From Sphaerolaimus hirsutus (Eukaryota; Nematoda; Chromadorea; Monhysterida; Sphaerolaimidae): 64,000 bases of DNA. Location: NCBI GenBank assembly GCA_964036195.1, contig OZ038450.1, positions 28,894,794 to 28,958,793 of the forward strand. The letters run 5' to 3'. Below, piece after piece: positions 1 to 64,000 of the stretch. The notes beneath the pieces were generated by a model that saw only the letters and a program-made list of their open reading frames with translations, was not told where the DNA came from and ran no database searches. A program made the translations under genes and the position numbers. Every line of letters starts with the position of its first letter. Positions within the stretch are counted from its first letter, which is position 1.

Positions 1-192
1 ACTAGAGCGAATTGAAAAATTCAATTTTTATCATTTCACGTCATCATCATTTCACGTCACAGTGTCAGGGAACAACTTGACATTTCACGTCAGACTGCTG
101 CTTGCAATAGTCTGACGTGAAATGTCAAGTTGTTCCCTGACGTAAAATGATGACGTGAAATGATAAAAATTGAATTTTTCAATTCGCTCTAG
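1..192. repeat. Foldback element with long inverted arms
   Basis: The first bases (actagagcgaattgaaaaat) return as reverse complement at 173-192. The arms are about 90 bp with a short loop near 97-110 and carry several copies of the motif atttcacgtca. No open reading frame of note. It looks like a non-autonomous foldback MITE. The motif recurs at 1251-1273, so related sequence flanks the next element too. Confidence 0.75.
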
Positions 193-313
193 TTGTGGCT
201 GATAACACTCAGTATTGGACACGATTAAGGTATTGATTCATATATTATCCTTAGAAAATTGTAGACCCGTAGCATGATCCACACTCGTGTAATTAATTTC
301 ACGACGTCATTTC

Positions 314-1247
314 TAGTGATGTTAAAGGCACCGGGAAAAATGGCACCGCACCGCACCGGCACCTTTGCCAATGCATGAAAAGGGCACCTGGCACCCTGGG
401 GCACCGGCCAGAAAATGGCACCGCACCGCACCGGCACCGGTGCCTTTTGTAAAAAATGGCACCGGCACCGAAAGGCACCGGCGGGTTGCCGGTGCTAGCA
501 GCGAAAGGCACCGCACCGGGCTGGAATTTCTGAGTAAATATCGGGCAGTTTCTCAGTGATCTCACCTTTGGAAGTGCATATTTCCATGAATTTTCAACCG
601 ATTTTGATGGTTGAGCACTTAAAATGATCAGAATGATGTGGCAATCACTTTTATGAAGCAATTACAATGATTACAAATGAAAAATGAAATATTTAATTCA
701 CTGCAATGTCCATAGCCACTATTGTCTACTGATCGGAGTCGTTGCTGTACAGAGAATGTAACTAGCTCTGTCATAAACTGACAACAAATTTTGAACAAAC
801 ATGTAAGATAAATATAAAATATAAAAATGATTTAAAATTCAACAAAATTTTCGATTCGCTCATCAGATCACGTATCGGGTATAATGGATTTCACAGTAGG
901 TATATTTCATTGATGGGAGGTTTACAAAATAGGCAAAAACGGTTGGGTAAATATATCGCTGTTTTTTGAAATATGAATAAGCACATACTATGGACAAAAT
1001 TGCACAGCACATGAAGATTGGCCGGTGCCTTTCCCGGTGCCTTTAATTTGGCCCTGGTGCTAGCACCTTTAGCACCGGCAAAAAAATGGCACCGCACCGC
1101 ACCGGCACCGGTGCTATTCTGAAAAAAATGGCACCGGCACCGGCATGGCACCCCTGAAGATTGCAATGGCACCGCACCAGCACCGGTGCTGGTGCCCTTC
1201 GGTGCCCAGCACCGGGGCACTGGTGCCCCGGTGCCTTTACATCACTA
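314..1247. mobile_element. hAT-alpha MITE, copy 1 (GGCACC-rich)
   Basis: Terminal inverted repeats are TAGTGATGTTAAAGGCACC on the left and the complement of GGTGCCTTTACATCACTA on the right. It is flanked by an exact 8-bp duplication GTCATTTC (306-313 and 1248-1255). Both ends are packed with GGCACC/GGTGCC motifs; the middle is AT-rich and non-coding. Length is 934 bp. An 8-bp duplication and a TAGTG-type terminus are characteristic of the hAT superfamily. A near-identical copy lies at 18235-19163. The open frames inside are by-products of the GGCACC repeats. Confidence 0.9.
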
Positions 1248-1255
1248 GTCATTTC

Positions 1256-1900
1256 ACGTCATCATTTCACGTCGAATCGACGCTGAGCTCTAATTCCGGC
1301 CTTAAGGAATGCAACAAGCTATCCCAACCACCGCGGCGCTCTACTTCCGCGGAGACAGACGCCGCTACATCAAAAAATCTAATCTTTCGCCAAAGGGCGG
1401 TCTGACAAGCGTTTTTTGGAAACCATTCAGCCCCAGGGAAAATGGCGCCGCAATGTGCAAACACGCAATGGTCCGCATAAATCCTTCCACCATTTTTGAT
1501 GCTAAATTATGGTGAAAATAAGGTTGAAAAGTTATCAAAACATGAGAACGTCCAAATTCTGCGTTTAAAGCTTCAGATTGAATATTTTTTTCAAAAAAAA
1601 ATTTATTCTTAAAAAATTCGAAAAATAGACAAAAAAATACAAAAATTGCCACAAAAAAATTCAAAAATTCGAAAATTTAAATATTTTATTTTATTCAGAA
1701 ATAATTTTGGAGAAAAATTCGAAAACTCGAAATTTCCTTTTGGAAAAAAACACATCACAATTTATATACTTTTTTCTCGACTGTTTGCCATCGTTACCAG
1801 GGAAGTATTTTTTCATAAGCTCGCTCAGACTTGGGGGTATTTCAAGGGGGATAACCAAACACCATGGGATCGCATTGCACTAAATCGAGAAGCACATCGC
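1256..1900. other. Unassigned interval
   Basis: After the alpha element, 1270-1500 has higher complexity and more even base composition than its surroundings and is open on both strands for about 65 codons, but I recognise no domain. 1500-1800 is A-rich low-complexity sequence. No gene is called. Confidence 0.3.
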
Positions 1901-1909
1901 ACAGCACAC

Positions 1910-2026
1910 AGCAAGTTAGCGCCAAGCGCCAATGGCTTCACTTCACAGCAAGTGTGCGCCAAGCGCCAAAAGCACCATGGCGCTTTTTCCTTTGGCGCCA
2001 GCGCCATGGCGCTTTTACATCATTAA
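1910..2026. repeat. hAT-beta fragment (GGCGCC-rich)
   Basis: Dense GGCGCC/GGCGCT motifs end in the beta-type terminus ggcgcttttacatcatta. The left terminus was not identified, so this is probably truncated. Confidence 0.55.
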
Positions 2027-2129
2027 ATAATTGTCATGCAAAGTTCAGTAATGAAATCTCTTTTTTATTGACATTTTACATGATCTTTGACTCTTTACTT
2101 TACACTTTACAGGGTCTGGGATTGCCAAC

Positions 2130-2316
2130 AGGAAAAAATGGCACCGCACCACACCGGGAGGGAGCAGTGGTACCTATATTGCACCAGAAAAAAACCCAAA
2201 AAGGGCACCAGCACCACGGTAGCACCTCTGAGAATCGCAAAGGCAGCGAAACCGGCACCGGTGCCGGTGCCCTTCGGTAACCAGAACCGGTGTCGGTGCG
2301 GTGCCTTCGCATCACT
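2130..2316. repeat. hAT-alpha fragment (GGCACC-rich)
   Basis: Clusters of GGCACC and GGTGCC end with a degraded alpha terminus (gtgccttcgcatcacta). It is much shorter than the 930-bp full copies and has no matching left end. Confidence 0.5.
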
Positions 2317-2936
2317 ATCAGGAACAATGCGGCGTTTTTCCGCCGCACCGCGGTGCCACCCAAAAGATTACACCGGCTCCATTCGGTCGATCCATAAATT
2401 TGTACTGAATCTTAACTAAACAATTGAAAGACAAATGTTTATGCTTTGAAACTTTGCGCTTGGACGCGCCCTGAAATTGTGATAAGACCGCATTTAATTT
2501 ATTCAAGACAAGTGATAATAAAGTGGTCTTGGCAGAAACATAATGCCTTAAAATTTGAAATGTCTGGCTAAGGTAAGACATAGTTTTTAGTATCGAGGTG
2601 CTGCTTTTTGCACCTGTTTACAGTCGGTTGTAAGAAAAAAAATAATGCGATTTCTTTAATAATCCCCCAAGTTATGTTTACTCCTATTAAATCTGTACTT
2701 TTTTTGCATTGCAGTATTTTTTATGTTTTTCATAATCGAGAATAGAGACTTTTAAAGTAGCCCCATCAAAATCGAAACTATTCTTCCTGGAAACTCGAAG
2801 TGATGACATCATTTTTTACATTTCAAATTTTTACTTTGTTTGTCAAGGGCAGGTCCACTTTCCATTTATGGGTGATCACGTATGAAAAAGCACCAAATCA
2901 GCCCAGTGTTTCAAGGGCCTTTTGTAGGCCTAACTA

Positions 2937-3016
2937 CCGTATTTCGTCGAAATACCCCCAGGGGGTTCATTTTTTCAGAGTGAAAATTCTGAGGGGAGTA
3001 TTTCGAGAAAATACGG
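2937..3016. mobile_element. TA-1 mini-foldback
   Basis: Starts CCGTATTTCGTCGAAATACC and ends with the mirror sequence ...GAGAAAATACGG, with TA on both sides. It is an 80-bp minimal member of the CCGTATTNCC family. A beta-type end (tagtgatgtaagatcgcc) begins at the flanking TA on its right. Confidence 0.7.
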
Positions 3017-3205
3017 TAGTGATGTAAGATCGCCATGGCGCTAGCGCCAAAGCAAAAAGCGATATGGAAATTTTGGCGCTTGGCGGTAACTTGCTGTGGC
3101 GCCACGCCCATGAAAAGCGCAATAGCGCTCGGCGCGACTTTACCCAGCGCCAGGAACAAAATGACTGGCGCTGGCGCCAAAAGCAAAAAAAGTCGTGGCG
3201 CTTCT
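3017..3205. repeat. hAT-beta fragment
   Basis: Begins with a beta-type terminus TAGTGATGTAAGATCGCC and is filled with GGCGCC/GGCGCT motifs. No canonical right terminus or target duplication was found. Confidence 0.5.
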
Positions 3206-3320
3206 AGTGAATAGCGGCATTTTGCCTACTATTTTCCTTATAGTTACAGCGCAAGTTTACAGTCAAAATATCCACAAAACTGATGATTTCATTTTAGTTT
3301 CCCGGAATGAAGAATCTGTC

Positions 3321-3548
3321 GGGGGTGCACTGATACGCACATCTGCCCGATACGCACATTTGCCCGTTTTTTTCACTTGACACTTTCTCAAGTGATTTTC
3401 AGATATAAGTGAAGTGAAAAAAGTTCACTAATGTCATTGCGCAACTGTTTTTCACTTTACTCATTTCTTAAAATCACTTGAAAAAGTGTCAAGTGAAAAA
3501 AACGGGCAAATGTGCGTATCGGGAAGATGTGCGTATCAGGCCTGCCCC
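3321..3548. mobile_element. hAT-delta MITE (TACGCACA motif)
   Basis: 228 bp. Ends are GGGGGTGCACTGATACGCAC and the complement of GTGCGTATCAGGCCTGCCCC, with several copies of (g)atacgcaca inside each end. It is flanked by an exact 8-bp duplication AATCTGTC (3313-3320 and 3549-3556). No coding capacity. The same family occurs at 53220-53991 and 61341-61838. Confidence 0.85.
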
Positions 3549-4011
3549 AATCTGTCAACTGCCTTGCCACATCCATGTCGCCCAAATGCGCCCGCACCCA
3601 CCACTAAAATGTCGAAACTTTTATAATCAGCTTTAAACACGTTTGAGTTAACTGTTAAACCCAACTCCTCATTCCGGTAAACTCAAATGCATCCATAGCT
3701 GATTTATTACTTTGAATATTTCGGCTGAGTTGTAAAAACAGTATTATACATAAAAAAAACAGTCTAAATAAATATGTGCCCTTTTAGCGCCACCCAGACA
3801 CCCTGACCCGCTTTTGAGAGTTGAGACTGGGCGTTTTCTGGAGTTGATAAAAAATAAATGAGAGAAAAGCACACATCTAAGTAGTAAAACGCTTAAACTA
3901 CGTAATTCACATGGATGCATGGGTTTTTTCATTCAGCCGCCATTTCTGAAAGTAGACAACTAGCGGGAAAATCGGCAAGTTTTTTGAGGTTATGAACAAC
4001 TTATTTACAAG

Positions 4012-4516
4012 CAGAGTTGTTAAATGTACCGAAAAAAATTTCAAAGTATATGTAAACGTAAAGTATTTATTTTTTACTCACCCCCTGAGTACAGAAAACG
4101 TAATATAAATTTTTTTTACTTTTACTCATGATTAAACATGAGTAAAATACTTTTCCATCCAGAAAACGTATTTTTTAGTATTTTTGGAAAATTTTGACGC
4201 AATTTTCATTCAAAATCACTCATTTTCGTACCTTTTTGACTATTTTGACCTTCAAATTCACAAGTACATGTGTTATGTGCCTATTTTTAGCAATTTTTCA
4301 TATTTTTCGCTTTTTCTCCCAAATTTTTTCCCATCTATGCCTTGAAAAAGCCTATAAAAAGCCTATCTGAAATACGTATTCTGTACTCGAGTACTTTCAA
4401 AAAGTATACGTAAAAGCGAGTACAGCTACTTTTTCCAAAGTATACGTAAACATATTTACTCAGTACTCTAGTATACGTACTTTTTGAGTAAACGTAAATA
4501 CGTTTGAACAACTATG
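4012..4516. mobile_element. hAT-gamma MITE (ACGTAAA motif)
   Basis: 505 bp. Termini are CAGAGTTGTTAAATGTACC and the complement of GAACAACTATG, flanked by an exact 8-bp duplication TTTACAAG (4004-4011 and 4517-4524). Subterminal regions repeat agtatacgtaaacgta-like motifs. The CAGAGTTG terminus and 8-bp duplication are hAT-like. Non-coding. Confidence 0.88.
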
Positions 4517-4883
4517 TTTACAAGCCTGTCTGTAAATAAGTGGTATTTTAATATGTGTCACTTTTCACTCGATGCACCGCTTATATTTTATCAAGATTGT
4601 CAAAATTTGATTTTTTACGCTTTTTCATACATGTACAATTGCATAAATTGCTTAAACCATCTAAATATTTACCGTATTCGAATTACCCCCTTGAATTAGC
4701 CCCTAGAAATACCTACATGTATGAGTGGGCTGGGGTAAAAACCCTTGAAATACCCCCCCCCAATCGACTGTAAAGAAAATATTAATGACAAAACTGCAGT
4801 TGGTGATCCGTGTGAAGCAGAACAATGTTAAAAACTATGACGGTGTTTTATTAGGACAGATATCATAGCATCTAGATACCGTA

Positions 4884-5200
4884 TATCCTTGAATAAGTTC
4901 CACCCTCGAAAAACTTCGCCCTCCCTCGAATAACCCTCCTGTTAGCAGAGTGAGGAAAAAATAACCCCCCCTCGAAAAACTTCCCCCACTTTGATGGGTA
5001 GAAAAGATATATGAAATGTGTTTTATTTATTTTTAGTTTATAGTTAATTTTGTCTATAGATAACACCCCCTCGAACAAGCCTTCAGATAACACCCCTCGA
5101 ACAAGCCTTCATAGAAAAACCCCCTTCAAAATTTTCTAGCAAAAATAAACCCCTTCCCCCCCCCCCCGAGGGGTATTTCGAGGAAACGTGGTATTTGGAT
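4884..5200. repeat. TA-1-related repeat, degraded
   Basis: Starts accgtatatccttgaataag and ends gaggggtatttcgaggaaacg, with runs of ccccctcgaa between. It matches TA-1 elements elsewhere, but the termini have mutated. Confidence 0.55.
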
Positions 5201-5386
5201 TCACATTTGTGCATTTATCAAATTTACAGTGCCTTTTAACACATTTCGTAGTTCTAAGCGGTTTAAATTTTTTTTGCGGTTTCCTTGTTCGTTCACAAGT
5301 AATCTTCCCGTTACTTTTCGTTTTTTTCTTGTTTACTTTGCCCTTGACGCCAACGGGGTTGTTCCAACAAAACTGAACTTTATACT

Positions 5387-6303
5387 TGGTCCGGCTGAAA
5401 AGTCCCCGGGCAGTGCTCGCCATTCGCGCTAGTGTAAAGCTACTGTAATAAAATTTTGACAGGTCAAGATATCAGGTGTTTTGAGTTTTCACCCAAAATT
5501 TCACCCCTCTAGCTCCACCCACTGCGGAACTGTGGGGGTTACAATTTCGGTCATTTTGTACTGATGTACAAATGGTGCTCTAGCTCAATGCTGCTTTAAG
5601 TTCTGATCATGAAACTTTGGCTAGTGTAAGCCACCAGTGTTGGCAATGTGCTGATAATATTCAACACTTTTATCAACATCATTTCTATTAAGGTAAAATT
5701 AATATGCAGATCAGGGTGATGTGCAAGAAATGTGGGAACTGATGGTGTTTTTGGATGTTTTTGGTGATCATCTGAGATCATGTTGTATTGCAGTGATTTT
5801 GATGTTGTTTTGAAATGTGCATAAGTGAGTTATGTGTTTAAAATTTCTCTATCTTTCATCACTAATCTGTAGTGCACATGTTACCTGTGTTCAACAGCAG
5901 CGTGCATGCAAAATGCATCCTGTATTATCCACTTTTTGAGAAGGAGAGACAGAATGATGAGTTTGGTAGTAAGAGTAGTGACAGTAATGACAATATGAAC
6001 TAGGCTTATGATATCGTAGCTCATGTTGGTTAGTGCTGGCACATTGCCAACACTGGTGGCTTTCACTAGCCAAAGTTTCATGATCACAACTCAAAGCAGC
6101 ATTGAGCTAGAGCACCATTTGTACATCAGTACAAAATGATCGAAATTGTAACCCCCACAGTTCCGCAGTGGGTTCAGCTAGAGGGCTGAAATTTTGGGTG
6201 AAAACTCAAAACACCTGATATCTTAACCTGTCAAAATTTTATGAGCGTAGCTTACCCCTGGCGCGAATGGCGAGCACTGCCCGGGGACTTTTCAGCCGGA
6301 CCA
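5387..6303. mobile_element. Long-inverted-repeat transposon
   Basis: The first roughly 270 bases from TGGTCCGGCTGAAAAGTCCC return as reverse complement up to 6303 (GGGACTTTTCAGCCGGACCA). Arms differ by scattered substitutions and the centre is unique AT-rich sequence. No transposase is visible. Flanks are not clearly duplicated, so the superfamily is undecided. Confidence 0.8.
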
Positions 6304-6439
6304 TGTATATGTCAAAGACTTTTTTACTCACCCTATAATATTTACATAAAATGTAAAACACGTTTTTTCCATACTCTATCGTCGTTAGATTTTCAATTTT
6401 CATTGATTTTCAATTTTCAATTTGAGACCTGAATGTCAT

Positions 6440-7315
6440 TTTAAAAAATGAACCATTTTACAAAAAAAATTACCAAAATGTTACAAAAAATCTGAATCTT
6501 GCATGAAAAGCCAGAAAAATGTCATCATTAGACCTAAACATGAAAAAATCTAAGTGAGAAATGTTTAATTACTTTGCAAAAGTTGCACACAGAAGGTGTT
6601 GTTAGCTACCTAGCTGCAACTGTAATGTTACAATTTTTGATAACAATGGTTTGCATTTTCAATACATGACTATTGGAGTTAGCTTTGTGCATTTGTTTTT
6701 GTTAAGTGTCATTTGTTATGACAGCTGTTATGCAAAGTGTCAATTCTGTATCCAAATCTTATGTTTATTGTACCCAAATCCTGTACTTTGTATCCGATGC
6801 TTATGTTTCTGCATCCAAATGTTCACACACGATTTAGATACAAAAACAAAAACAAGATTGGGATACATAACATAAGATTTAGATACAAAACATAAAATTT
6901 AGATTTAAAAAATAAGATTTGGATACATTCTCTTGACAATTGACATTCAAATTTATGTTTGTCACTACAATTGACAGTTTACTCATCTTTTGTCATGACA
7001 ATTGACACATTGCATGATATTTTACATGATATTTGAAACTTCACAAGGCTTGAGATTTCCCCCAGTTCCGCAAATTTTTTTAGAGTAGAAAAAGTAGAAA
7101 CTCAAGCAACAAGATATAAAAATTTTTTAAAAATATGAAAAATTTTATACAATTTTACAAAAATGCGAATTTTTACAAAATTGTTACAAAAATTCCAATT
7201 TTTATACAATTTTATTTTTATTTTGAAATTTTCCATTTTATTTTATTTTATTCTTAAATTTTCCATTTTATGTTTATTCTATTTTTATTTTTTTCTGAAA
7301 TTTTGCCAACCGTGC
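6440..7315 (-). repeat. hAT-epsilon relative, degraded
   Basis: Ends at ttttgccaaccgtg, close to the complement of the epsilon terminus CAGGGTTGGCAAAA. It also shares the repeated words aaatcttatgtt and ttgtatccaaat with the element at 13280-14306. The other end has decayed. No gene. Confidence 0.45.
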
Positions 7316-7855
7316 CTGAAATGCCCTCACAATAATTGTTGTATTTGAATAAAGTTTTGACAAATTGTCGTTTTGGTTTCCTCTAACATCGACTCAGCGT
7401 CCAGAAAATCATCGAACATTTAGTATGGAAAAAATGGAAAAAAGAAACCGAGTTGCCATTTTGCAGGGCATTTTCCATGACTTTTGACACTTTGCATGAC
7501 ATTTGACATCTTACAGGGCTTTTTACAGGGTCTGGGAGTGCCCCCTGCACGTGCAAATCAATTTGCACAGGAAATTGTCTAAAACCCGCTCAAATCTGTG
7601 ATTTCGCATTCTCGGCGCCCGTAGAAACATAAAACTACTATACACAATTCAAACAATATTTGTTTTGCTGAAAATTAGTGTAATCTAAACGTAACAATAT
7701 TGTGACCTAATTTTAAGGACAGATTTTACTACGGCTTATCACTCATAACGAGTGGAAGCTTGAAGTTGAATGGCAATTTTACAAAGCAAAAATGCTTCAG
7801 TTTTATTTTTGTACAGTTGACTTCATTGTCTACTGCAATTGTGCGTTTACTGGTG

Positions 7856-7970
7856 ATGGAAAAGCGCCAGGAAAAGGCGCCAAGTGACGAGGGCGCGATG
7901 ATATGCTTCAAAAAAGGCGCCAGGCGCCAAAGATGCAAGAAAAATTATTGGCGAAGAAAAATGTTTGATG
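7856..7970. repeat. hAT-beta fragment
   Basis: Begins tggtgatggaaaagcgccag and carries several ggcgcc words, ending near gatgatataataa. Termini are degraded. Confidence 0.45.
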
Positions 7971-7976
7971 ATATAA

Positions 7977-8172
7977 TAATTCTACCCCTGAATAATACCC
8001 CCTTCAATAATTCTACCCCTGAAAAATACCCCCTTCGATAAGTCACCCTCTGAATAATACCCCCTTCAATAATTCACCCTCTGAATAATTCCCCCTAGAA
8101 TAATACCCCACTGGAATAATTCCCCTTTTTGAATAATTCCCCCTTGAACAATTACCCCTAGTTATAATTCCC
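7977..8172. repeat. Short tandem array upstream of the VWA gene
   Basis: About ten imperfect copies of a 14-17 bp unit of the form aataattcccccttg/aataataccccctt. The unit resembles the C-rich inner part of TA-1 elements, so the array may have expanded from one. It lies about 200 bp upstream of the first coding exon. Confidence 0.6.
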
Positions 8173-8362
8173 ATTGAAACAAGTCTGATGATAAAGCGAT
8201 TCTGCAGGGAAATTATGTGTTCAAATACCTCTGTACTTTGTATGTTTTTTTATCAACTAATAAAAATTTACAAATAAAGTAGGTATCATCTTTGGTGTTA
8301 TTTATATATTGACACCACGTATTAAATATACCTACGAATTATTCCTCAATTTCAGGTTTAAA

Positions 8363-8576
8363 ATGGCCAAATTTCTATTAGGAATTTCATTGTTGCTTCT
8401 GGCACTTATCCAATCTCCAGCGGATGGATTTTTTCAATCGCTCTTTCAATTTGGTTCTACTAAAAAAGATAGTTTAATGCATTATGCGGATCTCAATAAT
8501 ACTGCCAATAATGGCGTTGAATATTATCCCTGGGAAGGTGGAAATCTGACCGCGTTGCAAAAAAGAATGCTCCTAG
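8363..8576 (+). CDS. VWA gene exon 1: signal peptide and N-terminus
   Basis: Residues 1-71. The start is the ATG seven bases after a good acceptor (cctcaatttcag), with AAAATGG context. An upstream in-frame ATG at 8309 lies before that acceptor and would bury the signal peptide, so I rejected it. The acceptor implies a 5' untranslated exon or a trans-spliced leader. Hydrophobic core ends near Ser-Pro-Ala-Asp. Donor gtgagt, phase 1. Confidence 0.8.
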
Positions 8577-11500
8577 GTGAGTTTTTGACAATTGACATTT
8601 TTTCCGCTTTGACACCATTTGTCAAAATGTTGTCAAAATGTTATCAAATGTAATGGGTGGGTGGTGGTTCCATTCCAGGGTTTCAATAAACTGTGAATGT
8701 AAAATAAAAAGTGGAAAAGTATTAAAAAATTACAGCAGTCAAAAATCAGAGTTTTGAAGCTTTTCACAACTTTGTGTGCACTAGAAAGTTTCCAGTGTTG
8801 CTTTAAAAAGTATTTACTATTCCAGTAATTTCCTCAAAAATGCTCAAAAATAAGTATAATGTCCATAAATGGAATCACTTTACATGAGTATCATATAACT
8901 GGTTCAATAACAGCAAAAATGTGAACGCGTCATGAGCTGAATTTGGAAATGTAAAAAATTTAACTTGTAGAAAGTTCAATCGACTACTACACATTTAATT
9001 CTGTGGTGGACATAAAGAATGCATCAATATCATTCCCACATTTACAAAAAAAAAATTGGTGACTTACAGTTATAAGTCGGTGTTACAGCACAATGACAAA
9101 TAGGAGCTAAAGCGACCAATTCAGTGTAGACAAATTACAAATACACAAGAAAGCTTAGAAATATCCTTCCCATAATTGACATGTTGAAATCACTAACTTA
9201 TCGTCTCCAAAAATTATCCAAAAAGTTCCAGTGGTACTTAAGATATAGGTAAATCAAAATAAAAAATTTAGCCATTTGTCGGCAATTCCAACGAGAAATG
9301 TTGCCGACAAATAGCGAAATTTTTATTTCATTTATAAATCAAGAACCACTGTAGCTCAAGAAAAAATTTTTTACACGATGTAGATATCGGTTAGTGCTTT
9401 CAACATGTCAATTTGGGGATGGATATCCATAAGCGTTCTTGAGTATTTGTGATTTGTCGACACTGAATTTGTCGCCTCAGCTCCCTATTTGTCGTTGTGC
9501 TGTAACTCCCGCTGAAACTTTTGCAGAAACGAAATGCGTGTGCGACTACATCATCATGATTGACCAGTCCACGGAAATGACCAGTGGCAGTTTTAGAGCG
9601 GTATATTCCAGTAATATTGATTAGTGGTGTAAAAGTGCCGCTGGCGCTTGGCGCTAGCGCCAAAGCAAAGGATCCCATGGCGCGCTGCAGTGTAGTTAAA
9701 AGTACTGAACTTTTTTCAAAGTATACGTAAACGTAAAGTATTTGTTTTTTACTCACACCCTGAGTACAGAAAACGTAAAGAAATTTTTGTTACTTTTACT
9801 CAAGAGTAAACATGAGAAAAATACTTTTCCACCCAGAAAACGTAAACGTGAGTCATCAAATCAAATCAAATCAACTTTATTACCGCTCTGCCGGCGCGCG
9901 TCAAAAGGGTAATACCAAAAAAGAGTAAGCCACTAACGCGTAGAACGAAGTAACTTAGCACCAAAAAAGTCAGGCGTCGAAATGAGTGAGTATTTTTGAG
10001 GAATTTTGCCCCAATCTTCACTTGAAAATCACTAATTTTCTTGCGTTATTGACCATTTTAACCTTCAAATTCACTAGTTTATGAGTTATTTGCCATTTTA
10101 AGCCATTTTTAGAATTTTTCCCTATTTTTCGCTGTTTTCTCCCTTTTCCCCCCATCTACCCCTTGAAAAAGCCTATAACAAAACCTATCTGGAATACGTT
10201 TTCTGTACTCAAATACTTTCAAAAAGTATACGTAAAAGCGAGTACAGGTACTTTTTACAACTGGGATCCATTCAGCTTTGGTTGGAAAAGTCCCATGGCG
10301 TTTATGGCGCTTGGCGCCATTTTGTCCTGGCGCCAAAGGAAACCCAAAGTCAAAAAAGCGCCATGGCAATATCAAGTTTTTTGGCGCTTTTTACATCACT
10401 AATTCTGATTGCGTATCGGTGATAAAGTTCCCTAGTAAAGTAAACTTCCCACTTCTCAGGTATTGGCATTTATCTCAACACTTATAGACACCATAAACAT
10501 CAGCCCCAGTCAAACGCACATTGGCGCTGTGGGTTTCAGCAATAGGGTGAATATTTTTCTGAATTTATTGGATTCCACATCGAGACAAGAGTTTCGGGAA
10601 CAGCTTTTCAAGTGGACATTGACTGGCGGACTGAGAAATCCAAAAGAGTTTGTTTGGAATGTTTTTTGATTTTGTACTACATTTTAGGTTATTTAGTAAT
10701 GTTTTACATTTTTTACTTATTTGGCACACTGCCAATGTAACAAAAATAAATGAGCAAGTGTCGGAGAATCGACATAAATATATCGAATAAACCAAAGTGA
10801 TTTATGCATCATAATAATTATATAATTAAAAAGTTAGAATCTTGGCACCACGCCAACAAGTGCGTACAAATTGTAATGTACAAAAAATAGGCACATCACA
10901 AAAATCATGGTCAACATAAGGAGCCTGAAATTGTCTCTGACTTGTAACTTGTAAATACATCCACAAAACTTTCAATTTCAATTTAAAAATTGCCATTATT
11001 TCTCACCACCACAAATCACAATTCCCACTATTTTCACTCGCGCAGCGCGTTCGACAAAGCTCACAACATGTTCACTGAACATTTCCGCCAGGAATCCTAC
11101 AAGGCAGTGGTGTATTTTACACATGGAGCGTTGGTTTTTTTGTTCAAAATGTTTTTTTGAAACGCGCAGAGAGGTGATAAAAAATCGGGCTTTATCACGT
11201 AAAAAATAGGTTGTTTTCTATCATATCCTTACGGGGGGGGAGTTATTCAAGCGGGGAATTATTCAGTGGGGAATTAATCCGGCAAATACGCGTTTTTGAA
11301 AGATGTAGGTTCACACTAATGTGTCAGGGAAATCACTCAATTGAACAGTGAAAAAGTGTTTTCACTGCTATTATTGTGCGACACAAATGCATACCGTATT
11401 TCCTCCCAATCCCCCACACACCGCCTAATAACCCCCCTCAAATTAACCCCCCCCCAACAAATTTAGCTGGGGAAATAATAAACCCCCATGGGGGTATTTC

Positions 11501-14500
11501 GAGGTAATACGGTAGTTGTAAAATGTAAAACACTCCTACACAAATTTCACCAAAAATTCAGGCATACAGATGGCGTGGACCCGACCCATTCCGCTCAAGT
11601 ACTAAGACAAGATTTTAAATTGCCCATCATTCTCGTCGGTGAGTGTTTTAATTGGAAAATAAATTTGTCAAAAATGTACCAAAATATCGAACATCAGATC
11701 TCATGATGAGAAACAAAACGTAAAACGTAAACGATGATAAACAAAATGTAAAAGGTGATAAAAAGATTCACACAAATGAAAAACCGAAAATTCGGAAAAT
11801 TTAATTTATGAAATTTTTTAACGTCCCCTGACAGCATTCTCCTCGTGGAATAAAAACGTAATAATGATAAAATTATCATTTTTCAGGGGTGCCCACTCCA
11901 TCTTCGATGGTGCCTTCTACAGCATTCAAAGAATTTTATGCCATAACAGGGGATCCTAATCATGTTTTGGTACCAGAACATTTGGAAGATTTGGTTTTGG
12001 AACAGGCAAAATTGCAGGTAAATATGTGAATTATTGTCGCTTTTGAAACAATTTGAGATGCGATAAAAGCAAAAATTACCTTATACCGAGCCAAAAACTG
12101 CACTTTTCCACAATCAGAGTTCAATTCCACAAGTGAAGGAGTGAAAAACAGTTTGAAAAGTGAAAAAGCAATTAAAAGTTTACTTTTCTTTTGAGTTTTA
12201 CTTCTCCACTTCCAGAACAAGGTTGAACTTAATTCCTATCCATAAAATTTCAAAAATAGTTTGTCCCCAATTTTGTTTGTTTGTTTGTGAATCTGTTTTC
12301 ATTCAAAACATGCTCAGAAAAACTCAGGGAAAGTTTCTTGGCAATCTGCCAAACATTCCTTTTTTATTTTGCACATTATATTTTCACTGCCCTACAGCTG
12401 AAATTTGGCGGGCAGCAAACATAATTAAATAAGTGGTAGCAGAAAAATATATACAAAACCATGAGTAATGTGAGTTGAGTGCTTCGCAAAAAAAGGAAAG
12501 ATTGGCAGCTTGCCATGAAACTTCCTGACAGCTATTTTTGGCATATTTTGGATGAAAACACATGTTAAAAAAATACATACGTTTTTCCATTTATGGGTCA
12601 TGATTTGCGCAAAAATTGCTTTTAGGCATCAATATTAATATACGTATTTATATCCTCGAATAAGACCCCAGGGGAGTTATTATTTCGTCAGACGTTTTGG
12701 ACGGGGGGAGTTATTCAAGGGGGTGTTATTCAAGAGGGTGGTCCTATTCAAGGATATACGGTAAGCATTTAGGGCATCGCTTGCTAGCATTACTTGCTAG
12801 CGGAAACCGGCCCCAAGTATTCCGGGTAAACGTAAATACATTTATGCAACTTTGCAAATATCCATCGCACAGCCCCTGCTACCGTGCTACGGATGTTCGT
12901 TGCACACGTCGACAACTCAAGCTATAACAACGACAACGACAATGCCATGTGAGTTGTCGGAATAAATGTTGGAAGAAAAATTGAAGGAAAAATTGTGTTT
13001 GGGAAAATGAGTGTGTGGAGATTTTGTGAAGTGTCTTGATGCTGGGATGAAAAATAGTGTTGATAACACTTAGCATTTCAAGAAATCTTTAATTTGTAAA
13101 CAAAATTTGTTTGTTTTACAATTCTAACAACTTGCAATGCTCACAGACACCGGTTGCGAGTGCGATTTTTATATTGTACTGGAAGATTCCGAACGTCTGG
13201 GTGAAGCCAACTTTAATGCAGTGAGTGAAAACTTTGATTTTGAAACTTGATGTGCTAAAAAAACGTGGATAATCGTAACCAGGGTTGGCAAAATCTCAGA
13301 AAAGAATAAAAATAGAATAAAAATAAAATGGAAAATTGAAGAATAAAATAAAATAAAATAAAATGGCAAATTTCAAAATAAAAATAAAAATTGTATAAAA
13401 ATTCGAATTTTTGTACAATCTTTGTAAAATTGTATACAAATTCATATTTTTGTAAAAATTGTATAAAAATTGATGTTTTTTGTAAAAAAAATTCTGTTGT
13501 TTATAGTTCAACCTGTTCATTCGCGGAGCTGGGGCAGTCCCAAGCCATGTAAAGTGTCAAAATGTCATATAAATGGAATGGAAAGTGTCAATTTTCATGA
13601 AAATGTTAAGTAAAGTGTCAATTTTCATGACAAATATAAATTTAAGTGGAAACTGTAAAGCAAATTGTATCCAAATTTTATCTTTTGTATCCAAATCTTG
13701 TTGTTTTTGTAACCAAATCTTATGTGAACATTTGGATACAAAAACATAAGATTTGGATACCAAAATATAATGTTCGATACCAAAACATAAGATTCAGATA
13801 CACAGTTTACACTCTGCAAGACATTTGTCATGACAATTTTACTTTGCTTGACATTTGAGATGCCAATTGACTCTTTACTACATTTGTCATGACAATTGAC
13901 ACTTTGCATGATGTTTTTTACAAATGCGCCCAGCACACTCCAATAATCCTTCTACTGAAAATGCAAACCATTCTTATCGATAATTGTAACTTAAAACTTG
14001 CAACTAGCTACCAATACCTACTGCAGGCAACTTTTGCAAAGTAATGGAAAAATGTGTCACACAAAAAATGTTTTTCATGTTTAGGTCTAATTATCACATT
14101 TTTCTGACCTTGCATGTAAGATTCTGATTTTTTGTAAACTTTCTGTAAAATTTTTGTAAAATTTTTGTAAAATGGTCCATTTTATTATTATTTTGGAATA
14201 AAATAAAATAAAATAAAATGAAACAAGAATAAAATTAAAATAAAATACATTTTTATACAAATTTTATACAATTTGTATACAAATGATTTTTATAAAACCA
14301 ACCCTGATCGTAACTATGTAAAATGTGTTCCTGCTCAAAAGTGGATCACGTTTGTAGCGATCAAAAACCTCCCATTTTTCTCATAAAATAAAAAAGAAAC
14401 ATAAAAGTACTATTTATCCAGGAAAAATAGAACCGAAGTAGTATTTTACTTGAACATCCTTTACTAAATTTATCTACTTATGAAAAACCACTCTTTTTTC

Positions 14501-17500
14501 TACGAAGAATCTACGAAATCTAAGAAAAAGTCTACGAAGAATCATTTTTTCATTTAACGGTTATATAAATGCACCAAATTCACCCTGGGTGCGAGCTATG
14601 TAATGAGAAAACTTTTGCTTTTTTATGCAGATGAAATATGGTAAATTTCGTCGCTCACTGTGACGTCAGTTGACCATACCCAAGTACACATACCGTATTT
14701 TTACGCACAGGATACAAATAAACGTAAACATACTTCACAGGATTTTTCTGTAGTATGCATCCCCACCCCACTCAATTTCAAAATCTCAAACACGCTTTTG
14801 CAACTGTGTAAATAAATAACAGCTATGATTTTGCACACCCAATTTTGCACAGCTGCGAGATTTCGCCGTATCATTCGTGGACGGCTACAAAGTATCGCTG
14901 GCGGACATAAAAATCGGCGTTCTAACGTATGGCAAGGCGCCAGTAGCGTATTTCGATTTGAAGACCTCAAAGAACGTGACCGAAGTGCAGAAACATTTGA
15001 AAGAATTCATGTATGTGGCGGATACGGATGTAAACTGGGCCACGTGAGTTTTTCGATTTTCTAAAAAATTTCAGTTGAAAAATCCGGGGGTGTTTAAATG
15101 AGTTTTGTTGTTTGTGATGCAACAAATGTGCCTGCGCACACTAGTTTTCAACCGAAACTTGAAAACTCATAAATCAACTTTGAATGCATTTAACTTTTTT
15201 AGAATAAAACTGACCGTCAACTGCAGTTGACGGCGTTTAAAAATTACTAGGAATTCTAGAAAACTAGTGTGTGGGCACAATAAGTTTCTTATAATATTTC
15301 CCAATCCACTCAAATTCAACATTTCAGATCACTGGCCTACGTACAACAAGATTTAGTAATGTCCGCCCGGCCGAGACAAACCGTATTCATGTTTCTCAAA
15401 GGAACGTAAGTTTTGAGAGCGAAAAAATGCCACACGTTTAATCAACAAAAAAGAGAAATTTACCGTATTACCTCGAAATACCCCCAGGGGGTTTGTTATT
15501 TCGCCAGCAAAATTTGAGGGGGGCGGGATAATTCGAGGAGGGTTTATTTGAGGGGGGTCTATTATTTTGCCAGAAATTTTTGGAAATTTGCCACAGTCAG
15601 ACGTATAAAAATCAGACAATTACATAGATGTACATGTGTTTATAGTCATAGATGAACACATAAACCCTTCCCTAACGTCACTCAATCATAGGTTTTAACG
15701 TGTGTTCTGCATTGTTCAGATCACAAACTGTAGTACTTGTCATGTACGTTCTCTTTACATTCAATTTGAGGGGGTATTTCGACGGGGGGGGGGAGTTATC
15801 ATTTCCTCAGCCAAATTTTAGGGGGGTATTTCGAGGGGGGTTAATTCGACGTAATACGGTATTCACATTATTTCACAGCGAAGAAGACACGACCGCGGCG
15901 GAAAGAGCGATCGACACTTTGAAATCGATGGGCGTAAATATCATAATTTTGTCGCTGGATGCGAGCGATGCAGACATAACGAAATTGGGAGCCACGTCTA
16001 CTGATAACCATTTTATCAATGTGAAAAGTCCATCTGAACTGAAACCAGCTTTGGAAGACAAGGTAATACTTTGATCAAAATACATTTATACTTTTTATAC
16101 CTTATTCTTGTGTATAAAAAAAACTATATAAACTTTATAAAAACTTTACCTTAACAGCGCCGTCAATGGGGGTTGTCAGGGTATTTAAATTTGGATCGGA
16201 ATTAATATGTCAATTTACATGTTCAGCAGAAATAATTTCCAAAACATTTTTCGAAATTGAGGGCACTTTTATATAATGGACATAATGTATGATATTTTCA
16301 ATTTCCTGTATTTCTGAACATTTCACTCCAATTTTTTCTCCTATTTTCCATCACTGACAGCAGCAAATGAGCACTGTACAATTTGTAGAAAAACCCATTC
16401 AAATAAAGCATGACAATTAGCATTGAAGAAATTACTGCAAGATTTATAATTAAAAAATCTCAGAAGATATAAGATTTTCTGTGATTTATATTTTTCCACA
16501 ATTTTTGAGGGAGATTTTCTTTTTGAAAGATTTTTTGAGATTTTTTAAAATATCATAAAATCTCTCAAATTCTGATATTTATATTTTCCCAGGGGTTTTT
16601 TTAAGATTGAATTATATTCTATTCTTGAGGGATTTTCTGAGATTATATTTTTCCAAAAATTGATGATTTTCTCAATGCTAATGACAATCTACATTTTGAA
16701 CACACATTCACCACCCAAAACCCCCTTCCAGCTGGACGCCATGCTAACAAGTTGCCACCAGTCGGACTGCTTCCCTGCGAGCACCACCTCGAGCAGCACA
16801 TCGACCACCTCCAGCAGCTCGTCATCCAGCACATCGCCAAGCACCTCGTCATCGAGCACGCCGACGAAAACTACCAGCAAAAGCACTTTGTCCACTTCGA
16901 AGACATCTTCGGGTTGGTTTGGCAGTTTGGATGTGTGTGAAGTGCAGGGGTATCTTGAATTTTGGCCCTCCGAGTGGTTGGATGGATAGCTGAGCGGCCT
17001 TCGGGATAGATAGATAGCTGGGAAAATTTGGGGGGGGGGGGGTTGGGGGGTTTGGGGGGGTGTGGTGGTTCGATAATTAGGCTATTTCAGGGTGTACCCC
17101 CCATTCGAGACCCCTGGTGAAGTGTTCATGATTATGATGTTGGTTTCACATTAATGGCAAAAATGGGTTTCTGGGGTATTTATGTGGACTTGGAATGGAT
17201 GTGTATGAAGTGGTGTCCTTTCACCAGCATCATGAAATTTGCAGTGAAGTGTTCCACGTTGGCTTCACCTACCTTCACCACTACTTCACGCACTTCCAAA
17301 AGTGTGCAAGACACTTCACGACACTGGTACTTCCACACAGTTCACCAATGTTGCTGCTCACACTAGTTAACTAAGAAATATAAACTCAAATTGGGTGCTC
17401 ACAAATCAGCTCTGAATGTATTTCAGTTGACTTGAGTAGATAGTCAATCTTAACTGCAGTTGACAGACACCTCATTGCGGTAAACACGAAATGTATTCAA

Positions 17501-20500
17501 ACCCAATCTATGAGCTCACCAAAATGTTCACATCCAGGAACGGCCACTTCAAGCGCGTCAACTTCAAGCGCGTCAACTTCAAGCGCGTCAACTTCAAGCG
17601 GCACGTCTAGCACTGGCACAAGCTCAAGCTCAAGTTCCAGTTCCAGTTCTAGTACCACTCCGAGCACAACTCCCATTTCAACTACACTTCCGCCTGGTGG
17701 TGAGTTGCTTGAAGTGTTTTGTGTTTAGGTTTGGGTGGGTTTACATTGTCCATGTGCAGTTCACGTTGGCATCATGCCAATTTGAACTAACTATTGTAAA
17801 ATTGTTGGTGTTTGAACACTTTACATACGCGCTATAGCAATTAAAGTGCTCTTCTTTCAGAGTTACACGCGTTCGGGGGTATCTTGAATTTTGACTTTCC
17901 GGGGGGTTAGATGGCTGAAAAAACTTTTTTTGGAAAGGGTTGGGATGGGGGTGTTGCGTGGGTTCTAAATATACAGGCTTTTTCATGGCTTTTCATAATG
18001 AATATGTTGAACAACTTGTGCGGATGTCTATAAATGCTCGCACGAGGTACACTGTTAAATTGTAAAATATATTTTTATGGAAACATATTTACACGTAAAC
18101 TGTGACAAATTGCAGAATGCGAATGCGACATCGTGTTCATGATGGAAACGACATCGAGATCCACGAAACCTACATTTGAACAGGTAATTTTTTCAGATAA
18201 AACAGGGCAGCGGCGATGTTGCACTGATCAGGTGTAGTGATGTTAAAGGCACCGGGAAAAATGGCACCGCACCGCACCGGCACCTTTGCCAACACATGAA
18301 AAGGGCACCTGGCACCCTGGGGCACCGGCCAGAAAATGGCACCGCACCGCACCGGCACCGGTGCCTTTTGGAAAACATGGCACCGGCACCGAAGGGCACC
18401 GGCGGGTTGCCGGTGCTAGCACCGAAAGGCACCGCACCGGGCTGGAATCTCTGAAGTGAATATCGGGCAGTTTCTCAGTGGTCTCACTTTTGGAAGCGCA
18501 TATTTCCATGAATTTTCAACCGATTTTGATGGTTGAGCACTTAAAATGATAAGAATGATGTGGCAATCACTTTTCTGAAGCAATTACAATGATTACAAAT
18601 GAAAGATAAAATATTTAATTCACTGCAATGTCCATAGCCACTATTGTCTACTGATCGGAATCGTTGCTGTACAGAGAATGGAACTATCTCTGTCATAAAC
18701 TGACAACAAATTTTGAATAAACAAGTAAGATAAATATAAAAATGATTTAAAATTCAACAAAATTTTAGATTCGTTCATCAGATCACGTATCGGGTATAAT
18801 GGATTTCACAGTAGGTATATTTATTTGATGGGAGGTTTACAAAAAAGGCAAAAACGGTTGGGTAAATATATCGCTGTTTTTTGAAATATGAATACGCACA
18901 TACTATGGACAAAATTGCACAGCACATGAAGCCTTGGCCGGTGCCTTTCCCGGTGCCTTTTACTTTGGCCCGGTGCTAGCACCTTTGGCACCGGCAAAAA
19001 AATGGCACCGCACCGCACCGGCACCGGTGCTATTCTGAAAAAAATGGCACCGGCACCGGCATGGCACCCCTGAAGATTGCAATGGCACCGCACCAGCACC
19101 GGTGCTGGTGCCCTTCGGTGCCCAGCACCGGGGCACCGGTGCCCCGGTGCCTTTACATCACTAATCAGGTGCCAGTTCCGCAAAATGAGAAGTGAGAAGT
19201 GAAATGGCAAAGGCAAAGTAAAAGCGCAAAAGCCAAGTGAAATGGCAAGTGAATTGGCAAGTGAAATGACAAAAGCGTAGAGAAATTGCTTTTTATTTTT
19301 ATTTTTTTACTTCACTTTTGCCAATTCACTTGCCATTTCACTTGGCTTTTGCGCTTTTACTTCTCACTTTGCGGAACTGGCCCCAGACCTACCAAAAAGT
19401 TAAAGGTTTGAATTTAAAGAAACTAGAGACTATGCAGTCTAACTTATCTTCATTGAAGATTGCATAAATTCCCAGTGGACAATGTTTCATGAATATAACG
19501 CCAAGTGGGAGTAATTCAAGGTATTTACCTAGTAGGGAAGAGAGATGCATAATGCATCCCGCACGGGTGCCACTATAATATTTTAAAACATATGATGATA
19601 AATCTAGAAACATTATAAAAAATAGTAAAACACATTTAAATTTCAGATAATACTTTGGGTAGCGGACGTTGTACGTTTTCTTGGCGTGTCGCCAACTAAA
19701 ATGCACATTGGCGCGGTGACGTATGCAGAGGGAATTACGAAAAAAATCGGTAATGTTTTTGGGAATGATTGAGAGTAGTTTACATCCGACAGAATGCTCA
19801 ATTTAATGTTAAAATTTATTGTCATGTAACAAATGTCGACAAAAACCCAATTTTTTATGTTTAATTGTAATCAAATAATTCATATTTGGTGGTATACTCC
19901 AGTTACTTTACACCCAGCACGCGTGGTCCCCGCTGGTTCCAAGCGTGCCAACCGTTTTTTTAATGCATGAGATTTTTAAAAAAAAGTTGAAAAAAGTCAT
20001 CGCTGTTATAACGCTATACGTCAACCAATTCACAACAATGATTTTCTACATCTTTTACACAAAAATCGCATGCTTTATTATCATTGGCACGTAGCCAACG
20101 TGAGACAAATGAGTGCGAGGGCAGAGTATCATGTCAGCCGAGTATATAGGCAATGACCGAATCGATTAGTATGTCCGCATGATATTCTAAATGGTCGTAG
20201 GTAGTGATGGAAAAAGCGCCAGACTTTTGGCGCCAAGCGCCAAAAGCGCCATGGCGCTTTTCTGACCCCCAGCGCCAAGCGCCAATGGCGCCAGAGCAAA
20301 ACAGCGCCAAGCGCCGAAAGCGCCATGGCGCTTTTCTGAACCTCAGCGCCAAGCGCCAATGGCGCCAGAGGGTCATAGCGCCAGGCGCCAATAGCGCCAG
20401 CGCCAAAAAGATTTTAGGCTATTCATTTGTAGAATAATGAATTCGTGAATTTGACGTACCGCTGATGTCATAGTAGTCGATTTAACTTTTGCCATTTAAG

Positions 20501-23500
20501 TTCAATCAACCACTACAATGTTTCATACATCGGTAAAATACCAGGGATATATTTTCCAGTCAAACATATTGACTGGGGAGATTTCAATGGGAAGTTCTTT
20601 GCCCCTCACATCTAATAGGCACAGTTATTTAAGTGACATTTATTTTATTCTCATTTAGCTAACAGTTGGGTTTATTCTAGGGAGAGGACTAATTTGAGAA
20701 TTTATGATATTTCTCCTGTGCTATATAGAGAAATTTATTGTTAAAATGTATACCGTATTTCCTCGAAATACCCCCCGGGGGGTGATTGTTTCATAGTGGT
20801 CCCGAGAGGGGGGGGGGTCAAACGAGGGGGGGGGGGTATTTCGAGGGGGGGGTTATTATTTCACAAGAAAATTTTTGAAAACCAAGTACGAAATTGTCGT
20901 CTGAAACGTACGCAGACGTCGAAAAATGCAACAAAAACCGCCATTTATAAGGTTCTGTAGACTAATATTAGTATGTAGATGGTATGTACACTGTTCTAAC
21001 GTGATTCCGACATTGTTTTAACGTGTGTTCTGCACTACGCAGAACACAAACTGCCATATTTGTGATGTACGTTCTCTTTACACTCAATTTGGGGGGGGGT
21101 ATTTCGAGGGGGGGGGGGTGATTGTTTCATAGTGGTCTCGAGAGGGGGGGGTCAAACGAGGGGGGGGGGGTATTTCGAGGGGGGGTATTTCGAGGAAATA
21201 CGGTATACATGTACTCGAAAAAAACATGTACCCAGAGTAAATATTTCATTTGCCATGTTTGTAGGAATATTATTTGGACGATTAGAAGACAAAAAATCTG
21301 TAATTTTCTTAAAAATCTCAAAATTAAAAATATTTTTCTTAAATCTTCTTTTAGTTATCAATGTTCAACAGTTGAGGCTTAAAATGAATAAAGGTGAATA
21401 AATAATACCTGTGCATTTTTTGAGAAAACAAGAAAATATTTGCTCCACATCCAAATATAACAATCTCTTAAGTAAACAGTAAACACATTTTCACACCTCT
21501 GCTTTTGTCCTATGTATAACACATTTGTCCCCAAATATTTCCTTATCAATATTTTATTAATAGTAATGTCCTCTCACACCTAAATATTTATCAATATTGA
21601 TTAAGTTGTTCTCAAAATTGGTCAACTGGGTTGTCAATTTTCATTGTATTATAACAATTTTTTAAATCATGGTTGGCGCTTTTTTGGCGCCATTTAAAAT
21701 GCCAGCGCCAGGCGCCAATAGCGCCACCAGAAGATGGCGCCAAGCGCCAAAAGCGCCATGGCGCTTTCTCAGACACCGGCGCCAAGCGCCAATGGCGCCA
21801 CAGCGTTTTAGCGCTAAGCGCCATGGCGCTTTTCCATCACTAGTCGTAGGTATCTTTGTTCTCAATTTTCCATTGATTGCGTAAACGATGATTTAGAGGC
21901 TGCAAAACTGGACACAACACGTGATAAAAATAAAAATAAAAAATACTTTCAGCTCTAAACCAGTACACGAGCGACCCATGGGCGATCGCCGATGCAATTA
22001 CAGATCTTGAATTTGGCACTAAAGGTGGAAAAGCTGATAGTAATCTGTACGTTTAGTGTCTTTATATTTTATCCTACTCTATTGTTATTTTTCGCTTAAT
22101 TAGTGCTCAGTATTACAGTTGGAAATTTTCATGGCAATCTGCCAAACTTGGCTTACCTATATAATTTTGGCTGGTGCATTGCTCGTGATTTTGTATGGTT
22201 GCACATACATGTATTTATTTTCACTGCCCACTGCACATCACTAGTGATTGCGGAATGCATATTAACTTTAAAAGCCTCATTATGACATATTCAGGGATTA
22301 CTCAATAATTTGTTGTAAAATATATACCGTATTTCCTCGAAATACCCCCAGGGGGGTAATGTTTTCATAGTTGAAATTTTGAGGGGGGGTTTATAAGTTC
22401 AAGGTGGCCATTTTGAGGGAGGGGGTTTTGAGTTTTTCGAGGGGGGGGCATTACGAGAAAATACGGTAAGTAACTTGGCAGTGTATCAAATTGAATCATT
22501 GTCACTAAAAAGACAAATGTACCCATAAACAAAATTCAACATTTACAGGGGTCTCGCAGAAGCAGCCATGCTCATCAATGGCGCTGGCGGCAGGAAAAAT
22601 GCAAGGAAATTCATTGTGGATATTGCACACGGCATGTGAGTGACCAATGAAATTGCATAAAATTGCATCCATGAATTACATATACATAATTGATTTCCTC
22701 AAAATATCCCTTGGGGTTTTATATTCACATCAGTTCACTCAGATCTGGGGGTATTGAAAGCTACCTTCCCAAAAACTTTTCTGCCTCTGCTTTCTATATG
22801 GCAGTAGTGGCCATTCCACAGAATGTATTTGGATAGGAACAAAAAACACCTAGGAGGAATTGATTGAGAAACAAAAAACACCTACCATTGACTTATGGAC
22901 TTATCGATTTCTTGCCAGCAACAATACTTTTATCGATCACAGTCCTCATAAGTTTGCCTCATCGACTTTTAGAAATCAGTGCCCACAATGGACTTTTCAA
23001 CTTTCTTACTACCGTATTTCCTCGAATTACCCCCCGGGGGTTTATTTTTTCAGAGTGAAAATTTTGAGAGAAAAACGTGAAAAGTGCAAAAATAACCACC
23101 ATTTATAAGTTTTTACAGCCTTATGTAAGGATGTAGATGGTACAAACGATGTTCTAACGTAACCCAGTAAGTGTTTTGAACGTCTGTTATGCATTTCCCG
23201 GACCACAAATTCATGGTGCCCATTTTGAGGGGGGTATTTCGAGGGGGGGGGGGGTATTTCGAGGAAATACGGTATTTCCCCAAAAAATGTGTGGACTTAT
23301 CGACTTTTTTCTGGATCAACTGGATGTTGCTTATCAACAACATGGACTGATCGACTTCTTGCCGGGGATATTTTGTAATTTTTTCCAAAGGTGTCAAAAC
23401 GCAACACTTAAAAAGCTGCATGTGACCTTAAAAAAATTGAGAAAATTTGTAAAAACGTGTGCCCAATTCTAGATGACGTTTACATGTTTACTCGAGTCTA

Positions 23501-26500
23501 AAAAAATTTGCCTTCACTTCGAAACATTTACAAGTGGATCCCTCAATCGCTGGTCAACTGAACAAATCCATTTCAGGCATGAAATTGGCATGGGACCAAT
23601 ACCATTGGCAACGAAAATCAAAAGTGAAATTGAAAAATCTGGAGGTGGTATAATCGTGCTGGGAGTGCCCACGCCAAATTACCCACAATTTAAAAATAAC
23701 ACGGATGTGAGGGAAATGGTAGGCATGGCCAGCGACACTTCAGCTGTCTTGTTAGTTTATTTATTATTTTAAAGTTTTTTTAAAGTGGCAGTCTACAAAA
23801 GTTAAACAAGTGGGTAGTAAAAAGAGTGTTAACTTATTCAAGTGACGATTGTTTTCATAAGCAAATTTACTTTTCGCGTGCAAGTTTGGGTACTCGCGCG
23901 CGCTTGACTCACCACTTGCAAAAATGAGCAAAAATACTGATCCGCAGCCGGCACACAAAGGCGGCCCGCACACTAGTTGACACACATGTGTCAACTGGGG
24001 GCAGTCCCAAGCCCTGTAAAGTGTAAAGTAAAGTGTCAAATGTAAAGTCAAATGCAAAGTCAAGTGTCAATTAAAACAAAAAAGAAAAGATTTTATTACT
24101 GAACTTTGCATGACAATTGACATTTTACTTTGCATTTGACTTTACATTTGACACTTTACTTTACACTTTACAGGGCTTGGGATTGGCACCTGGTCTGTGT
24201 CAACTAGAAGACGTTGGCTTCACGCATCGCAGAGCGATCTCCAGATGCACATGCGGGCATGCGTTGAAACATAAATCTTACGACAAGTGTTTTGGAAGAT
24301 CGCTCTGCGACACGCGAAGCCGAAATTTGAGTTGACACAGACCTGGGGCTAGTTCCGCAAAATGAGATGTGAGAAGTGAAATGGCAAAGGCGAAGTAAAA
24401 GCGCAAATGCGAAGTGAAATAGCATGCGAATTGAGAAGGAAATTGGCAAAAGTGAAGGGAAATTACTTTTTTTACTTCGCTTTTGCCATTTCACTTCGCC
24501 TTTGCCATTTCACTTCGCCTTTGCCATTTCACTTCGCCTTTGCCATTTCACTTCGCGTTTGCCATTTCACTTCGCACTTCTCATTTTACGCAACTGGCTC
24601 CAGTTGACACACGTGCGTTAACTAGTGTGTGGGCCGCCAAACCACAAGAAATCAAATTAAACTTCCAACAGAAAAAAAATCGGACAACCAACAAAAACCT
24701 CTCATCAAACCTAGCCAACCCCCCCCCCCCAGTGTGCCCCGCGTGGAATCCCTCTACTTCGAGACGCCCGTGCTGTACCACATCATGAGCCCGTGCAACC
24801 CGGACACGTGCCCCCCGCCCGTGACCACCAGCACCACCGCGTCCACCACTACGACCACGTGTAGGTGACTTTTGACACTTGTGTGGTGGTGGGGGGGGGG
24901 GGGGTGACAGGGCCTGTAAAATGTAAAATGTCATGCAAAGTGATGAAAGTCATGTAAAATGCCCGGTAAAATGGCAAATGGTTTTTCCATTTTCCAGGGC
25001 ATATTCCACGACGTTTGACACTTTGCATTATATTTTACAGGGTCCGGGATTGCACCCCGGGCTCAACTGTCCGCTGGAGCACTCCCAGACCCTGTAAAAT
25101 GTAAAATGTCATGCAGTACCAAAATTTATGTAAAATGTCGTGAAACATGTCAAAATGTCAAGTAAAAAATATAAAATTTGACATTTCACATGACCTTAGA
25201 CACTTTGCAAGACATTTTACAGGGATTGATCTGGGAGTGACACCTGGTCATGGAAGTACCCAGCATAGTTGTTAAAACGTATTTACTTTTACTCGATAAA
25301 TACGTATACTCGAATACAGAGTAAATACGTTTACGTTTCCTCCGAAAAAAGTTATGGTACTCATGTAAAATAATACGGAACTTGTTGAAGTGACTTGTGA
25401 ACTAGCTCCTATTCCTAACCGAGGAAGAGGACAAATGTGAACGTATGAAAGTTGACGTGAAGCGTCGTCTCTTAATTGACGTTCCGTTATTTTATCAAAA
25501 TGTGATTAGTTGAGTTGAAGTGAATTGATGTGAGTTAGTGTGAAGCAAATTTAGATTGATCACCAAAGGTTTTGACGAACGTTTTTATTTAGACAATGAA
25601 ATACAAAGAAATAAGTGTAAATAAAATATATATAAAATTATACGTAAACAAAGGAATTAATTTACAACTAAATTAATTACTTAAATAAAACGTAGAATAA
25701 ACTCTAATTACCGTAGAAATAAGGCAATTTAAAGAAGGCACTTAATTACGACAAAAGGCGAATAATTAAGTGGCGCGGTTGTGAAAAAAGCACCTTTAAA
25801 CAGCGCAGGTGTGAATAAAGCACTGAGGTGACTTAAAGCACCAAGAGTTAAACTTAGCACCAAAAACAAGCGACTTAATAAAGTGACAAACGGCGCTTAT
25901 TTAGATCCTAGGAAGAGATTCGTGTGAAGTTGACGAGGTTGCAAACACTGCCGATTCTCGCTGTGAAATCGGCTTTTAAGGGCCAGACCGATGGCGATTG
26001 GTTTGGCGCCAATCGGTCGGCTCTAATCTCTGATTTTTACCCAACATTTCCAATTGTGAAAGTTCAATCCTTGCCCGCTCGCTTCTCCGATGAAAAGCGA
26101 GCTAAACTGACAAGATAGTGAAAATGTGAGACAAGCCAGACAGCATTTGAAATGGCGCGCGGGCACGGCCCCCCGCTTGGGGCGAGCCCGCCGCTTAACA
26201 TAAACATGCCGGCGTATTTGCGTGCTGCTTGTCAAGGAAATGTGGCGGAATGTGAGCAATGACTAAGATCTAAATATGTGAGCGATGTAAAGCGCACGTT
26301 GTAAACAACGTCGCTTGAGATATTAAATGACGAATGTGAAGATGTTAAAAATGGAATGTGAATAAAAATAGAATCTTAATAAATTGAATTAATTAAATAT
26401 AAAAGCGAACATGAGAACGTCGACTTCAATATTAAAGGTTTTACATTTTACGATAATGTTACACAACTCGCTTTTACGTATACTTTTTGAAAGTACTCGA

Positions 26501-29500
26501 GTACAGAAAACGTATTTTAGATCGTCTTTTATATAGGTTTTTAAAAGCATAGAAGGAAAAAAGGGAGAAAATGTGCTCAAAATATGGGAAACTAGTCGGA
26601 AATAGGTAAAATTGCGTAAAATAGACAAAAAGTTATGAAAATGAGTGATTTTGAGAGACATTTCTCGAAAATTTCGACGACATTTTTCAAAAGTACTCAC
26701 ATTTACGTTTTCTGCGGGGAAAAGTACGTTTACTCACGTTTACTCATGAGTAAAAGTAATAACATTTTACTTTACGTTTTCTGTACTCAAGGGGTGAGTA
26801 AAAAATAAATACTTTACGTTTACGTATACTCTGAAAAAAGTTCGGTACTTTTAACAACTCTGGTATACTCTAGTTACTTTACACCCTACACGCGTGGTTC
26901 CCGCTGGAAGTGTGCCAACGATTTTTTTACGCATGCGATTTTCATAGAAAGTTGAAAAAAGTAATCGTTGTTACAATGCTAAACGTTAACTTACTCACAA
27001 CAATGATTTGTTCATCTTTTATTCCAAAATCGCATGCTTTATCACCATTGGCACGTTTCCAACGTGAGACATAAATGAGTGCGAGGGCAGAGTATCATGT
27101 CCGTCGAGTATACCCAGTATTTTTGCGTGGGTGGTAGACCGTATATACAGGCCCCAGCAAATGCATTGTGCCAACCCCCCCTAACATTTACTAATACCCC
27201 CTAATATGAAACTAATTAGTGAAACTAATGATGAATGAAACCTAATAAAACCCTACTCACTGTCTGAAATCATGCAGATTTCGGATGCAAATGCGACTTC
27301 TATTTCGTGCTGGATAGCTCTGCAACCGTGCGCCAGATCACGTTCACATACGTTAGTGACCTGTGAATTTTGAGGGGGGGGGGGAAGTTATTGAAAGACA
27401 TTGATGGCATGAAAATACTGTGACGACATTGATGCTTAAGGCTACATTTGAAAAACGCCACGATACTTTAAAACTTGAAAAGTCTGCAATTTTTCCACTT
27501 AAATCCTTCGTCCATCATACGTAAGAACTGGCATCAAACAGAGACTATAATTGAGGCGTCCAATTCTATTAAGTCGATAAGTCCAAAATACCATAATAAG
27601 GCACGGAAACATCATCTGGGGCTACTCCCGCGCATTTTTCATTATTTTCCCTAAATTTTTTGACATACCTATACACGAAAGTGCCAAATTTGACATTTTT
27701 TGGAGAAAGATGCAAAAAATTGGGCAAGAATTCAACAAGTCCTTTAGTTTTGGGCTAAAAGTTGACAAGTCTGTGTCCTTTTTGTTGGGAAAAAAGCAAG
27801 AAATGTGATAAGTCCACTGCGGACACCGAACTAAAAGTCGACAAGTTCATAAATTGTCCATAAGGCAGCTTCATCGTTGCCGGGAACAAAAATATTCTCG
27901 CGTGCAAGTTCATTTCCCTCACCAAAACAGTTTTGCTCTGAGCAAATGGAATTTTATGGACACACCATTTTTCATATATTTATAGATTGATTGTAGGGGC
28001 TGAAAATTTGACACTCTATTGTCAACATATGGAACTTAATGGTAAGCATGAGATAGCCAAATTGGACACGCACCACGGGCTTGAAATTGGGTCTGAACCT
28101 TAAAATGCGATTTACTCAAAAAACGCATTTTGCGGACTTGTCGACTTTCAGAATTAGACGTCTCAATTATATATATCTCTGCAAAACCGGCAGAAAAATA
28201 TTTGTAAATAGAAAAAGTAAAATAAATATTTGTTACATTTTCTGATATTTTTTACACAACCCCACGGAGATTCCTTTTCAACTAAAAACCACACACAAAA
28301 ACCACCCACCCACACGCAGATGAAACGATTTATGGAGGTATTTTTCCGTGACACGCAATACAACATTGATCCGAATTTCGTACGAGTGGGCGGAGTCGAC
28401 TATTCCACATCCGTTGTGGACTTTTTTCCCGTCACAGATTTTAACAGCTCCGATGCCATTGTGAAACGATTTAGACAATTTCCATTTTCGGATTTGAACA
28501 CTGGAAATGTGAAGAGGTGCGTATTTTTTGTGGGAAAGTGTAAGATTTTTTGGTTATTGAAAATTGTAAAAAGACTAAAATGATCGGGCCAGAGTAATGA
28601 TATAAACTCGGACGGTTTTCTGCTTTTATTCACTTGTAAAGTAACAGCCAGACGATGCCTGTATTTTACTCGACTTTACACTTTACAAGGTGCGGGACTG
28701 CAACCTGGGGTCACTCCCAAACCCTGTAAAATATCAATTACCATGCAAAGTGTCAAAAGACTGGGAATTTTTTATTGGACGTTTGACATTTGTCATGACA
28801 TTTTACATCTTTTGACACATTGCACTACATTTGACGTTTTGCAGCATTTTGCTGGGCATTTTACATGGGAATGGCACCTGGTTGGCTCAGAGCCAAAATG
28901 CTACTTCATTAAGAGAGCGGAATGAATCAAATGAACTGTGAAATGAACTGAAATAGAATCCATTCAATAAAATTCGAACTTTAGACATAAATTGGTAAAC
29001 ATAACTGGCAAAATCTGTGAACAAAAAATGTTTTAATGTGGAAATAAGAATAAACGAATCTGATAAATAAGGCCATTTTTTGTGCATTTCTTAATTATTA
29101 TAATTAATAACAACAATATTTTTCAGTGCACTGGAGCAAATCGGGAAAATGGAGAGTCAACACCCCGCACCAGGACATAAGGCGATTATACTTTTCTACG
29201 ATGGCAGGTATGTGACGTATCATAAAAATACAGTTGTTAAAAGTACATAACTTTTCGAAAACTTATACAAAAACAAAGTAATTTGAAGTTTAGTGACCGC
29301 AAAACACTGCTGACATAAAGTTAAAACATACAGAAAAAAAACAATAACAAAAAAGCATAAAATTACTGTTGAGTCAATCACCCATACAACAAATCACATA
29401 CAACATATCACATACAACATATCCGTCACACAACGTATGTTCATCCACAACATCTTTTCAATTTTTATCATTTTCTCAGAAACACTGGACCAGACCCAGT

Positions 29501-32500
29501 TGCACTGGCGCAGCAATTCCAACATGAGCAATGGCTCATAATCGTTTTCCAGATTGGAAATGGGGAATTGAACAAACTCAGCATGGATTTGGCGGGAAAA
29601 AGTGGCTATCCCATTGGTGTGGACACGTGCTACGATTTGCCATCTCGAACAGTAAGTTAAAGGCAAAAAAATGTTTGAAAATTCATTTTTCTGGAAAAAA
29701 TTGGGTGGTGAATGGTGATGCTCAAAAGTAACCAGCAGAATAGTGAGGGATTTTAGCCCACCAACGGCTAGGTAAATGTCTCACTCGTTCCACCATGATA
29801 TCACTTTTTTATGATCCTCATAATGGTAATAATTCTTTTCTGGACACTTTCTGGAAAGATTATGTTGTCATATGATATCATACCATGTCTGGAAAGAGTT
29901 AGACATTAACCTAGCCATTGGTGGGTAAACCTCCCAATATTCTTCACTATGTTGTTGCCAATAAATTTTATGATGGTAACGTGTCTGGAAGTGCCAGCAT
30001 TGTGAAGTATCTTCCACAAATTTGGAAGGATGTTTAGCATGTGAGGCTAGGTGAAGCATGTGTGATCATTTTCACACCTGGATTGTCATGAAGTGTGTGT
30101 GAAATCACAACACTTCACACATTTCCATCCTGCATCCACATGCCTCATGTTTTACTGTGTGGGCAGCGTATTGCCCTAAATATTAGATGTGCCAGCCTGC
30201 AGGCATTGTGAAGCATCAGTGTGCAGTATCTTCACAGTGCTTGACCATACATCATTGTTGTGGTCTACAACATACATCTTTTTGTGGTTTATAGTAAGGG
30301 CAGACAGGCATGTTAAAGCATACACATTTACACAGTTCTCACTGGCAAAAATACTGCCATGTAATCCATCCGAGTGTCCTGGCACAACCACAACTGAAAG
30401 CACAACCACCACAACCACCACATCAAGTACCACAACAAGTACTACTCCAAGTACCACACCAAGTACCACATCAAGTACCACAACAAGTACCACACCAAGT
30501 ACCACACCAAGTACCACAACAAGTACCACAACAAGCACCAAACCAAGTACCACAACAAGTACCACACCAAGTACCACAACAAGTACCACAACAAGTACCA
30601 CACCGAGTACCACAACAAGTACCACGCCGAGTACCACAACAAGTACCACAACAAGTACCACACCTAGTACCACAACAAGTACCACGCCGAGTACCACAAC
30701 AAGTACCACGCCGAGTACCACAACAAGTACCACAACAAGTACCACACCGAGTACCACAACAAGTACCACAACAAGTACCACACCGAGTACCACAACAAGT
30801 ACCACAACAAGCACTACACCAACTACAACATCAACAACAACTACAGCATCAACTACGACACCAACTACGACATCAAGTGCAACTCCAACTACCACATCAT
30901 TGAAAGTAAGTGATTTATCATTTGAAGTGTTTCAATGAATGAATAAGTGTTTGTTTTTGTTCTGCAAAACATTCTGTTCCAAAATATTTTTCCTTGAATT
31001 GACCCTCCCTTTGAACTCCCACCCCCTTGAAATACCTTAAGGTCAAAGTGAGCTGGGGCAACTTAAATATACCCCCCTTGAAATACTATCCATTTGCATG
31101 TAAGCCACACACAGGCTAGTTTGTATAGCTATTCCAGTTGAAATTTTGAAAGGTTTGTTTGATTATGGTTGTTTACATTATTGAGCATTGTAATGTTTTT
31201 CTTGGACATTCTTTATTTTTTGGATCATACTTGGCTTTCATGCAAATTCTAAAAAAATGATCTCCCACTGAAACTGAACACCACAAATTTTAGTATTGAA
31301 ATAGCCAACACCCTTGGGAATTCAAATTCAAATGTTATATGGTATTCAAATGAAACAGATAAAAAGTAAACATCAACATTAACTACCCAAACAACCCACC
31401 ACACAGACAACACCTACCCCAAGCACAGAGTGCCCAAATGTGATTTTCCTGATTGAAACATCAGAAAGGGTTTACCCACTAATTGGAGCAGTCAGTTTTT
31501 CCTTTTTGTTGTTCATGTTTTATGTGCAGATTCATGCAAATGCTAATTTAACACCCTGACAAGTGCCATATCAAGTGAAAAGTCCAGGCAAAGCTCAAAC
31601 ACAACAAATGCCATAAATAGATAGGTTCAGACACTTCTCACTAGATAGTGCATTTGAAATTTCTCACTTGAAAGGGCACTTGACACTTTTCACACTTGAA
31701 AGGGCACTTGACACTTTTCACAAACCTACAAAAAAAATCATTTAAAAAATGATGGCATCTTTTCAGTTCATGGCCTATGTAAGAGAGATGATACACAAAT
31801 TGAAAGTGAGCGCTGAGGGCACCCATGTAGCCGTGGCTACATTCAGCACTAATGATAAAAGGACCAGTGTTCTTTTTAATTTGGATGAAGGAACTGATTT
31901 GGTTGGTGCATCACTCGTTCTGTCTTAAATCATTCCGGGAAATTTCCAACAATTTTTTTTATGGTATAGTTATCACATATTTATGAGTTTTTGCATAGCA
32001 CCTAGGCATGCTGTGCATTTTTCTGGAATGAAACACACCATCTTTATGTCATCATTTATAACTGAAAATTGGTTTAAAAATGATTCCAGACACGACACAT
32101 AAAAATACCTATTTATGTTGATTGTACTCGGCGCCGCCTTTTTGTATTTAAAATATTTTTTTGTGAAAGTGCGTGCATAAGTATAGGGTTAGCGCGCTGG
32201 CACGTAAGACATAAGTATGTGCAGATGCATACTGTGATGTCTGCAAAGTATAGTCAAATTTTTACCACATTTCACAGGATAATATTGATTATATGCTTGA
32301 TAATTTCGATGCACATGCACACTTGGGTATCAGCGATCTTAAAACGTGAGTTATTTACATGTCTGCAGAAAAACTAAAAATATATTGCGTCTTCTCTGGT
32401 GATGAGAAAGTTGCATGGTGCTGGCACGCACAATGACAAACATAAGAAAAAAATCAACTAAATAGCCAAAAATAGCACGAAATACACAATAAATAAGGTG

Positions 32501-35500
32501 CGATGTGCATGAACAATTATTTTTTAAGGTGAAAATGGGCAAAAAAATCAAATATTAGTGAATTTGTGTAAAAAAAGGGCAACACTTTTTTCAAAAAATG
32601 TTTCAGATAAATGGGGGTCCATCAGGGGATGTGTTGGTGAACCATGTGGAAGGCAAGCACCTCATAAAATATTCCAACATTCTGGGTGTCATAATTAGGT
32701 TGAAATAACATGACACTTCACTTGTATATGTGTAAAAACACCATGGCACTTTTACAATCACCAGTCCTATACTCAAATTACTTTACACCCTGCACGCGTG
32801 GTTCCCGCTGGAAGCGTGCCAACGATTTTTTTTCTGCATGCGATTTTCAGAAAAAGTTGAAAAAGTCACAGCTGTTATGACGCTTATACGTTAACTTATT
32901 CACAACAATGATTGTTTTGATCTTTATACAAACATCGCATACTTGATTATTGGCACGCTTCCAACGTGAGACATAAATGAGTGCGAGGGCAGAGTATCAT
33001 GTTCGCCGAATATACCAGAAAATTAAAACACCTCCATATTTTATGCTTTCAGGGGATTGGAAATGGTGCGCGATCAGATTATCGAGCCATCTTTGGGCCA
33101 AAAAAGGGACACATATTTCATATTGGTGGCTGAAGGATTGTTAGAATTTTGTATCTTTTTTAGAATCTAGTTTTTCTCTCAATCTTCGAATACACTTACA
33201 TTAAAGGTGCAATTACAGCTCAATTATGTTGTGAAAATTATGACATAATACGAGTCGAAAAGATAGTGCCAAACGTAAAATTTTTGTCATTTTTGCGGCG
33301 ACTTCACGGATATGTGTATTTTACCTTGTTACAGCTACAGTAAACGTAAAAATACAATGCAAAAATAATTATACTTTTGACGAAATTTTCGAACTCATAT
33401 ACGACACAATCGAGCTGTAATCACAACGGCATAAAAATAGCATCATCCCATAAATATCAGCTACGACAAAGCCAAAAACTGCTGTGATCCGCCCTTTGAT
33501 GCTGCCGCCGATATCAGAAAGTTGGTAAATTTGTTTTTGGCAGTTGCCGTTGGCACTGCAGAAGCACAGAGACCTCGGAATTTGAACGAAATGACCGGTG
33601 ATAAGGGCAACGTGTATCAACTGGTTCGTTTGATGGATTTGAATGGCATAAAGATGTGAAATTTGAGAGCTGTATTAATGGGAATATAGATACCGTATTT
33701 CCTCGAAATACCCCCCTCAAAATGGGCACTATGAATTTGTGGTCCGGGAAATGCATAACAGATGTTCAAAACACTTACTGTGTTATGTTAGAACATCGTT
33801 TATACCATCTACATCCTTATATAAGGCTGTAAGAACTTATAAATGGTGGTTATTGTTGCATTTTTCACGTTTTTCTCTCAAAATTTTCACTCTGAAAAAA
33901 TAAACCCCCCGGGGGGTAATTCGAGGAAATACAGTAGATAAATGTGGTAAAAGTGCAGAAAACTTTACCACTGCAACACACGTCAATATAACTAGTCACT
34001 ACAAGTATGAAATCTGACATCTTGCACCGCTATCATCTAAATTTTTATTTAAAAACCCGATTTGTAAAAAGTTTTTTAGAGGAAATCCACACTGTCCACA
34101 CAGTATTTGATATAGTAGATGTTTTGGTATTTGCACTTTTGATACTGTGAAAAGTGATTAAGTGGAAAACACACTTAAATCACTACTAGGCTGTAGTGAT
34201 GCAGTCGTTTCCTTAATTGAACGCCACTTTATGATGCATTTACACCAGCACATTTTGGGCTCATTGAAAATAATGTCAAAAACATCACCCCCCCCCCATT
34301 TCAGTCAACAGGATTGACCAAAATCCCAGAAAGAATTTTGTCATTAACACCTTGTGACATTGGAGGTAAGTCATTGGACTGGCGCAACATTGACAACTTT
34401 AATACTTGTTAAATTTATTATTTTTCAGGTTGTGTGTGCGACCTGTACTTTGTGATTGACATGTCAGAGAGTGTAGAAAAATCGGGTTTCTTTGAGGTCA
34501 GTTCAGTTGTTAATGGACTTTGAAAATTTTGAAAGCACAAATTATCAGTTCCGCAAGCGGAAAAGTAAACGTTAAATATTTTTAAGTGATAAGTGAATTC
34601 GCTGGTAAAAAGTAGAAATTGAAGTAAGTTGAGAAGTGAGAAGTGAAATGAGAAGTAAAAATTAAAAGCGAAATAAACTTTTTCTTCTCAGTTCACTTCT
34701 CCCTTCTCATTTTACTTCACTCGTGACTTTTACTTATTTTACCATTTTACTTTTCACTTCTCAAATGTTTTATTTACTTCTCCACTTGTGAGTGGATTTG
34801 ACACGTGGTGAAAATAAAATTCCACAAAAAAACACTTCCAGGAAGGATTTTTTATCGAGAACATCATCGACAACTATGGGTCGAAAATGTCCAGATCAAA
34901 GGTGCAAATAGGCCTGGTAATTTTCAACGACATTGTTGTTTATCACGCATTGCCGGGTCAATACGAAACTGCCCCAGAGTTGCGCAAATACATGAGCAGC
35001 AGGGTGTTTCAGACGGGAGATACTAACACATCCATGTGAGTAATTTGAAATACAGATTTTCAACGTGTGAAAAACTGGAGATTCCCTTAAGATGGTACCC
35101 CCGTGGGCTGCTTTGATTCAGGGGTATACCCACCCCAGTAGGGGGCTTACCCCCATTGGCGTTTCCAGGGGTACCCAATTTTTGGGGATTACCCATTGAT
35201 AATCTTGGTCACCAGCCAAAAATGCCAAAAAAAATTCATTGAATACAAATAAAATAGCTAACAATAGGTAAACAGCGTTCGGATCAGGTCCGGCAGTCAG
35301 TTTCTGACCTGACTGCTGGCGCTATAACTCCCGCTGTGGGGTGAATTAAGAGATGAAATTTGGGTGGGACGTAGCCGACATTCCCAACCTAATATACTCC
35401 AACGCAGGGGCGACGGCGACCCCCCTAACTGTTGGTCGCCGTATACGCGCAAAAAAATTTACAGAATTTCGCTGTCCGCGTCAAGTCCGGCACTCAGTGG

Positions 35501-38500
35501 TTTTTCATCACTTCGGGTGCCATCACACCAGAAACGCGGACAGGACAAAGCTGAAACTGGGGGGATATAGCCGACACCCCTCCCCTTACTGTACACTAAA
35601 TGGCGGGCGCCGGCGACGCACCAAAGGTGTCGCTCGCGGGTATAACGCGTTTTTAATAAATGTGCTGTCTGCATCAGGTCCGGCACCCTATAAATTTTTT
35701 CAAAAATGCTCAATGCAGTCATGTAATGCAGTTTTACAATTCTACAGACCCATACGATACTGTACAATGCAGTGGAGTTACCTGTTAAGCGATATTTTAG
35801 CAATGCCCATACAGTTGCATCCTAAAAATACACTTAAAATATATTTATTTTTTAGACACTTTAAAAGTTGGTTTAGGATGCCCTCTAGGTAAGGGTTTAA
35901 GGTATAAAATTGCGTAAAAAACTTTACCCCAAAAATGCCCCACTAAGGAATTTTAATGGGGGTGAATGTGATGAAGTCACTTATGACATCATCACCATAC
36001 AAATTTGTACTGTGATGATGTCATAGGTGATGTCAGAACAGTCACCCCCATTAAAATTCCTTAGTGGGGCATTTTTGGGGTAAAGTTTTTTACGCAATTT
36101 TATACCGTAAACCCTTCCCTAGAGGGCATCCTAAACCAACTTTTCAAGTGTCTAATAAAAAATATATTGAAAGTGAATTTGGCTCGGTGAAACGCAAGTT
36201 GTTCCTGGACCTGATGCGTACACTGTATCTGTAAAAAACAGCGCCGTATACGCAGTGAGCGACACTTTTGGTGAGTTGATGGTGCCACAGGATGTTGACG
36301 ATAACCCCCCAAAATTTCAGCTATTTCGTGTCCGCGTTTCTGGAGTGATGGCACCCGAAGTGATGAAAACCACTGGGTGCCGGACTTGACGCGGACAGCG
36401 AAATTCTGCAAAAAGTTTTGCGCGTATACTGCGACCCACACTTAGGGGGGTCGCCGTCGCCCCTGCGTTGGAGTATAGTAGGGGGGGAATGTCGGCTACG
36501 TCCCACCCAAATTTCATCTCTTAATTCACCCCACAGCGGGAGTTATGGCGACAGCAGTCAAGTCAGAAACTGACTGCCGGACCTGATCCGAACGCTGTTT
36601 ATATAACCTAATATTTTAGGGGGGGGGGTAAACGAGGGGGGTATTTCGAGGCGGGGGGGGGGTATTTTTTCGCCAGAAATTTTTCGACCTGCCGGTACTA
36701 ATTTGTTGTTTGTATCGTACGCAGACGTAGAAAAATGCAACAATAAGCAACATGTATAAAAGTCTATAGACTTACCGTATTTGCTTGAATAGTACCCCCC
36801 CTTGAATAATTCCCCCCCTCGAATAATCCCCCCCTGTAAGACGAGTGAGGAAATAATAATTCCCCCCCTCGAATAATCCCCCCCTTAAAGAATTTGCTCA
36901 ATTTATTGTGCTTAATTTAAACAAAAATGGCACGTTTTTGTGTGAATAAAGCAGATTTCATCAAATGAGTTGATAGAAACATGGTTGAAAATGTTGACAA
37001 AATAATAATTCCCCCCCTCGAATAATTCCCCCCCTCGATTAGTTCCCCCCTCAAAATAGTCTGATGAAATAATAATCCCCCAGGGGGATTATTCAAGCAA
37101 ATACGGTATATAAGGCTGTAAATAGATGGTAATAACAGGTTCTAACGTAACACAGTCATTGTTTTTAACGTAGTTTTGCATTGCCCGGATCACAAAAGCA
37201 GCTTTTGTCATTTACACTCTCTTAACACTAAGGAGGGGTATTTCGAAGGGGGCTAATTAATTCATAGTGTCTATTTTGATGGGGGTATTTCGAGGGGGAG
37301 GGGCAATTCGAGGGGGACTATTTCGAGGAAATACGCTACAATGGTGAAAATTTGGAGAATGGTGTAAATAAATTTGAGCGATTTTAAGCACTTTGTGCCC
37401 TTTCATTCTAGTTCGTGCAATACGCAACCAAAACAAAGTTTACATAAAATCCCCTAATTTTACATTTTTCACCTGATTCTCATTTTAATTACGTCTAACC
37501 CTAAAAATCCCTCAAATTTTCTGAGATTAAGATCCCCCAATAAAAAATTCGCTCCTCCTCGACTACAAGCAAAATGACAAAATTGTCAAATTGAATTTTA
37601 TTTGACAAAAACAACAACAACCAAATATTGTCAATTTAGGGCACTGCTGCAAGTACAGGCAGACCTCCGCGCAGTGCCAGCGAGGGAGGGAGTTAGAAGG
37701 TCAATGTTACTCGTGTCTGATGGCAGGTAAGTAGTTTTTCAACTGTGCATTTGGCACATGGTTTTAGTCTTTTGATGCCTTGTGTAGGCAAAGTTTTGTG
37801 TCAAGTCAAGTGACAACTACAAGTAAACATACCAAATTGAATATACCTAGTCAGTTAATTACATCATGTAAAAGTTAACTTGTCATCAAACCCAATTCAC
37901 AACTTATAACTTTACTTATTACCTTCCATTTCATGTGACATCCCATGTGTGCAATTGCTCTGTCAAGTGGCACATATTTAACAAATTGCACACTGATGCA
38001 ATGATTGTATTTATTTATTTAGCAATTCCTACCCCTGATAAGTAGCTGATACGGAGCTTTTATTGCAGGCCAGTGCCTATGTTTTTCCTGTACTTGACAA
38101 TGCCAATCAAATTTTGACAACATCTTTCTTGTTATGCCTGGTTTGAAATATCTCACTTTACAATAACTCACTCATTTATTTGACAGGGGAGGAATTGATA
38201 TCTGAGGACTAGTGATGTAAAAGCGCCATGGCGCTGGCGCCAAAGCAAAAAGCGCCATGGCGCTTCTGGCGCTTGGCCCCATTTTGCTCTGAAGCCATTA
38301 GCGCTTGGCGCTGTGGTCGAAAAGCGCCACGGCGCTTTTGGCGCTAAGCGCCAACGCCTTGGCGTTTTTGACATCACTACTGAAGACCAAATCTTTTACC
38401 TATTTGCATTATTTATGTAGAATATAAAGTGAAAAATGAAACATGAAAATTCAGAGAAATTTGAAATTCTTTCCGAAAGTAGTCCGAGAGTTACGATATT

Positions 38501-39773
38501 TAATGATTTCATGCCATTTTCTCAGACACAACTTTGGAAAGACCCCAGTGCCAGTGGCAGAGGAACTAGCAAAGGCAGGGGTGGAAAATGTCGCAGTGGG
38601 TGAGTGCTTGCGCAAATTCCCTCAGTAAATTACCGAAATTTTCAGCTTTCAGAAAAATCAGTTTACATAGTCAGCTTGCACATGCCAACCATTAATGCCA
38701 AGACTAGCGATGTAAAAGCGCCATGGCGTTGGCGCTAGCGCCATAATCAAAAGCGCCATGGCGTTGGCGCTAGCGCCAAAATCATAAGCGTCATGGCGTT
38801 GGCGCTAGCGCCAAAATCAAAAGCGCCATGGCGTTGGCGCTAGCACCAAAATCAAAAGCGCCATGGCGCTTCTGGCGACCTTTCGCTCTGCGCTTGACAC
38901 CAAAGTATTTTTGCTTTTTACATTCGTCAGCCAGGACTGGCACTATGTTTTGCACCATGTAAACAAAAAATTTACGCGTATTTCAGAGTAAACGTGAATA
39001 CCCAATATCAAATCTGCATTTTGAATGGTAACTTGGGCATAAAAATTCAGGTATACCAGGCATCAATGGACTTTTGAAACCGACCGACATCAAAGAAATG
39101 TTGGCAATTGTCGGTGGCCACGCGGAGAATTTTGTCCTGGTGACAAAAATCGGAGATCTTAAATACAAAGCTGACGAAGTGTACAACAAACTGCAATGCT
39201 CTAAGTGCAATGGTGAGTAGTGTCTTTTCATTGCCAGTATAATATAGGCACGGCAATTTCTATGCAATTTACCATGTTAACTTTATCCGGACAGTGGGGC
39301 CAGTGATTTCTAAGTGTTTGGTGATAGATTTTAGACGAACACTTTTTCATGAAAATAACTGTGCCCACTCATGAAGCATCAAGTAAACTGGACAGACAGA
39401 TCGCCACACTATTAGGGTGTCAACATAAACTTTTTGGCGGAAAACGGAAACGGAAAAAAATTTGCACATGCCGGAAAACGGAAACGGAAAATTTTTTGCA
39501 CTTGCCGGAAAACGGAAACGGAAAATTTTTTGCACTTGCCGGAAAGCGGAAACGGAAAACGGAAAGTTGACACCCTACACACAATGAATGATACCATATT
39601 TTGATGAATAAGGTCACATGAAAACTGGACCAAATTCGCCCGAAGTAGATTAAATTCAAATATTCAAAAGATTCAAGGCTGTAATTCAATTCAATTCAAT
39701 TGTAAGGTGTAATGTCGCTGGAGTATATTATACATTTCATTTGTTAATTATAAATATTATTTCAGAAAGATAA
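8363..39773 (+). CDS. Secreted protein with six VWA modules (35 coding exons; whole span)
   Basis: The joined exons give 4569 nt (1522 residues plus stop) with every phase consistent. The order is: signal peptide (MAKFLLGISLLLLALIQS...), a short N-terminal stretch to about residue 71, VWA 1 (about 79-228), linker, VWA 2 (261-429), Ser/Thr linker (about 446-543), VWA 3 (549-about 745), Thr linker, VWA 4 (769-936), 190-residue Thr/Ser/Pro exon, VWA 5 (1137-1321), VWA 6 (1331-about 1515). C-x-C-D precedes modules 1, 2, 3, 4 and 6. A Cys pair follows each module except 1, which has C-x2-C in the linker exon. VWA folds bind extracellular ligands; the ligand here is unknown. It is probably an extracellular matrix, mucus or immune-type protein by architecture only. 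The MIDAS triad looks complete only in module 6. I do not recognise a named orthologue. Confidence 0.85.
9527..9600 (+). CDS. VWA gene exon 2: start of VWA 1
   Basis: Residues 72-96, 74 nt, phase 1 to 0. Encodes C-V-C-D then YIIMIDQSTEM. The MIDAS DxSxS motif is degenerate (D-Q-S-T-E). Acceptor acttttgcag, donor gtatat. Confidence 0.8.
9627..9687. repeat. hAT-beta fragment (left end)
   Basis: Starts agtggtgtaaaagtgccgc and carries ggcgct/ggcgcc words up to the gamma element. A beta right end (gcgctttttacatcacta) lies at 10383-10401 on the other side, so this is probably one beta element split by a gamma insertion. I found no clean outer duplication. Confidence 0.5.
9688..10263. mobile_element. 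hAT-gamma MITE
   Basis: Left terminus CAGTGTAGTTAAAAGTAC, right terminus the complement of GTACTTTTTACAACTG, with arrays of agtatacgtaaa. Same family as 4012-4516. No exact 8-bp duplication was found. Confidence 0.65.
9854..9982. mobile_element. Small insert in a gamma element, retroelement-like
   Basis: Interrupts the gamma element at 9688-10263. It is bracketed by TGAGT (9849-9853 and 9983-9987) and starts catcaaatcaaatcaaatca, a short tandem tail like the 3' ends of some non-LTR elements, followed by a GC-richer stretch. 129 bp, no coding. Confidence 0.4.
10283..10401. repeat. hAT-beta fragment (right end)
   Basis: GGCGCC/GGCGCT-rich, ending ggcgctttttacatcacta. It lies in the intron 60 bp before exon 3 of the VWA gene. 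Confidence 0.55.
10460..10647 (+). CDS. VWA gene exon 3: middle of VWA 1
   Basis: Residues 97-158, phase 0 to 2. Carries the helix 1 / strand 2 signature THIGAVGFSNRVNIFLNL. The donor is gtttgt, weak but required: reading on hits a stop at 10667, while the join restores a continuous module. Confidence 0.75.
11394..11512. mobile_element. TA-1 MITE, short
   Basis: CCGTATTTCCTCCCAATCCC at the left, GAGGTAATACGG at the right, TA on both sides, C/G runs inside. It lies 49 bp before exon 4 of the VWA gene. Confidence 0.7.
11562..11638 (+). CDS. VWA gene exon 4: VWA 1
   Basis: Residues 159-184, phase 2 to 1. Encodes HTDGVDPTHSAQVLRQDFKL then the hydrophobic strand PIILV. The usual Asp-Gly after this strand is absent, so the third MIDAS ligand is missing. 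Confidence 0.75.
11887..12017 (+). CDS. VWA gene exon 5: end of VWA 1
   Basis: Residues 185-228, phase 1 to 0. Contains GVPTPSSMVPSTAFKEFYAI and the C-terminal helix ending KLQ. Donor gtaaat. The inverted duplication begins within 20 bp downstream. Confidence 0.8.
12873..12948 (+). CDS. VWA gene exon 6: short Thr linker
   Basis: Residues 229-253, 76 nt, phase 0 to 1. Encodes PLLPCYGCSLHTSTTQA followed by five Thr. It was inferred because exon 5 ends in phase 0 and the next exon needs phase 1; this is the piece that fits both. The same exon is conserved in the inverted copy at 62546-62621 with one synonymous change. Confidence 0.75.
13147..13220 (+). CDS. VWA gene exon 7: start of VWA 2
   Basis: Residues 254-278, 74 nt like exon 2, phase 1 to 0. 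Encodes YTGCECDFYIVLEDSERLGE. Donor gtgagt. Confidence 0.85.
13280..14306. mobile_element. hAT-epsilon element with a proven empty site
   Basis: 1027 bp. Starts CAGGGTTGGCAAAATCTC and ends AAAACCAACCCTG, flanked by an exact 8-bp duplication ATCGTAAC (13272-13279 and 14307-14314). The inverted copy of this region (around 62210-62240) has no element here, only the uninterrupted ataatcgta, so the insertion followed the duplication. Internal A/T arrays (aaaataaaataaaatgg) and inverted repeats of aaacataagatt. No transposase. Confidence 0.93.
14853..15043 (+). CDS. VWA gene exon 8: VWA 2
   Basis: Residues 279-341, phase 0 to 2. Carries the strand 2 signature DIKIGVLTYGKAPVAYFDL and ends at VNWAT. 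Duplicated at 60994-61184 (minus) with three substitutions. Confidence 0.85.
15133..15282. repeat. Short palindromic repeat (CACACTAGTTTTC ends)
   Basis: gcgcacactagttttcaacc at the left and gaaaactagtgtgtgggcac at the right with an internal dyad tcaactgcagttga. Related copies at 45836-46030 and, within the duplication, 60768-60910. Probably a small MITE. Confidence 0.6.
15328..15405 (+). CDS. VWA gene exon 9: VWA 2
   Basis: Residues 342-367, phase 2 to 2. Encodes SLAYVQQDLVMSARPRQ then TVFMFLKG, the position of the usual DG. Asp is replaced by Lys. Confidence 0.85.
15463..15859. mobile_element. TA-1 MITE
   Basis: CCGTATTACCTCGAAATACC ... GACGTAATACGG, flanked by TA. Contains several internal G-runs with gaggggg words. 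Present also in the inverted copy at 60185-60575. Sits between VWA exons 9 and 10. Confidence 0.8.
15879..16062 (+). CDS. VWA gene exon 10: end of VWA 2
   Basis: Residues 368-429, phase 2 to 0. Encodes TEEDTTAAERAIDTLKSMGV, then NIIILSLDAS and FINVKSPSELKPALEDK. The inverted duplicate breaks inside the homologue of this exon. Confidence 0.85.
16075..16680. other. Intron sequence without recognised element
   Basis: AT-rich. From 16440 it holds a loose repetition of gattttctgagatt and aaatttttga words, perhaps an old decayed repeat. No gene. Confidence 0.4.
16732..16912 (+). CDS. VWA gene exon 11: Ser/Thr linker
   Basis: Residues 430-489, phase 0 to 1. Starts LDAMLTSCHQSDCFPAS and then is almost pure Ser/Thr with Pro and Lys. 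Donor gttggt is non-consensus but phase-correct. Confidence 0.75.
17538..17699 (+). CDS. VWA gene exon 12: Ser/Thr linker
   Basis: Residues 490-543, phase 1 to 1. Starts GTATSSAST; a 15-bp unit (tcaagcgcgtcaact) repeats about three times, then a Ser tract and TTPSTTPISTTLPPGG. Likely O-glycosylated if secreted (inference). Confidence 0.8.
18116..18183 (+). CDS. VWA gene exon 13: start of VWA 3
   Basis: Residues 544-566, phase 1 to 0. Encodes ECECDIVFMMETTSRS. The first MIDAS Asp is replaced by Glu. The hAT-alpha copy 2 sits 51 bp downstream in the intron. Confidence 0.8.
18235..19163. mobile_element. hAT-alpha MITE, copy 2
   Basis: 929 bp, nearly identical to 314-1247. Exact 8-bp duplication ATCAGGTG (18227-18234 and 19164-19171). 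Termini TAGTGATGTTAAAGGCACC and complement of GGTGCCTTTACATCACTA. It lies in the VWA intron between exons 13 and 14. The low divergence of the two copies implies recent mobility. Confidence 0.93.
19173..19384. repeat. Foldback with CAGTTCCGCAAAATGAGA ends
   Basis: Begins cagttccgcaaaatgagaag next to the alpha duplication and closes with ttctcactttgcggaactgg. The arms repeat aagtgaaatggca. Related foldbacks at 24347-24601 and 34546-34800. Confidence 0.65.
19647..19749 (+). CDS. VWA gene exon 14: VWA 3
   Basis: Residues 567-600, phase 0 to 1. Encodes IILWVADVVRFLGVSPTK then MHIGAVTYAEGITKKI. Confidence 0.8.
19895..20144. mobile_element. TA-2 MITE (TACTC ends), copy 1
   Basis: 250 bp from TACTCCAGTTACTTTACACC to ...CATGTCAGCCGAGTA, flanked by TA. 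The same 243-250 bp unit occurs at 26866-27110, 32770-33012 and 42185-42432. Non-coding. Confidence 0.82.
20202..21842. mobile_element. hAT-beta element, 1641 bp
   Basis: Left end TAGTGATGGAAAAAGCGCC, right end complement of GGCGCTTTTCCATCACTA, exact 8-bp duplication GTCGTAGG (20194-20201 and 21843-21850). Both termini carry dense GGCGCC/GGCGCT arrays of about 200 bp; the AT-rich middle contains a TA-1 element (20753-21203). No transposase frame is visible. It lies in the VWA intron between exons 14 and 15. Confidence 0.9.
20753..21203. mobile_element. TA-1 MITE nested in hAT-beta
   Basis: CCGTATTTCCTCGAAATACC ... GAGGAAATACGG with TA on both sides. Its sequence closely matches the interrupted copy beside the N gap at 51609. 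Confidence 0.8.
21953..22046 (+). CDS. VWA gene exon 15: VWA 3
   Basis: Residues 601-631, phase 1 to 2. Encodes LNQYTSDPWAIADAITDLEF and GGKADSN. Donor gtacgt. Confidence 0.78.
22327..22466. mobile_element. TA-1 MITE
   Basis: 140 bp, CCGTATTTCCTCGAAATACC to GAGAAAATACGG, TA-flanked. Located 82 bp before VWA exon 16. Confidence 0.75.
22549..22635 (+). CDS. VWA gene exon 16: VWA 3
   Basis: Residues 632-660, phase 2 to 2. Encodes GLAEAAMLINGAGGRKNARK and the strand FIVDIAHG. Confidence 0.8.
23012..23272. mobile_element. TA-1 MITE
   Basis: 261 bp, CCGTATTTCCTCGAATTACC to GAGGAAATACGG, TA-flanked. Closely related, in opposite orientation, to 33693-33934. Confidence 0.75.
23577..23750 (+). CDS. 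VWA gene exon 17: VWA 3
   Basis: Residues 661-718, phase 2 to 2. Encodes IKSEIEKSGGGIIVLGVPTP and MVGMASDTSAV. The GVPTP segment matches exon 5, so modules 1 and 3 share it. Donor gttagt. Confidence 0.8.
23968..24638. repeat. Nested foldback cluster
   Basis: Outer arms: cgcacactagttgacacaca at the left and gttaactagtgtgtgggc at the right. Inside lie a GGCAGTCCCAAGCCCTGTAA foldback (about 24001-24189), a palindrome on gcagagcgatct/agatcgctctgc (24190-24345) and a CTAGTTCCGCAAAATGAGA foldback (24347-24601). At least four inverted-repeat units are packed or nested in 670 bp of the intron before VWA exon 18. Confidence 0.6.
24733..24860 (+). CDS. VWA gene exon 18: end of VWA 3 and Thr linker
   Basis: Residues 719-761, phase 2 to 1. 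Encodes VPRVESLYFETPVLYHIMSP, the C-x4-C pair CNPDTC and a Thr tract. It is much richer in G and C at third positions than neighbouring exons. The polypyrimidine tract is a C run. Confidence 0.78.
24902..25246. repeat. Two adjacent foldbacks with CCCTGTAAAATG ends
   Basis: Each unit starts cc(a)g(a)ccctgtaaaatgtaaa and ends ttttacagggtccggg or similar. Related sequence at 7490-7545, 28716-28880 and 41880-41950. Short MITE family of unknown type. Confidence 0.55.
25264..26862. mobile_element. hAT-gamma element interrupted by an LTR-like insert
   Basis: Left end CATAGTTGTTAAAACGTA, right end complement of TACTTTTAACAACTCTG. The left duplication is GTACCCAG (25256-25263). The right one is also GTACCCAG, but it is split: G-TA, then the TA-2 element 26866-27110, then TA-CCCAG. 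Removing TA-2 with one TA restores the exact 8-bp duplication. Internally, 25364-26465 is a second insertion. Confidence 0.85.
25364..26465. mobile_element. Candidate solo LTR
   Basis: 1102 bp, starts TGTAAAATAATACGG, ends ...ATGTTACACA, and is bracketed by ACTCA/ACTCG (4 of 5 identical). It interrupts a gamma element whose sequence resumes on both sides (ggtactc ... actcgcttttacgtatac). TG...CA ends, size, AT-rich start and a GC-rich stretch near 26150-26200 fit a long terminal repeat. No gag or pol. The short open frame at 25924 matches nothing I know. Confidence 0.5.
26866..27110. mobile_element. TA-2 MITE, copy 2
   Basis: 245 bp, TACTCTAGTTACTTTACACC to CATGTCCGTCGAGTA, flanked by TA. 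It landed inside the target-site duplication of the gamma element. Confidence 0.88.
27278..27351 (+). CDS. VWA gene exon 19: start of VWA 4
   Basis: Residues 762-786, 74 nt, phase 1 to 0. Encodes CKCDFYFVLDSSATV, with MIDAS D-S-S-A-T one residue off consensus. Donor gttagt. Confidence 0.82.
27550..28167. mobile_element. TA-3 MITE (GTCGACAAGTCC family), copy 1
   Basis: 618 bp. Ends ATTGAGGCGTCCAATTCT and complement of AGAATTAGACGTCTCAAT, flanked by TA. The interior repeats gtcgacaagtcc. Second copy at 50960-51606. Confidence 0.8.
28320..28516 (+). CDS. VWA gene exon 20: VWA 4
   Basis: Residues 787-851, phase 0 to 2. Encodes MKRFMEVFFRDTQYNIDPN then FVRVGGVDYSTSVVDFFPV and LNTGNVKR. The Met at its start is internal. 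Confidence 0.85.
29127..29207 (+). CDS. VWA gene exon 21: VWA 4
   Basis: Residues 852-878, phase 2 to 2. Encodes SALEQIGKMESQHPAPGHK then AIILFYDGR; the Asp-Gly of the third MIDAS position is present. Confidence 0.85.
29480..29651 (+). CDS. VWA gene exon 22: end of VWA 4
   Basis: Residues 879-936, phase 2 to 0. Encodes ALAQQFQHEQWLIIVFQIG and DLAGKSGYPIGVDTCYDLPS. Confidence 0.82.
30336..30905 (+). CDS. VWA gene exon 23: mucin-like Thr/Ser/Pro linker
   Basis: Residues 937-1126, 570 nt, phase 0 to 0. Starts FSLAKILPCNPSECPGTTTT, the Cys pair closing module 4, then about 165 residues of TTTSTTPS-type repeats. At DNA level this is a tandem array of 12- and 15-bp units (agtaccacaac/agtaccacacca). 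Length is likely to vary between alleles. Extended, probably O-glycosylated spacer (inference). Confidence 0.82.
30394..30890. repeat. Coding tandem array of exon 23
   Basis: Units agtaccacaaca and agtaccacacca/g alternate about 35 times and code TSTTPSTT-type peptide. Open frames on the opposite strand here are by-products of the repeat. Confidence 0.85.
31407..31490 (+). CDS. VWA gene exon 24: start of VWA 5
   Basis: Residues 1127-1154, phase 0 to 0. Encodes TTPTPSTECPNVIFLIETSE. It lacks the C-x-C-D of the other modules, and the MIDAS Asp is Glu. Donor gtcagt. Confidence 0.75.
31767..31901 (+). CDS. VWA gene exon 25: VWA 5
   Basis: Residues 1155-1199, phase 0 to 0. Encodes MAYVREMIHKLKVSAEG then THVAVATFSTNDKRTSVLF. 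Donor gttggt. Confidence 0.8.
32278..32345 (+). CDS. VWA gene exon 26: VWA 5
   Basis: Residues 1200-1221, phase 0 to 2. Encodes DNIDYMLDNFDAHAHLGISD. Confidence 0.78.
32770..33012. mobile_element. TA-2 MITE, copy 3
   Basis: 243 bp, TACTCAAATTACTTTACACC to ATGTTCGCCGAATA, TA-flanked. Ends 40 bp before VWA exon 27. Confidence 0.8.
33053..33139 (+). CDS. VWA gene exon 27: VWA 5
   Basis: Residues 1222-1250, phase 2 to 2. Encodes GLEMVRDQIIEPSLGQKRD then TYFILVAEG, with Glu at the usual Asp-Gly position. Donor gttaga is weak; chosen because it joins in frame to the next exon. Confidence 0.72.
33461..33623 (+). CDS. VWA gene exon 28: VWA 5
   Basis: Residues 1251-1305, phase 2 to 0. Encodes FYDKAKNCCDPPFDAAADIR, then LAVAVGTAEAQRP and EMTGDKGNVYQL. 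Donor gttcgt is non-consensus; using it joins VYQL to the LTKIPERIL helix in the next exon, as the VWA fold expects. An alternative reading continues to a stop at 33656-33658. Confidence 0.72.
33693..33934. mobile_element. TA-1 MITE
   Basis: 242 bp, CCGTATTTCCTCGAAATACC to TTCGAGGAAATACAG, TA-flanked. Lies in the intron after VWA exon 28. Confidence 0.75.
34305..34365 (+). CDS. VWA gene exon 29: end of VWA 5
   Basis: Residues 1306-1325, phase 0 to 1. Encodes STGLTKIPERILSLTPCDIG, the last helix and closing Cys. Confidence 0.78.
34429..34496 (+). CDS. VWA gene exon 30: start of VWA 6
   Basis: Residues 1326-1348, 68 nt, phase 1 to 0. Encodes GCVCDLYFVIDMSESVEKSG. D-M-S-E-S is a full MIDAS DxSxS motif, the only perfect one in the protein. 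Confidence 0.85.
34546..34800. repeat. Foldback rich in agaagtgaaatg
   Basis: AGTTCCGCAAGCGG at the left and imperfect inverted copies of aagtgagaagtg/cacttctcactt between. Third member of the family at 19173-19384. Confidence 0.5.
34842..35035 (+). CDS. VWA gene exon 31: VWA 6
   Basis: Residues 1349-1412, phase 0 to 2. Encodes FIENIIDNYGSKMSRSKVQI then GLVIFNDIVVYHALPG and QTGDTNTS, which supplies the MIDAS Thr. Confidence 0.85.
35271..36599. mobile_element. TA-4 long-inverted-repeat element
   Basis: 1329 bp. Starts AACAGCGTTCGGATCAGGTC and ends with its complement (GACCTGATCCGAACGCTGTT), flanked by TA. Arms of several hundred bases diverge by point changes; a second perfect-looking dyad occupies the centre (35870-36130). 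No transposase; the 179-codon open frame at 35353-35892 reads along one arm and the dyad. Lies in the VWA intron after exon 31. Confidence 0.82.
36775..37106. mobile_element. TA-1 MITE
   Basis: 332 bp, CCGTATTTGCTTGAATAGTA to TTCAAGCAAATACGG, TA-flanked. More TA-1-like debris lies at 36610-36760 and 37130-37335. Confidence 0.78.
37640..37726 (+). CDS. VWA gene exon 32: VWA 6
   Basis: Residues 1413-1441, phase 2 to 2. Encodes ALLQVQADLRAVPAREGVRR then SMLLVSDGR; the MIDAS Asp-Gly is intact. Confidence 0.83.
38210..38379. mobile_element. hAT-beta MITE, short
   Basis: 170 bp. TAGTGATGTAAAAGCGCC to GGCGTTTTTGACATCACTA, with CTGAGGAC (38202-38209) against CTGAAGAC (38380-38387), 7 of 8. Interior is nearly all GGCGCC/GGCGCT. 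Confidence 0.85.
38526..38599 (+). CDS. VWA gene exon 33: VWA 6
   Basis: Residues 1442-1466, phase 2 to 1. Encodes FGKTPVPVAEELAKAGVENV. Flanked on both sides within 330 bp by short hAT-beta insertions in the introns. Confidence 0.83.
38705..38929. mobile_element. hAT-beta MITE, short
   Basis: 225 bp. TAGCGATGTAAAAGCGCC to GCTTTTTACATTCGTCA, with GCCAAGAC (38697-38704) against GCCAGGAC (38930-38937). The interior contains four tandem units of about 40 bp (aagcgccatggcgttggcgc...). Confidence 0.82.
39051..39212 (+). CDS. VWA gene exon 34: end of VWA 6
   Basis: Residues 1467-1520, phase 1 to 1. Encodes GIPGINGLLKPTDIKEMLAI, then NFVLVTKIGDLKYKADEVY and the closing pair LQCSKCN. Confidence 0.83.
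39413..39577. mobile_element. Small hAT-like MITE (CGGAAA motif)
   Basis: 165 bp. TAGGGTGTCAAC to GTTGACACCCTA, with CACACTAT (39405-39412) against CACACAAT (39578-39585). Interior is tandem cggaaaacggaaacggaaaa with ttttttgcacttgc spacers. It lies in the last intron of the VWA gene. Confidence 0.78.
39766..39773 (+). CDS. VWA gene exon 35: terminal coding exon (8 nt)
   Basis: After the acceptor tattatttcag the reading gives Glu-Arg-stop in the required phase, so the protein ends two residues after the C-S-K-C-N closure. Its short coding part makes this the least secure exon; a further linker exon elsewhere cannot be excluded. Confidence 0.5.
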
Positions 39774-39901
39774 CCAGTGACACAGATTGGAATATTCGAC
39801 AAAATTGTTGCCTGATATCATGATTCGAGTATGGTAAATTATGATCAATAATGATAGTAGAAATTCACTGCCCCAACTTTTCTGCCACCAGTATTTCTTC
39901 C

Positions 39902-39907
39902 AATAAA
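39902..39907 (+). terminator. Candidate polyadenylation signal of the VWA gene
   Basis: AATAAA 129 bp after the proposed stop codon. More copies occur near 40272 and 40322. Position fits the end of a short 3' untranslated region. Confidence 0.4.
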
Positions 39908-39919
39908 ATGACACCATAA

Positions 39920-41040
39920 ATAGTAGGTCAAGGGCCAATGTGCCTATGCAACCTAGTCAGGACCAATATTACCAAAACTGGAAAATATGTTGTGACCGTG
40001 CTAAAGTTTTCCAGAATGAATTATTTCTTGTCAGTGGGAGTTGACGGACCGTTCATTTCAGTAAACTCAAATGCTTCGGAAAAAGATTGAGGTATTAGTT
40101 TTGGAAGTTTTGGCCGTCAACTAGTGCTTTTTCGCGCATTTATAATAAGGTGCATCTTGAAAAATCATCAAACAAAATGTAATGAGTATTATCCCCTTAA
40201 AATGTTCAAATATAAACATGAAAAGCTAGTTATTTAGATAAGAATATCCATGGAAACAACAACATATATTCTGAATAAAAAGTCTGGTGTGAAATGTGGA
40301 ATTCGGTAGAATATTCTGCTCAATAAAACTTTCGATAGGCGCCATTCTATTGGAAGAAATACAGTAGATAAATATACACCAATTGAATTGAAAACATTTT
40401 GTTTTTATTTATTTTGAAGTTTCTGAGTGATGATAAATATACTGGAAGTCATTAGTGATGATAGACTGGAAGTGCCTTAGGTTTTATAAATACTTTTGCT
40501 TTGTTCACATTTGCCTTTTGTGTTTGACTTCGTTTAATAACCTTTTCTGCCTTGACTTTTGACATTTTTGACTGCCTCATTTGGAATGATGCCATAAATT
40601 ATTATTTACTACTTTTACGTACATTATCGTATGTTTACAGTCCATTTCATGGCAAAACTTTATAAAAATACATTCAGGCGTTCTGTCTAATATTTACATA
40701 TTATCAAATGCCATTATTTTGATCTACTCAATTTTTTCGTTATTTAGAATAATTCTTCACAAATATCTCAGCGAGATTGAAAGGACACTGGATCAACGAC
40801 GGAAAAAACACAGAAATTGAACACAGAAACTCATTGAGTTTCTGCATTTTTGTTTTACACAGAAACACGGAAACTCAATAATTTTGAAAAACTCAAAACT
40901 CAAATGAGTTTTTTATTGGAGAACACGGAAACACAGAAACACGGAAACACAGAAAAGTTTTATGAGTTTTTCTTTGAGGAATCATGTGCTGTGTTTGAAT
41001 GAACAAAATAAGGAATGTGCATTTGATCAGTGGTCACCAG
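39920..41040. other. Intergenic, no gene seen
   Basis: AT-rich. 40800-40960 carries repeated acacagaaac/ggaaacacaga words that return as aaaaactcaaaacacag near 42050-42150. Otherwise nothing recognised. Confidence 0.5.
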
Positions 41041-41079
41041 TAATTTTGTCTTGATAGATAGTACTATTAATAGACAGTG

Positions 41080-41640
41080 ATAGATAAATAAATCGCTGGC
41101 CGATATTGGGGCTACACCCAGCCTCGCTCCCAGGGGTTTAGTAGGGGGGGTTGGGGGGGGGGGTTACCCCCCCCCCCAAAATCCGCCAGCTATCTATCTA
41201 TCCCGGATGCCCGCTCAGCTATCTATCTATCCCGGAGGCAAAGTTTTCGGCTACTATCCCATAACCCCCCCCCCCCAAATCGTCCAGCTTTCTATCTATC
41301 TGGAGCGATTTTTGAAAATTTTTAGCCAATTTTCACTCAAAATCGCTAATTTTCGTACTTTTTTATAGTTTTTTGCCTTTAAAATCGCTAGTTCATGTTC
41401 ATTATCGCCTATTTTGGCTATATATGTGCTTATATAGTTATTTTTAGCTAATTTTCACCTACTTTTTGCGATTTTTTCCCCTTTTCTTCCTTCTATACCT
41501 CGGAAAGCCCTTTATATTGAACCCCCGCGAACCCCCCCCCCCCCAAAAAAAAAAAATTGTCAGCTATCTATCCTTCCGGAGGAGCGATTTGCTATCTATA
41601 TGAACCCCCGCGGGGGTCTAAATCTACAAAACCCCTGCTC
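41080..41640. repeat. Low-complexity repeat with agctatctatctat words
   Basis: Alternating C-runs, G-runs and copies of (c)agctatctatctatccc. Similar sequence at 16980-17050 and 46690-46860. Partly inverted; possibly decayed transposon ends. Confidence 0.5.
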
Positions 41641-42184
41641 GCCCCCCATTGAAGACCCCTGTGTTCGATTTTGTAGACGATGTGGACATGTTGTTGATTT
41701 TTGTGGTGCTTTTTCCTACATTTGAATGTGCAGGTTGGTACAGTGTACAGGTATGGTGATGTAGATGTTGATATGGTATCAATCAGTCGCATCAGTATCA
41801 ATCGCAGTCCCTGTGAAATTTCATGTGAAGTGTGAACAGTAAAGTGAAATGTCATCAAAAATCCCAAATACATAGTTAAAAACTTAAATTTGACATTTTA
41901 CATGACTGTTTACATTTTTCAGCACATCTTACAGGATCTTTGAGTGCCCCCTGAACATGCTCAAAGTAATTTTTTATGAGAAAACTACTGCTTTTGCATC
42001 GAAGCATTGCATTTGGGTAAAAACCTGCATTTGATGAAAAAACTCGAGTTTTCTCCAAAAACACAGAAATAAAAACAGAGTTACTCAAGTTTTTCTTGCA
42101 AAAAAACTCAAAACACAGGTTATCAATTTATAAAAACTCAAAACACAGAAAATGCTTGTTAAGAGAACTTCACTGCACTGGATA

Positions 42185-42432
42185 TACTCCAGTCACTTTA
42201 CACCCTACCCTGCACGCGTGGTTCCTGTTGGAAGCGTGCCAACTTTTTTTACGCATGCAATTTTCATAAAAAGTTGAAAAAGTCATCGTTGTTATAACGC
42301 TATACGTTAACTCATTCACAACGATGATTTTCTTCATCTTTCACACAAAAATCGCATGCTTTATCATCATTGGCACGCTTCCAACGAGAGACATAAGTCA
42401 GTGCGAGGGCAGAGTATCATGTCCTCAGAGTA
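42185..42432. mobile_element. TA-2 MITE, copy 4
   Basis: 248 bp, TACTCCAGTCACTTTACACC to CATGTCCTCAGAGTA, TA-flanked. Confidence 0.82.
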
Positions 42433-42810
42433 TACTACAGTGATGAGAAACGTTGGGGGGAGGGTCGGTTAAACAATGAGTTAAAAATTTGAATCTTTTT
42501 TTCTTAACAAAATACGCAGCGTAAAAGTGAAAAAATACTTTACGTTTTCTGTACTCAGCCGTGAGTAAAAAAAATACTCAACGTTTACGTTTACTTTGAA
42601 AAAAGTTCAATACTTTTTGCAACCGTTTTGGAGTGCATGATCATGACTTAATGCCGTATAATCCAAGCGGCGCCAGCTTTGCTCAAAGCGTGAAAAAAAA
42701 GAAGCGCGCAGCAAAAAGAGTGCAAATTGCGCGATACAACGTGGTTTTAAGAGTTTTGCAAAAACAGTTCAAACAAAAATAACTATCCGGAAAATTTATA
42801 AAAAAATCTA

Positions 42811-43189
42811 CCGTATTAGCTCAAAATTTTCCCATGGAGGTTTATTACTTCGCCAGCAAAATTTGAGGGGGGTTAATTCGAGGGCGAGGTTTATTCGAGG
42901 GGGGGGTTATTATTTCGTCAGAAATTTCGTAAGGATCGTAGTAAAAAGTAGGCACTTGCGTACACAAAACAGGTAATAAATGTGTCCAGACGGGGTATAT
43001 TTGGACATAAAAACGTAGCTAGCTACACAAACTAGTCTGTGTAGCTGCAATGCAAATTAGCAGTAATATACATCATGTACATTGTATACATGACGTATTT
43101 ATTACGTTTATGACGAAGGGGGGGGTTATTATTTACCCAGCCCATTTTGAGGGGGGTAACTCGAGGGGGGGTAATTAGAGGTAATACGG
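42811..43189. mobile_element. TA-1 MITE
   Basis: 379 bp, CCGTATTAGCTC to GAGGTAATACGG, TA-flanked. Shares its interior (gtacattg..catgacgtattta) with 44655-44990 and 63045-63486. Confidence 0.75.
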
Positions 43190-43713
43190 TATCCGGAAAA
43201 ATTGAAGTGGATGAAATTACGAAGTCCCCAAACGCCCAAGTTTCAGCGTAACGAAACCAAACACCAAATGCAAAATACCAAACACGCGAAAGTATACTTA
43301 CCGTAAATCCGTGATTACTTCCTCTCACTTCAATATTTTCCCTGCTAGCTGAGTGGAGAAAAATTATTTCTCTCTTGAATAGCTCCCCATTTTGATGTCG
43401 AATACTTGAAAATGTTTTTTATTAAGAAGTGGAATTGGAGAGTTATATCGCCAGAATACAAGAATACCCATTTTACTTTTTTCTTCAAAGAAACATCCCT
43501 TGTTCACCGGAAATAGTTCTTCTGTGCACCATTTATCCAAAATATTTATGCTCGCGCGCCAGTTCAGCAAGGAATAAAGTAAAATGGCAAATGATAAAAG
43601 CAAAGTAATTTGACAAATAGCTAGTTAAAAGTGAAGTAAAAAGAAAAGAGACAAATGGCAATGACAAGAAAATGAGATAAAAATAAATAAATGAAGAAAA
43701 AACTTGAGTATTT

Positions 43714-44390
43714 TAGGGTTGGCACTTGATTTTTTTTAACTGATTTTTTTTATATGATTTTTTTTAACAAAGGGTGGAAACTGATTTTAATTTTTTTTAA
43801 ATCAAAAGGCAAAATTTCTGGTAGACTTGCACAAGGTATTTTGCGTTTTTTTTTGTGCGCAAGCGCGCAATTTCTCATACATATTACCATTTGTGGTGTT
43901 TTCATGGGTTCGGGGGGATTTTTAGTGTAAAATCTTCCATTTATTCATGTCACCATGCAATAATAAGCCATGATATGCTAGTGTAGTATATAATATCAAA
44001 CCAATGTGCCCACATACTTCTACAGTGTGTAACATCACTGTCAATGTATTAGCCTTCTCTTACAACCTTATTTAAGCACTATTCCATGCTGAACTTCACT
44101 TGAAGTCACAAACATTCAACAAAAGGCGATATACGTAATAAGTCGACGTAAAATGGATATTTTTGAAAGAAATCGCTACTTATAATGCTATTCCATGACT
44201 CCACAGTCATAATAAGACCACAATAAACATAACAATACATTGCCTGACACTTAACATACATATATTTTCTCTCTATACCCCCATTTTGGGCGATTTTAAA
44301 AAAATCTGATTTTAATTTAAAAAAATCAATTTTTTTTTAATTGATTTTTTTTTTAATGAAGGCGTTAAAAAATGAGTTTTTTCCAACCCT
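43714..44390. mobile_element. hAT-zeta-like element
   Basis: TAGGGTTGGCACTTGATTTT at the left and complement of TTTTTTCCAACCCT at the right, with long T/A arrays (gattttttttaa). Same plan as 49785-50433, but no exact target duplication found. Confidence 0.6.
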
Positions 44391-44654
44391 TTATTTTTTT
44401 ACAAATACAATTTTATTTTATGTTTTCCCAGTATGTATTTCAAAAGTAGTTGATGCTTTAGTATAAATTTAATACTAAAGCATCAACTACTTTTGAAATA
44501 CATACCTAGGAAAGCATAAAAAAACGTAAACATAAAAAATTATGTGGTCTAATCTATTTTCAACATTGAATAACAGCCTTTGTTTCTTCTACCAATTTAC
44601 ATTTTCTATGTTCAGACGAAATTGACATCACAACCGACGCCCCGATACAAAATA

Positions 44655-44990
44655 CCGTATTACCTCGAAATACCCCCATGGGGGTTTATTATTTCGCCAG
44701 CAAAATTTGAGGGGGGGTTAATTCGAGGGGGGTTGTATTATTACACCAGAAATTTTCGTGAAATTCATAGTAAGGAATATGCCTTTTCTTACACAAAAAC
44801 GGTTATAAAAGTAGCTGCGATGCAAATAAGTAGTAATAATACATCATGTACATTGCATACATGATGTACATCATTCCGGAGGGGGGGGGGTATTTCGAGG
44901 GGGGGGGGGTATTTTTTCCCCAGCCCATTTTGAGGGGGGGTTAATTCGAGGGGGGTTAATTCAAGGGGGGGATAATTCGAGGTAATACGG
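44655..44990. mobile_element. TA-1 MITE
   Basis: 336 bp, CCGTATTACCTCGAAATACC to GAGGTAATACGG, TA-flanked. Confidence 0.78.
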
Positions 44991-45251
44991 TAGCATAAAA
45001 ATACATGCAACCCATTCCATATGGGATTAATCGACCTACTTTTGTAAATTTTGCACCTTAATGGAAGTTTTTTTTCACTACCCACGTATTTATTTTTATC
45101 GGGAAAGCGTAACAGTGATCATACCTATTTTGAGAAAACGTTGACGAAGGATAAATACCCTGAATACCTGGGTAAACGTAAATACGTTTTCGCAACTCTG
45201 CCAGAAAGCAAAATCCCCAACAACAATAATCATTAAGCTTTTGAGTGGATT

Positions 45252-45411
45252 GGCCCCCACACGCTAGTTGACATCGACACCAAAAGTCAACTGGTTCTGT
45301 TCCCAATTCAAAGCTTGCGTTTGAAGTCGTTCGTCGGCTCGTCAGCAACCTTTGAATCGGGATCGGCACCAGTTGACATCTGGTGTCAATGTCAACTAGC
45401 GTGTGTGGGCC
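45252..45411. repeat. Foldback with CACACGCTAGTTGACA ends
   Basis: cccacacgctagttgacatc at the left and atgtcaactagcgtgtgtgg at the right; internal ccaaaagtcaactgg and ccagttgacatctgg. Related to the outer arms of 23968-24638. Confidence 0.65.
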
Positions 45412-45830
45412 CAATTTTTCACTTTTTTACATTTTATTATCATTTGAGATTTGTCACTATACTTTTCACTTCTGTCGACTTTTTACTTCACTCATAACTT
45501 GCCATTTATCAAATTAAGTTTCATTTAACGTTCGGCACTTGGGGAACCGGCACAGGTCATATAATTATTGTATTCAACAGTTTCAGCTACGCAGGTTTAT
45601 TGAATTCTTCACAAATATCTATCAAAGTTTGAACGACGCATTTGAGAACAAAACAGCCTGCCTAAAAATAACTTACAATAAATATTACCTACTACAGCGG
45701 AATCTTATTTCACCCGAAACACTCAAAAAATCCACAAACACGATGAACCTAAATAGCATCCACAAATAACAAGTAGGAACTTACCGGTCTCAAAACACAA
45801 CAACAGAAGAAACACGCCATGGAACCATTA
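45412..45830. other. Intergenic, no gene seen
   Basis: AT-rich unique sequence. An open frame of 76 codons at 45539-45769 has no recognisable domain and no convincing start context. Confidence 0.4.
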
Positions 45831-45835
45831 GCCGT

Positions 45836-46030
45836 GCGCACACTAGTTTTCACACGAAATTTCGAAAACTCATAAATGAGCTTTGAACGTGTTTGAGTTT
45901 TCCACAATGAGTCATTTTTAATCTCCGTCAATTGCAGATGATGGCCATCTCATTGTAGAAAACTCAAATGCGTTTTAAGCTGATTTGTGAGTTTTCGAAA
46001 TTTCGTGTGAAAACTAGTGTGTGCAGGCAC
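45836..46030. repeat. Palindromic repeat (CACACTAGTTTTC ends)
   Basis: gtgcgcacactagttttcac and its complement gtgaaaactagtgtgtgcag. Second family member to 15133-15282. Confidence 0.65.
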
Positions 46031-46362
46031 ATTACAGACATCGCATCCAAACTAGCGTTCCAAAAATGGGTGATTTTCAGAAAATATTTATAATTGAATA
46101 TTACCTCAGAAAATCTCTCAAAGAAAATATAATCAAATCTCAGGAGAAAAAAAAACGGAGAAATGTTTTTTTTGTAATATGTCACTCTCATAAATAAAAT
46201 ACAATTAAATCTCTCCAGAAAAAACCCATGGAAAAATATGAATAAATGAAAAAGATTTTTCCACAATTTCTTACACCTCAAAAAAATCTCACGACATTTT
46301 TGGAACGCTACAATCCCAACAAAAATCACACTCTACCAAAAAGTCCCCCCCCCAAAAAAAAA

Positions 46363-46574
46363 TCACTCCCTCGCCGCCCTACCCCTCCCCCTTGCCCCAA
46401 AAGGGGAGCCCCTCTTTGCAGTCTGCAGCTTGCCCCTGGCCGCCCTGCCGCCCAAAGCGGGCGCCAAGTGCCTGGCGATCACGCCGCCCGCCGCTCCCCC
46501 CGGGGGGCCGCTGATCTGCGACCTGTGCAGTCGCGCCGCCGCGCCGCTCGTCGACGCGCCGCCTGAATCTTCCT
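46363..46574 (-). CDS. Acidic/RG gene, terminal exon
   Basis: Acceptor ccatccag after a long C run; encodes EEDSGGASTSGAAARLHRSQ ... RGKLQTAKRGSPFGARG and RGRAARE, stop TGA. The plus strand is also open here but lacks a donor at the exon edge. Confidence 0.72.
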
Positions 46575-49500
46575 CTGGATGGGGGGGGGGGGGGTCAGGG
46601 GGGTGTTGAGGTTGGGGTTGAGGTTTGAGGGGAAGTTTTTCTGTTGGTGTTATCGCGTCAGGGTGGGGGGTGAACAGTTGTATCAGTTTCCACTTATTAC
46701 CCCCGGGGTTTGAATTTTTCCAGCAAAATTTGAGAGGGAGCCATGCGGGGGTTTTGTAGATTTGGACACTCGCGGGAGTTCGTATAGGATGGATCGCTCC
46801 TCCGGATGGTTACATAGCTGGAACCCGCCAAACCCCCTTCAAAACCGATGGTGCCATGGGAGGGGTCCAATTTCACTAAGTAAAATGTCATACAAAACAT
46901 TTTATCCAAATAAATTCACCTCTCCTGGCCACATTTGTCAGTTTAATGACACGCGAGGGTTTGCCACTATCGTCGTCCCCACCAGGCGGCAGGATGTCCA
47001 CGCTGTAAAAATATGTCAAATTTTTGAAAACTATAATACACGGTACTTGTTTTTTTATCAGAAATCTTTACCAAGTAAATTCATAATTTTCAACTGTATA
47101 TAATAGCAATATATTTGAATTTGAAACAAATTCAGTAAGTTGTTTGTGCCCCAAAAATTGCGCGACAATGTCGGGTACAATGTCACCATTAAACTAACAC
47201 ACAAACCAAAAAGTCAAAAACAACACCCCCCCTCACCGCCTAGACACACTGCCCGCAGCGACCCCCGGCGGCTTGCCCCCTCCAAGGGGCAGCGCCCTGT
47301 GCATGGGGCTCCTGCCGGGCGTGGGGTCGTCCGCCCTCCGTAGGGCATCCTCGTCCATCTCCACGCCCTCCTCCTCCTCGTCGTCGTCCTCCTCCACCTC
47401 GCCCAGGACCATTTCCCCGCCGGCGGCGCTGGGGGGTCCCGAGTCGGGCCGCACCCCTGGACCCCCCTGCACGGCCATGTCCAGCTCGTCGGACACGTGC
47501 GGCCCGGAGCTAAGGGGGGGTAAGGGGGATAGGTTTTGTTGGTTTTGGGGGTTTTATTTTGATTGAAAAATGCAGAAAAATGTCACACAAATATGTCAAA
47601 TGTCATGCGTGAAGTGAAGTTCAGTAATAAAATGATTGCTTTTTAAACTCGAAACTTTACTATTTTAATTACTTTTCTTTTTAAATCAATTTAAATCAAG
47701 TTTTTTCACGGGTTTTTTAAACCAACGGCAATCCATCATCATCATCCTCAACGAGTTCGTCAGCATCATCGTCAGGTTGATCGTAACCCTCTGCGATTTG
47801 AAAAAAACCCTATGTTTCATACCAAGAGTTTAATACCAATACCGCAAATGACAACGAAAGTGTAAGTTGTAAGAAAAGTGATACGTGGTATGCAAAGTGA
47901 CAACTAAGTGGCCCACTGAAAATACTTGTCACTTGACGCACCACTTACTATGGACTAGGGTTCAAACGGGATTGACTTTTCGTGATCGGGATCGGGATTG
48001 GTATTTTGAGATTTCGGGATCGGGATCGGGATCGGGATTGGCCGGGATTGGGGTCACGGGATTGGGATCGGGATCGGGATTGGCATTTTTTCGGGATCGG
48101 GATCGGGGTATTGCGATAGAGCTTTTGGCCAATGTTCTGGCATCCACAGTTGTTCATAAAGGTCTCAAAACACTGTTGGATGCCAGAAAAGTGGCATAAA
48201 ATGAACGCTGGGGGTTTGCGTTCACATTTTTACATGCAAAAATTTCATTTTTTCACTTTTGATAATTTCCACTAATTTTTCCGGGATCGGGATCCCGGAC
48301 TTTGGAGGTTCTCGGGATCGGGATCGGGATTTGAAAATTTGCGGGATCGGGATTTGAAAATTTTCGGGATCGGGACTGCTAAATCCCGGAATTTCACGGG
48401 ATCCGGGATCGGGATCCCGTTTGAACCCTAGGTTGGGGACGACATGACTTTTCTATATCGATATTCAACTTTATTCCTGAAACTCGATATTCAATTGGAA
48501 AAATGTTTGATATTTTTTACAAAATTTTTCCGATATCGAAATTCAATACGTATTGAAAAATAGTCGATATTCGATACTCGACACGACATCCACACCCCAG
48601 CACACACAAATAAAAAACCCGCACCAACCCCCGCTGCTAGAATCGACATCCGGCTCCTCATTGGCACCTCCATCCCCAGCAATAATCATATCGATGTCAG
48701 CGTCGTCCAGGTTCTCGTACTGCTTGCCGAACTGGTCCAGGGCGGCCGTGGACTGTGACGAATGGGGACCCCCCACGGCGCCCCCGCGCACCCCCCGCTG
48801 CTGTTGTTGTGTGCTGGAGGAGGCTTCGTTGCTGTCGGAGTCGCCTGGGGGTGATTTGAGTTTTGATAATTATCGCGATATTTTTAGCGAAAATGGAGAA
48901 TACATTCGATACAAGACGATTTTTTTTAAATGTCATTTTACAAAAAATATAATACAAATTTTGATACTTGATCTTTTGACGCCTTTGACTTCTCAAATTA
49001 GTGCCACCAGGGACGTATCCAGGATTTTTGAGCGGGGGGGCTGTATGTTTAAGGAGGCCGGTGAGCGGGGGGGGGGGGGGGCTCAGCCCCCCCCCCAAAA
49101 AAGAATTTTACGTACAGAGTGGCGGAATGACGCCATGGCGCTGGCGCCACTAGTAGTCGCAACGCCATGGCGCCATTGGCGTTGGCGCCAGCGCCATGGA
49201 ACGCTGTATATGTATGTAAATATACATACAAATACAGCAAACAGCACATAATTGAGTATATTTATAATGATTTCGGCCACAGGGAGCAAATCTGCCGATA
49301 ATACATGATCTGCGGCGAAAAATGCGCGCTTGCGGGCAAAATGGCAAAAAAAATTTACGCTGACGTTGAAAAAGTGGCATTTTCCGGCCACTTTCTGGTC
49401 TCACCCCGGGAGAGGCCCCCCCCCCTCCCGCCCACCCCCCCCCTGGATACGGCCCTGAGTGCCACCTCTTTTTTACTTATCCACTTGCGGAACCTGACCT

Positions 49501-49635
49501 CCAATCGAACAATCCTCAATTTTTAAAGTTTCAAAGTGACCTCTGGGCCGCGGTCGGAAATGCGCCGCCGCGGTGGAAGATTCGACGAAATTGTCGCCGG
49601 CCGACGGCGCCGCGCCGCCCAACTCGTCCATGCCG
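46363..49635 (-). CDS. Unidentified acidic protein with RG-rich C-terminus (3' part of gene)
   Basis: Six minus-strand exons: 49541-49635, 48629-48844, 47723-47790, 47237-47509, 46920-47002 and 46363-46574. Phases agree within the first three and within the last three, but the join from 47723 to 47509 does not (phase 0 into phase 2), so an exon is missing or a boundary is wrong there. The protein is low complexity: Asp/Glu tracts, Gly/Ser/Pro-rich stretches, then an Arg/Gly-rich end (GSPFGARGRGRAARE, stop). It looks nuclear or nucleic-acid associated by composition only; no fold or family is recognised. Exons are much more GC-rich than the introns. The 5' end is not found in the window. Confidence 0.7.
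46920..47002 (-). CDS. Acidic/RG gene, penultimate exon
   Basis: 83 nt, phase 2 to 1, acceptor tttttacag, donor gtgaat. Encodes VDILPPGGDDDSGKPSRVIK then LTNVARR. Phases match both neighbours. Confidence 0.72.
47237..47509 (-). CDS. Acidic/RG gene, long acidic exon
   Basis: Acceptor cccccccttag, donor gtgagg. Encodes SGPHVSDELDMAVQGGPGVR, a run EVEEDDDEEEEGVEMDEDAL and HRALPLGGGKPPG. The opposite strand is open as a Ser-rich frame, an artefact of GAG/GAC repeats. Confidence 0.72.
47723..47790 (-). CDS. Acidic/RG gene, short acidic exon
   Basis: Acceptor aatcgcag, phase 1 in. Encodes EGYDQPDDDADELVEDDDDG then LPL; donor gtttaa, otherwise a stop follows after one Val. Could therefore be an alternative C-terminus. 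Confidence 0.55.
47957..48430. mobile_element. hAT-like MITE with GGGATC arrays
   Basis: TAGGGTTCAAACGGGATTGA at the left and GATCCCGTTTGAACCCTA at the right. The interior repeats cgggatcgggat in both orientations. It sits in an intron of the minus-strand acidic gene. No clear 8-bp duplication. Confidence 0.72.
48629..48844 (-). CDS. Acidic/RG gene exon
   Basis: 216 nt, phase 1 to 1, acceptor cacccccag, donor gttggt. Encodes DSDSNEASSSTQQQQRGVRG and DQFGKQYENLDDADIDMIIA then EEPDVDSSSG. Confidence 0.7.
49008..49457. mobile_element. hAT MITE (CAGGGACGTATCCAGG ends)
   Basis: 450 bp. Left CAGGGACGTATCCAGGATTT, right complement of CCTGGATACGGCCCTG, exact 8-bp duplication AGTGCCAC (49000-49007 and 49458-49465). 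The interior carries beta-like GGCGCC words (49130-49205). It lies in an intron of the acidic gene. A relative with GTAGCCAGG ends is at 58314-58712. Confidence 0.9.
49541..49635 (-). CDS. Acidic/RG gene, most 5' exon seen
   Basis: 95 nt, phase 2 to 1, acceptor atttgcgcag, donor gtcact. Encodes MDELGGAAPSAGDNFVESST then AAAHFRPRPR. The Met is internal because an acceptor precedes it. Confidence 0.62.
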
Positions 49636-49784
49636 CTGCGCAAATAAATACATCATTTGCATGGCGAATCATTTTGATTTTCCGGCAACTCAAAATGGGT
49701 ACTCATAAATTAGTACTCCAGTTGACGGAGATAAAAAAGCAAACTCAAAATTTGATTCAAATATGTTCAAAGGTAATGTATGAG

Positions 49785-50433
49785 TAGGGTTGGAAAAAAA
49801 ACGTTTTTTTTTAACTCGATGTTTTTTTTAAAACGTTTTTCTTAAATAAAAAACGTTTTTTTTTAAAAGCTCCCAGATATAACCTTGTGTCAACATATAT
49901 AGATATATCAGACAGTGGCAATACTCTATGATGTTATATATGACCATATAATGGCTGTGGAGCCATGGGAAAGCATTATAAGTGGTGATTTGTGTCAAAA
50001 ATATCCATTTTTCGTCGACATATTGTTCGTATATTGCCTTATAGTCGAATGTTCGTGACTTCAGGTAAAGTTTGGCACGGAATAGTGATCAAACAAGGTT
50101 ATAAAAGGAGCTTGTTACTTTGGGAGTGAAGTGACACACTGTGGAGGTACATGGAAGCATATTACCTCAATATTATATAGTACAGCAGTATATGGCGGCT
50201 TATTAACCCATGGTAGCACATAGAAATGGATACTTTGATACAAAAAATGCCACAAAACCAATGAAAACAACCACCAATGTCAATTTGTGTGTGAAATTGC
50301 GCGCTTGCACGCAAAAATTTTGCAAAATACCTAGTGCTTAGTACTAAAAATTTTGGTCGATGTTTTTAAAAAAAAAACATTTCGGACGTCATATTTAAAA
50401 AAAAAAACGTTTAAAAAACATCGGCCAACCCTA
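49785..50433. mobile_element. hAT-zeta MITE
   Basis: 649 bp. TAGGGTTGGAAAAAAAACG to ACATCGGCCAACCCTA, exact 8-bp duplication TGTATGAG (49777-49784 and 50434-50441). Subterminal arrays of aaaaaacgtttttt. No transposase. Confidence 0.92.
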
Positions 50434-50959
50434 TGTATGAGTACATTAATCAAAAAGCAGGTTGAACGAATTTACATGTGAGAAATCGCTATAGACTTTT
50501 TGAGGGGTGAAAATATTTAAACGACAGCTCCGAGTGCTGCGGCGGTGAGTAAGTAGCTTCCATTATCTAGGTAAGTAAAAGTTTGATGGTTATCAGTGTG
50601 CGTTGGCTCGACCTGGCACACATCCCCCTGTCCACACGCTTTACAATGAAATCTACCATATTCCATCAGAATAGAAGAAAAAAACAATTATCATCCCACT
50701 AATACATCGCTTTCACTTTAACTAGGGGAATATGGTAAATAATGTATTCACGAGATTTGATTCATTAAAATATGGTAAGGCCACTTTCACACTGCACTTG
50801 TGCGACGACAATAGATCTTATATATGGACAAACGACCAGATCAAATATTTTACTTGTCGTCACACTCGCGCAATGTGACGACCACTTCTTTTTTTAATTG
50901 TCGGCGCACCTGTCGGCCTCCGCCAGTGGCAAAAAAATTTTTATAAACATGTAAATATA

Positions 50960-51606
50960 ACTGAGGCGTCCAATTCTAAAAGTCGACAAGTCCAAATATG
51001 AAAATTTCGAGTTAGGCCCGGAAACGTCATCTGGGGCTACTTCCGCACATTTTTCATCATTTTCCATAAATTTTTTGACCTCACATGCCCATATGGCATA
51101 GTGCCAAATTCGACATTTTTGGGGAAAAATGCAAAAAAATTGGGCAAGAAGTCGACAAGTCCACTTAGTTTTGGGCTAAAAGTCGATAAGTCCATCCTGC
51201 GCATCTTTTTTTTATGGGAAAAAAAACGCAAGAAATGTGATAAGTCCACTATGGGCACGGATTTCTAAAAGTCGAGAAGCGCATAAATTTCCCATAAGGG
51301 AGGCGCAACGCCGGCGGGAACAAAAATGTTCTCGCGTGCAAGAGGGCGACAAGTCCATTTCCCTCCCAAAACAGTTTTGCTCTGACCGAATGGAATTTTA
51401 TGGACACCCCATTTTTCACATATACGTTGAGATTTGGGGCTGAAAATTTGACACTTTATTGTCAACACACGGAACTTAATGAAAAGCATGAGAGAGCCAA
51501 ATTGGACACGCACCACGGGCCTGGAATTGGGTTTGAAACTTAAAATGCGATTTACTCAAAATCACATTTTGTGGACTTGTCGACTTTTAGAATTAGACGC
51601 CTCAAC
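50960..51606. mobile_element. TA-3 MITE, copy 2
   Basis: ACTGAGGCGTCCAATTCT to AGAATTAGACGCCTCAAC with TA flanks; interior repeats gtcgacaagtcc. The right-hand TA is shared with the next TA-1 element. Confidence 0.78.
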
Positions 51607-51608
51607 TA

Positions 51609-51971
51609 CCGTATTTCCTCGAAATACCCCCCGGGGGGTGATTGTTTCATAGTGGTCCCGAGAGGGGGGGGGTCAAACGAGGGGGGGGTATTTCGAGGGG
51701 GGGGGGGGGTTATTATTTCACAAGAAAATTTTTGAAAACCAAGTACGAAATTGTCGTGGGAAACGTACGCAGACGTCGAAAAATGCAACAAAAACCGCCA
51801 TTTATAAGGTTCTGTAGACTAATATTAGTATGTAGATGGTATGTACACTGTTCTAACGTGATTCCGACATTGTTTTAACGTGTGTTCTGCACTACGCAGA
51901 ACCAAACTGCCATATTTGTGATGTACGTTCTCTTTACACTCAATTTGGGGGGGGGGTATTTCGAGGGGGGG
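51609..51971. mobile_element. TA-1 MITE cut by an assembly gap
   Basis: Follows TA with CCGTATTTCCTCGAAATACC and matches 20753-21203 nearly base for base until the gap. The right end is missing in the Ns. Confidence 0.75.
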
Positions 51972-52171
51972 NNNNNNNNNNNNNNNNNNNNNNNNNNNNN
52001 NNNNNNNNNNNNNNNNNNNNNNNNNNNNNNNNNNNNNNNNNNNNNNNNNNNNNNNNNNNNNNNNNNNNNNNNNNNNNNNNNNNNNNNNNNNNNNNNNNNN
52101 NNNNNNNNNNNNNNNNNNNNNNNNNNNNNNNNNNNNNNNNNNNNNNNNNNNNNNNNNNNNNNNNNNNNNNN
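51972..52171. other. Assembly gap (200 N)
   Basis: Exactly 200 N, a conventional placeholder size. It begins inside a G homopolymer of a TA-1 element, so the true length is unknown. Predicted proteins across it are meaningless. Confidence 0.99.
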
Positions 52172-52525
52172 CGATGTTCTTCTCGGTGCAATGCGAACCC
52201 ATGGTGATGGGTCATCTCCTCGAAATACCCCCAAGTCTGAGCGAGCTTTTGAAAAAATACTTCCCGCTCGAATTACCTCGTCAAAATTTGCACTATGTAA
52301 AAATAACCCCCGTGAAAATATGGGATTAGGTAAGCTTTATAATTCAAAGATTCCAGTGGCAATAGTCCTTGACATGTTTTGATATTTTCTCATTCACATC
52401 ATTGTTCCAAAGCCATTACCTACTTGTAATTAAACATAATTAAAAGAAGGTGTGACGTAAAAAAACATACCTACTTATTACACTCTGACATCGAGAATGA
52501 CCCACCCACGCACGGCACTTGAGTG

Positions 52526-52802
52526 CAGGGTTGGCAAAATCTCAGAAAACAATAAAAATACAATGGAAAATAAAAGAATAAAATAAAAATAAAATGGAAA
52601 ATTGAAGAATAAAAAATAAAAAAGTACAATTTTGATATAAAATAAAATACAATTTTAGTAAAAATAATTTTACTAAAACCAATCCTGGTCACAAACTAAA
52701 ATAAAAAAATGGGAAATTGAGGAATAAAATAAAAATAAAATGGAAAATTGAAGAATAAAAAATACAATTTCAGTAAAAAGAATTTTACTAAAATCAACCC
52801 TG
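52526..52802. mobile_element. hAT-epsilon MITE, short
   Basis: 277 bp. CAGGGTTGGCAAAATCTC to ...AAAATCAACCCTG, with CTTGAGTG (52518-52525) against CTTGTGTG (52803-52810). Two head-to-tail blocks of ataaaataaaaataaaatgg inside. Confidence 0.8.
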
Positions 52803-53180
52803 CTTGTGTGAGCTAGGCACAGAATTATTGCAACAAAATGCCAGCTGACATTTAGGGCTACCTCCAGAAGAGTCTGCAGACCACTCAAGAATCACAAGTG
52901 GACAATTTGCATTTATTCGCAATTATCTCGTTAACTCACGACGGGTTTGTCTAGCCCACTCGATATACGTGGCATGGAATGTTATTAACGTAAAACATAT
53001 CCATTGACGTTTTATTTCTGTTAGACAATAAATTGTAAATACATATCCTTGTTTAATATGTTTCTGATGGTATTTAAGCTGGTGATCAGAACCATTTTAG
53101 AATTTTGCGTTCTTTTTCCCTTCTATGCAAAAGCTGATATAAAAGCCTACCTATCCGAAATAAGTTTTCTGTACTCGAGT

Positions 53181-54184
53181 TTTAGTGATTGGAAAAAAGC
53201 ACCAGGACTTTGTTCGCACCGGGGCAGGCCTACTACGCACAACTGCCCGGCCCGCACATACGCCCGGCCCGCACATAATGAAACAGGCCCGCACAAAAAC
53301 GCGGTCTGCACATAACTGGTGATTATGTGCATGCCGCCCCATGTGCGTGCCGGTCGTATGTGCGCCGGCCGGTCAGGCGGGGAGGGCTGTGTGTACATCA
53401 GCCCGCACATGTCACTGGCTGCGGCAAACACAAAGGCCAGAGAACAGTGGTAATAAGAGGGAACAATGCTTAGCCCTTTGTATTCGGCTTCCACTACCAT
53501 AATTGGTTTAAGTGAAAAGCTACAAAATTACGATCTTTCTGACAAAATAATAACCCCCCCTCAAATTAGCCCACCCCTTGAAATAGCCATTTCTACAAAA
53601 TTTAGATTTTTCTGATGAAATAACCCGAAATAACGAAAGCCCCCCTCAATTGAAAATGTGATGTAAAATGGGAATGTCTTGTCATTTGACTTCTCTGTCA
53701 AATGGAAAAAATAAGAAATCTGATTTTTTCAGTTGATCGAGAAGTCAAGTGACAAGACATTTTAGATGACATTTTCATAAATTGATGCATTAATGTAAAA
53801 TATTGGGGGGTGTTGTGGGCGTGGGGTATCCAATCACAAGCCCCGCACACACATACGCCCGGCACGCACATGGGGCGCCACGCACATAGCAGCAGTTATG
53901 TGCGGACCGGGTTTTTGTGCGGGCTGGGTTTCATTATGTGCGGGCCGGGCGTATGTGTGGGCCGGGCATATGTGCGTAGAAGTGCACCCTCGTTGGCACC
54001 AATCGCCAAAAGCACTTTTCCGAACCACAGTGGCAAGCGCTAATGGCGCCAGAGCGAAGTAGCGCCAAGCGCCAGAAGCGCCATGGCGCTTTTTACGTTG
54101 GCGCTAGCCCCAAGCGCCAGCGCGAGGAATTTTACTCCTGGCGATTTTTCCTTTTCACCAGCGCCACGGGGCTTTTCCATCACC
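53181..54184. mobile_element. hAT-beta element inside gamma
   Basis: TTTAGTGATTGGAAAAAAGC at the left, complement of GGGGCTTTTCCATCACC at the right, exact 8-bp duplication ACTCGAGT (53173-53180 and 54185-54192). Interrupted by the delta element 53220-53991. Confidence 0.8.
53220..53991. mobile_element. hAT-delta element inside beta
   Basis: Starts CGGGGCAGGCCTACTACGCA and ends with inverted tgtgcgtagaagtgcaccctc. Flanked by GTTCGCAC (53212-53219) against GTTGGCAC (53992-53999), 7 of 8. Arrays of cccggcccgcacata in both ends. Confidence 0.75.
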
Positions 54185-54454
54185 ACTCGAGTACTTTAAA
54201 AAAAGTATGCGTATAGGTGAGGAGTGAGGACAGGTATTTCCGATCAGAAAGAATTAAGTATATTTACTCAGTACTCAAGTATACGTATTTTTCGAGTAAA
54301 CGTAAATACGTTTTAACAACTATGGGCCACCTGTTACCTAATTTAGGTTTAATCTATATGTGTTTGGCACAAGAACATTTTTAGGTAAATATCTACATTA
54401 AATCCAGCACAGATCGTTTACTAGCCAATTAACACAAATAAAAATAAAATAAAA

Positions 54455-54560
54455 ATGGCAAAAATTCATATCCTACTACTTGTGTGTATTCAAATTGTAG
54501 CTCTAGCAAGGGGATATGATAAGAAATCATCTTCAACTGCAGATGAGTATAATGATACCG
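54455..54560 (+). CDS. Small secreted protein exon 1
   Basis: Residues 1-35, AAAAATGG start context, donor gtaagt, phase 1. Confidence 0.8.
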
Positions 54561-55706
54561 GTAAGTGTCAGTTTTGTGTAAAATCAGAAAATAAGTCCAA
54601 AAAGTTTACAGCCATGCCCATTTTCCTGCAGACAACTTTGATCTATCCAGCTCAACGTGCCCCACAACTGTATTAGCTTTATACATGTTGCAAATGGTGG
54701 CTGGAGGCACCAAAATGACTCAGTTACAGGGCGCCTGCAAAGCTAGACTCTGGCTTGCTAAGTATGCAGCTATGGTGGACACACAATTGGCTGCTATGGG
54801 TTATTTTTTTCAATCCTCCCATTTTGGTACCTGATTTTACCCTATATTTACCCCTGAATGTACCCTCCCGCTTCGATCCCCTCAAATGTATCCTCCATTT
54901 TGCTTCTTTCAAATGTACTCTCCCAGTTTGGTACCCTCAAAAGTACCCCCCCTTTTGATACCCTTAAATGTACTCTCCCATTTTGATAAACTCGAATGTA
55001 CCCTCCCATTTTGATACCCGCAAGTGTGCCCTCCCATTTCGGTAATCTCAAATGTACCCTCCCATTTCAGTATTTTCAATGTGCTCTCCCATTTTGGTAC
55101 CCTTGAATGTACCCTTCCATTTTGAAACCCTCCAATGTTCCCTGCCATTTCGATACCCTCAAATGTACCTCACATTGTGGTAACCTCAAATGCACCTCAC
55201 ATTTTGGTAAACTTTAATGTACCATTCTATTTTGGTACCCTGAAATGTACTCTCAGATTTTGGTACCCTTCAATGTACCCTCCTATTTATGTACCCTCAG
55301 ATGTACCCTCCATTTTGGTACCCACAAACGTACCCTCCCATTTCGAAACACTCAGATGTACCTTCCATTCTGTTACCCTCAAATGTACCCTCCCATTTCG
55401 GAACCCTCAAATGTACCCTCCATTATGGTACCCTTGAATGTACTGTCCCATTCGCGTACACTCAAATGTGGCCTCCATTTTGGTACCGCCCAAATGTACC
55501 CGCCATTTTGTCACCCTTGAATTGAATATACCCTCCAATTTACGTACCCTCAAATATACCTCCCAGATGCCAAGTTCGAATCCGGTGCCTGTGATGCTTG
55601 GGACCCCCTAGCTGTGGCCCTCAACCGCCTAAAGGAACAAAGTGCCAGGGCAAATGCGTTCAGCAGTTTCGGTTCTATGGGTTTGCTTATTCGCAAGGGC
55701 GAGTGA
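54455..55706 (+). CDS. Small secreted protein, three exons, complete
   Basis: Joined exons give 414 nt, 137 residues and a stop. Signal peptide MAKIHILLLVCIQIVALA, cleaved probably near Ala-Arg-Gly20. The mature part has an acidic/Ser N-terminus and a helical body with three Cys (45, 71, 100): STCPTTVLALYMLQMVAGG, QGACKARLWLAKYAAMVDTQ, ESGACDAWDPLAVALNRLKE. The odd number suggests a free Cys or an interchain bond. No family recognised. Its leader begins MAK like that of the VWA gene, but the rest is unrelated. Intron 2 is filled by a minisatellite. Confidence 0.78.
54632..54799 (+). CDS. Small secreted protein exon 2
   Basis: Residues 36-91, acceptor tttcctgcag, phase 1 to 1. Donor gttatt is weak; reading on gives a stop within 12 codons in non-matching sequence. 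Confidence 0.72.
54810..55560. repeat. Minisatellite in intron 2 of the small secreted gene
   Basis: Roughly 27-bp unit, consensus aatgtaccctcccattttggtaccctc in two parts, about 27 imperfect copies. Unit variants at the ggtaccct and cccatttt blocks. Open frames on both strands through it are repeat artefacts. Confidence 0.88.
55567..55706 (+). CDS. Small secreted protein exon 3
   Basis: Residues 92-137 and TGA. Acceptor tacctcccag is at the edge of the minisatellite. Ends SFGSMGLLIRKGE. Confidence 0.78.
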
Positions 55707-56144
55707 TGTTTTTGTGATTATTGTTGTAAATTCCAGTATAGCTGGAAAATGTGATACATTACGCTGCTGCTGTATAAACGTTGCTCTATGTTGAAATGCT
55801 ATAAACATGCTGAAATAGACATGGTGGAAATCATGGAATGGCTATAAACATGCTCAATTGTTGGCACCATTTTGGCGCCTGGCACCACTTTTCTGGATGG
55901 TATGTTTGATGCATGGCATGATTTTTCCTGTTTTTTTTTCATCATTAGTTGTACAAACCACACAGGAATGCACTTGGTTTTATTCAACATCAGAAGATCA
56001 GAATGAATCATATTAGTTATGGAACAAATAGAACCAATCCAATGGAACTTCAATTTTAGACACAAGTATCTGTAGTCTGTACCTAGCTGGTATTAACTTA
56101 GCAATAAGACACTCAAGCTAAATGAATAATAAGCAAAATCGTAA

Positions 56145-56399
56145 TCAAGTTGGCAACATTGCGACTGCCCCCTCATCAACATCTTCTCTGTTATGATCCA
56201 CACCAACATGTTCACCTTGTACCACCTCATGGTGCTGTTCAACATCACCACCGAGAGAAACATCGCGTTTTTCACTCTCACTTCTGTGCACCACTGCCCA
56301 CGGTTCTTCATGTGCAGATGCCAAAATTCCATAGATAATAGCACCAGTTAGAGCCACTGCGGAGGCTATGTAGAATACTATTTGCCATTCTTGACGGGT
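56145..56399 (-). CDS. SLC17-like terminal exon
   Basis: 85 codons including stop, acceptor ctaccctacccag, phase 0. Last transmembrane helix then hydrophilic tail ending VDEGAVAMLPT. Confidence 0.82.
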   Translation of the reverse strand, partial: TRQEWQIVFYIASAVALTGAIIYGILASAHEEPWAVVHRSESEKRDVSLGGDVEQHHEVVQGEHVGVDHNREDVDEGAVAMLPT

Positions 56400-57463
56400 C
56401 TGGGTAGGGTAGATTTTTTTAGTTAAAACTGTATATTTACATATGTATTTGCAGTTTAAAATCGTTTGCAATATTTGTTTGATAACTGAAGGGGTGTGAT
56501 GTCACTTGATAAATACCCTTTATGTACAGGCGGCGCAAGGTTCCAATTTGCGCTTGTGACATTCACATTATCCAAAATTTCAGTTTGTGACACCTTTTTA
56601 TCGAAGCCCTTATGTGAACTTGGCAGCCAGCCAAAAATTTTGAAGTCGCTATAAATATAAATTTATTTGACTAAAAATAGGTATGTAACCATGTATACGT
56701 ATAAATGCAAATACCGTATTTACTCGAATAATTCCCCCGGGGAATTATTTTTTCGTCAGACATTTTTGAGGGGGGAATTATTCGAGGGGGGGAATTATTC
56801 AAGTGGGGGGATTATTATTTCATCACAATTTTTAAGCATGTTTTTATCACATTACATACACATGTTTGCCCTGTTTCCATTGGTAGTGCACATAACATTG
56901 CATCTTTGCACTCCGATGTACTGCATTTCCATATATTCCATGAATCAAAGTACACACAGATCTTTTGCATGCTTTGACTTCATGGATTGTGTTTTGTTAA
57001 AAGAATGTGCATTATCTACCTTCCGTCATTGGGGGGGGGGATTGTTCAAGTGGGGGAATTATTTTTTCCTCACTCATCTATCAGGGGGGAATTATTCGAG
57101 GGGGGGAATTATTCAAGTGGGGGGAATTATTCGAGTAAATACGGTAGTGATTATAAAGTGAAAATTGATTCAAAAATAACTTTCCATAATTCTCTATTTC
57201 CCGCTTCACATAGTTTATCTGCACATGCACCACAAGAACAAATAGAACGGCGCCACTTTTCCATCACCTTTAATGGCGTGCAAAGGCGCCAGCGCCAAAT
57301 TATCTGGCGCTCCCAATTTAAGATTTTTCAGCTGAAAATCATCCGATCCAGATAAAAAACATACACTCACATTTTGCTTGACTATCAAGCCGAAAATGGC
57401 GGGACTGAGAAAACCGGGAACAGTGGCGAATGTGTTCGATAGCCCCATCACGGCTGCGGCGAA
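56145..57463 (-). CDS. SLC17-type transporter, last two exons
   Basis: Two minus-strand exons join in phase 0. The first reads AAAVMGLSNTFATVPGFLSP, AIFGLIVKQN; the second starts TRQEWQIVFYIASAVALTGA and IIYGILASAHEEPWA. These match the GxxNTxxTxPG helix and the EWQ-VFYIA-final-helix-G..QPWA end of the SLC17 family of major facilitator anion transporters (sialin, phosphate and vesicular glutamate carriers). The second exon continues into a cytosolic tail rich in His, Glu and Asp. Upstream exons were not found between 57.5 and 60 kb, so the gene is partial or broken here. The subfamily cannot be decided. Confidence 0.8.
56714..57144. mobile_element. TA-1 MITE in the SLC17-like intron
   Basis: 431 bp, CCGTATTTACTCGAATAATT to ATTCGAGTAAATACGG, TA-flanked. 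Lies between the two SLC17-like exons. Confidence 0.8.
57250..57310. repeat. hAT-beta fragment
   Basis: ggcgccacttttccatcacc and following ggcgcc words; a short remnant. Confidence 0.45.
57371..57463 (-). CDS. SLC17-like penultimate exon
   Basis: 31 codons, acceptor ttcactttcag on the minus strand, donor gtgagt, phase 0 to 0. Carries the conserved NTFATVPG helix. Confidence 0.82.
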
Positions 57464-57522
57464 CTGAAAGTGATAAAAATGTGTGTTCAATTATTTTACA
57501 AATTCACACTATATTTACAGTA

Positions 57523-58191
57523 TACTCGTCAGACATGATACTATACAATGAGTTGCATGATGTCATATCATGCACGCTGTATCCAACCCGTAGAACTCTG
57601 TTTTGGTGACTCGTGCTTACGCATATACGGAATGAAACTATTCAATTGTGCCCGCACAATTCAAACCCCCGTCAAAGTGTAGTTGAGTTTTTTGGCATGA
57701 TGCCATCCAAGCGTCGTCTGGATCTGAATAAATACAAAGCGGGAACGTTTTCTGAATTCAAAATTTTGAACGTAACAAGTTTTCGTCAAAATGAATCGAT
57801 AGCGTGTAACTTTTCTAAATATGAATTAGATTAAACGTAGGTAAACGTATAATCAAAAATTTGCAGCACCTATCGGCACAAAAATTGGAGTAAACGAGTG
57901 CGTAAAGAACAGCACATTTTTATTTTCCTTCTTACTATCTTTATATTTTCTTTTTTACTAAATTCCTTTCTCGTTCGCTCTACAAGAACAAAATATAACT
58001 TTCCAATTTTGTAGAATGAGATGTCCGTCGACTATACATATTGACATATTTACGACCCTCTGTGCACCGTTTTTCTACGGTATTTAAGATGTATCGCACT
58101 TCGCTGTTCAGTAAGATGTTGAATTTCATTGACGCTCAGCGAAGCGAAACATAAGTGGACCAAACCTGTGTAATATCATGTCTGCCGACTA
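57523..58191. mobile_element. TA-flanked element related to TA-2
   Basis: 669 bp. TACTCGTCAGACATGATACT at the left and complement of ATATCATGTCTGCCGACTA at the right, TA on both sides. The shared catgtc-gc-cgactata terminus links it to TA-2, whose left end has lost the gacatgata part. Upstream SLC17 exons, if any, do not lie in it. Confidence 0.65.
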
Positions 58192-58313
58192 TATGTGCCT
58201 GAATAGGCACCCTACACTTCTGGAGTTTTACATATTTTTCAAACCTGATGATTTACATTTACTTTTACATTTTGAACCTAATGATCTCAACACCAGGGGT
58301 GGGGTGGGACGCA

Positions 58314-58712
58314 AGGACGTAGCCAGGGATGGGGGGCGGCCGCCCCCCCCCCTTCCGGGTCGGACCGAAAATATGCCAGAAATGGCACTTCTATAAAGCG
58401 ATTTTGTCGGCAGACCGACAAAAATTTGCGCGCAGGCGCACATTTCGGCGCCGCACGGTATGCTTTATTCATACCTGTGGTTTACGACAAAAAAAAACCA
58501 CCCAAAATGTGTCCTGGTTCATGTACAGTAATATTTTGCGCCAGTGCCAACGCCAATGGCGCCATGGCGTGGCGCCTACGAATGGCGCTGGCGCCAAGGC
58601 GCCATTCCTTTACCACAAGGGGCAAATTTTAGGGGGGGGGGCGCCGCCCCCCACCCGTTCGCCGGGCTCAGTATACAATCCCCGCTCAAAAATCCTGGCT
58701 ACGTCCCTTCCC
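58314..58712. repeat. hAT-like repeat with GTAGCCAGG ends
   Basis: aaggacgtagccagggatgg at the left, aaaaatcctggctacgtccc at the right, GGCGCC words at 58545-58605. Relative of 49008-49457; no exact duplication found. Confidence 0.65.
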
Positions 58713-58721
58713 TGGTGGGCT

Positions 58722-58858
58722 GATATGACTTTTCGGCATCTATATTCAATATTCGATAATTTTTGAATATTCGATATCGATACCGAATTGGATCGTCGAT
58801 ATCGGTATGCAATAAACAACAAGTCGATAGTCGATGTAAAATGTATCGCTCCAACCCT
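58722..58858. repeat. ATATCGAT-rich repeat
   Basis: Multiple atattcgatatcgat words and an end ctccaaccctac; similar to 48430-48600. Possibly a short hAT-like element with TAGGGTTG-type ends. Confidence 0.45.
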
Positions 58859-58859
58859 A

Positions 58860-59112
58860 CCGTATTTCCTCGAATTACCCCCGGGGGTTTATTTTTCGAG
58901 AGTGACATTTTTGAGGGGGGGGGGGGGGTTAAACGAGGGGCGCGGGTTTAACGAGGGGCGCGGGGTATTTCCAAAGGGGGGTTTTTATCTCGCCAGAAAT
59001 TTTTTGAACTTCCAGTACTAAATGTGTGTTTGAAACGTGTGCAGACGTCGAAAAATGCAACAAAAACCGCTATGTATCAGACTCTATAGACAAAGACGTA
59101 TATAAGTATGTA
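58860..59112. repeat. TA-1 repeat, incomplete
   Basis: Begins CCGTATTTCCTCGAATTACC after TA. The usual right terminus is absent; another taccgtatttt start follows at 59111. Truncated or rearranged. Confidence 0.55.
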
Positions 59113-60035
59113 CCGTATTTTCTCGAACTACTGTAGGTGGAAATATGGCTAGCTAATCATGCGTAAAAACGTAACGACAATTCTGTGCAGACACTCCGAC
59201 GACTCGAGAACGACCATGTGCGACCAAATGACGACCCGCGGTGCACAGGGAAGTCACAGTGAACGTGCGGTTCGCTGTGCACTGCAAATCCGCCAACGAA
59301 GCCGCAGCCCCAGGACGGTACGCCCGAATGGACACTACTGCGGCCATGAATTTATTAATTGTTTCTTTTCCGTTAATTATTTAATTACTTCCCGTGTGAC
59401 GCTAATTTTTCTTTTTTCATGTTTCATTAATTAAGCTAATTAGGTTAACCGCATTTTTGAGTTAATTAATTGAATACTTCCGTTTTTCTTTTGCATTTCC
59501 CAAAATGTACTTTCGAACATGATAACTATTAGGCTTTTATCAAGTTTACATTTCTGGTTAAAAGGGTGCAGTGTCTGGGAATGATTAGAAAGGCTTTTTA
59601 TGTTTCTAGTTAAGCTAACAGGTGTTGACTCTGTTAAATGCTTAGACGCCCCGATAGATAACATTCAGAAAATTCCCCGACCAAGTGCATTTTTATTTAG
59701 GACTAGGTAATGGGTGGAAAAGTGGCAAACGGCAATTATTGTCGGCATGCGACTGCAAGACACATGTAGAGCACAGTTTACAGTGAAGAGCACAGCAGTG
59801 CCAATTAATTATTCCCATCACCCAGGGTGATTGGTGAACTCGCAAGTGCTAGTGTTTTGTGGCGTGTGTTCAGGCCCAAAGTTTCCAACCCTTACCCGGC
59901 AATGCAATAACCTTGAACAACCCCCGCAAATGAGCGTTCTTTCTGTGGCCTTGGTCGGGCGTGCTATAAAAATATTTTTCACCTAAAGGGGCGCAGGTTG
60001 ATAACACGTGTCACACCACCTGCGCTAGAATTTAC
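59113..60035. other. Unassigned interval
   Basis: 59159-59347 is GC-richer than its surroundings and open on both strands (64 codons on minus, 91 on plus), but neither shows a domain or good splice sites. 59350-60035 is unique sequence without repeats or signals that I recognise. Confidence 0.35.
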
Positions 60036-60165
60036 CGTAACCTCTGAATAGAAACCCAGTTTCGTTATGTCTGCCACGCTCGCATCCAGCGACAAAATTA
60101 TGATATTTACGCCCATCGATTTCAAAGTGTCGATCGCTCTTTCCGCCGCGGTCGTGTCTTCTTCG
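60036..60165 (-). pseudogene. Paralogue: truncated exon at the duplication breakpoint
   Basis: Matches 15879 onward through ADITKLG, then switches to unrelated sequence at about 60054. The new tail reads FYSEVT to a GT (gtaaat) that could act as a donor. The source exon has another 29 codons here. Confidence 0.65.
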
Positions 60166-62621
60166 CTGTGAAATCATGTGAATACCGTATTACGTCGAAT
60201 TAACCCCCCCCCCTCGAAATACCCCCCTAAAATTTGGCTGAGGAAGTGATAACCCCCCCCCCCCCCGGTCCAAATACCCCCTAAAATTGAATGTAAAGAG
60301 AACGTAAATACCACAGTTTGTGATCTGAACAATGCAGAACACACGTTAAAACCGATGATTGAGTGACGTTAGGGAAGGGTTTTGTGTGTATTTATATACA
60401 GTTATATATGACTATAAACACATGTACATCTATGTAATTGTTTGATTTTTATACGTCTGAGTATGGGGAATTTCCAATAATTTCTGGCGAAATATTAGAC
60501 CCCCCTCGAATTATCCCCCCTTAAATTTTGCTGACGAGATAATAAACCCCCTGGGGGTATTTTGAGGTAATACGGTAAATTTCTTTTTTTTGTTGATTAA
60601 ACGTGTGGCATTTTTTCGCTCTCAAAACTTACGTTCCTTTGAGAAACATGAATACGGTTTGTCTCGGCCGGGCGGACATGACTAAATCTTGTTGTACGTA
60701 GGCCAGTGATCTGAAATGTCGAATTTGAGTGGATTGGGAAATATTATAAGTAACTTATTGTGCCCACACACTAGTTTTCTAGAATTCCTAGTAATTTTTA
60801 AACGCCGTCAACTGCAGTTGACGGTCAGTTTTATTCTAAAAAAGTTAAATGCATTCAAAGTTGATTTATGAGTTTTCAAGTTTCGGTTGAAAACTAGTGT
60901 GCGCAGGCACATTTGTTGCATCACAAACAACAAAACTCATTTAAACACCCCGGATTTTTCAACTGATTTTTTTAAAAAAATCGAAAAACTCACGTGGCCC
61001 AGTTTACATCCGTATCCGCCACATACATGAATTCTTTCAAATGTTTCTGCACTTCGGTCACGTTCTTTGACGTCTTCAAATCGAAATACGCTACTGGCGC
61101 CGTGCCATACGTTAGAACGCCGATTTTTATGTCCGCCAGCGATACTTTGTAGCCGTCCACGAATGCTACGGCGAAATCTCGCAGCTGTGTAAAATTAGGT
61201 GTGCAAAATCATTGCTGTTATTTATTTACGCAGTTGCGAAAGCGTATTTGAGATTTTGAAATTGGGTGGGGTGGGGATGCATACTACAGAAATATCATGT
61301 GAAGTATGTCCTGTGAAGTATGTTTACGTTTATTTGTATCGGGTCAGGCCTCCTACGCACAAATGCCTGGTACGCACAAACGCCCGGTACGCACAAAATT
61401 GTGCCTGGTACGCACAAACGCCCGGTACGCACAAAATTGTGCCCGCCACGCACATCTGCCCGGTAACTTACATGGCTGATGATCTTTGCGTACCGGACAA
61501 ATGGTCACTAATGTTATTGCACAGCTTTTTTCACTTCACTGATATCTGAAAATCACTTGAAAAAGTGTCAAGTTAAAAAACGGTCAAAAATAGCCATTAT
61601 CTACCGTTTTTTCACTTGACACTTTTTAAAGTGATGTTCAATGTTGTGTGAGGTGACAAAAAGTTAACTTATGTCATTGCGCAACTTTTTTTCACTTCAC
61701 TCACAAGTGTGATGTGAAAAACACGGTTAAAATGTAATGTAATGTCATTTCGTACGGGCAGATGTGCGTGGCAGGCACAATTTTGTGTGTACCGGGAATT
61801 TGTGCGTACCAGGCATTTGTGCGTACAAGTGCACCGCCTTTGTATCCTGTGCGTAAAAATACGGTATGTGTACTTGGGTATGGTCAACTGACGTCACAGC
61901 GAGCGATGAAATTTACCATATTCCATCTGCATAAAAAAGCGAAAGTTTTCTCCTTACATAGCTCGCACCACGGGTGAATTTGGTGCATTTATACACCTCT
62001 TAAATGAAAAAATTATTCTTCGTAGACTTTTAAGGAAAAATACTGGTTTTCAAAGTAGATAAATTTAGTAAAGGATGTTTAAGTAAAATACTTCGGTTTT
62101 ATTTTCCCTGGATAAATAGTACTTTTATGTTTCTTTTTTATTTTATGAGAAAAATGGGAGGTTTTTGAACGCTACAAACGTGATCCACTTTTGAGCAGGA
62201 ACACATTTTACACAGATACGATTATCCACGTTTTTTTAGCACATCAAGTTTCAAAATCAAAGTTTTCACTCACTGCATTAAAGTTGGCTTCACCCAGACG
62301 TTCGGAATCTTCTAGTAGAATATAAAAATCGCACTCGCAACCGGTGTCTGTGAGCATTGCAAGTTATTAGAATTGTAAAACAAACGTATTTTTGTTTACA
62401 AATTAAAGATTTCTTGAAATGCTAAGTGTTATAAACACTATTTTTCATCCCAGCATGGAGACACTTCACAAATCTTCACACACCCATTTTCCCAAGCACA
62501 ATTTTTCCTTCAATTTTTCTTCTCACATTTATTCCGACAACTCACATGGCATTGTCGTTGTCGTTGTTATAGCTTGAGTTGTCGACGTGTGCAACGAACA
62601 TCCGTAACACGGTAGCAGGGG
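60036..62621 (-). CDS. Partial paralogue of the VWA gene (inverted duplicate)
   Basis: Five minus-strand exons equivalent to VWA exons 6-10: 62546-62621, 62275-62348, 60994-61184, 60633-60710 and 60036-60165. All splice sites and frames are intact. Amino-acid changes against the source include Val to Leu in strand 1, Ser to Ala and Lys to Thr in the second exon, Asp to Val in the last. The last exon departs from the source after ITKLG and reads 6 new residues to a possible donor, so module 2 loses its end. Any 5' exons would lie beyond 64000. It may be a truncated pseudogene, a second working gene, or an unmerged haplotype. Confidence 0.8.
60185..60575. mobile_element. TA-1 MITE (duplicated with the block)
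   Basis: CCGTATTACGTCGAATTAAC to GAGGTAATACGG, TA-flanked; counterpart of 15463-15859, therefore older than the duplication. Confidence 0.8.
60633..60710 (-). CDS. Paralogue: VWA exon
   Basis: 78 nt, one synonymous change against 15328-15405. Confidence 0.82.
60994..61184 (-). CDS. Paralogue: VWA middle exon
   Basis: 191 nt, three substitutions against 14853-15043, two of them changing residues. Confidence 0.82.
61341..61838. mobile_element. hAT-delta element with a proven empty site
   Basis: 498 bp, starts GGGTCAGGCCTCCTACGCAC, ends with inverted GTGCGTACAAGTGCACCGCC, exact 8-bp duplication TTTGTATC (61333-61340 and 61839-61846). The source arm has a single uninterrupted GATACAAA at 14711-14718. 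Repeats of cccggtacgcacaaa in both ends. Confidence 0.93.
62275..62348 (-). CDS. Paralogue: start of VWA module
   Basis: 74 nt, YTGCECDFYI, then Leu-Leu in place of Val-Leu; second change synonymous. Confidence 0.82.
62546..62621 (-). CDS. Paralogue: Thr linker exon
   Basis: 76 nt, identical to 12873-12948 except one synonymous change (TGC to TGT). Confidence 0.8.
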
Positions 62622-62735
62622 CTGCGTGATGGATTTTTGCAAAGTTGCAAAAAAAATGTATTTACGTTTACCCGGAATACTTGGGGCCGGTTTCCGCTAG
62701 CAAGTAATGCTAGCAAGCGATGCCCTAAATGCTTA

Positions 62736-62853
62736 CCGTATATCCTTGAATAAGACCAACCCCTTGAATAGCACCCCCTTGAATTACTCCCCCCCCCTCC
62801 GAAACGTCTGACGATATAATAACTCCCCCGGGGTCTTATTCGAGGATATACGG
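62736..62853. repeat. TA-1-like MITE (CCGTATATCC ends)
   Basis: CCGTATATCCTTGAATAAGA to CGAGGATATACGG, TA-flanked; counterpart near 12650-12762 in the source arm. Confidence 0.7.
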
Positions 62854-63044
62854 TATATTTATATTGATGCCTTAAAGCAATTTTTGCGCAAATCATGACC
62901 CATAAATGGAAAAATGTATGTATTTTTTAAAACATTTGTTTTCATCCAAAATATGCCCAAAATAGCTGTCAGGAAGTTTCATGGCAAGCTGCCAATTTTT
63001 CTTTTTTTGTGAGGCACACAACTCACATTACTCATGGTTTTGTA

Positions 63045-63486
63045 CCGTATTACCTCGAAATACCCCCATGGGGGTTTATTATTTCGCCAGCAAAATTTGA
63101 GGGGGGGTTAATCCGAGGGGGGGGGGTTATTCGAGGGTTTTTTTTATTATTTTGTCAGAAGTTTTCGTAAGGATCGTAGTAAATAGTAGGCATTTACATA
63201 CCCAAAACAGGTAATAAATGTGTCCAAACAGGATATATTTGTACATAAAAACGTAGATAGCTACACAAACTAGTCTATGTGTAGCTGCAATGCAAATTAA
63301 CAGTAATATACATAATGTACATTGCATACATGACGTATTTATTATGTACATGACGTACATCATTCCGAAGGGGGGGGGGGTATTTCGAGGGGGGGGGTTT
63401 ATTATTTCCCCATCCCATTTTGAGGGGGGGTTAATTCGAGGGGGGGGGGGTCAATTTAAGGGGGGGGATAATTCGAGGTAATACGG
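63045..63486. mobile_element. TA-1 MITE with a proven empty site
   Basis: 442 bp, CCGTATTACCTCGAAATACC to GAGGTAATACGG. The source arm reads aaaaatatatacaaaacc without interruption (about 12446-12463); here the same sequence is split so that TA stands on both sides. This fixes the target duplication of the family as TA. Confidence 0.93.
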
Positions 63487-64000
63487 TATATATTTTTCTG
63501 CTACCACTTATTTAATTATGTTTGCTGCCCGCCAAATTTCTGCTGTAGGGCAGTGAAAATATAATGTGCAAAATCAAAAAAGGAATGTTTGGCAGATTGC
63601 CAAGAAACTTTCCCTGAGTTTTTCTGAGCATGTTTTGAATGGAAACAAATTCACAAAAAAAAAATTGGGGACAAACAATTTTTCAATTTTATGGATAGGA
63701 ATTAAGTTCAACCTTGTTCTGGAAGTGGAGAATAAAAACTCAAAAGAAAAGTAAATTTTTTATTGCCATTTCACTTGTTTGTTTTCACTCAAATTGTTTT
63801 TACCCCCTCCACTTGTGGAATTGACCTCTGATTGTGGAAAAGGGCATTTTTTAGCTGGGTATTAGGTACTTTTTTGCTTTTATCGCATCTCAAATTGTTT
63901 CAAACGCGACAATGTGGCCACACAAGCTAGTTTTCAATGTTCCTTTTTGAAAACTGTTAAATCAGCATTGAATGCATTGAGTTTTCTAGAATAAGTCATT

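Follow-up and report, generated by a model that had tools for sequence, protein, structure and literature searches.

The closest described counterparts of the protein reported here are multi-VWA extracellular proteins, an already known kind to which it belongs. Among these, PTMP1-like proteins have two von Willebrand factor A (VWA) domains and no other domains and bind collagen, and matrilins carry EGF domains and a C-terminal coiled coil. In von Willebrand factor (vWF), cysteines at the ends of the A domains close the domain. The metal-ion-dependent adhesion site is common in VWA domains but not obligatory. PMC3919171 describes most VWA domains of collagen VI as lacking a conserved metal site, places end cysteines mostly in the alpha 4-6 chains rather than in alpha 3, and states in general terms that terminal cysteines close VWA domains. 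The molluscan shell protein BMSP is described in PMC7747718 as having several VWA domains, which duplication gave rise to.

Here we analyse a window of 64,000 nt (the whole stretch of DNA under study) from the nematode Sphaerolaimus hirsutus. As read from its sequence, the locus at 8363-39773 on the forward strand is a real many-exon animal gene, which probably encodes a secreted protein of six VWA domains and mucin-like linkers. The gene is of an ordinary matrix or adhesion type. A six-VWA protein of this type, or an intron plan like the one described below, was not found named among the papers listed in the literature searched. We hold with high confidence that this is a single gene of approximately 36 exons and 1550 residues, whose six VWA modules come from one duplicated exon set.

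Reconstruction of the Gene

The stretch 8201-42000 was read, and the exon chain was rebuilt by eye and then joined by script. The first-pass annotation had proposed 35 exons between 8363 and 39773 with 1522 codons and consistent phases, and this was re-derived exactly: the joined exons give 4569 nt with one stop, which is terminal, junction phases agree along the chain and internal stops are absent. The chain and its phases thus stand, but one internal exon (11046-11129) was missing from it and its last exon of 8 nt is dispensable. Once corrected, the model comprises 36 exons, with 1550 codons in a stop-free open frame. All 35 introns are GT..AG, as the sites were chosen that way, with a median length of 610 nt and a maximum of 2604 nt. 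GC content, intron length and repeats are reminiscent of another nematode, Romanomermis culicivorax (36% GC, a median intron of 405 bp and 48.2% repeats; PMC3890508, PMC10879605), but its median intron is shorter than the one here. Phases match at every module border, and the locus has a single start with a hydrophobic N-terminus; a second start was not noticed in it.

Each module is built from a set of four exons, E1 (68-84 nt), E2 (188-203 nt), E3 (78-87 nt) and E4 (163-236 nt), of which E2 and E4 are sometimes split. Unless stated otherwise, the exons given here are on the forward strand and were placed by both the joined chain and an exon scan. Exon 1 (8363-8576, phase 0 to 1; joined chain) contains the start codon and the hydrophobic N-terminus, a likely signal peptide. 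Module 1 consists of E1 (exon 2, 9527-9600), E2 (exon 3, 10460-10647), E3 (exon 4, 11046-11129, the one added here on the evidence given below) and a split E4 (exons 5 and 6, 11562-11638 and 11887-12017), and exon 7 (12873-12948) holds its end and a Thr-rich linker. Module 2 follows with E1 (exon 8, 13147-13220), E2 (exon 9, 14853-15043), E3 (exon 10, 15328-15405) and E4 (exon 11, 15879-16062); its end and a Ser/Thr linker are on exon 12 (16732-16912), and exon 13 (17538-17699, phase 1 to 1) is Ser/Thr linker as well. Additional or skipped linker exons of this phase 1-to-1 type may exist. In module 3, E1 (exon 14, 18116-18183) is followed by a split E2 (exons 15 and 16, 19647-19749 and 21953-22046), E3 (exon 17, 22549-22635) and E4 (exon 18, 23577-23750), with the module end and a Thr linker on exon 19 (24733-24860). 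Module 4 has E1 (exon 20, 27278-27351), E2 (exon 21, 28320-28516), E3 (exon 22, 29127-29207) and E4 (exon 23, 29480-29651), and exon 24 (30336-30905; chain, scan and tandem-repeat search) carries its end and a long Thr-rich repeat linker. E1 of module 5 (exon 25, 31407-31490) precedes a split E2 (exons 26 and 27, 31767-31901 and 32278-32345), E3 (exon 28, 33053-33139), E4 (exon 29, 33461-33623) and the module end (exon 30, 34305-34365). Module 6 comprises E1 (exon 31, 34429-34496; chain, scan and motif scan), which carries the only intact DxSxS, E2 (exon 32, 34842-35035), E3 (exon 33, 37640-37726) and a split E4 (exons 34 and 35, 38526-38599 and 39051-39212). Lastly, the optional exon 36 (39766-39773; exon 35 of the earlier model) has 8 nt including the stop and was placed by the joined chain.

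Two introns of the gene hold other repeats. An inverted-repeat element at 35269-36601, with arms of approximately 313 nt that are 91% alike, is located in the intron after exon 32. A dispersed repeat of approximately 940 nt occurs at 314-1251 and, 95.5% identical, at 18235-19167 in the intron after exon 14.

Exon Prediction Independent of Homology

Exon borders were also predicted with a splice-aware finder that combines codon usage, donor and acceptor matrices and a phase-keeping chain, with homology unused. The gene was divided into six blocks, each tested with training on the rest; together they hold 33 exons, which is the whole model except exons 1, 12 and 36. At penalties of 5, 7 and 9 the held-out finder recovered 28, 28 and 30 of these 33 exons exactly, of which 27, 27 and 29 were also in the phase of the model, and it predicted 42, 20 and 11 extra exons, respectively. 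Blocks 1, 2, 4 and 5 were complete at penalty 9 (0, 0, 2 and 0 extras). Recovery was weaker at this penalty in block 3, which contains module 3 (4/6 exact, 3 in phase, 8 extras), and in block 6 with module 6 (5/6 exact, 1 extra). The held-out finder is an independent check on the exon borders. It was noted earlier that gene finders relying only on open frames would miss this gene. That is true, as it is for most animal genes, but the greater part of this one is recovered by a simple splice-aware finder.

Exons were also scanned for without chaining, at score 14 and with training on the gene model itself. This gave 44 candidates on the forward strand, of which 34 are model exons and another is exon 1 starting from an acceptor further upstream; two of the other nine fall within the gene. 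On the reverse strand the scan gave 23 candidates, seven of them opposite the gene and five in the inverted copy described below. Chaining over 8600-39700 produced 38 forward exons, including all 34 model exons located there, with a score of 436.8, against 19 exons and a score of 104.0 on the reverse strand, both scores coming from circular training on the whole model. By the held-out recovery, the chain is more than chance.

We consider it highly improbable that two or more adjacent VWA genes were falsely joined here, or that the gene is a decayed one. The gene is known here from DNA alone, several introns exceed 2 kb (the longest being the one of 2604 nt) and the module 3 region is predicted poorly under held-out training, all of which would suit such a reading. 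Against it stand the one stop-free open frame across 36 exons, the single start with its hydrophobic N-terminus where a second was not noticed, the agreement of phases at each module border and the excess of the forward over the reverse chain score, which was obtained by training on the model. A single continuous gene is thus our preferred reading, and its recovery illustrates that a split gene of 31 kb can be rebuilt from raw sequence by a reader.

A Missed Exon in Module 1 and the Ends of the Gene

Modules 2 to 6 each have an E3 of 78-87 nt in phase 2 to 2 between E2 and E4. Module 1 of the earlier model was without E3, and its VWA match ended at position 71 of the 174 positions of the profile. 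Intron 3 of that model contains a candidate of 84 nt at 11046-11129, preceded by AG and followed by GT. Among 84 symmetric, phase-compatible candidates in the 34 introns of the earlier model, nested variants included, it ranked first, with 12.0 against 11.2 for the best candidate elsewhere (24 nt) under a scoring model trained without the candidate exon. Adding this exon lifts the Pfam score of module 1 to 73.4 bits, from 49.2 bits without it, and extends profile coverage from positions 3-71 to 3-162. The held-out finder completed block 1 including 11046-11129 at penalties 7 and 9, and recovered 5/6 of the block at penalty 5. Of module 1, a profile built from modules 2-6 matched only E1 and E2 at E below 10 and did not pick up this exon.

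Phase matching was blind to this exon because omission of a symmetric (2 to 2) exon leaves all phases consistent. This is the point at which the method fails: a missing symmetric exon is invisible to phase matching and visible to a domain profile.

At the 3' end of the gene, exon 35 reads on in frame via GGT GAG to a TAG at 39218-39220, and since it meets its own in-frame stop the last exon of 8 nt is just one of two possible 3' ends. Support for that exon is limited to an acceptor and a stop. At the other end an acceptor-like AG is located at 8354-8355, 7 nt before the ATG; a trans-splice site or an intron in the 5' UTR would be compatible with it.

VWA Domains, Metal Sites and Cysteines

The first-pass annotation predicted six hits of the VWA family profile (Pfam PF00092) in the joined protein, and the search indeed gives six VWA stretches (E = 3.8e-101). 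All six modules are also above the cut-off when searched singly (43.9-76.4 bits versus 23.8). VWA was the only family that Pfam matched in the joined 1522-residue version at E up to 10, where EGF and chitin-binding matches were absent. Modules 1 to 4 are followed by Ser/Thr-rich linkers, and nothing follows the sixth VWA module, which forms the C-terminal end. Direct reading of the joined protein shows a hydrophobic N-terminus and a hydrophilic C-terminus, and the protein is probably secreted by means of a likely signal peptide.

Only module 6 has an intact metal site in the alignment, with DMSES and SDG as motifs 1 and 3; the sites were read by eye for these two motifs, and the middle Thr could be read confidently for module 6 alone. 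Module 4 is partial and borderline (DSSAT/YDG), and the site reads as lost in modules 1 (DQSTE/THG), 2 (EDSER/LKG), 3 (ETTSR/AHG) and 5 (ETSER/AEG), likewise read by eye from the alignment. When all six frames were scanned for canonical DxSxS-type strings, module 6 alone matched. Such sparse matches reflect motif loss, and their reading as absence of a gene was rejected.

When the six modules are aligned, one cysteine is invariant at each domain end. A second cysteine is present at either end of five modules, and module 5 has one per end. The single end cysteines of module 5 suggest that the second cysteines of the other modules pair with each other, although two further cysteines lie inside the module 5 domain. 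In the Thr-rich linker on exon 24, a coding tandem repeat of approximately 430 nt (30405-30834) consists of units of 24, 36 and 60 nt, and since these are all multiples of 3 the length of the linker could vary without a frame shift.

The most likely mechanism is that of an extracellular spacer or adhesive protein. Function was inferred here from fold and motif, and we give this role an even chance, which is set below our confidence in the anatomy of the gene. If expressed and secreted, the protein would have its VWA domains kept apart by linkers that are probably O-glycosylated, and the cysteines at both ends would close each domain through disulfides. Module 6, with the sole intact metal site, would bind a matrix ligand such as collagen. 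Modules 1, 2, 3 and 5 may instead make metal-free contacts, with module 4 as a borderline case.

Shared Intron Plan and Origin of the Modules

As claimed in the first-pass annotation, E1 starts with C-x-C-D and runs from phase 1 to phase 0 in modules 1, 2, 3, 4 and 6 (74, 74, 68, 74 and 68 nt; C-V-C-D, C-E-C-D, C-E-C-D, C-K-C-D and C-V-C-D), and the next exon starts in phase 0 after each of them. Module 5 differs, as its first exon has 84 nt, runs from phase 0 to 0 and carries C-P-N. An alignment of the modules with introns marked shows that the phase 0 intron after E1 is present in 6/6 modules, and so are the phase 2 introns before and after E3; the one before E3 is spread over two nearby alignment columns because of an alignment gap. 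Three intron positions in 6/6 modules indicate that an exon set was duplicated. The claim of exon-set duplication is therefore well supported, although only one of these positions had been seen before. Other introns are distributed more narrowly: an extra phase 1 intron in E4 is common to modules 1 and 6, a phase 0 tail intron is common to modules 1, 2 and 4, and modules 3 and 5 have one private intron each that splits E2. Intron coincidences between modules, counted pair by pair as the same phase within two alignment columns, number 40 against a null mean of 2.7, and 40 was reached in 0 of 5000 random placements; the test is partly circular, since the borders were chosen by eye with the VWA fold in mind.

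Pairwise identity between modules is 13-26% and no pair stands out, so the duplications are old. One ancestral exon set would have given rise to the six modules by repeated duplication, followed by intron changes specific to each module. It could also be proposed that the gene is a mosaic whose modules were brought together by shuffling from several VWA genes, all with one ancient intron plan beforehand. The low identities without any outstanding pair and the different outer boundaries of module 5 (phase 0 start, C-P-N) are in line with this, and phase 1 boundaries of extracellular modules suit exon shuffling in general. Yet the phase 1 intron in E4 of modules 1 and 6, the phase 0 tail intron of modules 1, 2 and 4, and the paired cysteines that 5/6 modules have at either end speak against a mosaic, and we regard it as quite improbable. 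The shared extra introns and doubled cysteines appear to fit one local ancestor more simply. Descent of all modules from one exon set is the origin that we favour.

Inverted Partial Copy of the Gene

The window contains an inverted partial copy of 12033-15989, located at 60055-63913 on the reverse strand. It holds the linker exon (exon 7) and nearly all of the module 2 exon set, with exons 8-10 complete and exon 11 cut off after 111 nt. The copied exons (60055 to 62621) are 97-99% identical to exons 7-10 and the start of exon 11, with exon 7 at 62546-62621, exon 8 at 62274-62347, exon 9 at 60994-61184, exon 10 at 60633-60710 and the 5' 111 nt of exon 11 at 60055-60165. The splice sites of the copy are intact by reading. 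Within the copy, the unchained scan read exon 7 in a frame other than that of the model. Exon 7 was considered as part of a transposon, which was rejected: it recurs along with exons 8-10, a piece of exon 11 and the introns in between, and therefore belongs to a duplicated gene segment.

Substitutions and gaps were counted from BLAST blocks, as intron 8 and the last part of exon 11 were misplaced in an alignment of the whole stretch. The copied exons show 10 differences over 530 sites and are free of indels, versus 123 of 2331 sites and 25 gap openings in the introns (Fisher p = 0.0004 for substitutions and 0.009 for gaps), with intron 9 about as conserved as the exons (6/283 sites). Five of the 10 exonic differences are synonymous and none creates a stop. 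The conservation of the exons is in line with coding constraint on at least one of the copies and lends support to the exon borders in this region.

Homology breaks off abruptly, within exon 11 at one end and shortly after exon 6 at the other, and the sequence beyond differs. A gap of 200 N at 51972-52171 lies between gene and copy, so the place and orientation of the copy rest on scaffolding. Because of this gap, an assembly artefact (a misplaced segment or an alternative haplotype) has to be weighed against a duplication. We regard it as possible while leaning away from it, since an allele would need further rearrangement to show such abrupt ends. The copy looks like a duplication of young age, or else an artefact of scaffolding or haplotype beyond the gap. 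That the process which built the gene is still active, with this copy as one of its steps and VWA exon sets still being copied in this genome, is rather unlikely. If true, it would imply that copied VWA exon sets could be recruited into new genes. The locus in any case combines a record of exon-set duplication, metal-site loss and a seemingly young inverted copy, which could help to date such events.

Other Features of the Window

Several strong exon candidates, some of them Asp- and Glu-rich, are located at 46367-49635 on the reverse strand, where there is probably another gene. Four of them were searched against Pfam and none was above the cut-off; one had a weak match to BLOC1S3 (E = 0.067). 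A tandem array with a 28-bp unit in approximately 24 copies is present at 54857-55517. Also on the reverse strand, 56181-57463 contains two exon candidates (57231-57463 and 56181-56399). Over their first 30 and 46 residues, respectively, these have matches to sialin (E = 0.0046) and to vesicular glutamate transporters (E = 6.6e-07). Pfam assigned no family to either candidate, and by these matches the region is probably an SLC17 transporter gene. Rfam at gathering scores gave no matches, and a tRNA search found none.

Comparison With Known VWA Proteins

The six modules were combined into a profile and compared with PDB sequences, and the matches given here are from the best 60 of 133. Collagen VI alpha 3 and mussel proximal thread matrix protein 1 (PTMP1) were the top matches among these best 60, and vWF A1 matched at E of about 6e-16. 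In vWF the A domains have terminal cysteines that close the domain, as is proposed here, but they sit in a different multidomain protein. Matrilins are secreted VWA matrix proteins as well, but an EGF match is absent from the present protein and its last VWA module is the protein end. The molluscan BMSP/Pif shell proteins are also matrix proteins, and BMSP has several duplicated VWA domains; they carry chitin-binding domains, none of which Pfam matched in the 1522-residue version of this protein.

PTMP1 is likewise a multi-VWA protein. It was the best match of module 6 alone (E = 8.7e-11), and the C-x2-C end of the domain was aligned too. The matched PTMP1 chain has two VWA stretches, whereas the protein described here has six, plus Ser/Thr linkers. 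Collagen VI alpha 3 matched the six-module profile over 10 stretches (E = 7.8e-135, among the best 60 of 133), and its N-terminal array resembles this protein in having many tandem VWA domains that are mostly without a conserved metal site. Unlike collagen VI, the joined protein has no Gly-X-Y stretch or triple helix when read by eye, and in contrast to the alpha 3 chain it has mucin-like linkers, and each of its modules is flanked by cysteines at either end.
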